From Sipunculus nudus (taxonomy: Eukaryota > Annelida > Sipuncula > Golfingiida > Sipunculidae), in contig CM049314.1 of the NCBI GenBank assembly GCA_026874595.1, forward strand, positions 23,323,729-23,387,728: a stretch of DNA of 64,000 nt, in the 5' to 3' direction. The position numbers and the translations under genes are program-made. Below are positions 1 to 64,000 of this stretch, one piece after another (the first letter of the stretch is position 1; every line of letters begins with the position of its first letter). The notes below the pieces were generated by a model. It worked only from the letters and a program-made list of their open reading frames with translations. It was not told the DNA's origin and ran no database searches.

Positions 1-983
1 AGTAATTTAGATGTCAGTAACACGCAATACACAGTGATATAACATGTAATGTACAATGTACTAACACTTAATGTACAGTGTAATGAAATGTACACCATGC
101 TAATATATACGATGTACAATCACTATGACACGTAATGTACAATTCAATATCAGACAGTTTACCGAGGTAAAGTTTAAAGTGCAATAACATTAAACCATGT
201 AACAACATGCAATATGGGGTATACTTAAATAAGCACTAAGTGTAGTGTTCATTATTTATAGTTTACAGAAAAGAACGCACAGTGAAATAACACGTAAACT
301 AGATTGTGATGTCATGCAGTCTGCAGTCTAAAGAAATGTAATGTGTAATTGCACGCAGTCTACAGTGTAATAACACGTTGAATACGGTGTTAAAATGTGG
401 TGCACATCCACGTGATGTACAATGTAGTGACGAGAAAGATACAGCAGTGAAACGAAATATACGATGCAATAACACGTTGTATAATGTCATGACACCGATG
501 TTAATGTTATAGCACGTAACGCATAATGTTATAACCCTTACAATGTAATGAAGCCTGTTGAACAGTGTTAGCAACGAAACAAAAAATTTACTAAGTCTCA
601 TAATGATTATCAAGCTTTCCTAACCCCTATATTTTACACAGGCTGATAAAATATGTGATAAAAAGTAATTCTAATTGACATTCCATAAATATACAGAGAG
701 CGAAATAAGATTTTGATTGAATTAATATATATTTTTTGCATCACAACTGTAAATCATGTTCAGTGACTCGATATATGTAACGTTCGATAGAGCCAAAACA
801 TTATGTTTCCTCTTTTAAGTACTTAGGACATGCATGCACATATATATTTATCTAACACACGGATAATTGGATGATTTTCAGTTTTTTTCTGTGAATACCC
901 TTTCAACGAAGTGTAACGTAAAATCGCTTCTTTATAATATTAACAGAGATAGATCAAAGTAAAATCAGGTGTCATCTAAAGAA

Positions 984-2840
984 TCACGAATTCTCGCCAA
1001 ATTGCTTTCCTTTGAGTGCGCTGCGCAAGCGCGGCCAAAACGAAGTCACGTGACCTTCGGAACAATCCCTTGGCCACTCAATATACGTCTGTCTTCGGAG
1101 AATATTCACCAGCGTGCGCGGCATGTCAGACACAGGAACATCTTCCAACAGGACCAGAACTAGTTTGTCGACGCCGCGTTCTATTAAATGGAGCCGCGCC
1201 ATGTGCATTTCGAATTTACACCACCCGCTGCTCATGAAGCCTCGTGACAGGACAAGTAAGGTCTTACGACTGTTGGAAATACTTTTGACAATATTTTCTT
1301 CAATGGCAATCCCAGGTACGAAGTCTCTTTGGTGAATACAGAGGCGCATTGGATTCTCACATTCTTCAATGTTCGGCAGAAGTTCATCGCATACCCAGTC
1401 AATATCATTTTCACAGTGAGCAACAAAAGCATCGTACACGAAACTGCCCTGATCCTCCGAAAGCTCCTCGTACAGGGCCCGCCTGATTCTAAACTGGAGG
1501 AAGGCGTACTTAATATCCCATCTGAATCGGTATATAAACACGGAAATACAAAGCAAAACGGCCAGCAAACCAGAAAAACTTAATGTCGCGTAAAGCCACC
1601 CGATATCGAAACATTTTCTTTCCAAGTACGGCAGAATGTAGCTTTTTAACTGTGTCATGTTCACTCTGTTTCCGTCAATATAACAATGCGTATCATGAAG
1701 TGCATGGAAATACTTACTCCTGTCGTGTAACCATCGCAAGAAATTGAGGGACTCGCACGAGCATTCCAAAGGATTCCCGTCCAAACGAACCACAAATCTA
1801 CGCTGTTTACTTCTTTCACAAACTCTGTCAAAAGTCTTCATTGCGTTTACCCCGAGGTATCGCAGTTTGTTTTTTGATATATCAACCATGTCTAGTATAT
1901 TCAGATTATCTAGATTTAAACTAAAATTTAACATGTTATTGTTAACTAGGCGTAATCTCCGTAATTTCGTATTGTTGCTAAGGAGATGTGGGTGCATTTC
2001 AATTATCTCATTTTGAGAAAGGTCTAAAATTTGAAGTCGAACTAGACGTGGGAATGGGCCAGTGAACCCTTTGACCATGTTTCCAAGACTGTTGTTGCGT
2101 AGGTTTAATCGTACGATGGAATATGCAAGGTTAGGACCAAAAGCTTCGTGTGCTATTTCCTTGCAGTTGTTGCCTGACATATCCAAACGAAAGCCCAGTA
2201 GTGGTTTCCCGAACTCAACCGTCCCAGTCATACTCTGGATATTATTATGTGAAAAATCGATCAACTCCGCTTTCAATTTATTTGTGATATGGATCTTTAC
2301 CATACTGCCTTTCTTGAATACTCCGATATTGAAACTGTTCCTTGCATATATTTTCTCTAGTGTGTATGGCAAGCGTAAATTAAGTGATGACGTTCTGACG
2401 TCACTTGGGTCGTTGTCATAACTAGAAAACATCCACGTCTGGTGACTTATATCTAGTACCTTTAACCGCTTCAGTTTCCAGAAGTTTGCGTCTTTCAGAT
2501 TCAGCCATCCCAGCAGATTACGACTTAAATTGAGACTATCCAGTTTGTAAAGCCCGTTAAAACACTCCGGATCCAGCCTATGTAAAGAGCATTTGTCCAG
2601 AGCTAGAATCCTTAAACGTGTACAGTTTGAGAAAGTGTTGTTTTGGATTCGATCGAAATTATTGCCAGATAAAATCAATTCCGAGACATTTCCTGTGCAC
2701 ACATCTGGAACTTGCTTTAGGCCTCTGAAGCTGCAGTCAACCTTCTGGGCACTCACTCTACATGCCGATGAACTCGAAGAGTGACCCGTAGTAAACGTCA
2801 AGGCCACTAGAAGCAGATTACCAAGGTGCAAAATTTCCAT
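984..2840 (-). CDS. Toll-like receptor, intact copy A
   Basis: Single-pass membrane pattern-recognition receptor of 618 residues that would signal through its cytoplasmic TIR domain. The start at 2838-2840 is chosen because it has a strong Kozak context (gccATGG) and begins a signal peptide (residues 1 to about 20). Reading further upstream crosses a poly-A run whose length differs between copies. Visible parts: N-terminal cysteines 27, 36 and 48; about ten LRRs (51-330); LRRCT with NPLECSC at 356-362 plus C386 and C410; transmembrane helix about 414-437; TIR about 466-610 with box 1 YDAFVAH, BB loop RDFVPG (505-510) and box 3 FW (601-602). The coding region is uninterrupted. The short ectodomain with one C-terminal cysteine cluster fits single-cysteine-cluster TLRs. 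Compared with C and D it has N114, E192, S251 and C341 (versus T, Q, R, F). The ligand is unknown. Confidence 0.93.
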   Translation of the reverse strand: MEILHLGNLLLVALTFTTGHSSSSSACRVSAQKVDCSFRGLKQVPDVCTGNVSELILSGNNFDRIQNNTFSNCTRLRILALDKCSLHRLDPECFNGLYKLDSLNLSRNLLGWLNLKDANFWKLKRLKVLDISHQTWMFSSYDNDPSDVRTSSLNLRLPYTLEKIYARNSFNIGVFKKGSMVKIHITNKLKAELIDFSHNNIQSMTGTVEFGKPLLGFRLDMSGNNCKEIAHEAFGPNLAYSIVRLNLRNNSLGNMVKGFTGPFPRLVRLQILDLSQNEIIEMHPHLLSNNTKLRRLRLVNNNMLNFSLNLDNLNILDMVDISKNKLRYLGVNAMKTFDRVCERSKQRRFVVRLDGNPLECSCESLNFLRWLHDRSKYFHALHDTHCYIDGNRVNMTQLKSYILPYLERKCFDIGWLYATLSFSGLLAVLLCISVFIYRFRWDIKYAFLQFRIRRALYEELSEDQGSFVYDAFVAHCENDIDWVCDELLPNIEECENPMRLCIHQRDFVPGIAIEENIVKSISNSRKTLLVLSRGFMSSGWCKFEMHMARLHLIERGVDKLVLVLLEDVPVSDMPRTLVNILRRQTYIEWPRDCSEGHVTSFWPRLRSALKGKQFGENS

Positions 2841-2859
2841 GGCAGCTGTCCTCAACACA

Positions 2860-3459
2860 CTGCATATGCTTATTAAAAAAAAGACAATTCTTTCAGTATA
2901 AGAAATGTGAGTAATTATGTACATATATCTAAAGTACAGATAAGTATGATTGTTTCAAGATAAATATCAGTTAGTGGACAATTTGAGTAATTAATGTCCA
3001 GCAATATAGGAAAAAATGAGACATCGATTTGAAAATTATCAAATGATATTATTTTGCATTCTGATTTTGTTATGTTAAAGTCAGCCAATACATGTTCTTT
3101 TCGTGCCTAGCTGGCATATCTTTTAAATTACAAACCTCTTTTAAACAACCGAAAAATCATCGGTTTGATGGCATACCCATTTCATTGCAAAGAATTCTGG
3201 CCAGACAGCTGACTTATCGGCAAGGGAATATGACATGTCGAGGAATTTGAAAATACTTGGTACACGATAGAAGTATACAGTTTACATAAAAGACCAACCG
3301 GTTCTAATAAAATTCCCTCAGCAAAATACAAGACAAAAGCAGTCTGTTCAAAATGACTATTTATGGGCGAGGTTGAACCGACGGTTTTATTTGCCGGTAG
3401 GGTAAATGCGCATAAAGAAATAAAGTATGTCTCTATACTGAAAGTATATTGATTCTTAC
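2860..3459 (-). other. Probable 5'UTR intron of TLR copy A
   Basis: Read on the minus strand, an exon ending GTCG at 3460 is followed by GTAAGA, a good splice donor. At the other end an oligo-T tract followed by atatgcag gives an acceptor ending at 2860, 19 bases before the start codon. The predicted intron is 600 bp. Equivalent introns are 14237-14837 (B), 24604-25204 (C), 35955-36556 (D) and 46527-47127 (E). The donor is also kept in the diverged copy F (58142/58143). The oligo-T tract is 8 to 10 bases long depending on copy, consistent with a polypyrimidine tract rather than coding sequence. Inference only; no transcript evidence. Confidence 0.45.
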
Positions 3460-3581
3460 CGACGGGGGTGTGTCAGCGAAACAGGACTCGCTCGACGTAT
3501 CAAGACACGTTTGTTGCACTGTTAGACATCGTCAGTGACGGCTGAGCCTGAAAATAGTTCTGTCTCATGCACAGGAGAAAT

Positions 3582-3595
3582 CCTTTTATGAGTCA
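3582..3595 (-). promoter_or_regulatory. AP-1-like site abutting TATA-like box
   Basis: On the minus strand, TGACTCA (3589-3595) runs into CATAAAAGG (3582-3590), about 120 bases upstream of the proposed 5'UTR splice donor. The order and spacing would suit a core promoter for the TLR. All five array units carry it, but they are nearly identical, so this is not evidence of constraint. The matching part of diverged copy F lacks it. A competing possibility is a promoter farther upstream near 7650. Confidence 0.2.
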
Positions 3596-5016
3596 CACAC
3601 AGGCCCAGTCACAGAGTAAAACATGAGACATCAGCTGATTTGTTTATGTTTCAGGATCAAATTCCGCATAAATATCTTGCGCGTCAGGTAAGAGCTTTCC
3701 CGACCTCCGCCACATAGGTCCCACCTCAGTTAGCACCAGAAATAACTAACTGGCGTAAAAGTAAGGGCATGTTTGAAGAGCCATTGACACCCCTTAGCTA
3801 TTGGTGCACGATATTATAGCAAAATAAATCTAATCCTCGTGTGATATAACCAAAGGTCTTCAAGTGCATTGCATGTCTTAGTGGTACACCGGTGATCACT
3901 GGAAGGCTAATAAAGGCCAATACACGGGGAAAAAGGACAAACGCTTTCTGTGTGCATCATTGTTTTGTTTAGATGCTTAGATATATGCATGGTAAAGCCG
4001 GATACGGTTTCATAGGTTGTTGTGCCAAGCCGCGGTCTTGTAATCATGATACATGGAAGGGTGCCCGAAAGGTCATACATGTAGTACGTGTGTTTATTAT
4101 CAACATAACTACAGTAGTATTCAGAGTCCGATCACGGCCAATTCCATCTTTGGTCATACCCCGTGTTTCCCTGGTTTTGTATATAGGGATTGCAATGACG
4201 TAACTAAATGTACTTCAATACCTAAGAGGTCAGGGGCGGTTTTAAAACTTTTAATATTCCTTATACGATTTACATGATATATCACATTTAGAAGTTACTG
4301 TCAAATATGAATAACTATGATATTAAAACTTTAATGACAGCCTATGAATCATATGAAGTTTATACTTCTTTAATTGTTCGATCATTAATGTGTTGTATGC
4401 CATGTATGCAATCTACCTCAGTACTATACTGCATTATTTAAACAAGGCCTACAGGCCTCATGCGAACCTGTGCAATAGGATATAGACAAGGTGTAATGCT
4501 TCAATGCTGGACCATTACTTTTCGAGCACATGAGTAACTTGTATATGAACAATGCAAGTACTAATTATTTTGAACAAGAAATAATTACACAAACATTACT
4601 GCTGCAATTCTGGCATGGGTGCATACAACACAAAAATGATTGTAGACGGTACCACTAGTCTTGTATACAACGAAGCTATCAGAGATATATACATATGCCC
4701 AATATCAGTCTGATATTTCAAAACCCTCCTGCGAAAAAGCAGGGACATACACAGTGCAAAAAGTAATGTAGGTGGCGTCACTAGTCTTGTACACGATAAA
4801 GCTATCCGAGATGAATTAAAAATGCCTAATTTCAGGCCGATGTATCGAATTTCTCTGTAGAAATAAGAAGGCATATACACTGTGCAAAAGTCATCGTAGG
4901 TGGCGACACCTGTCTTGTGAATGAGAAATCCATCAAAGATACATAGACAGGTCAAAATACCAGGCGAATATATCAGGTGTTTTCGCTTTTCTCCATTAAA
5001 ATGTTAGTTAATGCAG
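3596..5016. other. Upstream non-coding region of TLR unit A
   Basis: No gene recognised. A short minus-strand frame at 3644-3742 (containing VGPMWRRSGKLL) is preserved in the diverged copy F and is discussed as a finding. A plus-strand stretch with gtttcag and cag/gtaagag ends (3643-3694) resembles a 33-base exon but is not kept in F. The stretch 3840-4420 is also recognisable in F (58400-59030). From 4440 to 5016 there are related sub-segments with a shared gtaggtggcg...cactagtcttgta pattern. Confidence 0.5.
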
Positions 5017-6037
5017 GTGGTGCCACCAAACACTCGATCCCACAACATTTGATATCTGACAGATTTTGCATAAAGTTTTGGGATCCTAGCTCCTGCTATA
5101 TCTGAGAAATTATGGATTAATGAACTGATGACTGATGACCTCTGTACAGAAAAGATAAATGCAGGTGGTGCCCCCAATACCTCATTTTCAAATATGACTT
5201 TTTGACCAAAAATTGGATAATATTTGGTGATGATAGCTCCAGCCGTTTCTGAGATTGTAATAATAGTATGTGTTTTTACAGATGACTAAGTTCAACATCC
5301 TTAAATTTCTGTAAAAAAATTGGACAATATGGCTGTACAGTTTAGGAGAAAAAAGATTTTTCAAGGATTGTAAGCCTTTTTCCTATAAAATCTATGAAAA
5401 TGCAGTTAGCCAAAAAATGAGCAAAACCCGACAGAGTCATCTTTGATGACTATTTTTTTTTTTGCATAAAATTTGGTGATGCTAGCTCCTGGTGTTTGCG
5501 AGATAGTATGGGTTAACGTACAGACAACGGACGACGCCACACCATCGCATAAGCTTACATGTTTGCTAAAAATGACTGAAACCCTGTGACCCATGCTCCT
5601 CTAGTGACCGATAAAGGATAAGAAAAGCAGAGTGCTGTGCTGAGTGGCCGAAGGACAAAGGACAATCACCATAAGTTGAGTTCACTAAAAAAATGTTGAT
5701 AAAATCTGAGGCACTTTTCAAACTTTCCATAATTTGAGGTTCTATCAACAGCTAAGAGCTAAAGAATGCTGCCACTTTTGATCAAACAACCAGAGCAAAC
5801 ATTCAGCCATATGTAAAAATACATATACCACAAATGTACTTCCAAATCATATCATAATCACCTATTGCAATTAGTGTCTTAAATTTGTATGACTCTTACC
5901 TTCACATTAAAAGAGAACACAATGTCTAGGTATATTCAAAAACAACAGTCTTGATGTAACAATCACATTCCATAACACAATCCTCCTTCCTCAGTTAATA
6001 CAATGGTTATGTATTTGTTACCAGAGGCTTGGAGCAG
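5017..6037. repeat. 1021-bp segment present in A, C, D; absent in B, E
   Basis: The segment lies between two copies of gcag (5013-5016 and 6034-6037). In units B and E one gcag remains and the segment is gone, with identical breakpoints. Matching segments are 26762-27781 (C) and 38120-39138 (D). Part of it (about 5040-5560) is a diverged member of the dispersed repeat also seen at 6700-7330, with recurring phrases such as ttggtgatgatagctcc and tttctgagattgt. There are no terminal inverted repeats, so a 4-bp microhomology deletion in B and E is more likely than an insertion. Confidence 0.85.
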
Positions 6038-6699
6038 ACCACTGCTCACAGCCCAGCAAGAGGAAAATAAACTGAACTTATGACCCCTAACAGTTTCTAG
6101 GGCTAGAGGCACATGCAAGGTGATCACATTGTACCCATAAAGTGACAACATGCCTTTTACCTGGCTGCACTGAATGAACTCTTGACCTATATCAGCCCAC
6201 ACTGAATGAACTCTTCACCCGTTGCTTAATCCGAAACAGCTGGCAGTCTGTCAACCTATTTTATATACAGACACAATCTTGGCTTATTGGTAAATCTGTT
6301 TACACATACTGAAAAACTTTTTATCAAAATATCTAGAATAATAAAGGATACAGTCCTATCACTGGTAAAGGTCAAATAATTCTTTTAAAAATCATTCAAG
6401 TAAACTTGAACAAAGGCCACCTAGGAATCATTCTTCTGCAATGTTACAGAAGTTATAATTGAAACAACATTTTTGTAGAAGATTTTTGCAGTCCTCAGAT
6501 TGAAATAGGCTTAAAATGGCAATAAAACCAACTTAAGCTTTTCACGACTCTAACAATAATCAACTAACTCAATCTATTCTTATAAGATTGAAAGAACCAT
6601 GTCCTTGGATAATTCGTGTGAAAAATTGAACGATTCAACTTGACAGTTTCATATCATAAAACATTTTTAAGCTGAAAGAGGCTAATAGTATGAGGATTT

Positions 6700-7330
6700 T
6701 GCCTGTTAAAAACAGGTCAATGTATATGACGCCACAAAATCTGCTATTTCAAATATGAGTCATGTGACTAAAATTTGCACAATACTTGGTGGAGCTAACT
6801 CCAGTCCTTTCTGGAATTGCTATGTCAGTAAGCTAAATTGGCTAAATGACAACGTTCAAATTCACGTAACTCCACCAAAATTCACCAAACGCAAACCATT
6901 TGCCCAAACTTAAAAGGGCATGCCGCTGAGTTCATTTCTGTAGAATATTGAAGAATTTGGCTAGACCGTTTCGGAGAAGAAGATTTATATTTTTCCGGCT
7001 TTTCAAGCTCTTCTAAAAAATCTAAGTAAATGCAGATTACAAAAAAATTAAGCTTAATCCCATATTTATAAGTGACAGATTATTGTATAAAATTTGGGGA
7101 TGTTAACTCCTGCTATTCCTGAAAACAAATATGAGTTAATGTAAAGATGACCGATGACCCCCTCACAAAAATGGTCAATGCTGTAGGCGCCACTAATGCC
7201 TGAATTTCATATGATTCATGTGACCAACATTTGCATAAAATGTGGTGATGATAGCTCCGGCGGTTTCTGAGATTGTCATTTAGTATACTTTTTTGGACAG
7301 ATGATTAAGTTCAACTTCCTGTAACTCGGC
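6700..7330. repeat. Dispersed repeat, second copy within unit
   Basis: It shares several phrases in the same order with about 5040-5560: tgcataaaatttggtgatg, gatagctcc, tttctgagattgt, cagatgactaagttcaac. Corresponding positions in the other units are about 17060-17690 (B), 28450-29070 (C), 39800-40430 (D) and 49350-49970 (E). The pattern resembles an anonymous dispersed repeat family; I cannot name it. No coding potential recognised. Confidence 0.5.
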
Positions 7331-7640
7331 CAAAATTTATTGAACTTGAACCATTTGAACAAACTTGAAAGTAATGGTACAAGAGGTTATTTCTATGAAT
7401 TATTGAACAATTTGGCTGGACCTTTTTGAAGAAAAAGATTTTAAAGTTTTTTTTTCGCTTTCTCTATAAAATATAAGAAGGTGCAATTAGCAAAAAATCC
7501 GCTTGAAAAGTGACCCTGTAAAGAAAATGACCATTTATTACAGGAAAGATAACAATTTGAGCTAGCCCTAGAAATATGAGCCATGCTATGACATCGCACG
7601 ACTGCACCGTCAAAGATTTGACGTCAGGTGATGATGTCAT

Positions 7641-7650
7641 ACTTACCTCA
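7641..7650 (-). other. Consensus splice donor candidate
   Basis: On the minus strand the sequence reads GTGAG then GTAAGT, with the exon end at 7647. It could close an upstream, non-coding first exon of the TLR transcript. Nearby palindromic motifs include tgacgtca (about 7619-7626) and cacgtg (about 7660-7665). One consensus match of this quality is expected by chance roughly every 65 kb per strand, so support is weak. Confidence 0.2.
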
Positions 7651-7679
7651 CTAACTAAACACGTGTCCACGTCAGTGTC

Positions 7680-8690
7680 TCGACAAAGATTTTACTGCTA
7701 CGCTATTCTAATATCAAATATCTGCTCTCCTCGTTCTGTATAACTATTAAATTACTGCGATTGTTTATACGAGAATCATAAATAACTGTGCAGACAAACA
7801 GCGATAGAAACATTAATTAACATAACAGAATCGATATATAGCCTATATGATAAATAACATGAACGATTGTTTGATCGAGATAACAAAATACAGGCCTTGG
7901 CCTTCACCAGAAAAGTGTTCGCCTGAAGTGAACCAAAAGTTCGCCTTTAAATATGACACCGAAGTGAGAACATGGGTGCGGTTCGGCTATTATGACATTA
8001 CAGTATCATACAATATTATAAATGAATATTATATCATAAGAGTCACGCACAAGAGCCAACTCTCGGCTCAACAGCAACATATATACGTACCCTTGAAAGT
8101 ACCACAAAGGCAATCAAGTTAAAGGTTTAATACTGAGAGCTATGTACAACATTTAAATTACATAATAATACTAATAGGGGTGCATAATATTTTACAACGT
8201 GGGGAAATTTGAAACTCTAACCCCCTGAATGAATGGAACTGCATATAATACTGCATTTGTAAAAAAATCCGAATTTTCTTACCAGTGTAAGCCCCTGTTC
8301 ATCCCCCTAGGACGTTTGCATAAATATAAAAAATACCCTTGTTTCATTTTTTTTTCATATATTCTTCAACTCCTTTATTAACTGGGCTTCAAAACAGATT
8401 AAAGTTGTGTAAATATACTGACATGATCATCTTAACTGGTACTGACGTATTGTTACCATACTGTATTGATAGCATTATCGACGGCCTTAGCGTTGCTTAA
8501 AAATGAGATACAAAGAGGAAATGAAGCAAATAAGGCCATATAGTCATGTGCCATATTGATATAATCAAAACATATACTGAAAGACTGCTATATAAAAATG
8601 TTCAGCAAACTTTTGTTAAATATATGTTAAATATGTGAAGACGTAAGTGCTGACAGAAAAAAGTATCAAGTAGTATAGGCGTAACAAACT
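7680..8690. other. Unit A region shared with diverged copy F, no gene
   Basis: Sequence from about 7965 to 8690 is recognisable at 60125-60890 in copy F with many substitutions and indels. A 91-codon open frame at 7847-8122 is broken by indels in F, so I do not call it a gene. Confidence 0.5.
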
Positions 8691-9079
8691 GGCCTACAAT
8701 GCACCATGGCACGTTATGTACAGTGCACTATCAGACAGTCTGCCGTGGTGCTAACACGTCGACTGCTATTGCATATAATGTTTGTTGCAATGACATGTAA
8801 TTTACAATGTAATAACTTTTATTATTTGGTATAATAAACAAGCGCGTGCAGTGTACCTTATGTATAAGTCATAACACGAAGTCTCAGGGTAACAAAACGT
8901 AATCAAGAGTGTAAAAATATATACACAGTGTAAAAATGAATAGTACGGTGTATTGACACGTGAATTATAACACAGTGTCATATATGTACAATGTTAATAA
9001 ACGTGATGTACAATTTGGCAACGTGCAAGATACAGCAGTGACACGTCATATACCGTGAAATAAAAAGTTCTTCAATGTA
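8690..9079. repeat. Degenerate short-period repeat block 1
   Basis: Built of drifting variants of phrases such as aatgtacagtgtaataacacgt, interrupted by taa/cac steps. It stops at the TA target site of the Tigger-like element. Equivalent blocks precede the element in every unit. Part of it (cagacagtctgccgtgg) also occurs in F near 61559. Confidence 0.5.
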
Positions 9080-9914
9080 CAGTCCAACGCCTGCTAACGG
9101 CCACGCCTCAATAACGGTCAATACGTCTATAACGGTCAGATTTTCCGGTCCCGAATTTTCGACCGTTATATTTCATAATCATTTTGTTGTCAATTACAGT
9201 TACTCCTCTATTCCGTATTACGGCCAGGTTTCTCGGTCCCGCAGGCCGGTAAACGCCTCAATTACGGTCAGGGGCAGTGACTCCGTGATATAGGCTCAAC
9301 AAATCTAGCGGCAACTTCTGACCTCAATATCATTACACAAGTGTCCGCTCTCACATATTCCTATCTGTGCCTGGATAAGGTAACCACTCGACCGTGGCTT
9401 CATGAGTTGTTTGACACGTAGCCGGCGTCGTACCACCCAACTCAGCCTCTTTAGTATGCACAATAGTATAAGGCGTGTGTCCCCACCTGCGTGAACGTTT
9501 GGGAATCCGTCGTGCGAGCCGGATCTTAATCAGGGGGTTTGTCATTTAACCAATGAAAACCAGCGGGTCCCGATGGATATGTCATCAGAAAAACGTTAGG
9601 CAAACTGTGGATCCTAAAACTCTGTTTAATATCCTTGTGAACACGTACATCAAGCGAAAACAGTGCATACATGAATAATTATGAATGCAAAATAAACATT
9701 GTTACATGTATAAAATGGTTCGAATACATTGTCCAAATCACTTTGACCATTATGGCGACCAAATAAAAGACAATAAATAAATATTATTTTTTCTTTTTAT
9801 TGATAACAGTAATCATACTAATACTCTGTATATACGTTTATTTTGTTGATTTTAATAAAGATTTGGACTTGGTTTCGTGTTACATTTTAAACCCCTTCTT
9901 CTGGTCAAGTCCTA
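9080..9914. mobile_element. pogo/Tigger-like DNA element, 3' truncated (unit A)
   Basis: It starts after a TA with CAGTCCAACGCCTG, matching the terminal inverted repeat of the complete element in unit E. It is cut at 9914 by the array junction, so its last 73 bases are missing. No transposase recognised: a non-autonomous element. The short minus-strand open frame at 9351-9545 inside it is probably chance. Confidence 0.65.
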
Positions 9915-10195
9915 ACGGGAAGACTGTGCCCAAAGGTTAGTTTCACTCACAAAACGAGTGCGCTTTTCGGGGGTTCCCCGCTACTATGACGCAACAATTT
10001 GGATGAAACATACCAAGGACTGGAACTTTGCAGATGTACATATAGTTATAGTTAAGCAAGCATTAAAATGGAGGCGTATACCTACACCAACAAAATTTAC
10101 ATTGACAACAATATATAAAAAAAGACTCTCTATGCACCCTTTGGTATCCCTTCCCCCGGCGTTCATCACATAGCCACATTCAACACTGCTCGGCC

Positions 10196-10198
<3 letters not shown>

Positions 10199-10283
<85 letters not shown>
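10199..10283. repeat. (TA)n microsatellite, unit B, 85 bp
   Basis: Uninterrupted alternating AT. The same locus measures 85 bp in C, 49 bp in D and 47 bp in E, giving a copy marker. Open frames spelling alternating Tyr-Ile through it are artefacts. Confidence 0.97.
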
Positions 10284-10285
<2 letters not shown>

Positions 10286-11214
10286 TGACTTCACTTTTCT
10301 GATATCCTCCGTCCGCCCCAGGTCTGTGCTTCACGTGGCACTGAGATACAATTAGGAAGTCCTTTTATGCGGTGATTTCTTCCTCATCGAGTTATGACAA
10401 ATCGCTTATCAGATTCCTCTGCAGAAATTATTCACATGATATATCGACATGCGGAAACATAATATTAGTCATAGGCCATGTGGTTTGGTGCACACAAAAT
10501 CTGAGAACAATATGGGCGGATGTATTCCACAACTGAAAGTTCCCGGCCTGAGTGACGGCCTCCTTACTCATTGAGAGAGGATGGCTCCATATAGCCGTAT
10601 TACCACACTTGGCACGGATGCGAACACATTAGTTAATTTTCAAGGAACGCTGCTTCGCTTCAGATATATTTCTTACTTACATGTCTAATTCAATAATTGA
10701 TAAATTTTACGCATGCGCAATAAATGTAACGTGAATGCAATTGAAAGTTATCATGCACACGCACTTTACAGTATAACAACACGTTGATTTAGGAAAATAA
10801 TGCTAAATATATATGAATAGCTAGTGATGTAAAAACACTCAATGTTAATCTTAACGAGGTCCTATCGGAGACATCAAACCTCCGCCAGAATGATCCATGT
10901 GAAACTATACTGTGTAAGTCTGCACACCTGTCACGACTAAACAACCTCATCCCAGGTCACCTCCAGTACAAAGCCAACCGGTGATATCGATCAGTTGTTC
11001 TAATATAATGAAACAATAATAATAACAATGAAAGGATTATTCGAATTATATTCTAATGGTTTTCCGGCTTACCACCAACATTTAATGGACTATTTTTGTG
11101 TACATTCCTTACCCTCGACAATATTTTAACAAAATTAGTTCAGAACATTTTGTGTACACTTGTTGACAGACAAACAAAGGGTAAAGTATAATACCTCCCG
11201 CCCGTCTGTCAGAG

Positions 11215-11995
11215 ACATTGTAACATGTATGAACAGTGCATCAACCCGCTATGTATTGTGTAATAAAGCGAAAAATTTGGTGTAATGAAATGCAAAGTAC
11301 AAAATTATATGTACAATATGAAGCAATTTACAGTGTAATATTAAGAAGGCTATGGTATAATGAAATGTACAGGTTAATAGCAAGTAATTTAGATGTCAGT
11401 AACACGCAATACACAGTGATATAACATGTAATGTACAATGTACTAACACTTAATGTACAGTGTAATGAAATGTACACCATGCTAATATATACGATGTACA
11501 ATCACTATGACACGTAATGTACAATTCAATATCAGACAGTTTACCGAGGTAAAGTTTAAAGTGCAATAACATTAAACCATGTAACAACATGCAATATGGG
11601 GTATACTTAAATAAGCACTTAGTGTAGTGTTCATTATTTATAGTTTACAGAAAAGAACGCACAGTGAAATAACACGTAAACTAGATTGTGATGTCATGCA
11701 GTCTGCAGTCTAAAGAAATGTAATGTGTAATTGCACGCAGTCTACAGTGTAATAACACGTTGAATACGGTGTTAAAATGTGGTGCACATCCACGTGATGT
11801 ACAATGTAGTGACGAGAAAGATACAGCAGTGAAACGAAATATACGATGCAATAACACGTTGTATAATGTCATGACACCGATGTTAATGTTATAGCACGTA
11901 ACGCATAATGTTATAACCCTTACAATGTAATGAAGCCTGTTGAACAGTGTTAGCAACGAAACAAAAAATTTACTAAGTCTCATAATGATTATCAA
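11215..11995. repeat. Degenerate short-period repeat block 2
   Basis: Drifting variants of gtaatgtacagtg, cagtgtaataacacgt and similar phrases with irregular spacing of about 20-45 bases. Positions 1-613 are the same block in unit A. Equivalents start near 21577 (C), 32928 (D) and 44279 (E), and a diverged form lies at 61215-61659. No coding potential recognised. Confidence 0.5.
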
Positions 11996-12365
11996 GCTTT
12001 CATAACCCCTATATTTTACACAGGCTGATAAAATATGTGATAAAAAGTAATTCTAATTGACATTCCATAAATATACAGAGAGCGAAATAAGATTTTGATT
12101 GAATTAATATATATTTTTTGCATCACAACTGTAAATCATGTTCAGTGACTCGATATATGTAACGTTCGATAGAGCCAAAACATTATGTTTCCTCTTTTAA
12201 GTACTTAGGACATGCATGCACATATATATTTATCTAACACACGGATAATTGGATGATTTTCAGTTTTTTTCTGTGAATACCCTTTCAACGAAGTGTAACG
12301 TAAAATCGCTTCTTTATAATATTAACAGAGATAGATCAAAGTAAAATCAGGTGTCATCTAAAGAA

Positions 12366-14217
12366 TCACGAATTCTCGCCAAATTGCTTTCCTTTGAGTG
12401 CGCTGCGCAAGCGCGGCCAAAACGAAGTCACGTGACCTTCGGAACAATCCCTTGGCCACTCAATATACGTCTGTCTTCGGAGAATATTCACCAGCGTGCG
12501 CGGCATGTCAGACACAGGAACATCTTCCAACAGGACCAGAACTAGTTTGTCGACGCCGCGTTCTATTAAATGGAGCCGCGCCATGTGCATTTCGAATTTA
12601 CACCACCCGCTGCTCATGAAGCCTCGTGACAGGACAAGTAAGGTCTTACGACTGTTGGAAATACTTTTGACAATATTTTCTTCAATGGCAATCCCAGGTA
12701 CGAAGTCTCTTTGGTGAATACAGAGGCGCATTGGATTCTCACATTCTTCAATGTTCGGCAGAAGTTCATCGCATACCCAGTCAATATCATTTTCACAGTG
12801 AGCAACAAAAGCATCGTACACGAAACTGCCCTGATCCTCCGAAAGCTCCTCGTACAGGGCCCGCCTGATTCTAAACTGGAGGAAGGCGTACTTAATATCC
12901 CATCTGAATCGGTATATAAACACGGAAATACAAAGCAAAACGGCCAGCAAACCAGAAAAACTTAATGTCGCGTAAAGCCACCCGATATCGAAACATTTTC
13001 TTTCCAAGTACGGCAGAATGTAGCTTTTTAACTGTATATAACAGTTTAACTGTAATATAACAATGCGTATCATGAAGTGCATGGAAATACTTACTCCTGT
13101 CGTGTAACCATCGCAAGAAATTGAGGGACTCGCACGAGCATTCCAAAGGATTCCCGTCCAAACGAACCACAAATCTACGCTGTTTACTTCTTTCAAAAAC
13201 TCTGTCAAAAGTCTTCATTGCGTTTACCCCGAGGTATCGCAGTTTGTTTTTTGATATATCAACCATGTCTAGTATATTCAGATTATCTAGATTTAAACTA
13301 AAATTTAACATGTTATTGTTAACTAGGCGTAATCTCCGTAATTTCGTATTGTTGCTAAGGAGATGTGGGTGCATTTCAATTATCTCATTTTGAGAAAGGT
13401 CTAAAATTTGAAGTCGAACTAGACGTGGGAATGGGCCAGTGAACCCTTTGACCATGTTTCCAAGCCTGTTGTTGCGTAGGTTTAATCGTACGATGGAATA
13501 TGCAAGGTTAGGACCAAAAGCTTCGTGTGCTATTTCCTTGCAGTTGTTGCCTGACATATCCAAACGAAAGCCCAGTAGTGGTTTCCCGAACTCAACCGTC
13601 CCAGTCATACTCTGGATATTATTATGTGAAAAATCGATCAACTGCGCTTTCAATTTATTTGTGATATGGATCTTTACCATACTGCCTTTCTTGAATACTC
13701 CGATATTGAAACTGTTCCTTGCATATATTTTCTCTAGTGTGTATGGCAAGCGTAAATTAAGTGATGACGTTCTGACGTCACTTGGGTCGTTGTCATAACT
13801 AGAAAACATCCACGTCTGGTGACTTATATCTAGTACCTTTAACCGCTTCAGTTTCCAGAAGTTTGCGTCTTTCAGAGTCAGCCATCCCAGCAGATTACGA
13901 CTTAAATTGAGACTATCCAGTTTGTAAAGCCCGTTAAAACACTCCGGATCCAGCCTATGTAAAGAGCATTTGTCCAGAGCTAGAATCCTTAAACGTGTAC
14001 AGTTTGAGAAAGTGTTGTTTTGGATTCGATCGAAATTATTGCCAGATAAAATCAATTCCGAGACATTTCCTGTGCACACATCTGGAACTTGCTTTAGGCC
14101 TCTGAAGCTGCAGTCAACCTTCTGGGCACTCACTCTACATGCCGATGAACTCGAAGAGTGACCCGTAGTAAACGTCAAGGCCACTAGAAGCAGATTACCA
14201 AGGTGCAAAATTTCCAT
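12366..14217 (-). pseudogene. Toll-like receptor copy B, frameshifted
   Basis: Same gene as copies C and D with the same ATG (14215-14217) and a complete TIR-coding end, but 23 bases are replaced by 18 at 13036-13053, net -5, shifting the frame after residue 388 within the LRRCT. Translation from the normal start runs 441 codons to a stop at 12892: signal peptide and all LRRs, then 53 unrelated residues. No original transmembrane helix or TIR would be made. Up to the scar the protein matches C and D. The TM-TIR part remains open downstream but lacks a natural start. Either a pseudogene or, less likely, a source of a soluble truncated ectodomain. Its 5' intron signals (14237-14837) look normal. 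Confidence 0.88.
13036..13053. other. Templated end-joining scar in TLR copy B
   Basis: The inserted 18 bases, atataacagtttaactgt, look copied from both flanks: atataaca occurs just right of the break and tttaactgt just left. Such nearby-templated filler is typical of polymerase-theta-type end joining. Confidence 0.7.
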
Positions 14218-16390
14218 GGCAGCTGTCCTCAACACACTGCATATGCTTATTAAAAAAAAAGACAATTCTTTCAGTATAAGAAATGTGAGTAATTATGTAC
14301 ATATATCTAAAGTACAGATAAGTATGATTGTTTCAAGATAAATATCGGTTAGTTGACAATTTGAGTAATTAATGTCCAGCAATATAGGAAAAAATGAGAC
14401 ATCGATTTGAAAATTATCAAATGATATTATTTTGCATTCTGATTTTGTTATGTTAAAGTCAGCCAATACATGTTCTTTTCGTGCCTAGCTGGCATATCTT
14501 TTAAATTACAAACCTCTTTTAAACAACCGAAAAATCATCGGTTTGATGGCATACCCATTTCATTGCAAAGAATTCTGGCCAGACAGCTGACTTATCGGCA
14601 AGGGAATATGACATGTCGAGGAATTTGAAAATACTTGGTACACGATAGAAGTATACAGTTTACATAAAAGACCAACCGGTTCTAATAAAATTCCCTCAGC
14701 AAAATACAAGACAAAAGCAGTCTGTTCAAAATGACTATTTATGGGCGAGGTTGAACCGACGGTTTTATTTGCCGGTAGGGTAAATGCGCATAAAGAAATA
14801 AAGTATGTCTCTATACTGAAAGTATATTGATTCTTACCGACGGGGGTGTGTCAGCGAAACAGGACTCGCTCGACGTATCAAGACACGTTTGTTGCACTGT
14901 TAGACATCGTCAGTGACGGCTGAGCCTGAAAATAGTTCTGTCTCATGCACAGGAGAAATCCTTTTATGAGTCACACACAGGCCCAGTCACAGAGTAAAAC
15001 ATGAGACATCAGCTGATTTGTTTATGTTTCAGGATCAAATTCCGCATAAATATCTTGCGCGTCAGGTAAGAGCTTTCCCGACCTCCGCCACATAGGTCCC
15101 ACCTCAGTTAGCACCAGAAATAACTAACTGGCGTAAAAGTAAGGGCATGTTTGAAGAGCCATTGACACCCCTTAGCTATTGGTGCACGATATTATAGCAA
15201 AATAAATCTAATCCTCGTGTGATATAACCAAAGGTCTTCAAGTGCATTGCATGTCTTAGTGGTACACCGGTGATCACTGGAAGGCTAATAAAGGCCAATA
15301 CACGGGGAAAAAGGACAAACGCTTTCTGTGTGCATCATTGTTTTGTTTAGATGCTTAGATATATGCATGGTAAAGCCGGATACGGTTTCATAGGTTGTTG
15401 TGCCAAGCCGCGGTCTTGTAATCATGATACATGGAAGGGTGCCCGAAAGGTCATACATGTAGTACGTGTGTTTATTATCAACATAACTACAGTAGTATTC
15501 AGAGTCCGATCACGGCCAATTCCATCTTTGGTCATACCCCGTGTTTCCCTGGTTTTGTATATAGGGATTGCAATGACGTAACTAAATGTACTTCAATACC
15601 TAAGAGGTCAGGGGCGGTTTTAAAACTTTTAATATTCCTTATACGATTTACATGAAATATCACATTTAGAAGTTACTGTCAAATATGAATAACTATGATA
15701 TTAAAACTTTAATGACAGCCTATGAATCATATGAAGTTTATACTTCTTTAATTGTTCGATCATTAATGTGTTGTATGCCATGTATGCAATCTACCTCAGT
15801 ACTATACTGCATTATTTAAACAAGGCCTACAGGCCTCATGCGAACCTGTGCAATAGGATATAGACAAGGTGTAATGCTTCAATGCTGGACCATTACTTTT
15901 CGAGCACATGAGTAACTTGTATATGAACAATGCAAGTACTAATTATTTTGAACAAGAAATAATTACACAAACATTACTGCTGCAATTCTGGCATGGGTGC
16001 ATACAACACAAAAATGATTGTAGACGGTACCACTAGTCTTGTATACAACGAAGCTATCAGAGATATATACATATGCCCAATATCAGTCTGATATTTCAAA
16101 ACCCTCCTGCGAAAAAGCAGGGACATACACAGTGCAAAAAGTAATGTAGGTGGCGTCACTAGTCTTGTACACGATAAAGCTATCCGAGATGAATTAAAAA
16201 TGCCTAATTTCAGGCCGATGTATCGAATTTCTCTGTAGAAATAAGAAGGCATATACACTGTGCAAAAGTCATCGTAGGTGGCGACACCTGTCTTGTGAAT
16301 GAGAAATCCATCAAAGATACATAGACAGGTCAAAATATCAGGCGAATATATCAGGTGTTTTCGCTTTTCTCCATTAAAATGTTAGTTAAT

Positions 16391-16394
16391 GCAG
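16391..16394. other. 1-kb deletion junction, unit B
   Basis: One gcag joins sequence that in A, C and D is about 1020 bp apart. The identical junction is at 48681-48684 in unit E. Confidence 0.9.
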
Positions 16395-19300
16395 ACCACT
16401 GCTCACAGCCCAGCAAGAGGAAAATAAACTGAACTTATGACCCCTAACAGTTTCTAGGGCTAGAGGCACATGCAAGGTGATCACATTGTACCCATAAAGT
16501 GACAGCATGCCTTTTACCTGGCTGCACTGAATGAACTCTTGACCTATATCAGCCCACACTGAATGAACTCTTCACCCGTTGCTTAATCCGAAACAGCTGG
16601 CAGTCTGTCAACCTATTTTATATACAGACACAATCTTGGCTTATTGGTAAATCTGTTTACACATACTGAAAAACTTTTTATCAAAATATCTAGAATAATA
16701 AAGGATACAGTCCTATCACTGGTAAAGGTCAAATAATTCTTTTAAAAATCATTCAAGTAAACTTGAACAAAGGCCACCTAGGAATCATTCTTCTGCAATG
16801 TTACAGAAGTTATAATTGAAACAACATTTTTGTAGAAGATTATTGCAGTCCTCAGTTTGAAATAGGCTTAAAATGGCAATAAAACCAACTTAAGCTTTTC
16901 ACGACTCTAACAATAATCAACTAACTCAATCTATTCTTATAAGATTGAAAGAACCATGTCCTTGGATAATTCGTGTGAAAAATTGAACGATTCAACTTGA
17001 CAGTTTCATATCATAAAACATTTTTAAGCTGAAAGAGGCTAATAGTATGAGGATTTTGCCTGTTAAAAACAGGTCAATGTATATGACGCCACAAAATCTG
17101 CTATTTCAAATATGAGTCATGTGACTAAAATTTGCACAATACTCGGTGGAGCTAACTCCAGTCCTTTCTGGAATTGCTATGTCAGTAAGCTAAATTGGCT
17201 AAATGACAACGTTCAAATTCACGTAACTCCACCAAAATTCACCAAACGCAAACCATTTGCCCAAACTTGAAAGGGCATGCCGCTGAGTTCATTTCTGTAG
17301 AATATTGAAGAATTTGGCTAGACCGTTTCGGAGAAGAAGATTTATATTTTTCCGGCTTTTCAAGCTCTTATAAAAAATCTAAGTAAATGCAGATTACAAA
17401 AAAATTAAGCTTAATCCCATATTTATAAGTGACAGATTATTGTATAAAATTTGGGGATGTTAACTCCTGCTATTCCTGAAAACAAATATGAGTTAATGTA
17501 AAGATGACCGATGACCCCCTCACAAAAATGGTCAATGCTGTAGGCGCCACTAATGCCTGAATTTCATATGATTCATGTGACCAACATTTGCATAAAATGT
17601 GGTGATGATAGCTCCGGCGGTTTCTGAGATTGTCATTTAGTATACTTTTTTGGACAGATGATTAAGTTCAACTTCCTGTAACTCGGCCAAAATTTATTGA
17701 ACTTGAACCATTTGAACAAACTTGAAAGTAATGGTACAAGAGGTTATTTCTATGAATTATTGAACAATTTGGCTGGACCTTTTTGAAGAAAAAGATTTTA
17801 AAGTTTTTTTTTCGCTTTCTCTATAAAATATAAGAAGGTGCAATTAGCAAAAAATCCGCTTGAAAAGTGACCCTGTAAAGAAAATGACCATTTATTACAG
17901 GAAAGATAACAATTTGAGCTAGCCCTAGAAATATGAGCCATGCTATGACATCGCACGACTGCACCGTCAAAGATTTGACGTCAGGTGATGATGTCATACT
18001 TACCTCACTAACTAAACACGTGTCCACGTCAGTGTCTCGACAAAGATTTTACTGCTACGCTATTCTAATATCAAATATCTGCTCTCCTCGTTCTGTATAA
18101 CTATTAAATTACTGCGATTGTTTATACGAGAATCATAAATAACTGTGCAGACAAACAGCGATAGAAACATTAATTAACATAACAGAATCGATATATAGCC
18201 TATATGATAAATAACATGAACGATTGTTTGATCGAGATAACAAAATACAGGCCTTGGCCTTCACCAGAAAAGTGTTCGCCTGAAGTGAACCAAAAGTTCG
18301 CCTTTAAATATGACACCGAAGTGAGAACATGGGTGCGGTTCGGCTATTATGACATTACAGTATCATACAATATTATAAATGAATATTATATCATAAGAGT
18401 CACGCACAAGAGCCAACTCTCGGCGCAACAGCAACATATATACGTACCCTTGAAAGTACCACAAAGGCAATCAAGTTAAAGGTTTAATACTGAGAGCTAT
18501 GTACAACATTTAAATTACATAATAATACTAATAGGGGTGCATAATATTTTACAACGTGGGGAAATTTGAAACTCTAACCCCCTGAATGAATGGAACTGCA
18601 TATAATACTGCATTTGTAAAAAAATCCGAATTTTCTTACCAGTGTAAGCCCCTGTTCATCCCCCTAGGACGTTTGCATAAATATAAAAAATACCCTTGTT
18701 TCATTTTTTTTTTCATATATTCTTCAACTCCTTTATTAACTGGGCTTCAAAACAGATTAAAGTTGTGTAAATATACTGACATGATCATCTTAACTGGTAC
18801 TGACGTATTGTTACCATACTGTATTGATAGCATTATCGACGGCCTTAGCGTTGCTTAAAAATGAGATACAAAGAGGAAATGAAGCAAATAAGGCCATATA
18901 GTCATGTGCCATATTGATATAATCAAAACATATACTGAAAGACTGCTATATAAAAATGTTCAGCAAACTTTTGTTAAATATATGTTAAATATGTGAAGAC
19001 GTAAGTGCTGACAGAAAAAAGTATCAAGTAGTATAGGCGTAACAAACTGGCCTACAATGCACCATGGCACGTTATGTACAGTGCACTATCAGACAGTCTG
19101 CCGTGGTGCTAACACGTCGACTGCTATTGCATATAATGTTTGTTGCAATGACATGTAATTTACAATGTAATAACTTTTATTATTTGGTATAATAAACAAG
19201 CGCGTGCAGTGTACCTTATGTATAAGTCATAACACGAAGTCTCAGGGTAACAAAACGTAATCAAGAGTGTAAAAATATATACACAGTGTAAAAATGAATA

Positions 19301-19437
19301 GTACGGTGTATTGACACGTGAATTATAACACAGTGTCATATATGTACAATGTTAATAAACGTGATGTACAATTTGGCAACGTGCAAGATACAGCAGTGAC
19401 ACGTCATATACCGTGAAATAAAAAGTTCTTCAATGTA

Positions 19438-20276
19438 CAGTCCAACGCCTGCTAACGGCCACGCCTCAATAACGGTCAATACGTCTATAACGGTCAGATT
19501 TTCCGGTCCCGAATTTTCGACCGTTATATTTCATAATCATTTTGTTGTCAATTACAGTTACTCCTCTATTCCGTATTACGGCCAGGTTTCTCGGTCCCGC
19601 AGGCCGGTAAACGCCTCAATTACGGTCAGGGGCAGTGACTCCGTGATATAGGCTCAACAAATCTAGCGGCAACTTCTGACCTCAATATCATTACACAAGT
19701 GTCCGCTCTCACATATTCCTATCTGTGCCTGGATAAGGTAACCACTCGACCGTGGCTTCATGAGTTGTTTGACACGTAGCCGGCGTCGTACCACCCAACT
19801 CAGCCTCTTTAGTATGCACAATAGTATAAGGCGTGTGTCCCCACCTGCGTGAACGTTTGGGAATCCGTCGTGCGAGCCGGATCTTAATCAGGGGGTTTGT
19901 CATTTAACCAATGAAAACCAGCGGGTCCCGATGGATATGTCATCAGAAAAACGTTAGGCAAACTGTGGATCCTAAAACTCTGTTTAATATCCTTGTGAAC
20001 ACGTACATCAAGCGAAAACAGTGCATACATGAATAATTATGAATGCAAAATAAACATTGTTACATGTATAAAATGGTTCGCATACATTGTCCAAATCACT
20101 TTGACCATTATGGCGACCAAATAAAAGACAATAAATAAATATTATTTTTTCTTTTTATTGATAACAGTAATCATACTAATACTCTGTATATACGTTTATT
20201 TTGTTGATTTTAATAAAGATGTTAATAAAGATGGTTTCGTGTTACATTTTAAACCCCTTCTTCTGGTCAAGTCCTA
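19438..20276. mobile_element. pogo/Tigger-like element, 3' truncated (unit B)
   Basis: Same truncated element as in unit A, cut at the unit junction. It carries the tail variant gttaataaagat at 20221-20232, a near copy of the adjacent bases ttaataaagat. Confidence 0.65.
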
Positions 20277-20557
20277 ACGGGAAGACTGTGCCCAAAGGTT
20301 AGTTTCACTCACAAAACGAGTGCGCTTTTCGGGGGTTCCCCGCTACTATGACGCAACAATTTGGATGAAACATACCAAGGACTGGAACTTTGCAGATGTA
20401 CATATAGTTATAGTTAAGCAAGCATTAAAATGGAGGCATATACCTACACCAACAAAATTTACATTGACAACAATATATAAAAAAAGACTCTCTATGCACC
20501 CTTTGGTATCCCTTCCCCCGGCGTTCATCACATAGCCACATTCAACACTGCTCGGCC

Positions 20558-20560
<3 letters not shown>

Positions 20561-20645
<85 letters not shown>
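20561..20645. repeat. (TA)n microsatellite, unit C, 85 bp
   Basis: Uninterrupted alternating AT, same length as in unit B. Confidence 0.97.
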
Positions 20646-20647
<2 letters not shown>

Positions 20648-22727
20648 TGACTTCACTTTTCTGATATCCTCCGTCCGCCCCAGGTCTGTGCTTCACGTGG
20701 CACTGAGATACAATTAGGAAGTCCTTTTATGCGGTGATTTCTTCCTCATCGAGTTATGACAAATCGCTTATCAGATTCCTCTGCAGAAATTATTCACATG
20801 ATATATCGACATGCGGAAACATAATATTAGTCATAGGCCATGTGGTTTGGTGCACACAAAATCTGAGAACAATATGGGCGGATGTATTCCACAACTGAAA
20901 GTTCCCGGCCTGAGTGACGGCCTCCTTACTCATTGAGAGAGGATGGCTCCATATAGCCGTATTACCACACTTGGCACGGATGCGAACACATTAGTTAATT
21001 TTCAAGGAACGCTGCTTCGCTTCAGATATATTTCTTACTTACATGTCTAATTCAATAATTGATAAATTTTACGCATGCGCAATAAATGTAACGTGAATGC
21101 AATTGAAAGTTATCATGCACACGCACTTTACAGTATAACAACACGTTGATTTAGGAAAATAATGCTAAATATATATGAATAGCTAGTGATGTAAAAACAC
21201 TCAATGTTAATCTTAACGAGGTCCTATCGGAGACATCAAACCTCCGCCAGAATGATCCATGTGAAACTATACTGTGTAAGTCTGCACACCTGTCACGACT
21301 AAACAACCTCATCCCAGGTCACCTCCAGTACAAAGCCAACCGGTGATATCGATCAGTTGTTCTAATATAATGAAACAATAATAATAACAATGAAAGGATT
21401 ATTCGAATTATATTCTAATGGTTTTCCGGCTTACCACCAACATTTAATGGACTATTTTTGTGTACATTCCTTACCCTCGACAATATTTTAACAAAATTAG
21501 TTCAGAACATTTTGTGTACACTTGTTGACAGACAAACAAAGGGTAAAGTATAATACCTCCCGCCCGTCTGTCAGAGACATTGTAACATGTATGAACAGTG
21601 CATCAACCCGCTATGTATTGTGTAATAAAGCGAAAAATTTGGTGTAATGAAATGCAAAGTACAAAATTATATGTACAATATGAAGCAATTTACAGTGTAA
21701 TATTAAGAAGGCTATGGTATAATGAAATGTACAGGTTAATAGCAAGTAATTTAGATGTCAGTAACACGCAATACACAGTGATATAACATGTAATGTACAA
21801 TGTACTAACACTTAATGTACAGTGTAATGAAATGTACACCATGCTAATATATACGATGTACAATCACTATGACACGTAATGTACAATTCAATATCAGACA
21901 GTTTACCGAGGTAAAGTTTAAAGTGCAATAACATTAAACCATGTAACAACATGCAATATGGGGTATACTTAAATAAGCACTTAGTGTAGTGTTCATTATT
22001 TATAGTTTACAGAAAAGAACGCACAGTGAAATAACACGTAAACTAGATTGTGATGTCATGCAGTCTGCAGTCTAAAGAAATGTAATGTGTAATTGCACGC
22101 AGTCTACAGTGTAATAACACGTTGAATACGGTGTTAAAATGTGGTGCACATCCACGTGATGTACAATGTAGTGACGAGAAAGATACAGCAGTGAAACGAA
22201 ATATACGATGCAATAACACGTTGTATAATGTCATGACACCGATGTTAATGTTATAGCACGTAACGCATAATGTTATAACCCTTACAATGTAATGAAGCCT
22301 GTTGAACAGTGTTAGCAACGAAACAAAAAATTTACTAAGTCTCATAATGATTATCAAGCTTTCATAACCCCTATATTTTACACAGGCTGATAAAATATGT
22401 GATAAAAAGTAATTCTAATTGACATTCCATAAATATACAGAGAGCGAAATAAGATTTTGATTGAATTAATATATATTTTTTGCATCACAACTGTAAATCA
22501 TGTTCAGTGACTCGATATATGTAACGTTCGATAGAGCCAAAACATTATGTTTCCTCTTTTAAGTACTTAGGACATGCATGCACATATATATTTATCTAAC
22601 ACACGGATAATTGGATGATTTTCAGTTTTTTTCTGTGAATACCCTTTCAACGAAGTGTAACGTAAAATCGCTTCTTTATAATATTAACAGAGATAGATCA
22701 AAGTAAAATCAGGTGTCATCTAAAGAA

Positions 22728-24584
22728 TCACGAATTCTCGCCAAATTGCTTTCCTTTGAGTGCGCTGCGCAAGCGCGGCCAAAACGAAGTCACGTGACCT
22801 TCGGAACAATCCCTTGGCCACTCAATATACGTCTGTCTTCGGAGAATATTCACCAGCGTGCGCGGCATGTCAGACACAGGAACATCTTCCAACAGGACCA
22901 GAACTAGTTTGTCGACGCCGCGTTCTATTAAATGGAGCCGCGCCATGTGCATTTCGAATTTACACCACCCGCTGCTCATGAAGCCTCGTGACAGGACAAG
23001 TAAGGTCTTACGACTGTTGGAAATACTTTTGACAATATTTTCTTCAATGGCAATCCCAGGTACGAAGTCTCTTTGGTGAATACAGAGGCGCATTGGATTC
23101 TCACATTCTTCAATGTTCGGCAGAAGTTCATCGCATACCCAGTCAATATCATTTTCACAGTGAGCAACAAAAGCATCGTACACGAAACTGCCCTGATCCT
23201 CCGAAAGCTCCTCGTACAGGGCCCGCCTGATTCTAAACTGGAGGAAGGCGTACTTAATATCCCATCTGAATCGGTATATAAACACGGAAATACAAAGCAA
23301 AACGGCCAGCAAACCAGAAAAACTTAATGTCGCGTAAAGCCACCCGATATCGAAACATTTTCTTTCCAAGTACGGCAGAATGTAGCTTTTTAACTGTGTC
23401 ATGTTCACTCTGTTTCCGTCAATATAACAATGCGTATCATGAAGTGCATGGAAATACTTACTCCTGTCGTGTAACCATCGCAAGAAATTGAGGGACTCGC
23501 ACGAGCATTCCAAAGGATTCCCGTCCAAACGAACCACAAATCTACGCTGTTTACTTCTTTCAAAAACTCTGTCAAAAGTCTTCATTGCGTTTACCCCGAG
23601 GTATCGCAGTTTGTTTTTTGATATATCAACCATGTCTAGTATATTCAGATTATCTAGATTTAAACTAAAATTTAACATGTTATTGTTAACTAGGCGTAAT
23701 CTCCGTAATTTCGTATTGTTGCTAAGGAGATGTGGGTGCATTTCAATTATCTCATTTTGAGAAAGGTCTAAAATTTGAAGTCGAACTAGACGTGGGAATG
23801 GGCCAGTGAACCCTTTGACCATGTTTCCAAGCCTGTTGTTGCGTAGGTTTAATCGTACGATGGAATATGCAAGGTTAGGACCAAAAGCTTCGTGTGCTAT
23901 TTCCTTGCAGTTGTTGCCTGACATATCCAAACGAAAGCCCAGTAGTGGTTTCCCGAACTCAACCGTCCCAGTCATACTCTGGATATTATTATGTGAAAAA
24001 TCGATCAACTGCGCTTTCAATTTATTTGTGATATGGATCTTTACCATACTGCCTTTCTTGAATACTCCGATATTGAAACTGTTCCTTGCATATATTTTCT
24101 CTAGTGTGTATGGCAAGCGTAAATTAAGTGATGACGTTCTGACGTCACTTGGGTCGTTGTCATAACTAGAAAACATCCACGTCTGGTGACTTATATCTAG
24201 TACCTTTAACCGCTTCAGTTTCCAGAAGTTTGCGTCTTTCAGAGTCAGCCATCCCAGCAGATTACGACTTAAATTGAGACTATCCAGTTTGTAAAGCCCG
24301 TTAAAACACTCCGGATCCAGCCTATGTAAAGAGCATTTGTCCAGAGCTAGAATCCTTAAACGTGTACAGTTTGAGAAAGTGTTGTTTTGGATTCGATCGA
24401 AATTATTGCCAGATAAAATCAATTCCGAGACATTTCCTGTGCACACATCTGGAACTTGCTTTAGGCCTCTGAAGCTGCAGTCAACCTTCTGGGCACTCAC
24501 TCTACATGCCGATGAACTCGAAGAGTGACCCGTAGTAAACGTCAAGGCCACTAGAAGCAGATTACCAAGGTGCAAAATTTCCAT
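22728..24584 (-). CDS. Toll-like receptor, intact copy C
   Basis: Receptor of 618 residues: signal peptide, about ten LRRs, LRRCT cysteines C360, C362, C386 and C410, transmembrane helix 414-437 and TIR with YDAFVAH, RDFVPG and FW boxes. The protein is identical to copy D and differs from A at four ectodomain positions (T114, Q192, R251, F341 here). The ATG at 24582-24584 sits in gccATGG. A predicted 5'UTR intron occupies 24604-25204. NxS/T sites in the ectodomain (for example N51, N72, N104, N305, N394) suit a glycosylated extracellular domain. The proline of the BB loop, P509, matches the residue needed for adaptor signalling in vertebrate TLR4. Probable role: innate immune sensing at the plasma membrane; partner adaptors (MyD88 type) are inferred from the family. 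Confidence 0.93.
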   Translation of the reverse strand: MEILHLGNLLLVALTFTTGHSSSSSACRVSAQKVDCSFRGLKQVPDVCTGNVSELILSGNNFDRIQNNTFSNCTRLRILALDKCSLHRLDPECFNGLYKLDSLNLSRNLLGWLTLKDANFWKLKRLKVLDISHQTWMFSSYDNDPSDVRTSSLNLRLPYTLEKIYARNSFNIGVFKKGSMVKIHITNKLKAQLIDFSHNNIQSMTGTVEFGKPLLGFRLDMSGNNCKEIAHEAFGPNLAYSIVRLNLRNNRLGNMVKGFTGPFPRLVRLQILDLSQNEIIEMHPHLLSNNTKLRRLRLVNNNMLNFSLNLDNLNILDMVDISKNKLRYLGVNAMKTFDRVFERSKQRRFVVRLDGNPLECSCESLNFLRWLHDRSKYFHALHDTHCYIDGNRVNMTQLKSYILPYLERKCFDIGWLYATLSFSGLLAVLLCISVFIYRFRWDIKYAFLQFRIRRALYEELSEDQGSFVYDAFVAHCENDIDWVCDELLPNIEECENPMRLCIHQRDFVPGIAIEENIVKSISNSRKTLLVLSRGFMSSGWCKFEMHMARLHLIERGVDKLVLVLLEDVPVSDMPRTLVNILRRQTYIEWPRDCSEGHVTSFWPRLRSALKGKQFGENS

Positions 24585-26761
24585 GGCAGCTGTCCTCAAC
24601 ACACTGCATATGCTTATTAAAAAAAAAGACAATTCTTTCAGTATAAGAAATGTGAGTAATTATGTACATATATCTAAAGTACAGATAAGTATGATTGTTT
24701 CAAGATAAATATCGGTTAGTTGACAATTTGAGTAATTAATGTCCAGCAATATAGGAAAAAATGAGACATCGATTTGAAAATTATCAAATGATATTATTTT
24801 GCATTCTGATTTTGTTATGTTAAAGTCAGCCAATACATGTTCTTTTCGTGCCTAGCTGGCATATCTTTTAAATTACAAACCTCTTTTAAACAACCGAAAA
24901 ATCATCGGTTTGATGGCATACCCATTTCATTGCAAAGAATTCTGGCCAGACAGCTGACTTATCGGCAAGGGAATATGACATGTCGAGGAATTTGAAAATA
25001 CTTGGTACACGATAGAAGTATACAGTTTACATAAAAGACCAACCGGTTCTAATAAAATTCCCTCAGCAAAATACAAGACAAAAGCAGTCTGTTCAAAATG
25101 ACTATTTATGGGCGAGGTTGAACCGACGGTTTTATTTGCCGGTAGGGTAAATGCGCATAAAGAAATAAAGTATGTCTCTATACTGAAAGTATATTGATTC
25201 TTACCGACGGGGGTGTGTCAGCGAAACAGGACTCGCTCGACGTATCAAGACACGTTTGTTGCACTGTTAGACATCGTCAGTGACGGCTGAGCCTGAAAAT
25301 AGTTCTGTCTCATGCACAGGAGAAATCCTTTTATGAGTCACACACAGGCCTAGTCACAGAGTAAAACATGAGACATCAGCTGATTTGTTTATGTTTCAGG
25401 ATCAAATTCCGCATAAATATCTTGCGCGTCAGGTAAGAGCTTTCCCGACCTCCGCCACATAGGTCCCACCTCAGTTAGCACCAGAAATAACTAACTGGCG
25501 TAAAAGTAAGGGCATGTTTGAAGAGCCATTGACACCCCTTAGCTATTGGTGCACGATATTATAGCAAAATAAATCTAATCCTCGTGTGATATAACCAAAG
25601 GTCTTCAAGTGCATTGCATGTCTTAGTGGTACACCGGTGATCACTGGAAGGCTAATAAAGGCCAATACACGGGGAAAAAGGACAAACGCTTTCTGTGTGC
25701 ATCATTGTTTTGTTTAGATGCTTAGATATATGCATGGTAAAGCCGGATACGGTTTCATAGGTTGTTGTGCCAAGCCGCGGTCTTGTAATCATGATACATG
25801 GAAGGGTGCCCGAAAGGTCATACATGTAGTACGTGTGTTTATTATCAACATAACTACAGTAGTATTCAGAGTCCGATCACGGCCAATTCCATCTTTGGTC
25901 ATACCCCGTGTTTCCCTGGTTTTGTATATAGGGATTGCAATGACGTAACTAAATGTACTTCAATACCTAAGAGGTCAGGGGCGGTTTTAAAACTTTTAAT
26001 ATTCCTTATACGATTTACATGAAATATCACATTTAGAAGTTACTGTCAAATATGAATAACTATGATATTAAAACTTTAATGACAGCCTATGAATCATATG
26101 AAGTTTATACTTCTTTAATTGTTCGATCATTAATGTGTTGTATGCCATGTATGCAATCTACCTCAGTACTATACTGCATTATTTAAACAAGGCCTACAGG
26201 CCTCATGCGAACCTGTGCAATAGGATATAGACAAGGTGTAATGCTTCAATGCTGGACCATTACTTTTCGAGCACATGAGTAACTTGTATATGAACAATGC
26301 AAGTACTAATTATTTTGAACAAGAAATAATTACACAAACATTACTGCTGCAATTCTGGCATGGGTGCATACAACACAAAAATGATTGTAGACGGTACCAC
26401 TAGTCTTGTATACAACGAAGCTATCAGAGATATATACATATGCCCAATATCAGTCTGATATTTCAAAACCCTCCTGCGAAAAAGCAGGGACATACACAGT
26501 GCAAAAAGTAATGTAGGTGGCGTCACTAGTCTTGTACACGATAAAGCTATCCGAGATGAATTAAAAATGCCTAATTTCAGGCCGATGTATCGAATTTCTC
26601 TGTAGAAATAAGAAGGCATATACACTGTGCAAAAGTCATCGTAGGTGGCGACACCTGTCTTGTGAATGAGAAATCCATCAAAGATACATAGACAGGTCAA
26701 AATATCAGGCGAATATATCAGGTGTTTTCGCTTTTCTCCATTAAAATGTTAGTTAATGCAG

Positions 26762-27781
26762 GTGGTGCCACCAAACACTCGATCCCACAACATTTGATAT
26801 CTGACAGATTTTGCATAAAGTTTTGGGATCCTAGCTCCTGCTATATCTGAGAAATTATGGATTAATGAACTGATGACTGATGACCTCTGTACAGAAAAGA
26901 TAAATGCAGGTGGCGCCACCAATACCTCATTTTCAAATATGACTTTTTGACCAAAAATTGGATAATATTTGGTGATGATAGCTCCAGCCGTTTCTGAGAT
27001 TGTAATAATAGTATGTGTTTTTACAGATGACTAAGTTCAACATCCTTAAATTTCTGTAAAAAAATTGGACAATATGGCTGTACAGTTTAGGAGAAAAAGA
27101 TTTTTCAAGGATTGTAAGCCTTTTTCCTATAAAATCTATGAAAATGCAGTTAGCCAAAAAATGAGCAAAACCCGACAGAGTCATCTTTGATGACTATTTT
27201 TTTTTTTGCATAAAATTTGGTGATGCTAGCTCCTGCTGTTTGCGAGATAGTATGGGTTAACGTACAGACAACGGACGACGCCACACCATCGCATAAGCTT
27301 ACATGTTTGCTAAAAATGACTGAAACCCTGTGGCCCATGCTCCTCTAGTGACCGATAAAGGATAAGAAAAGCAGAGTGCTGTGCTGAGTGGCCGAAGGAC
27401 AAAGGACAATCACCATAAGTTGAGTTCACTAAAAAAATGTTGATAAAATCTGAGGCACTTTTCAAACTTTCCATAATTTGAGGTTCTATCAACAGCTAAG
27501 AGCTAAAGAATGCTGCCACTTTTGATCAAACAACCAGAGCAAACATTCAGCCATATGTAAAAATACATATACCACAAATGTACTTCCAAATCATATCATA
27601 ATCACCTATTGCAATTAGTGTCTTAAATTTGTATGACTCTTACCTTCACATTAAAAGAGAACACAATGTCTAGGTATATTCAAAAACAACAGTCTTGATG
27701 TAACAATCACATTCCATAACACAATCCTCCTTCCTCAGTTAATACAATGGTTATGTATTTGTTACCAGAGGCTTGGAGCAG
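26762..27781. repeat. Optional 1-kb segment, unit C
   Basis: Counterpart of 5017-6037, again bounded by gcag at both ends. Contains a dispersed-repeat member at about 26765-27290. No gene recognised. Confidence 0.85.
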
Positions 27782-30700
27782 ACCACTGCTCACAGCCCAG
27801 CAAGAGGAAAATAAACTGAACTTATGACCCCTAACAGTTTCTAGGGCTAGAGGCACATGCAAGGTGATCACATTGTACCCATAAAGTGACAGCATGCCTT
27901 TTACCTGGCTGCACTGAATGAACTCTTGACCTATATCAGCCCACACTGAATGAACTCTTCACCCGTTGCTTAATCCGAAACAGCTGGCAGTCTGTCAACC
28001 TATTTTATATACAGACACAATCTTGGCTTATTGGTAAATCTGTTTACACATACTGAAAAACTTTTTATCAAAATATCTAGAATAATAAAGGATACAGTCC
28101 TATCACTGGTAAAGGTCAAATAATTCTTTTAAAAATCATTCAAGTAAACTTGAACAAAGGCCACCTAGGAATCATTCTCCTGCAATGTTACAGAAGTTAT
28201 AATTGAAACAACATTTTTGTAGAAGATTATTGCAGTCCTCAGTTTGAAATAGGCTTAAAATGGCAATAAAACCAACTTAAGCTTTTCACGACTCTAACAA
28301 TAATCAACTAACTCAATCTATTCTTATAAGATTGAAAGAACCATGTCCTTGGATAATTCGTGTGAAAAATTGAACGATTCAACTTGACAGTTTCATATCA
28401 TAAAACATTTTTAAGCTGAAAGAGGCTAATAGTATGAGGATTTTGCCTGTTAAAAACAGGTCAATGTATATGACGCCACAAAATCTGCTATTTCAAATAT
28501 GAGTCATGTGACTAAAATTTGCACAATACTTGGTGGAGCTAACTCCAGTCCTTTCTGGAATTGCTATGTCAGTAAGCTAAATTGGCTAAATGACAACGTT
28601 CAAATTCACGTAACTCCACCAAAATTCACCAAACGCAAACCATTTGCCCAAACTTGAAAGGGCATGCCGCTGAGTTCATTTCTGTAGAATATTGAAGAAT
28701 TTGGCTAGACCGTTTCGGAGAAGAAGATTTATATTTTTCCGGCTTTTCAAGCTCTTATAAAAAATCTAAGTAAATGCAGATTACAAAAAAATTAAGCTTA
28801 ATCCCATATTTATAAGTGACAGATTATTGTATAAAATTTGGGGATGTTAACTCCTGCTATTCCTGAAAACAAATATGAGTTAATGTAAAGATGACCGATG
28901 ACCCCCTCACAAAAATGGTCAATGCTGTAGGCGCCACTAATGCCTGAATTTCATATGATTCATGTGACCAACATTTGCATAAAATGTGGTGATGATAGCT
29001 CCGGCGGTTTCTGAGATTGTCATTTAGTATACTTTTTTGGACAGATGATTAAGTTCAACTTCCTGTAACTCGGCCAAAATTTATTGAACTTGAACCATTT
29101 GAACAAACTTGAAAGTAATGGTACAAGAGGTTATTTCTATGAATTATTGAACAATTTGGCTGGACCTTTTTGAAGAAAAAGATTTTAAAGTTTTTTTTTC
29201 GCTTTCTCTATAAAATATAAGAAGGTGCAATTAGCAAAAAATCCGCTTGAAAAGTGACCCTGTAAAGAAAATGACCATTTATTACAGGAAAGATAACAAT
29301 TTGAGCTAGCCCTAGAAATATGAGCCATGCTATGACATCGCACGACTGCACCGTCAAAGATTTGACGTCAGGTGATGATGTCATACTTACCTCACTAACT
29401 AAACACATGTCCACGTCAGTGTCTCGACAAAGATTTTACTGCTACGCTATTCTAATATCAAATATCTGCTCTCCTCGTTCTGTATAACTATTAAATTACT
29501 GCGATTGTTTATACGAGAATCATAAATAACTGTGCAGACAAACAGCGATAGAAACATTAATTAACATAACAGAATCGATATATAGCCTATATGATAAATA
29601 ACATGAACGATTGTTTGATCGAGATAACAAAATACAGGCCTTGGCCTTCACCAGAAAAGTGTTCGCCTGAAGTGAACCAAAAGTTCGCCTTTAAATATGA
29701 CACCGAAGTGAGAACATGGGTGCGGTTCGGCTATTATGACATTACAGTATCATACAATATTATAAATGAATATTATATCATAAGAGTCACGCACAAGAGC
29801 CAACTCTCGGCGCAACAGCAACATATATACGTACCCTTGAAAGTACCACAAAGGCAATCAAGTTAAAGGTTTAATACTGAGAGCTATGTACAACATTTAA
29901 ATTACATAATAATACTAATAGGGGTGCATAATATTTTACAACGTGGGGAAATTTGAAACTCTAACCCCCTGAATGAATGGAACTGCATATAATACTGCAT
30001 TTGTAAAAAAATCCGAATTTTCTTACCAGTGTAAGCCCCTGTTCATCCCCCTAGGACGTTTGCATAAATATAAAAAATACCCTTGTTTCATTTTTTTTTT
30101 CATATATTCTTCAACTCCTTTATTAACTGGGCTTCAAAACAGATTAAAGTTGTGTAAATATACTGACATGATCATCTTAACTGGTACTGACGTATTGTTA
30201 CCATACTGTATTGACAGCATTATCGACGGCCTTAGCGTTGCTTAAAAATGAGATACAAAGAGGAAATGAAGCAAATAAGGCCATATAGTCATGTGCCATA
30301 TTGATATAATCAAAACATATACTGAAAGACTGCTATATAAAAATGTTCAGCAAACTTTTGTTAAATATATGTTAAATATGTGAAGACGTAAGTGCTGACA
30401 GAAAAAAGTATCAAGTAGTATAGGCGTAACAAACTGGCCTACAATGCACCATGGCACGTTATGTACAGTGCACTATCAGACAGTCTGCCGTGGTGCTAAC
30501 ACGTCGACTGCTATTGCATATAATGTTTGTTGCAATGACATGTAATTTACAATGTAATAACTTTTATTATTTGGTATAATAAACAAGCGCGTGCAGTGTA
30601 CCTTATGTATAAGTCATAACACGAAGTCTCAGGGTAACAAAACGTAATCAAGAGTGTAAAAATATATACACAGTGTAAAAATGAATAGTACGGTGTATTG

Positions 30701-30824
30701 ACACGTGAATTATAACACAGTGTCATATATGTACAATGTTAATAAACGTGATGTACAATTTGGCAACGTGCAAGATACAGCAGTGACACGTCATATACCG
30801 TGAAATAAAAAGTTCTTCAATGTA

Positions 30825-31663
30825 CAGTCCAACGCCTGCTAACGGCCACGCCTCAATAACGGTCAATACGTCTATAACGGTCAGATTTTCCGGTCCCGAA
30901 TTTTCGACCGTTATATTTCATAATCATTTTGTTGTCAATTACAGTTACTCCTCTATTCCGTATTACGGCCAGGTTTCTCGGTCCCGCAGGCCGGTAAACG
31001 CCTCAATTACGGTCAGGGGCAGTGACTCCGTGATATAGGCTCAACAAATCTAGCGGCAACTTCTGACCTCAATATCATTACACAAGTGTCCGCTCTCACA
31101 TATTCCTATCTGTGCCTGGATAAGGTAACCACTCGACCGTGGCTTCATGAGTTGTTTGACACGTAGCCGGCGTCGTACCACCCAACTCAGCCTCTTTAGT
31201 ATGCACAATAGTATAAGGCGTGTGTCCCCACCTGCGTGAACGTTTGGGAATCCGTCGTGCGAGCCGGATCTTAATCAGGGGGTTTGTCATTTAACCAATG
31301 AAAACCAGCGGGTCCCGATGGATATGTCATCAGAAAAACGTTAGGCAAACTGTGGATCCTAAAACTCTGTTTAATATCCTTGTGAACACGTACATCAAGC
31401 GAAAACAGTGCATACATGAATAATTATGAATGCAAAATAAACATTGTTACATGTATAAAATGGTTCGCATACATTGTCCAAATCACTTTGACCATTATGG
31501 CGACCAAATAAAAGACAATAAATAAATATTATTTTTTCTTTTTATTGATAACAGTAATCATACTAATACTCTGTATATACGTTTATTTTGTTGATTTTAA
31601 TAAAGATGTTAATAAAGATGGTTTCGTGTTACATTTTAAACCCCTTCTTCTGGTCAAGTCCTA
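30825..31663. mobile_element. pogo/Tigger-like element, 3' truncated (unit C)
   Basis: Begins with the CAGTCCAACGCCTG terminus after TA and is cut at the unit junction. Shares the gttaataaagat variant with unit B. Confidence 0.65.
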
Positions 31664-31944
31664 ACGGGAAGACTGTGCCCAAAGGTTAGTTTCACTCACA
31701 AAACGAGTGCGCTTTTCGGGGGTTCCCCGCTACTATGACGCAACAATTTGGATGAAACATACCAAGGACTGGAACTTTGCAGATGTACATATAGTTATAG
31801 TTAAGCAAGCATTAAAATGGAGGCATATACCTACACCAACAAAATTTACATTGACAACAATATATAAAAAAAGACTCTCTATGCACCCTTTGGTATCCCT
31901 TCCCCCGGCGTTCATCACATAGCCACATTCAACACTGCTCGGCC

Positions 31945-31947
<3 letters not shown>

Positions 31948-31996
<49 letters not shown>
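31948..31996. repeat. (TA)n microsatellite, unit D, 49 bp
   Basis: Uninterrupted alternating AT, shorter than in B and C. Confidence 0.97.
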
Positions 31997-31998
<2 letters not shown>

Positions 31999-34078
31999 TG
32001 ACTTCACTTTTCTGATATCCTCCGTCCGCCCCAGGTCTGTGCTTCACGTGGCACTGAGATACAATTAGGAAGTCCTTTTATGCGGTGATTTCTTCCTCAT
32101 CGAGTTATGACAAATCGCTTATCAGATTCCTCTGCAGAAATTATTCACATGATATATCGACATGCGGAAACATAATATTAGTCATAGGCCATGTGGTTTG
32201 GTGCACACAAAATCTGAGAACAATATGGGCGGATGTATTCCACAACTGAAAGTTCCCGGCCTGAGTGACGGCCTCCTTACTCATTGAGAGAGGATGGCTC
32301 CATATAGCCGTATTACCACACTTGGCACGGATGCGAACACATTAGTTAATTTTCAAGGAACGCTGCTTCGCTTCAGATATATTTCTTACTTACATGTCTA
32401 ATTCAATAATTGATAAATTTTACGCATGCGCAATAAATGTAACGTGAATGCAATTGAAAGTTATCATGCACACGCACTTTACAGTATAACAACACGTTGA
32501 TTTAGGAAAATAATGCTAAATATATATGAATAGCTAGTGATGTAAAAACACTCAATGTTAATCTTAACGAGGTCCTATCGGAGACATCAAACCTCCGCCA
32601 GAATGATCCATGTGAAACTATACTGTGTAAGTCTGCACACCTGTCACGACTAAACAACCTCATCCCAGGTCACCTCCAGTACAAAGCCAACCGGTGATAT
32701 CGATCAGTTGTTCTAATATAATGAAACAATAATAATAACAATGAAAGGATTATTCGAATTATATTCTAATGGTTTTCCGGCTTACCACCAACATTTAATG
32801 GACTATTTTTGTGTACATTCCTTACCCTCGACAATATTTTAACAAAATTAGTTCAGAACATTTTGTGTACACTTGTTGACAGACAAACAAAGGGTAAAGT
32901 ATAATACCTCCCGCCCGTCTGTCAGAGACATTGTAACATGTATGAACAGTGCATCAACCCGCTATGTATTGTGTAATAAAGCGAAAAATTTGGTGTAATG
33001 AAATGCAAAGTACAAAATTATATGTACAATATGAAGCAATTTACAGTGTAATATTAAGAAGGCTATGGTATAATGAAATGTACAGGTTAATAGCAAGTAA
33101 TTTAGATGTCAGTAACACGCAATACACAGTGATATAACATGTAATGTACAATGTACTAACACTTAATGTACAGTGTAATGAAATGTACACCATGCTAATA
33201 TATACGATGTACAATCACTATGACACGTAATGTACAATTCAATATCAGACAGTTTACCGAGGTAAAGTTTAAAGTGCAATAACATTAAACCATGTAACAA
33301 CATGCAATATGGGGTATACTTAAATAAGCACTTAGTGTAGTGTTCATTATTTATAGTTTACAGAAAAGAACGCACAGTGAAATAACACGTAAACTAGATT
33401 GTGATGTCATGCAGTCTGCAGTCTAAAGAAATGTAATGTGTAATTGCACGCAGTCTACAGTGTAATAACACGTTGAATACGGTGTTAAAATGTGGTGCAC
33501 ATCCACGTGATGTACAATGTAGTGACGAGAAAGATACAGCAGTGAAACGAAATATACGATGCAATAACACGTTGTATAATGTCATGACACCGATGTTAAT
33601 GTTATAGCACGTAACGCATAATGTTATAACCCTTACAATGTAATGAAGCCTGTTGAACAGTGTTAGCAACGAAACAAAAAATTTACTAAGTCTCATAATG
33701 ATTATCAAGCTTTCATAACCCCTATATTTTACACAGGCTGATAAAATATGTGATAAAAAGTAATTCTAATTGACATTCCATAAATATACAGAGAGCGAAA
33801 TAAGATTTTGATTGAATTAATATATATTTTTTGCATCACAACTGTAAATCATGTTCAGTGACTCGATATATGTAACGTTCGATAGAGCCAAAACATTATG
33901 TTTCCTCTTTTAAGTACTTAGGACATGCATGCACATATATATTTATCTAACACACGGATAATTGGATGATTTTCAGTTTTTTTCTGTGAATACCCTTTCA
34001 ACGAAGTGTAACGTAAAATCGCTTCTTTATAATATTAACAGAGATAGATCAAAGTAAAATCAGGTGTCATCTAAAGAA

Positions 34079-35935
34079 TCACGAATTCTCGCCAAATTGC
34101 TTTCCTTTGAGTGCGCTGCGCAAGCGCGGCCAAAACGAAGTCACGTGACCTTCGGAACAATCCCTTGGCCACTCAATATACGTCTGTCTTCGGAGAATAT
34201 TCACCAGCGTGCGCGGCATGTCAGACACAGGAACATCTTCCAACAGGACCAGAACTAGTTTGTCGACGCCGCGTTCTATTAAATGGAGCCGCGCCATGTG
34301 CATTTCGAATTTACACCACCCGCTGCTCATGAAGCCTCGTGACAGGACAAGTAAGGTCTTACGACTGTTGGAAATACTTTTGACAATATTTTCTTCAATG
34401 GCAATCCCAGGTACGAAGTCTCTTTGGTGAATACAGAGGCGCATTGGATTCTCACATTCTTCAATGTTCGGCAGAAGTTCATCGCATACCCAGTCAATAT
34501 CATTTTCACAGTGAGCAACAAAAGCATCGTACACGAAACTGCCCTGATCCTCCGAAAGCTCCTCGTACAGGGCCCGCCTGATTCTAAACTGGAGGAAGGC
34601 GTACTTAATATCCCATCTGAATCGGTATATAAACACGGAAATACAAAGCAAAACGGCCAGCAAACCAGAAAAACTTAATGTCGCGTAAAGCCACCCGATA
34701 TCGAAACATTTTCTTTCCAAGTACGGCAGAATGTAGCTTTTTAACTGTGTCATGTTCACTCTGTTTCCGTCAATATAACAATGCGTATCATGAAGTGCAT
34801 GGAAATACTTACTCCTGTCGTGTAACCATCGCAAGAAATTGAGGGACTCGCACGAGCATTCCAAAGGATTCCCGTCCAAACGAACCACAAATCTACGCTG
34901 TTTACTTCTTTCAAAAACTCTGTCAAAAGTCTTCATTGCGTTTACCCCGAGGTATCGCAGTTTGTTTTTTGATATATCAACCATGTCTAGTATATTCAGA
35001 TTATCTAGATTTAAACTAAAATTTAACATGTTATTGTTAACTAGGCGTAATCTCCGTAATTTCGTATTGTTGCTAAGGAGATGTGGGTGCATTTCAATTA
35101 TCTCATTTTGAGAAAGGTCTAAAATTTGAAGTCGAACTAGACGTGGGAATGGGCCAGTGAACCCTTTGACCATGTTTCCAAGCCTGTTGTTGCGTAGGTT
35201 TAATCGTACGATGGAATATGCAAGGTTAGGACCAAAAGCTTCGTGTGCTATTTCCTTGCAGTTGTTGCCTGACATATCCAAACGAAAGCCCAGTAGTGGT
35301 TTCCCGAACTCAACCGTCCCAGTCATACTCTGGATATTATTATGTGAAAAATCGATCAACTGCGCTTTCAATTTATTTGTGATATGGATCTTTACCATAC
35401 TGCCTTTCTTGAATACTCCGATATTGAAACTGTTCCTTGCATATATTTTCTCTAGTGTGTATGGCAAGCGTAAATTAAGTGATGACGTTCTGACGTCACT
35501 TGGGTCGTTGTCATAACTAGAAAACATCCACGTCTGGTGACTTATATCTAGTACCTTTAACCGCTTCAGTTTCCAGAAGTTTGCGTCTTTCAGAGTCAGC
35601 CATCCCAGCAGATTACGACTTAAATTGAGACTATCCAGTTTGTAAAGCCCGTTAAAACACTCCGGATCCAGCCTATGTAAAGAGCATTTGTCCAGAGCTA
35701 GAATCCTTAAACGTGTACAGTTTGAGAAAGTGTTGTTTTGGATTCGATCGAAATTATTGCCAGATAAAATCAATTCCGAGACATTTCCTGTGCACACATC
35801 TGGAACTTGCTTTAGGCCTCTGAAGCTGCAGTCAACCTTCTGGGCACTCACTCTACATGCCGATGAACTCGAAGAGTGACCCGTAGTAAACGTCAAGGCC
35901 ACTAGAAGCAGATTACCAAGGTGCAAAATTTCCAT
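34079..35935 (-). CDS. Toll-like receptor, intact copy D
   Basis: Receptor of 618 residues, identical in protein sequence to copy C. The ATG is at 35933-35935 in strong Kozak context. The oligo-T tract just upstream is 10 bases here, the longest of the five, which breaks any upstream extension of the frame and supports this start. Predicted 5'UTR intron 35955-36556. All TIR boxes, the transmembrane helix and the LRRCT cysteines are intact. Unit D carries a private 10-for-4-base replacement at 36761, upstream of the predicted 5'UTR donor, which could matter only if that stretch is regulatory. Confidence 0.93.
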   Translation of the reverse strand: MEILHLGNLLLVALTFTTGHSSSSSACRVSAQKVDCSFRGLKQVPDVCTGNVSELILSGNNFDRIQNNTFSNCTRLRILALDKCSLHRLDPECFNGLYKLDSLNLSRNLLGWLTLKDANFWKLKRLKVLDISHQTWMFSSYDNDPSDVRTSSLNLRLPYTLEKIYARNSFNIGVFKKGSMVKIHITNKLKAQLIDFSHNNIQSMTGTVEFGKPLLGFRLDMSGNNCKEIAHEAFGPNLAYSIVRLNLRNNRLGNMVKGFTGPFPRLVRLQILDLSQNEIIEMHPHLLSNNTKLRRLRLVNNNMLNFSLNLDNLNILDMVDISKNKLRYLGVNAMKTFDRVFERSKQRRFVVRLDGNPLECSCESLNFLRWLHDRSKYFHALHDTHCYIDGNRVNMTQLKSYILPYLERKCFDIGWLYATLSFSGLLAVLLCISVFIYRFRWDIKYAFLQFRIRRALYEELSEDQGSFVYDAFVAHCENDIDWVCDELLPNIEECENPMRLCIHQRDFVPGIAIEENIVKSISNSRKTLLVLSRGFMSSGWCKFEMHMARLHLIERGVDKLVLVLLEDVPVSDMPRTLVNILRRQTYIEWPRDCSEGHVTSFWPRLRSALKGKQFGENS

Positions 35936-36760
35936 GGCAGCTGTCCTCAACACACTGCATATGCTTATTAAAAAAAAAAGACAATTCTTTCAGTATAAGA
36001 AATGTGAGTAATTATGTACATATATCTAAAGTACAGATAAGTATGATTGTTTCAAGATAAATATCGGTTAGTTGACAATTTGAGTAATTAATGTCCAGCA
36101 ATATAGGAAAAAATGAGACATCGATTTGAAAATTATCAAATGATATTATTTTGCATTCTGATTTTGTTATGTTAAAGTCAGCCAATACATGTTCTTTTCG
36201 TGCCTAGCTGGCATATCTTTTAAATTACAAACCTCTTTTAAACAACCGAAAAATCATCGGTTTGATGGCATACCCATTTCATTGCAAAGAATTCTGGCCA
36301 GACAGCTGACTTATCGGCAAGGGAATATGACATGTCGAGGAATTTGAAAATACTTGGTACACGATAGAAGTATACAGTTTACATAAAAGACCAACCGGTT
36401 CTAATAAAATTCCCTCAGCAAAATACAAGACAAAAGCAGTCTGTTCAAAATGACTATTTATGGGCGAGGTTGAACCGACGGTTTTATTTGCCGGTAGGGT
36501 AAATGCGCATAAAGAAATAAAGTATGTCTCTATACTGAAAGTATATTGATTCTTACCGACGGGGGTGTGTCAGCGAAACAGGACTCGCTCGACGTATCAA
36601 GACACGTTTGTTGCACTGTTAGACATCGTCAGTGACGGCTGAGCCTGAAAATAGTTCTGTCTCATGCACAGGAGAAATCCTTTTATGAGTCACACACAGG
36701 CCCAGTCACAGAGTAAAACATGAGACATCAGCTGATTTGTTTATGTTTCAGGATCAAATT

Positions 36761-36770
36761 ATTATATATT
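36761..36770. other. Private replacement scar, unit D
   Basis: attatatatt stands where A, B, C and E have ccgc. The filler resembles neighbouring AT-rich sequence (aaatt, ataaatat), consistent with repair-templated insertion. Confidence 0.7.
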
Positions 36771-38119
36771 ATAAATATCTTGCGCGTCAGGTAAGAGCTT
36801 TCCCGACCTCCGCCACATAGGTCCCACCTCAGTTAGCACCAGAAATAACTAACTGGCGTAAAAGTAAGGGCATGTTTGAAGAGCCATTGACACCCCTTAG
36901 CTATTGGTGCACGATATTATAGCAAAATAAATCTAATCCTCGTGTGATATAACCAAAGGTCTTCAAGTGCATTGCATGTCTTAGTGGTACACCGGTGATC
37001 ACTGGAAGGCTAATAAAGGCCAATACACGGGGAAAAAGGACAAACGCTTTCTGTGTGCATCATTGTTTTGTTTAGATGCTTAGATATATGCATGGTAAAG
37101 CCGGATACGGTTTCATAGGTTGTTGTGCCAAGCCGCGGTCTTGTAATCATGATACATGGAAGGGTGCCCGAAAGGTCATACATGTAGTACGTGTGTTTAT
37201 TATCAACATAACTACAGTAGTATTCAGAGTCCGATCACGGCCAATTCCATCTTTGGTCATACCCCGTGTTTCCCTGGTTTTGTATATAGGGATTGCAATG
37301 ACGTAACTAAATGTACTTCAATACCTAAGAGGTCAGGGGCGGTTTTAAAACTTTTAATATTCCTTATACGATTTACATGAAATATCACATTTAGAAGTTA
37401 CTGTCAAATATGAATAACTATGATATTAAAACTTTAATGACAGCCTATGAATCATATGAAGTTTATACTTCTTTAATTGTTCGATCATTAATGTGTTGTA
37501 TGCCATGTATGCAATCTACCTCAGTACTATACTGCATTATTTAAACAAGGCCTACAGGCCTCATGCGAACCTGTGCAATAGGATATAGACAAGGTGTAAT
37601 GCTTCAATGCTGGACCATTACTTTTCGAGCACATGAGTAACTTGTATATGAACAATGCAAGTACTAATTATTTTGAACAAGAAATAATTACACAAACATT
37701 ACTGCTGCAATTCTGGCATGGGTGCATACAACACAAAAATGATTGTAGACGGTACCACTAGTCTTGTATACAACGAAGCTATCAGAGATATATACATATG
37801 CCCAATATCAGTCTGATATTTCAAAACCCTCCTGCGAAAAAGCAGGGACATACACAGTGCAAAAAGTAATGTAGGTGGCGTCACTAGTCTTGTACACGAT
37901 AAAGCTATCCGAGATGAATTAAAAATGCCTAATTTCAGGCCGATGTATCGAATTTCTCTGTAGAAATAAGAAGGCATATACACTGTGCAAAAGTCATCGT
38001 AGGTGGCGACACCTGTCTTGTGAATGAGAAATCCATCAAAGATACATAGACAGGTCAAAATATCAGGCGAATATATCAGGTGTTTTCGCTTTTCTCCATT
38101 AAAATGTTAGTTAATGCAG

Positions 38120-39138
38120 GTGGTGCCACCAAACACTCGATCCCACAACATTTGATATCTGACAGATTTTGCATAAAGTTTTGGGATCCTAGCTCCTGCT
38201 ATATCTGAGAAATTATGGATTAATGAACTGATGACTGATGACCTCTGTACAGAAAAGATAAATGCAGGTGGCGCCACCAATACCTCATTTTCAAATATGA
38301 CTTTTTGACCAAAAATTGGATAATATTTGGTGATGATAGCTCCAGCCGTTTCTGAGATTGTAATAATAGTATGTGTTTTTACAGATGACTAAGTTCAACA
38401 TCCTTAAATTTCTGTAAAAAAATTGGACAATATGGCTGTACAGTTTAGGAGAAAAAGATTTTTCAAGGATTGTAAGCCTTTTTCCTATAAAATCTATGAA
38501 AATGCAGTTAGCCAAAAAATGAGCAAAACCCGACAGAGTCATCTTTGATGACTATTTTTTTTTTGCATAAAATTTGGTGATGCTAGCTCCTGCTGTTTGC
38601 GAGATAGTATGGGTTAACGTACAGACAACGGACGACGCCACACCATCGCATAAGCTTACATGTTTGCTAAAAATGACTGAAACCCTGTGGCCCATGCTCC
38701 TCTAGTGACCGATAAAGGATAAGAAAAGCAGAGTGCTGTGCTGAGTGGCCGAAGGACAAAGGACAATCACCATAAGTTGAGTTCACTAAAAAAATGTTGA
38801 TAAAATCTGAGGCACTTTTCAAACTTTCCATAATTTGAGGTTCTATCAACAGCTAAGAGCTAAAGAATGCTGCCACTTTTGATCAAACAACCAGAGCAAA
38901 CATTCAGCCATATGTAAAAATACATATACCACAAATGTACTTCCAAATCATATCATAATCACCTATTGCAATTAGTGTCTTAAATTTGTATGACTCTTAC
39001 CTTCACATTAAAAGAGAACACAATGTCTAGGTATATTCAAAAACAACAGTCTTGATGTAACAATCACATTCCATAACACAATCCTCCTTCCTCAGTTAAT
39101 ACAATGGTTATGTATTTGTTACCAGAGGCTTGGAGCAG
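38120..39138. repeat. Optional 1-kb segment, unit D
   Basis: Counterpart of 5017-6037 with gcag on both sides. No gene recognised. Confidence 0.85.
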
Positions 39139-42100
39139 ACCACTGCTCACAGCCCAGCAAGAGGAAAATAAACTGAACTTATGACCCCTAACAGTTTCTA
39201 GGGCTAGAGGCACATGCAAGGTGATCACATTGTACCCATAAAGTGACAGCATGCCTTTTACCTGGCTGCACTGAATGAACTCTTGACCTATATCAGCCCA
39301 CACTGAATGAACTCTTCACCCGTTGCTTAATCCGAAACAGCTGGCAGTCTGTCAACCTATTTTATATACAGACACAATCTTGGCTTATTGGTAAATCTGT
39401 TTACACATACTGAAAAACTTTTTATCAAAATATCTAGAATAATAAAGGATACAGTCCTATCACTGGTAAAGGTCAAATAATTCTTTTAAAAATCATTCAA
39501 GTAAACTTGAACAAAGGCCACCTAGGAATCATTCTTCTGCAATGTTACAGAAGTTATAATTGAAACAACATTTTTGTAGAAGATTATTGCAGTCCTCAGT
39601 TTGAAATAGGCTTAAAATGGCAATAAAACCAACTTAAGCTTTTCACGACTCTAACAATAATCAACTAACTCAATCTATTCTTATAAGATTGAAAGAACCA
39701 TGTCCTTGGATAATTCGTGTGAAAAATTGAACGATTCAACTTGACAGTTTCATATCATAAAACATTTTTAAGCTGAAAGAGGCTAATAGTATGAGGATTT
39801 TGCCTGTTAAAAACAGGTCAATGTATATGACGCCACAAAATCTGCTATTTCAAATATGAGTCATGTGACTAAAATTTGCACAATACTCGGTGGAGCTAAC
39901 TCCAGTCCTTTCTGGAATTGCTATGTCAGTAAGCTAAATTGGCTAAATGACAACGTTCAAATTCACGTAACTCCACCAAAATTCACCAAACGCAAACCAT
40001 TTGCCCAAACTTGAAAGGGCATGCCGCTGAGTTCATTTCTGTAGAATATTGAAGAATTTGGCTAGACCGTTTCGGAGAAGAAGATTTATATTTTTCCGGC
40101 TTTTCAAGCTCTTATAAAAAATCTAAGTAAATGCAGATTACAAAAAAATTAAGCTTAATCCCATATTTATAAGTGACAGATTATTGTATAAAATTTGGGG
40201 ATGTTAACTCCTGCTATTCCTGAAAACAAATATGAGTTAATGTAAAGATGACCGATGACCCCCTCACAAAAATGGTCAATGCTGTAGGCGCCACTAATGC
40301 CTGAATTTCATATGATTCATGTGACCAACATTTGCATAAAATGTGGTGATGATAGCTCCGGCGGTTTCTGAGATTGTCATTTAGTATACTTTTTTGGACA
40401 GATGATTAAGTTCAACTTCCTGTAACTCGGCCAAAATTTATTGAACTTGAACCATTTGAACAAACTTGAAAGTAATGGTACAAGAGGTTATTTCTATGAA
40501 TTATTGAACAATTTGGCTGGACCTTTTTGAAGAAAAAGATTTTAAAGTTTTTTTTTCGCTTTCTCTATAAAATATAAGAAGGTGCAATTAGCAAAAAATC
40601 CGCTTGAAAAGTGACCCTGTAAAGAAAATGACCATTTATTACAGGAAAGATAACAATTTGAGCTAGCCCTAGAAATATGAGCCATGCTATGACATCGCAC
40701 GACTGCACCGTCAAAGATTTGACGTCAGGTGATGATGTCATACTTACCTCACTAACTAAACACGTGTCCACGTCAGTGTCTCGACAAAGATTTTACTGCT
40801 ACGCTATTCTAATATCAAATATCTGCTCTCCTCGTTCTGTATAACTATTAAATTACTGCGATTGTTTATACGAGAATCATAAATAACTGTGCAGACAAAC
40901 AGCGATAGAAACATTAATTAACATAACAGAATCGATATATAGCCTATATGATAAATAACATGAACGATTGTTTGATCGAGATAACAAAATACAGGCCTTG
41001 GCCTTCACCAGAAAAGTGTTCGCCTGAAGTGAACCAAAAGTTCGCCTTTAAATATGACACCGAAGTGAGAACATGGGTGCGGTTCGGCTATTATGACATT
41101 ACAGTATCATACAATATTATAAATGAATATTATATCATAAGAGTCACGCACAAGAGCCAACTCTCGGCGCAACAGCAACATATATACGTACCCTTGAAAG
41201 TACCACAAAGGCAATCAAGTTAAAGGTTTAATACTGAGAGCTATGTACAACATTTAAATTACATAATAATACTAATAGGGGTGCATAATATTTTACAACG
41301 TGGGGAAATTTGAAACTCTAACCCCCTGAATGAATGGAACTGCATATAATACTGCATTTGTAAAAAAATCCGAATTTTCTTACCAGTGTAAGCCCCTGTT
41401 CATCCCCCTAGGACGTTTGCATAAATATAAAAAATACCCTTGTTTCATTTTTTTTTTCATATATTCTTCAACTCCTTTATTAACTGGGCTTCAAAACAGA
41501 TTAAAGTTGTGTAAATATACTGACATGATCATCTTAACTGGTACTGACGTATTGTTACCATACTGTATTGATAGCATTATCGACGGCCTTAGCGTTGCTT
41601 AAAAATGAGATACAAAGAGGAAATGAAGCAAATAAGGCCATATAGTCATGTGCCATATTGATATAATCAAAACATATACTGAAAGACTGCTATATAAAAA
41701 TGTTCAGCAAACTTTTGTTAAATATATGTTAAATATGTGAAGACGTAAGTGCTGACAGAAAAAAGTATCAAGTAGTATAGGCGTAACAAACTGGCCTACA
41801 ATGCACCATGGCACGTTATGTACAGTGCACTATCAGACAGTCTGCCGTGGTGCTAACACGTCGACTGCTATTGCATATAATGTTTGTTGCAATGACATGT
41901 AATTTACAATGTAATAACTTTTATTATTTGGTATAATAAACAAGCGCGTGCAGTGTACCTTATGTATAAGTCATAACACGAAGTCTCAGGGTAACAAAAC
42001 GTAATCAAGAGTGTAAAAATATATACACAGTGTAAAAATGAATAGTACGGTGTATTGACACGTGAATTATAACACAGTGTCATATATGTACAATGTTAAT

Positions 42101-42181
42101 AAACGTGATGTACAATTTGGCAACGTGCAAGATACAGCAGTGACACGTCATATACCGTGAAATAAAAAGTTCTTCAATGTA

Positions 42182-43016
42182 CAGTCCAACGCCTGCTAAC
42201 GGCCACGCCTCAATAACGGTCAATACGTCTATAACGGTCAGATTTTCCGGTCCCGAATTTTCGACCGTTATATTTCATAATCATTTTGTTGTCAATTACA
42301 GTTACTCCTCTATTCCGTATTACGGCCAGGTTTCTCGGTCCCGCAGGCCGGTAAACGCCTCAATTACGGTCAGGGGCAGTGACTCCGTGATATAGGCTCA
42401 ACAAATCTAGCGGCAACTTCTGACCTCAATATCATTACACAAGTGTCCGCTCTCACATATTCCTATCTGTGCCTGGATAAGGTAACCACTCGACCGTGGC
42501 TTCATGAGTTGTTTGACACGTAGCCGGCGTCGTACCACCCAACTCAGCCTCTTTAGTATGCACAATAGTATAAGGCGTGTGTCCCCACCTGCGTGAACGT
42601 TTGGGAATCCGTCGTGCGAGCCGGATCTTAATCAGGGGGTTTGTCATTTAACCAATGAAAACCAGCGGGTCCCGATGGATATGTCATCAGAAAAACGTTA
42701 GGCAAACTGTGGATCCTAAAACTCTGTTTAATATCCTTGTGAACACGTACATCAAGCGAAAACAGTGCATACATGAATAATTATGAATGCAAAATAAACA
42801 TTGTTACATGTATAAAATGGTTCGCATACATTGTCCAAATCACTTTGACCATTATGGCGACCAAATAAAAGACAATAAATAAATATTATTTTTTCTTTTT
42901 ATTGATAACAGTAATCATACTAATACTCTGTATATACGTTTATTTTGTTGATTTTAATAAAGATTTGGACTTGGTTTCGTGTTACATTTTAAACCCCTTC
43001 TTCTGGTCAAGTCCTA
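42182..43016. mobile_element. pogo/Tigger-like element, 3' truncated (unit D)
   Basis: Same truncated form as in unit A, with the A-type tail. Confidence 0.65.
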
Positions 43017-43297
43017 ACGGGAAGACTGTGCCCAAAGGTTAGTTTCACTCACAAAACGAGTGCGCTTTTCGGGGGTTCCCCGCTACTATGACGCAACAAT
43101 TTGGATGAAACATACCAAGGACTGGAACTTTGCAGATGTACATATAGTTATAGTTAAGCAAGCATTAAAATGGAGGCATATACCTACACCAACAAAATTT
43201 ACATTGACAACAATATATAAAAAAAGACTCTCTATGCACCCTTTGGTATCCCTTCCCCCGGCGTTCATCACATAGCCACATTCAACACTGCTCGGCC

Positions 43298-43300
<3 letters not shown>

Positions 43301-43347
<47 letters not shown>
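43301..43347. repeat. (TA)n microsatellite, unit E, 47 bp
   Basis: Uninterrupted alternating AT, close to the length in D. Confidence 0.97.
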
Positions 43348-43349
<2 letters not shown>

Positions 43350-45429
43350 TGACTTCACTTTTCTGATATCCTCCGTCCGCCCCAGGTCTGTGCTTCACGT
43401 GGCACTGAGATACAATTAGGAAGTCCTTTTATGCGGTGATTTCTTCCTCATCGAGTTATGACAAATCGCTTATCAGATTCCTCTGCAGAAATTATTCACA
43501 TGATATATCGACATGCGGAAACATAATATTAGTCATAGGCCATGTGGTTTGGTGCACACAAAATCTGAGAACAATATGGGCGGATGTATTCCACAACTGA
43601 AAGTTCCCGGCCTGAGTGACGGCCTCCTTACTCATTGAGAGAGGATGGCTCCATATAGCCGTATTACCACACTTGGCACGGATGCGAACACATTAGTTAA
43701 TTTTCAAGGAACGCTGCTTCGCTTCAGATATATTTCTTACTTACATGTCTAATTCAATAATTGATAAATTTTACGCATGCGCAATAAATGTAACGTGAAT
43801 GCAATTGAAAGTTATCATGCACACGCACTTTACAGTATAACAACACGTTGATTTAGGAAAATAATGCTAAATATATATGAATAGCTAGTGATGTAAAAAC
43901 ACTCAATGTTAATCTTAACGAGGTCCTATCGGAGACATCAAACCTCCGCCAGAATGATCCATGTGAAACTATACTGTGTAAGTCTGCACACCTGTCACGA
44001 CTAAACAACCTCATCCCAGGTCACCTCCAGTACAAAGCCAACCGGTGATATCGATCAGTTGTTCTAATATAATGAAACAATAATAATAACAATGAAAGGA
44101 TTATTCGAATTATATTCTAATGGTTTTCCGGCTTACCACCAACATTTAATGGACTATTTTTGTGTACATTCCTTACCCTCGACAATATTTTAACAAAATT
44201 AGTTCAGAACATTTTGTGTACACTTGTTGACAGACAAACAAAGGGTAAAGTATAATACCTCCCGCCCGTCTGTCAGAGACATTGTAACATGTATGAACAG
44301 TGCATCAACCCGCTATGTATTGTGTAATAAAGCGAAAAATTTGGTGTAATGAAATGCAAAGTACAAAATTATATGTACAATATGAAGCAATTTACAGTGT
44401 AATATTAAGAAGGCTATGGTATAATGAAATGTACAGGTTAATAGCAAGTAATTTAGATGTCAGTAACACGCAATACACAGTGATATAACATGTAATGTAC
44501 AATGTACTAACACTTAATGTACAGTGTAATGAAATGTACACCATGCTAATATATACGATGTACAATCACTATGACACGTAATGTACAATTCAATATCAGA
44601 CAGTTTACCGAGGTAAAGTTTAAAGTGCAATAACATTAAACCATGTAACAACATGCAATATGGGGTATACTTAAATAAGCACTTAGTGTAGTGTTCATTA
44701 TTTATAGTTTACAGAAAAGAACGCACAGTGAAATAACACGTAAACTAGATTGTGATGTCATGCAGTCTGCAGTCTAAAGAAATGTAATGTGTAATTGCAC
44801 GCAGTCTACAGTGTAATAACACGTTGAATACGGTGTTAAAATGTGGTGCACATCCACGTGATGTACAATGTAGTGACGAGAAAGATACAGCAGTGAAACG
44901 AAATATACGATGCAATAACACGTTGTATAATGTCATGACACCGATGTTAATGTTATAGCACGTAACGCATAATGTTATAACCCTTACAATGTAATGAAGC
45001 CTGTTGAACAGTGTTAGCAACGAAACAAAAAATTTACTAAGTCTCATAATGATTATCAAGCTTTCATAACCCCTATATTTTACACAGGCTGATAAAATAT
45101 GTGATAAAAAGTAATTCTAATTGACATTCCATAAATATACAGAGAGCGAAATAAGATTTTGATTGAATTAATATATATTTTTTGCATCACAACTGTAAAT
45201 CATGTTCAGTGACTCGATATATGTAACGTTCGATAGAGCCAAAACATTATGTTTCCTCTTTTAAGTACTTAGGACATGCATGCACATATATATTTATCTA
45301 ACACACGGATAATTGGATGATTTTCAGTTTTTTTCTGTGAATACCCTTTCAACGAAGTGTAACGTAAAATCGCTTCTTTATAATATTAACAGAGATAGAT
45401 CAAAGTAAAATCAGGTGTCATCTAAAGAA

Positions 45430-46507
45430 TCACGAATTCTCGCCAAATTGCTTTCCTTTGAGTGCGCTGCGCAAGCGCGGCCAAAACGAAGTCACGTGAC
45501 CTTCGGAACAATCCCTTGGCCACTCAATATACGTCTGTCTTCGGAGAATATTCACCAGCGTGCGCGGCATGTCAGACACAGGAACATCTTCCAACAGGAC
45601 CAGAACTAGTTTGTCGACGCCGCGTTCTATTAAATGGAGCCGCGCCATGTGCATTTCGAATTTACACCACCCGCTGCTCATGAAGCCTCGTGACAGGACA
45701 AGTAAGGTCTTACGACTGTTGGAAATACTTTTGACAATATTTTCTTCAATGGCAATCCCAGGTACGAAGTCTCTTTGGTGAATACAGAGGCGCATTGGAT
45801 TCTCACATTCTTCAATGTTCGGCAGAAGTTCATCGCATACCCAGTCAATATCATTTTCACAGTGAGCAACAAAAGCATCGTACACGAAACTGCCCTGATC
45901 CTCCGAAAGCTCCTCGTACAGGGCCCGCCTGATTCTAAACTGGAGGAAGGCGTACTTAATATCCCATCTGAATCGGTATATAAACACGGAAATACAAAGC
46001 AAAACGGCCAGCAAACCAGAAAAACTTAATGTCGCGTAAAGCCACCCGATATCGAAACATTTTCTTTCCAAGTACGGCAGAATGTAGCTTTTTAACTGTG
46101 TCATGTTCACTCTGTTTCCGTCAATATAACAATGCGTATCATGAAGTGCATGGAAATACTTACTCCTGTCGTGTAACCATCGCAAGAAATTGAGGGACTC
46201 GCACGAGCATTCCAAAGGATTCCCGTCCAAACGAACCACAAATCTACGCTGTTTACTTCTTTCAAAAACTCTGTCAAAAGTCTTCATTGCGTTTACCCCG
46301 AGGTATCGCAGTTTGTTTTTTGATATATCAACCATGTCTAGTATATTCAGATTATCTAGATTTAAACTAAAATTTAACATGTTATTGTTAACTAGGCGTA
46401 ATCTCAACCTTCTGGGCACTCACTCTACATGCCGATGAACTCGAAGAGTGACCCGTAGTAAACGTCAAGGCCACTAGAAGCAGATTACCAAGGTGCAAAA
46501 TTTCCAT
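45430..46507 (-). pseudogene. Toll-like receptor copy E, internal 779-bp deletion
   Basis: The normal ATG (46505-46507) and signal peptide are followed, after residue 34, by a jump to the LRR sequence around residue 294. The 779 missing bases are not a multiple of three, so the frame shifts and translation stops after 39 codons. The join at about 46405 shares the two bases tc with both original sides. Downstream, the last LRRs, LRRCT, transmembrane helix and TIR stay open and unchanged, but without a natural start or signal peptide. Best called a pseudogene; an internal Met (near residue 303) could in theory start a short TM-TIR protein. Predicted 5'UTR intron 46527-47127 is still present. 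Confidence 0.92.
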
Positions 46508-48680
46508 GGCAGCTGTCCTCAACACACTGCATATGCTTATTAAAAAAAAAGACAATTCTTTCAGTATAAGAAATGTGAGTAATTATGTACATATATCTAA
46601 AGTACAGATAAGTATGATTGTTTCAAGATAAATATCGGTTAGTTGACAATTTGAGTAATTAATGTCCAGCAATATAGGAAAAAATGAGACATCGATTTGA
46701 AAATTATCAAATGATATTATTTTGCATTCTGATTTTGTTATGTTAAAGTCAGCCAATACATGTTCTTTTCGTGCCTAGCTGGCATATCTTTTAAATTACA
46801 AACCTCTTTTAAACAACCGAAAAATCATCGGTTTGATGGCATACCCATTTCATTGCAAAGAATTCTGGCCAGACAGCTGACTTATCGGCAAGGGAATATG
46901 ACATGTCGAGGAATTTGAAAATACTTGGTACACGATAGAAGTATACAGTTTACATAAAAGACCAACCGGTTCTAATAAAATTCCCTCAGCAAAATACAAG
47001 ACAAAAGCAGTCTGTTCAAAATGACTATTTATGGGCGAGGTTGAACCGACGGTTTTATTTGCCGGTAGGGTAAATGCGCATAAAGAAATAAAGTATGTCT
47101 CTATACTGAAAGTATATTGATTCTTACCGACGGGGGTGTGTCAGCGAAACAGGACTCGCTCGACGTATCAAGACACGTTTGTTGCACTGTTAGACATCGT
47201 CAGTGACGGCTGAGCCTGAAAATAGTTCTGTCTCATGCACAGGAGAAATCCTTTTATGAGTCACACACAGGCCCAGTCACAGAGTAAAACATGAGACATC
47301 AGCTGATTTGTTTATGTTTCAGGATCAAATTCCGCATAAATATCTTGCGCGTCAGGTAAGAGCTTTCCCGACCTCCGCCACATAGGTCCCACCTCAGTTA
47401 GCACCAGAAATAACTAACTGGCGTAAAAGTAAGGGCATGTTTGAAGAGCCATTGACACCCCTTAGCTATTGGTGCACGATATTATAGCAAAATAAATCTA
47501 ATCCTCGTGTGATATAACCAAAGGTCTTCAAGTGCATTGCATGTCTTAGTGGTACACCGGTGATCACTGGAAGGCTAATAAAGGCCAATACACGGGGAAA
47601 AAGGACAAACGCTTTCTGTGTGCATCATTGTTTTGTTTAGATGCTTAGATATATGCATGGTAAAGCCGGATACGGTTTCATAGGTTGTTGTGCCAAGCCG
47701 CGGTCTTGTAATCATGATACATGGAAGGGTGCCCGAAAGGTCATACATGTAGTACGTGTGTTTATTATCAACATAACTACAGTAGTATTCAGAGTCCGAT
47801 CACGGCCAATTCCATCTTTGGTCATACCCCGTGTTTCCCTGGTTTTGTATATAGGGATTGCAATGACGTAACTAAATGTACTTCAATACCTAAGAGGTCA
47901 GGGGCGGTTTTAAAACTTTTAATATTCCTTATACGATTTACATGAAATATCACATTTAGAAGTTACTGTCAAATATGAATAACTATGATATTAAAACTTT
48001 AATGACAGCCTATGAATCATATGAAGTTTATACTTCTTTAATTGTTCGATCATTAATGTGTTGTATGCCATGTATGCAATCTACCTCAGTACTATACTGC
48101 ATTATTTAAACAAGGCCTACAGGCCTCATGCGAACCTGTGCAATAGGATATAGACAAGGTGTAATGCTTCAATGCTGGACCATTACTTTTCGAGCACATG
48201 AGTAACTTGTATATGAACAATGCAAGTACTAATTATTTTGAACAAGAAATAATTACACAAACATTACTGCTGCAATTCTGGCATGGGTGCATACAACACA
48301 AAAATGATTGTAGACGGTACCACTAGTCTTGTATACAACGAAGCTATCAGAGATATATACATATGCCCAATATCAGTCTGATATTTCAAAACCCTCCTGC
48401 GAAAAAGCAGGGACATACACAGTGCAAAAAGTAATGTAGGTGGCGTCACTAGTCTTGTACACGATAAAGCTATCCGAGATGAATTAAAAATGCCTAATTT
48501 CAGGCCGATGTATCGAATTTCTCTGTAGAAATAAGAAGGCATATACACTGTGCAAAAGTCATCGTAGGTGGCGACACCTGTCTTGTGAATGAGAAATCCA
48601 TCAAAGATACATAGACAGGTCAAAATATCAGGCGAATATATCAGGTGTTTTCGCTTTTCTCCATTAAAATGTTAGTTAAT

Positions 48681-48684
48681 GCAG
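48681..48684. other. 1-kb deletion junction, unit E
   Basis: Single gcag, identical to the unit B junction at 16391-16394, although C and D between them keep the segment. Confidence 0.9.
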
Positions 48685-51600
48685 ACCACTGCTCACAGCC
48701 CAGCAAGAGGAAAATAAACTGAACTTATGACCCCTAACAGTTTCTAGGGCTAGAGGCACATGCAAGGTGATCACATTGTACCCATAAAGTGACAGCATGC
48801 CTTTTACCTGGCTGCACTGAATGAACTCTTGACCTATATCAGCCCACACTGAATGAACTCTTCACCCGTTGCTTAATCCGAAACAGCTGGCAGTCTGTCA
48901 ACCTATTTTATATACAGACACAATCTTGGCTTATTGGTAAATCTGTTTACACATACTGAAAAACTTTTTATCAAAATATCTAGAATAATAAAGGATACAG
49001 TCCTATCACTGGTAAAGGTCAAATAATTCTTTTAAAAATCATTCAAGTAAACTTGAACAAAGGCCACCTAGGAATCATTCTTCTGCAATGTTACAGAAGT
49101 TATAATTGAAACAACATTTTTGTAGAAGATTATTGCAGTCCTCAGTTTGAAATAGGCTTAAAATGGCAATAAAACCAACTTAAGCTTTTCACGACTCTAA
49201 CAATAATCAACTAACTCAATCTATTCTTATAAGATTGAAAGAACCATGTCCTTGGATAATTCGTGTGAAAAATTGAACGATTCAACTTGACAGTTTCATA
49301 TCATAAAACATTTTTAAGCTGAAAGAGGCTAATAGTATGAGGATTTTGCCTGTTAAAAACAGGTCAATGTATATGACGCCACAAAATCTGCTATTTCAAA
49401 TATGAGTCATGTGACTAAAATTTGCACAATACTTGGTGGAGCTAACTCCAGTCCTTTCTGGAATTGCTATGTCAGTAAGCTAAATTGGCTAAATGACAAC
49501 GTTCAAATTCACGTAACTCCACCAAAATTCACCAAACGCAAACCATTTGCCCAAACTTGAAAGGGCATGCCGCTGAGTTCATTTCTGTAGAATATTGAAG
49601 AATTTGGCTAGACCGTTTCGGAGAAGAAGATTTATATTTTTCCGGCTTTTCAAGCTCTTATAAAAAATCTAAGTAAATGCAGATTACAAAAAAATTAAGC
49701 TTAATCCCATATTTATAAGTGACAGATTATTGTAGAAAATTTGGGGATGTTAACTCCTGCTATTCCTGAAAACAAATATGAGTTAATGTAAAGATGACCG
49801 ATGACCCCCTCACAAAAATGGTCAATGCTGTAGGCGCCACTAATGCCTGAATTTCATATGATTCATGTGACCAACATTTGCATAAAATGTGGTGATGATA
49901 GCTCCGGCGGTTTCTGAGATTGTCATTTAGTATACTTTTTTGGACAGATGATTAAGTTCAACTTCCTGTAACTCGGCCAAAATTTATTGAACTTGAACCA
50001 TTTGAACAAACTTGAAAGTAATGGTACAAGAGGTTATTTCTATGAATTATTGAACAATTTGGCTGGACCTTTTTGAAGAAAAAGATTTTAAAGTTTTTTT
50101 TTTCGCTTTCTCTATAAAATATAAGAAGGTGCAATTAGCAAAAAATCCGCTTGAAAAGTGACCCTGTAAAGAAAATGACCATTTATTACAGGGAAGATAA
50201 CAATTTGAGCTAGCCCTAGAAATATGAGCCATGCTATGACATCGCACGACTGCACCGTCAAAGATTTGACGTCAGGTGATGATGTCATACTTACCTCACT
50301 AACTAAACACGTGTCCACGTCAGTGTCTCGACAAAGATTTTACTGCTACGCTATTCTAATATCAAATATCTGCTCTCCTCGTTCTGTATAACTATTAAAT
50401 TACTGCGATTGTTTATACGAGAATCATAAATAACTGTGCAGACAAACAGCGATAGAAACATTAATTAACATAACAGAATCGATATATAGCCTATATGATA
50501 AATAACATGAACGATTGTTTGATCGAGATAACAAAATACAGGCCTTGGCCTTCACCAGAAAAGTGTTCGCCTGAAGTGAACCAAAAGTTCGCCTTTAAAT
50601 ATGACACCGAAGTGAGAACATGGGTGCGGTTCGGCTATTATGACATTACAGTATCATACAATATTATAAATGAATATTATATCATAAGAGTCACGCACAA
50701 GAGCCAACTCTCGGCTCAACAGCAACATATATACGTACCCTTGAAAGTACCACAAAGGCAATCAAGTTAAAGGTTTAATACTGAGAGCTATGTACAACAT
50801 TTAAATTACATAATAATACTAATAGGGGTGCATAATATTTTACAACGTGGGGAAATTTGAAACTCTAACCCCCTGAATGAATGGAACTGCATATAATACT
50901 GCATTTGTAAAAAAATCCGAATTTTCTTACCAGTGTAAGCCCCTGTTCATCCCCCTAGGACGTTTGCATAAATATAAAAAATACCCTTGTTTCATTTTTT
51001 TTTTCATATATTCTTCAACTCCTTTATTAACTGGGCTTCAAAACAGATTAAAGTTGTGTAAATATACTGACATGATCATCTTAACTGGTACTGACGTATT
51101 GTTACCATACTGTATTGATAGCATTATCGACGGCCTTAGCGTTGCTTAAAAATGAGATACAAAGAGGAAATGAAGCAAATAAGGCCATATAGTCATGTGC
51201 CATATTGATATAATCAAAACATATACTGAAAGACTGCTATATAAAAATGTTCAGCAAACTTTTGTTAAATATATGTTAAATATGTGAAGACGTAAGTGCT
51301 GACAGAAAAAAGTATCAAGTAGTATAGGCGTAACAAACTGGCCTACAATGCACCATGGCACGTTATGTACAGTGCACTATCAGACAGTCTGCCGTGGTGC
51401 TAACATGTCGACTGCTATTGCATATAATGTTTGTTGCAATGACATGTAATTTACAATGTAATAACTTTTATTATTTGGTATAATAAACAAGCGCGTGCAG
51501 TGTACCTTATGTATAAGTCATAACACGAAGTCTCAGGGTAACAAAACGTTATCAAGAGTGTAAAAATATATACACAGTGTAAAAATGAATAGTACGGTGT

Positions 51601-51728
51601 ATTGACACGTGAATTATAACACAGTGTCATATATGTACAATGTTAATAAACGTGATGTACAATTTGGCAACGTGCAAGATACAGCAGTGACACGTCATAT
51701 ACCGTGAAATAAAAAGTTCTTCAATGTA

Positions 51729-52657
51729 CAGTCCAACGCCTGCTAACGGCCACGCCTCAATAACGGTCAATACGTCTATAACGGTCAGATTTTCCGGTCC
51801 CGAATTTTCGACCGTTATATTTCATAATCATTTTGTTGTCAATTACAGTTACTCCTCTATTCCGTATTACGGCCAGGTTTCTCGGTCCCGCAGGCCGGTA
51901 AACGCCTCAATTACGGTCAGGGGCAGTGACTCCGTGATATAGGCTCAACAAATCTAGCGGCAACTTCTGACCTCAATATCATTACACAAGTGTCCGCTCT
52001 CACATATTCCTATCTGTGCCTGGATAAGGTAACCACTCGACCGTGGCTTCATGAGTTGTTTGACACGTAGCCGGCGTCGTACCACCCAACTCAGCCTCTT
52101 TAGAATGCACAATAGTATAAGGCGTGTGTCCCCACCTGCGTGAACGTTTGGGAATCCGTCGTGCGAGCCGGATCTTAATCAGGGGGTTTGTCATTTAACC
52201 AATGAAAACCAGCGGGTCCCGATGGATATGTCATCAGAAAAACGTTAGGCAAACTGTGGATCCTAAAACTCTGTTTAATATCCTTGTGAACACGTACATC
52301 AAGCGAAAACAGTGCAAACATTGCACAATTTACTCATACATGAATAATTATGAATGCAAAATAAACATTGTTACATGTATAAAATGGTTCGCATACATTG
52401 TCCAAATCACTTTGACCATTATGGCGACCAAATAAAAGACAATAAATAAATATTATTTTTTTCTTTTTATTGATAACAGTAATCATACTAATACTCTGTA
52501 TATACGTTTATTTTGTTGATTTTAATAAAGATTTGGACTTGGTTTCGTGTAACATTTTAAACCCCTTCTTCTGGTCAAGTCCTATATAACGGCCACTCCT
52601 GTATTAAGGCCACTTTCATACAGTCCCGATGGTGACCGTAATACAGGCGTTCTACTG
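51729..52657. mobile_element. Complete pogo/Tigger-like non-autonomous element (929 bp)
   Basis: Bounded by TA duplications (51727-51728 and 52658-52659). The left end is CAGTCCAACGCCTG and the right end, read in reverse, is CAGTAGAACGCCTG; both continue into ACGG(C/T)CAC, giving terminal inverted repeats of about 27 bases. TA target and CAGT ends fit the Tc1/mariner pogo-Tigger group. No transposase frame is recognisable. This is the only complete copy in the window: A-D lose the last 73 bases because the array junction lies inside it. Confidence 0.75.
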
Positions 52658-52659
52658 TA

Positions 52660-54101
52660 TATTGACAGCGATATGCAGGGTATCTGCCCTACAATTGGAA
52701 AGAGTGCCATTGATTTTATTATTGGTAGTACAGATATGTTCAAATATTTCACAAAATGTAAGGTCTTAAATATGGATCTATCCGATTACTTCCCTGCCTC
52801 AGCCCCTCTAATCAGAAAAAAGAGAGACACTCTTTAGGGGCTGAAATATTAAATGATAAACCATGGATCCAGTACAGAGAAAGGAAAGTTAACCATTTTG
52901 TGTGTAAAGAAGACAGTGATGTGAAAATTTTTGCAAATAAGATTTATATGTATGTGTTGCAAATACCCTTACTATGCTGCTGATATAATGATGATGCTAT
53001 TAAAATATGTAGCAAATCAAACTAGACTCACAAAAGCCAGCGACAGAATGAAACTACGAACACAATCGAAATGGTGGAACCATAATTGTAAAATTGCAAA
53101 ACAAGAAAACTATAAATCATTAAATAGATATAGGTTGACAAATCATCCATCAGATTTGAGTATATATCAGACGCAAAAAAGGGCATGCTTAAATTTATGT
53201 GCAAATAAACAACTAATGCAAGAAAGAAAAGCCACAAATTAGTCGATGAGGTGCCAGTCTGTAAAATAAATGTGGCTTACAATGAGGCACATCAGAAGGA
53301 ATGCTGGTATAAAGAATAATACCTCAAAACATGAATGGCATGAACACTTCAAAAATTTATATTCACACAAATAACAGCCCTTTGTATGTGAAACTAAAGA
53401 ATTATGACTATCAGGAACTCCAACATATGGAAACGCACAGAATGCAGAATTTAACAGAGATATGACCTCTTCGGAAATATAAAAAAGGTGATACATGAAA
53501 TGAAAACCAATAAGCACCAGGACCAAACGGGCTGGTTGCTGAAATATATAAAGATAATATTTGTAACTTTAAGAACATATTACTGATGTTATTTAATGAG
53601 ACCTAGCAGCAAGGGGCATCTCCTGAAAACTGGACACAAGCAATTTTGCAAAAGGATAAACAAACGCACAACCTTTATACAAGCATGTTGACATTTATGA
53701 AATGAACAACTATAGAAGAATTGAATATTAAATTGCTTTGGAAAGATATTTTGCAACGTATTGAACAATAGGCTAACTAAATGGGCAGAGGAAACAGCTA
53801 TACTGGTGGAGGAACAGTCAGGATACAGAATCCAAAGAAGCACACTGGGTAATATGTTAACTTTGATGACAGTAATCCAGAAGAATATATCTAGACCCAA
53901 AGGAAGAGTATATCAATTATTTGTGGAGTTTTTAAAAGCTTTTTACAGTAAAAACATAAAATTCTAAAGGATGTCTTATAAGAAATTGATGTAACATGAA
54001 ACTTCTTTTAAATTCTCAATCCAATGTATTCTAACTTACAGTAGTGTTTTGACAGAAACAGGCTGATCTAAATATTTTCAGTGTGAGACTAACACAAGAC
54101 A
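52660..54101 (+). mobile_element. LINE remnant, endonuclease end and first RT part
   Basis: Degenerate non-LTR retrotransposon with frameshifts and stops. At about 52700-52795 one frame reads IDFIIGS and LSDYFPASAP, resembling the C-terminal end of an AP-type endonuclease; the usual SDH has become SDY at 52781-52789. The RT domain begins at about 53761 with QSGYRIQRST and continues to FVEFLKAFY (53920-53946), where family members normally have FVDF.KAFD, so catalytic acidic positions are altered. It probably belongs to the CR1/jockey-like superclade. It starts directly after the Tigger-like element and is 5' truncated or its 5' part was lost. It cannot be active. Confidence 0.75.
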
Positions 54102-55326
54102 CGGGACTGAAGTTGGACCTATATTCGAATTTCGATATTCAATATCCAACGTTTCATGCATAACTGACATTCGATATTCGCATGCTAATATCATTAAAAA
54201 ATCAGAAATTAGTGGCATTCGATTACCGCAAGCAATTCACAGTTTGGGGGGGGGGCTCAGATTCACTGTGGAAATCTCCTCTTGTCGCATGCCTTTTAGC
54301 TTTATCGAACAGCTACAGGTTGCTGTTATCTGGCTTTTACAGTCCTGTGCGCTCCTTAAGCGTGTCGAACTAGCCAAGCGCCGATGGTTTTGCCCGAATA
54401 TCGTATGCGAAAATCGAATGTCAATTATTTATATATATATTTTTAGATATTCGCATGCGAATATCGAGAGATTATATCGCTGGTTTTTTTTCTGATTGGT
54501 GTGGTATTGATCTGCAAATTTAAAATGTCGCTAATTATTTTGTTATCCGCATAGCAAATTATTGCTCTTAACAGAATTCATAATTTCAAAAGAACATCAG
54601 AAGCGAGTCCCAACTGTCAAACCGAAATACATGACGACCAGCTCAGTTGTGAAGAGGGTTAAATCACAGCAACAAATGCTGGCTAAGCGGGGTTATGTGT
54701 GTGTAGTGCGAGTTGCTTGTAGAGGCCAGGTATGTGACGGGAGAAGATGTCCAGAGTGAATCTGAGGCCTCCTTGTAAAATTTTTTTGCGTTTAGATCCC
54801 GAATTGCGTGCAATAATCGAATATCAATGTCACAAATTAATATAACATTTTTTGGGTAAAATTCACGTGCGAATATCCAGTATCACTAATTTATGTGGTA
54901 TTGTGATATTCGAATGCGAATAGCGAATGTTCACTTATGTATGATGTATTGGGTGTTCGCATACGGTTATTGAATGTCACCAATTTATATCGTGTTGAGA
55001 TATTCGCATGCGAATTTTGAATAACCCTGATTTGAGCGATATTCGAGATTCACATGCGAATACTGAATATCGAATATCCCTGATTTGTGTGATATTCGAT
55101 AGTTCCTGCGAATATTAAATATCCCTGATTTAAGTGATATTCGATATTCGAGTGATATATATGAGTGATATTCGATAATCACATATGAGTATTAAATAAC
55201 AAATATTCCTGATTTTAGTGATATACGATATTCAATATGCGAATACCGAATATCCCGGATCTGAGTAATATTCAATATTCAAATGGGAATATTTAATTTA
55301 GAATATCGGCCAAATTACAGACCTTG
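54102..55326. mobile_element. hAT-like non-autonomous insertion splitting the LINE
   Basis: The LINE reading frame breaks here and resumes on the other side. Flanking 8-base sequences acaagaca (54094-54101) and accagaca (55327-55334) differ at one base, fitting an 8-bp hAT target duplication. The left end CGGGACTGAAGTTGGACC and the reverse of the right end CAAGGTCTGTAATTTGGCC are similar inverted termini. The interior is rich in gatattcg / cgaatatc inverted phrases (54125-54200, 54395-54480, 54800-55310). No transposase recognised; a 65-codon frame at 54562-54759 is of unknown meaning. End positions may be off by a few bases. Confidence 0.6.
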
Positions 55327-56580
55327 ACCAGACACGGTTGTATGATAAGCCCTTTGTTATTTATAATTTTTTATAAATAAGCTGTATCTTATGAAAATAC
55401 AATCTGGTCACCGTGGCATATCCTTAGTGAATAATTGTCAAATGTTTCTATACTTATGTATGCAGATGATATTGTTTTATTAGGAGATACAGTTGGAAAC
55501 CTTAAAATCACCGTACAACCCTTGAGTCCTTCTGAATTCTGATATGGAATGAATGTCAACCTTAAGAAAACAAAGGTAGTTGCATTTAGAAATGGTGGAA
55601 AACTGAAAAAAAATTGGAAGATGGAAATGTTGAGTTCTGATATTGAAACAGTGAGCTCATATACATATCTCGGATGTTTTATTTTCAAATTTAAGTAAAT
55701 GGAATATGTCACAAATATCAAGAAAACCGAGCAAGGAACGTTGTAGGGATTAAATAAAGAAATAATATTATTAATACGAGTCTACATCTTTCAGCCAGTT
55801 ATTTTACATTTTTGATATAATGGTTTTACGAGTTCTGACATGTGGAAGTGAACTATGAAGATGGGCTGAATGCGAAGACATAGAAACAGTTCAAACTAAA
55901 TTTGTAAGTTCTTGTTAAAACTAGGCTTATCAGCTTCCACTCCTGCTGTTTAAGGTGATTGAGGGAGATTACCTATTAAATTACCATTGTCTTACAAAGT
56001 TGATATAATACTGGGTCAAAATATTGAACATGCCTGACAAAAGGCTTGTACAACAGCATATTATTGTTTGTACGGGCTAGACACAGCTGACAAAATCAAC
56101 TGGGCAAAAAAAGGTGAAAAAAATCATATTTATTGACGGATATGGTCTTGCCTGAATTATCCAGGATGTTAGGGATGTGAATGTTTTCTTATATGTTTCA
56201 GCAGAGAGTGTGAGACGTGTAAACAAGAATGGCATTAACAAATTGTCAGTAATCAAAAGCTACAAAGTTATATGCAGATATGCAGTACGAATCCTTGCTG
56301 GGAACAGAAAAATATTTGACCTGAATATCATATTTGAGCTACAGACAAAGTCTGTTCAGACTAAGATGTTCTCAACATGTCATAGAAACTGAAATAGGTA
56401 GAAGACTTAACATTCTATGGAGAAAACCTGTTTCAATTTCTGTTTCTTTTGGGGGTAAATGTAATAGAGAATGAACAACATTCAATTATAAAATGCCATT
56501 AATATGATGAATTAAGAAGAAAATATCTTAAATGTTAATAAGTGAATATATGTTTCGAAACAATAAAAATATTTTAAAAA
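55327..56580 (+). mobile_element. LINE remnant, RT catalytic and C-terminal part
   Basis: Continues the LINE after the hAT-like insertion. RHGCMISPLLF (from about 55331) is the RT motif normally reading RQGC..SPLLF. The catalytic box YADD is at 55459-55470, followed by NLKKTKVVAFRNGG and YTYLGC, typical of CR1/jockey-like thumb sequence. Further frames to about 56390 (for example ILNMPDKRL near 56015) match the usual C-terminal region in order. Several stops and frame changes make it inactive. The AT-rich end near 56560-56600 may be its 3' terminus. Confidence 0.8.
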
Positions 56581-56599
56581 TTATTTGAATTAATTTTAA

Positions 56600-57070
56600 T
56601 TGTTATTAATAATTTAATTTGAATTATTGTCGAGTGTAACAACTGCATAATTATACTCACACCAATAATTGATTTATGTATGTTGTATAATTATAGTTTC
56701 TTGTCACAATGCATATAAACCTTAACACTTTCTGTAACACTATTCTGTTCATCATAAATGCTCATCATACAATCTTAATGTCAATATGTGTACAAACATT
56801 CAAGTTTATGTTTAAGTTTAACTTTAAAGCAACATTAGAGTATAGGATAAATCGTAAGTCTGCCAATACGTTGCAACACACTTGTAACAAAGTACAAATG
56901 TATTGTTACTATTATTATTGCTATTATTTTTTATTGAAGACCTTAGAAAACAGGTAAATATGTTAGAGATCTCCATAGTGTGATAAAATGATGAACATCA
57001 TGTCTTTACACCGTGTTTCAAATTTCAGGTATCTTATGGTTGATTTCATATTTAAATCGAGTATTGTTGC

Positions 57071-57112
<42 letters not shown>

Positions 57113-57184
57113 TGCACTTTTTTATATTTTTATTTTTATTCATTACCTTGGATCAGCACCACAGATTTAAGCATTGATCACACT
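56600..57184. other. AT-rich intergenic region with (ATT)n
   Basis: Very AT-rich. It includes an (ATT)n tract at about 57072-57110. No gene or recognised element. Confidence 0.6.
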
Positions 57185-57370
57185 TTCCCGTTTTAAGTAC
57201 TTGGAACATACACTTCGGACACACAAAAACACATACATTTAACACAGGATAAACTGGATGTTTTTCAGTTCCTTTCTGTAAATACCCTTTTAAGGAAGTG
57301 TGACGTATAATTGTTTCTCTATGATTTTGACAGAGTTGGGTCACAGTAAAACCAATTATCATCAGAAGAA

Positions 57371-57850
57371 TCATGAATTGTTGCCAAATTGTCCTCCTTT
57401 TAGAGCGCTGCACAAGCGCGGCCAAAACGAAGTCAAGTGACCTTTAGCACTATCCCTTGGCCACTCAATATACGTCTGTTTTCGGAGAATATTCACTAGG
57501 GTGCGCGGCATGTCAGACACAGGTACATCTTCCAACAGGACCTGAACTAGTTTTTCGACGCCACGTTCTAATAAATGGAACCGCCCAATGTGCATTTCGA
57601 ATTTACACCACCCGCTGTTCATGAAGCCCTGTGACAGAAACAATAAGGTCTTCCGACTTTTGGAAATACAGTTGACAATATTTTCTTCAATGGGAATACC
57701 AGGCACGAAGTCTCTCTGGTGAATACAGAGGCGCATAGGGTTCTAACATTCTTCAGTGTTCGGCAGAAGTTTATCGTATACCAAGCCAATATTATTTTTA
57801 CAGTGAGCAACTAAAGCATCGTACACGAAACTGCCCTGTTCCTCCGAAAG
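57371..57850 (-). pseudogene. Toll-like receptor TIR-domain remnant
   Basis: This 160-codon stretch aligns with residues 460-618 of the array TLRs, keeping box 1 as YDALVAH, the RDFVPG loop and FW. Over the last 121 residues it is about 83% identical (100 of 121). A stop (TAG) replaces the Glu codon at position 495, between box 1 and box 2. Everything upstream of residue 460 (transmembrane helix, ectodomain, signal peptide) is missing; the break at 57850 joins directly to sequence that lies upstream of the gene in the array. An old dead paralogue that shows the present array was not the first duplication here. Confidence 0.9.
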
Positions 57851-58141
57851 CATATCCACTTCATCGTGGGGGGATATTTTTCAGGCACTTGACGTATGGG
57901 CAAAGGAATATGACATGTCGAGTATTTAGCAAATACTACACGATACAAGTATACAGTTTACATAAAAATCCAGCCGGCTCTTATGAAATTCCCTCAGCAA
58001 ATTAAACACAAAATCAATCGGTTTAAAGTAACTATAAATGGCCGAGGATCAACTCATGGATGTTTTTACCGGTTAGGTAAGTATGCATAAAGAAATGCCT
58101 GAATAAGGTATGTCTCTATATGGAAAGTATATAAAATCTTA

Positions 58142-58143
58142 CC
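58142..58143 (-). other. Conserved 5'UTR splice donor in unit F
   Basis: On the minus strand GTCG is followed by GTAAGA, matching the donor at 3459/3460 in unit A although the surrounding sequence has diverged. The partner acceptor is deleted. Confidence 0.35.
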
Positions 58144-59030
58144 GACTAGGGAGTGTCAACGAAACAGGACTTGCTGGAAATACATGTATGTAAACATAGG
58201 TTTCTTATCTTAGATATATTAATTTGAACAAGCCTTACATTAACCGGATCAAATTCCGCCGGCATATCTTGCGCGTCAGTTAAGAGCTTTCCCGACCTCC
58301 GCCACATAGGCCCCACATAAGTAAGCACCAGAAATGACTGGCGTAAAAGTAATGGCATGTTTGATGAGTCATTGACAACCCTTATCTATTGTTTTATGAT
58401 GTTATAGCAAAATAAAGCCACTTTTAGTCCGACCTAACAAAAGGACTTCAAGTGCATTGCATGTCTCACAAGTACACCGGTCATCATTGAAAGGCGTATA
58501 TAAACCAATACAAGGGGAAGGGACATATAAATCTCTTTCACACGCTATCTGCGTGCATAATCTTTTTTGTTTAGATGCTTAGATATATGCATGGTAAAGC
58601 CGGGTGCGGATTCATGGTTTGGGTGGCACGCCGCAGTCTTGTTATTATAAAAATATGGAAGAGTGTCGTGGAGGTTATGAATGTATATGTTTAACATCAA
58701 CATTACTACAGCAGTAATCAGAGTCCGATCTCAGCCAAACCTCCGCCTAGGTTATACCACGTGATTCTATGGTTTTGTTTATAAGGATCACAATGATGTA
58801 ACAACGTGTACTGTAGCTTTAATACCATCGAGACCAGAGGCGGTTTGAAATCCTTTGATATACCATATGCGATTTTACATGAGTTATTACAATAAGAGTA
58901 TGTTGTTAAATATTGATAACTATGATGTTATAACTTTAATGACAGTTTAAGAAGTCATTATACTTCTTTAATTGTTCGATCATTAATGTTTTGTATGTCA
59001 TGTATGTAATCTATCTCGGTATTTTCTTGC

Positions 59031-60124
59031 AAGTAATGTGATTATGTTAATTTCACCATGCTATAAATTGTAACCTTACATTATTAAAAAAGCGCTTGCT
59101 AAATATACTGTCCTTTTGAAATATACTGTAATGAATAAATGGATTGTAAGACATATCGTTGTGTTGCCATATTGTAGTGTGTGTTTGTAGGTCCCCAGGA
59201 GGCGTATAACCAACCAGCAAGTTAATTTCCGACAAATGACATAATTTACTGTTGTTGACTTCATATTCGCGGGGATTAAATTTCCCGATTTCCACTTTTC
59301 ATGGTTCCGTTTTAGCGATCTCATCATAGTTAAATCATACAAAAAGTAAATCAACATTATATCAAAGAATAAATGACCAATTTTAATAAATAATATGCGC
59401 AAAGTTAAAAATATGGAGGTGGACCAGGGGAACATCGAATAAAGGTTGTAATTATTTTTCGGCAACGGTAGATAATCTGAACGATCTGGTACCATTTATA
59501 ACAGCAACTTCTATACATTATCCTTTATGATTTTTATTAAATATCAATCTTTTACCTGCCTTAAATCAACGATACATAGATCCCTTTTTCAAGGGGTTTT
59601 CCAGGTAACAGTTGGACTTGCCCCCCCCCCCCCCCGTTTTTATGGCGGGTTCCCGCCAAAGAAACTTTTGAAGGGAATATAACATACTCATTTAATGGTA
59701 AACTGTAGCGAATTTTTTATTCGCTCACTGGTTATGCATCACAATTCGAGTAAATTAAATATGTCAAATCAGGACAAATCGATCCACACAACTAATGTAC
59801 TTATGTAAATACTCATATTGCAAACCATGTACTCTAACTGGTCTGACGAAAACTGGTGACCTATGTTTACTAATCTACTCGGGTAACAGGGGCAGATCTT
59901 CGAAAAGGACATGTGCAACGTATGAAGACTAATGAAATAAAAACTTAACGTGGTCCACCGGTCCGGATTTTTTTTTTGTGGGGAGGGATTGGGAGGGGGG
60001 GAGGCGAGCATTTTGGTCGTATAAATTTGTTTGAGTAAGCCGCCTGAGGAGGAACCTGCTTTTGTATGTTGTTTCATTGAGGAGGGGGGGGGGGGGGGGT
60101 GCTACCAAGAGACGATGGACTGAC
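59031..60124. other. Unit F-specific segment with C and G runs
   Basis: No similarity to the array seen and no gene recognised. Contains a run of 15 C (59621-59635), a G-rich stretch at 59979-60002 and a run of 16 G (60084-60099). Confidence 0.5.
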
Positions 60125-61659
60125 ATCGGGATGAGTACATGGGTGCGGATCCGCTATTACCATATAATAACATATTATTATATATGAATATTATATCATA
60201 AGAGTCACGCACAAGAGCCGACTCTCGGCGATATGGTAACATATAAACGTATAAACGTACCCTTGAAACTACCACAACGGCAATCATGTTACGGTGTAAT
60301 ACTGATTGCTATGTACTACATATAAGTTACAGGATACTTATTAATTATGGTGGGAAGTAGTTTACAAATTAGGAGAAATTTGAAACTTTAACAATCTGAA
60401 TTTATGTAAATTGCATAAAACTCTGCATTTGAAAAAAAAAAATTCAGAATTTTTTTCAAGTGTTACTCCCTGTTCGCCCCCTCTAAAGTTGCATAAAAAT
60501 AAAAAAATACTATTTTTTTTTCAGTTTTTTATCGTATATTCTTCAACTCCTTTATAAACGCGGCTTTAAAACAGTTTGAAATTTTGTAAATATACTGACA
60601 TGATCAGCTCAACTGGTCTGATGTGTTGTTACCATAGTGTATTGATATAATTATCGACGGCCTTAGCGTTGCCTTAAAATGTGATTCAAAGAGGATATGA
60701 AGCAAATATAGCCGTATAGTCATGTGCCATATTGATATTATCAAAACTTTTACCGGTAGACTGCTATATAAAAGCTGCGCTATAGCTTCTGAGTCTTAAA
60801 GGATGTTCAACACACTTTTGTAAATTATCTGTGAATTGTGTGAAGACGTAAGTTTTGTCAGACAGTTTTATAAAGTTGTATGGGCTCAACAAAACCTACA
60901 TATGTCTAACATATTATGATTACTACCTTCTTATCCAAGACAGATCATGCAGAAATTGTTTGGTTATTCCACACGTCTGTTGTATAACTTAGAATTTAAG
61001 ACATAGTCTTGCAGTGAAAATGCCTTAAAACAGTATAAGAACAAATATCACACAGAAAATACACAAAATATATACCGCTTTTAAATATTTCGTTTACGTG
61101 TTACAGATAAGGACTTTCAGGTTCAGGTTGCCCTTTTGGAACATTTCACTCTTGTTAAGGTTGTGTGCATTTTTGACAGACAAACTGGGGGTATAAAAAA
61201 CCCTCCCCTCTTGGCGGATGTATAATACGAGATGCAAAGTGTAAAATTGTGCCATGCAGTATTTAATCAAATGAAATGTAGGATTGTTAAATCAAACAAT
61301 ATACAGTGTTATTTAGAGTGCAGTAAGACGCGATATGCAATATAAAATGACACATTCTAAAGCGTTATATCACGAAAGCTACCGTATAATTAAGCGTAAT
61401 TAACAATGTAATAAAAGCAATTGACAGTATAATTGCAAGTATTTAAGAGCTAAATATCACACAGCGTACAGTGTAATAACAAGAATACTTTACAATCGCG
61501 TTATATTCAGAGTAAAGAAATCCAGTGCACTATGACACGTAATGTACAGCGTAATATCAGACAGTCTACCGTGGTTCTAAAACGTCGACTGCTATTGAAT
61601 ACAATATTTGTTGCAGTTACATGTAATTTTCAATGAAACAACATTTAATATGTGGTATT

Positions 61660-62479
61660 GTTACAAGACCCCTTGGGGATAGAGGGTACCTTGCAACGGG
61701 TAAGAGGTCTACGGGGTTCGTACTCACTTCCACGAACATACCGATCGACTAAAGAACTAGACGTCCATATAAAGTGCACTTAATTTATTATGTTCCACCA
61801 TCGAGCACACTCCCTGGTACAGAGATATATATCGTAGTACACATAAATAGAATGTTCACCTCGTTCCAGTTGATCCGAAACACTCTAGAAACGAATATCC
61901 CCCAAGTGTTCGAGGCGTTGCTTCTTCGCGGCACAATTAAACTATGGCCAGTGTTGTCATGTTGCCTATAAGTATATGGCTGTGATGCGCTGTTATATGA
62001 CATTCTTTAGTTCTTAGAATAAAGGTTGACATCTCGATATATAGACAAGCATACGCTGTCGCCGAGCAAAAGTTATAATATATATTTAATAAGCGTATGA
62101 ACAAATCATACGTACAACATTTCCTTCTAAAGGATCTATTGAAAGGAGCGTATCTTACAACGTTGTAATATCTGAAGGTCTGAATGGTGCCCCCTGCTCT
62201 CTAAAAGCAAATCGAGCTTTTTATACGGGGAACCAACGCCTGTATCTCCCCAAGAATTTGAGTACCCTTGGAAATGACCAATAATAATAATAATAATAAA
62301 GACATGGAAGGCCGCATTATCACGTGTGCATAAATTAATATATAATTATTTTGGGGAGTCACGCATCACGTCATCATGATCCAATCAAATATCGAGAGGA
62401 CTGCTACCTAATGCGTGTTCACACCTGTTGTAGTGTGGACCTGGAGACAAGATGGGGGAGAAACATTATCGAACAACAC
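61660..62479. mobile_element. Possible inserted element, 820 bp
   Basis: Similarity to the array unit stops exactly at gtggtatt (61652-61659), and the same 8 bases recur at 62480-62487. The sequence between begins gttacaagacc, contains tataaag (about 61769) and aataaag (about 62021), and has no recognisable protein. It could be a solo LTR (TG start at 61659-61660 region) or a DNA element with an 8-bp target duplication. No clear inverted termini, so identity is open. Confidence 0.35.
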
Positions 62480-62487
62480 GTGGTATT

Positions 62488-64000
62488 CAAGTCATGGTAT
62501 GACCAGTAAAATAAAGTGCTGTTTTCTGTATTTTAGCTGGGTAGACTTAGGAATAGCTTGATGGAGGGAAGCCCTATTGTTGCAGGTGAGAAATTTGAAC
62601 TGTTATGGTATATGTGCTTTTTGATTAGACAAAATTTCAACTGCAAATCTAATTTGGATAAGAAAACAATATTTCAGTGTACGCCGACAGTTATTCTCAG
62701 TGCTCGAGAGTACTCGGTGGCAGTTCGTGGTTGGCGCTGGGGGGGGGGGGGGGGGGGTCGCAGCAATTCCCTGTTCCTGATCAACTTGTTCAGTATCATA
62801 CACATCGAATTTTTTAACTTATATGTCACAAATAATTATGTTGTCTATGTAGAATGTGTTACCAGCACAAAAAATATACATTATTTGTAATAATTTAATA
62901 TAGATACTCTACATTATGATAACTTAGTATCCCATGTTTGCATATTTTATATACATGCATATATTTTTATTTTCATTCATGGATAGCAACACAACTGCCA
63001 TATGGTTTGTTGGCATTTATTTTGAATATGTATCTTGATGTTTTTACAGTTTTTTTTACAGATATCAGTAAGAGACACATAAGAATGCCTCATATGTAGG
63101 AAAAGATGATAGTTCTTTGGATGACAGAACACTGGTAGAGTCATTTTCACAGTGGCCACTGTTAAATAAATTACAAATGATAATGAGTGAGTTTTCACGG
63201 CTGTAATTTATTTAATTTAGAGATAGTGTTAACATTTCTGATTTTAATAGCCATGTAGTCTCATTATAGGATGCTTTTATAATAAATGGGGTAAAAACAT
63301 TTTGAGTGTGAGTGAAGGTCAGCCATCAAACCGTTCCTGTGGTGATATCAACAAAAATAGACCGCACCAGAATCTACTTGAAAAGCATTTGCATAACAAT
63401 ACATACATGAAACATAAGACTATTATGACATATAGCATAAATGATAACATAAAAAATATTCTCCCAAATTATGCGATCTGCTATACGAGATAGTAAACCT
63501 AGAGACCAGCAGTAACCGTTAACAAAATAAACATGCTAACAATTTCTTGTTAAACCACCGTATCGTCCCTCACATGCAATGGCATGGTCATCAAAATACA
63601 CCTTACATGGAGCTGGTTCTTGCGCAAGGCCTAGAACAAATTCCTGGCTTATTCCAGTGACCACGGTCATCCCTGTAGAGGCTGGGGGTCCGAGGGTAAA
63701 TGGCGGACCTATTAACCTCCTCTACACGATTAGCAATTGGGCTGGACCCATCGTATACCCGGGATGTTCAGAATAAGTGCTTTAAGAACAAGCTTTGGGG
63801 GCTGTAGCATTAGAACTGGAATTCCATTCAGATACATCGGCGTTTTTTGCCCACCACCTCCCCGTTTCCACCACCTTTATGTCAGATAACAATTTTGCTC
63901 AAACTTAATTTTACCTTCTTAACATAATTGCAAAGACTCCGAACAACAGCCACACACAGGACCTGTAGAACAACGGCCAACACAAATCAAATGATCATCA
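62488..64000. other. Unannotated flank
   Basis: No gene recognised on either strand. Includes a run of 19 G at 62739-62757 and AT-rich stretches. The short open frame at 63579-63776 has no family resemblance that I can see. Confidence 0.5.

Follow-up and report, generated by a model that had tools for sequence, protein, structure and literature searches.

We report here that a short protostome-type (sP) TLR locus in Sipunculus nudus most probably grew stepwise, a reading to which we assign a probability of about 80%: an initial duplication at a microhomology would have been followed by a crossover between the two diverged copies (units A and E) that yielded a chimeric unit, by further copying, and by the breakage of some of the genes. 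The window that we analysed is a stretch of 64,000 nt (C9:23323729-23387728) in an assembly of 1.43 Gb and 153 contigs, and all positions are given in window coordinates, including those of sequence lying outside its edges.

Self-comparison of the window, together with its left flank, resolved an array of five head-to-tail, same-strand units, A to E, running from -1437 to 52584 (Table 1). The right end at 52584, from which the unit phase was set, is the one that the initial annotation had given, and the self-comparison confirmed it. That annotation had also described five units of about 11.35 kb in the same orientation; the number and orientation hold, but the period fits only A, C and D, since B extends over 10,362 bp and E over 9,568 bp. 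Moreover, no further units lie to the left, where the array had been supposed to extend: the missing start of unit A lies in the 1,437 bp just outside the window, beyond which homology to unit C stops, for a total of five units. The flanking sequence on both sides is unrelated to the unit, and in this assembly neither end of the array is open. The lowest pairwise identity among unit pieces in the self-comparison was 98.98%, and pairwise alignment of whole units, which had been proposed as a check, gave substitution levels of 0.14-0.41%. The array is smaller and more eroded than claimed. As for other content, no Pfam match was obtained for three scanned unit ORFs outside the TLR, and a scan of 20 ORFs in all, drawn from the unit together with its two flanks, gave a single weak Pfam match below the cut-off, in an ORF of the left flank. 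No structured RNA was detected in the window at gathering score, and a candidate tRNA-like sequence at the left edge was discarded, as ARAGORN detects no tRNA there (L010). Near its right edge the unit holds a dispersed repeat, which runs from phase 10,544 up to 11,324 or beyond (of 11,387), reaching the end of the query at least.

Table 1. Units, genes and other features of the TLR array and its right side (window coordinates)
Feature	Position	Strand	Description
Unit A	-1437..9914 (in window 1..9914)	+	11,352 bp; alignment to unit C
TLR A	984..2840	-	intact 618-aa ORF; Pfam LRR_8 + TIR
Unit B	9915..20276	+	10,362 bp; without the 1.02-kb segment
TLR B	12366..14217	-	broken, frameshifted
Unit C	20277..31663	+	11,387 bp
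TLR C	22728..24584	-	intact 618-aa ORF; signal peptide, LRRs, one LRRCT, TM, TIR
1,020-bp segment (unit C copy)	26758..27777	+	in A, C, D (1,019-1,021 bp); absent from B, E
Dispersed repeat near right edge of unit C	30820..31600	+	81-92% like 35 other places, among 40 candidates scored
Unit D	31664..43016	+	11,353 bp
TLR D	34079..35935	-	intact; coding DNA identical to TLR C
Unit E	43017..52584	+	9,568 bp; last unit
TLR E	45430..46507	-	broken by 779-bp deletion
Right breakpoint	52581..52588	+	unit end CCTA joins flank
Copy F	52683..61658	+	older, diverged; decayed

Given that over 10 kb the units reach ~99% identity or more, and that they come from a single assembly of 153 contigs, the array could conceivably be an artefact, in which haplotypes with fewer copies (e.g., 3 and 2) were concatenated or the count was guessed across repeats. 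However, each unit is distinct by its own lesions or private sites, the four junctions are identical and the flanks never recur between units. Furthermore, only these five places carry the unit's distal 2.2 kb in full, among 40 candidates scored of 961 obtained at first look. We therefore consider an assembly artefact unlikely.

To the right of the array lie two older copies, F and G, which are absent from the initial annotation. Copy F matches the unit piecewise over 57212-61658, at 76-86%, and its TIR fragment (57374-57850, minus strand) holds an internal stop. Copy G occupies 66.7-72.7 kb; its TLR begins 2.9 kb past the window and is intact, with 88% amino acid identity, and a further fragment is found to its right, at 75.6-76.4 kb. 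Since the 52683-53734 portion of F matches a stretch upstream of G (64970-65999) at 82%, F and G look like products of an older tandem duplication. DNA divergence between the unit and G is ~19% over the best-matching 3.6 kb, and the dN/dS between TLR C and that of G is about 0.25-0.30, indicating that the receptor has been under long-term constraint.

A TLR consisting of a single exon, encoded on the minus strand, is present once in every unit. The earlier statement that each unit carries one TLR is thus correct insofar as TLR sequence is present in each; nevertheless, only three of the five genes (A, C and D) are intact, B being frameshifted and E deleted for 779 bp, which rules out an array of five intact genes. 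The TLR matches Pfam LRR_8 (2.8e-18) and TIR (5.5e-17), and its best PDB matches are TLR3, TLR1 and TLR2. The signal peptide, LRRCT and TM, as well as the absence of an internal LRRCT-LRRNT, were assigned by eye, and a CxC...C...C block preceding the TM is invariant in all 16 aligned sequences. The TIR of TLR C contains the motif RDFVPG, which we take to be the box 2/BB-loop proline region of the domain, tied to signalling competence. The product is thus predicted to be a plasma-membrane receptor that may signal via its TIR domain, and with features partly judged by eye it appears to fit the sP class named in PMC4346834.

The comparison of the gene copies agreed with what had been read from the proteins. 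TLRs C and D, described as identical proteins, are identical in their coding DNA as well, and the four ectodomain residues at which A had been said to differ are exactly T114N, Q192E, R251S and F341C, four replacements with no synonymous change. At positions 114, 192, 251 and 341 outgroup G has T, K, R and F, by which A is derived at three of the four. The TIR, reported as the same in all five units, is indeed encoded by 477 bp of identical DNA throughout.

The junctions of the array bear on its origin. The left flank terminates in ...GGAGGCCTA and the last unit, ahead of the right flank, in ...CAAGTCCTA; all four internal junctions are identical (...CAAGTCCTA abutting ACGGGAAG). The short sequence CCTA is therefore shared by the left flank, the four internal junctions and the right end, implying that the first duplication joined the end of the block to its own start at these 4 bp. 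Homology between flanks and unit edges was rejected as the cause of this duplication, as beyond CCTA it is confined to short or AT-repeat matches; no copy of the dispersed repeat crosses the breakpoint in the upstream sequence (L007) and the right part of the window. Runs of (AT)n are situated ~285 bp inside the unit and ~300 bp outside its left edge. As the first step, then, the junctions show what would be the duplication of an 11-kb block through the joining of two breaks at CCTA, either by end joining or by template switching.

The two first copies would be today's outer units, A and E, whose divergence is shown to be 0.24% over the whole length. Over their first 8.5 kb the interior units B, C and D resemble E, and from there on they resemble A, suggesting that they descend from one chimera generated by unequal crossover. 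Substitutions private to A number 23 and fall within phase 187-8481, bar one at 11192, and the six private to E fall within phase 8556-11354; a single breakpoint between phase 8481 and 8556 accordingly fits 28 of these 29 sites, a fit matched by 16 of 200,000 label shuffles (exact rank test, p = 4e-5). At seven of the A-private sites the corresponding sequence is deleted in E, and these were called from the remaining units only; if they are set aside, one breakpoint accounts for 21 of 22 sites (59 of 200,000 shuffles, p = 2.5e-4). The divergence figures, which leave out three clustered scars, follow the same pattern. Between A and E, the left side of the breakpoint shows 0.242% and the right side 0.246% (the latter representing seven substitutions only). 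On the left, B, C and D are 0.015-0.030% from E and 0.257-0.298% from A; on the right, the distances are 0.246-0.316% to E and 0.070-0.141% to A. Among themselves, B, C and D are 0.01-0.05% apart in the left part. Private indels fit the breakpoint less well, with three of four in A on the left and three of five in E on the right; the two left-hand exceptions in E consist of the 779-bp deletion and, in the AT run, a step of 2 bp.

Outgroup G could be compared at seven of the 23 A-private sites. Four of them are derived in A (at one of these, phase 5747, F carries a third base) and another is uninformative; at the remaining two, phases 4438 and 4445, the derived base is the one common to B, C, D and E. 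Among the six E-private sites a single one is comparable with the outgroup, and E is derived there. Taken together, these sequence comparisons support A and E as the probable older pair and B, C and D as later units from a chimera of the two. There is strong support for the corresponding third step, in which A would have mispaired with E and crossed over with it ~8.5 kb from the unit start, producing a third, chimeric unit, E-like on its left and A-like on its right.

The interior units thus behave as recombinants of the outer ones, with phase 9536 as a shared site that contradicts this: there a T is common to A and E and absent from F and G, and B, C and D carry the outgroup base. Nor does the A-private site at 11192 fall on the side expected from the breakpoint, and also contrary are the 1-kb deletion common to B and E, a scar common to B and C, and site 162, common to A and B. 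Phase 9536, the B/E deletion, the B/C scar and site 162 call for either further exchange between units or coincidence. Indeed, the incompatible sharing of variants at phases 162, 8255, 9536 and 11336-11342, along with the B/E deletion, indicates that exchange probably occurs, and it is what lends some credit to an old array homogenised by gene conversion (concerted evolution) with no recent duplication at all. Yet under such homogenisation one would not look for outer units uniformly 0.24% apart and one clean breakpoint, and no unit keeps an older divergence of the F or G type. We accordingly regard concerted evolution alone as improbable, and favour stepwise growth with some exchange between units.

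Several units carry lesions. In TLR B, an 18-nt filler at 13036-13053, resembling pieces of both its flanks, stands in place of the 23 nt found in C and shifts the frame; what remains is a 441-aa ORF (12892-14217) comprising the ectodomain without TM or TIR, the TIR lying in another frame. TLR E has lost 779 bp of its ectodomain at 46403/46404, where there is a 2-bp microhomology, and the frame is shifted, with the TM and TIR still open from an internal ATG (45430-46380). The 1,020-bp segment bears a 4-bp GCAG microhomology at its ends. A young insertion with a 4-bp target duplication was considered for this segment and disfavoured, as four sites inside it distinguish A from C and D; for the same reason the segment seems older than the A/E split, and its absence from B and E hence reads as a deletion. 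The private features of unit D are limited to a small scar and a 1-bp indel.

The ORF left in TLR B retains a signal peptide and a near-complete ectodomain (residues 1-388 match at 100%) and stops ahead of the TM and TIR, and it might thus be imagined as a secreted decoy receptor kept for that role and not as a pseudogene. However, the lesion looks like a templated end-joining scar and occurs in one unit only, the tail of B is out of frame, and a selection signal cannot be read from a single copy, making a decoy very improbable. In the stepwise reading, the lesions of B and E show what would be the last step, the breaking of two TLRs by end-joining-like events that left three genes intact.

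Between the crossover and this breakage, we infer that further copies of the chimera gave rise to B, C and D and that some sequence was exchanged from unit to unit. A single burst producing all five units (by rolling circle or by reintegration of an extrachromosomal circle), with later differences arising at random, would suit the identical unit junctions and the low divergence throughout, but is scarcely credible given that the divergence is not star-like (0.24% for A-E, compared to 0.014% on the left and 0 on the right for B-D) and that the partner changes at 8.5 kb. The initial annotation's notion of a recent amplification therefore stands as regards age, the units differing by 0-0.32% outside scars versus ~19% for G, but not as a single event. 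Animal mutation rates are commonly quoted as 1e-9 to 1e-8 per site per year; these would place the split of A from E at ~0.1-1.2 million years ago and make the subsequent copying several times more recent.

With regard to function, the extra copies would raise the dosage of one receptor (C = D), and A would be drifting or beginning to diverge in its ectodomain; both a dosage increase and copy-number polymorphism would be plausible, though two of the five genes are broken. The locus offers a legible record of how an innate-immune array may be built, with microhomology join, crossover, copying and gene death all within ~0.3% divergence. Its CCTA junction, chimera breakpoint, and 1-kb and 779-bp deletions provide exact markers for typing copy number and TLR dosage in populations, and if copy number varies between animals, the relation of TLR dosage to infection outcome would be testable in a wild invertebrate.

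Tandem amplification of TLRs is already known in oysters, where 57 of 83 TLRs are reported to lie in tandem arrays and nine to be pseudogenes (PMC4346834); the present array is therefore a well-resolved case of an established phenomenon, with an unusually clear record of mechanism. Like the oyster TLRs, those described here belong to a large family grown by local tandem duplication, and the sP class without LRRCT-LRRNT fits the present TLR (by eye); unlike the linked oyster genes, which are described as divergent in function, the units here are 0-0.32% apart outside scars, and, set against the oyster description, their junction, crossover point and lesions are readable (PMC4346834). Bivalve TLR expansion has been ascribed especially to tandem duplication (review, PMC12521104), and tandem expansions of immune genes are reported in the hard clam (PMC8905726). 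In the mussel, massive gene presence-absence variation was described, with Toll-like and TLR terms absent from the main text (PMC7653742), and for corals recurrent tandem duplication via non-allelic recombination was proposed (PMC12314368). Among the papers listed by literature searches, no title or opening of an abstract describes this array, which is weak evidence.

Parallels also come from two other gene systems. Like yeast CUP1, a metallothionein gene that differs in copy number between strains, in correlation with their copper resistance, the locus would combine a rare non-homologous or microhomology-based first join with subsequent homologous unequal exchange that alters copy number; most CUP1 breakpoints are described as having little or no homology, compared to the 4-bp CCTA here (PMC4232551). 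Similarly, Sp185/333 of the purple sea urchin, a protein family unrelated to TLR, is described as an immune gene multiplied with its flanks in near-identical tandem segments (three, of ~4.5 kb); those segments are microsatellite-bounded, whereas here the breakpoints are CCTA, the edge being this 4-bp microhomology with (AT)n lying 285 bp inside the unit (PMC3091723).

A protein search of the genome returned at least 82 TLR matches, with some genes counted twice (71 of 689 candidates scored), and 16 other TLR loci were compared, a biased sample as they were chosen mostly for clustering. Judging by the sequences of these 16 chosen loci, segmental TLR amplification evidently occurs beyond the present locus. 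It is conceivable, though we would advance it only tentatively and with more doubt than belief, that TLR neighbourhoods genome-wide were multiplied in parallel as segments, constituting a standing, copy-number-variable dosage system for particular TLRs with broken copies as its by-products. On C11, three copies spaced 160 and 157.5 kb apart are 99.0-99.3% alike over 10 kb and encode 784-aa TLRs that are 99.6-99.9% identical (1-3 residue differences). Loci L016 and L018 are 99.3% alike, and L017 is 97.6-97.7% like both. Three copies on C1 are 98.5-98.6% alike over 7.5 kb, one C1 pair reaches 99.2% over 6.6 kb, and the remaining C1 pairs are about 89-95% alike. Finally, two loci on C14 have 3.6 kb in common at 91.7%, and with C5 share only 2.1 kb, at 75-77%.

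Within the array, an (AT)n run sits 285 bp inside the units, measuring 85 bp in both units B and C, 49 bp in D and 47 bp in E. A separate (AT)n lies in the left flank, ~300 bp outside the array edge. Polymerase-theta-like end joining leaves small filler scars of the kind present in units B and D, and the filler of the unit B scar clearly resembles both of its flanks.

Coordinates of repeats, scars and other TLR loci
Feature	Position	Remark
Small filler scar, unit B	window 13036-13053	
Small filler scar, unit D	window 36761-36770	
(AT)n run, unit B	window 10199	
(AT)n run, unit C	window 20561	
(AT)n run, unit D	window 31948	
(AT)n run, unit E	window 43301	
Minisatellite-like repeats	window 54861-55307	mostly 47-53 bp; between array and F
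TLR locus L013	C11:20281893	10 kb
TLR locus L014	C11:20441904	10 kb
TLR locus L015	C11:20599410	10 kb
TLR cluster, L019-L025	C1:89.47-89.88 Mb	

Elsewhere in the assembly, the three C11 loci, spaced at intervals of 160.0 and 157.5 kb, showed 99.0-99.3% identity across 10 kb when their sequences were compared, and their proteins differ at 1-3 of 784 residues. This trio perhaps reflects a 160-kb segmental duplication or, alternatively, perhaps an assembly duplication. Copy-to-copy identity in the C1 cluster was 89-99%, with two copies ~320 kb apart (L022 and L024) reaching 99.2% across 6.6 kb.

To the right of the array, window 52683-53734 has a second copy upstream of the diverged TLR copy G (at 970-1999 of locus L011). 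By eye, translations of window 52925-53964 resemble a decayed LINE-type reverse transcriptase; a Pfam scan of these translations returned no match. Repeats related to the minisatellite-like ones were also observed near 74.7 kb (L012, right of the window).
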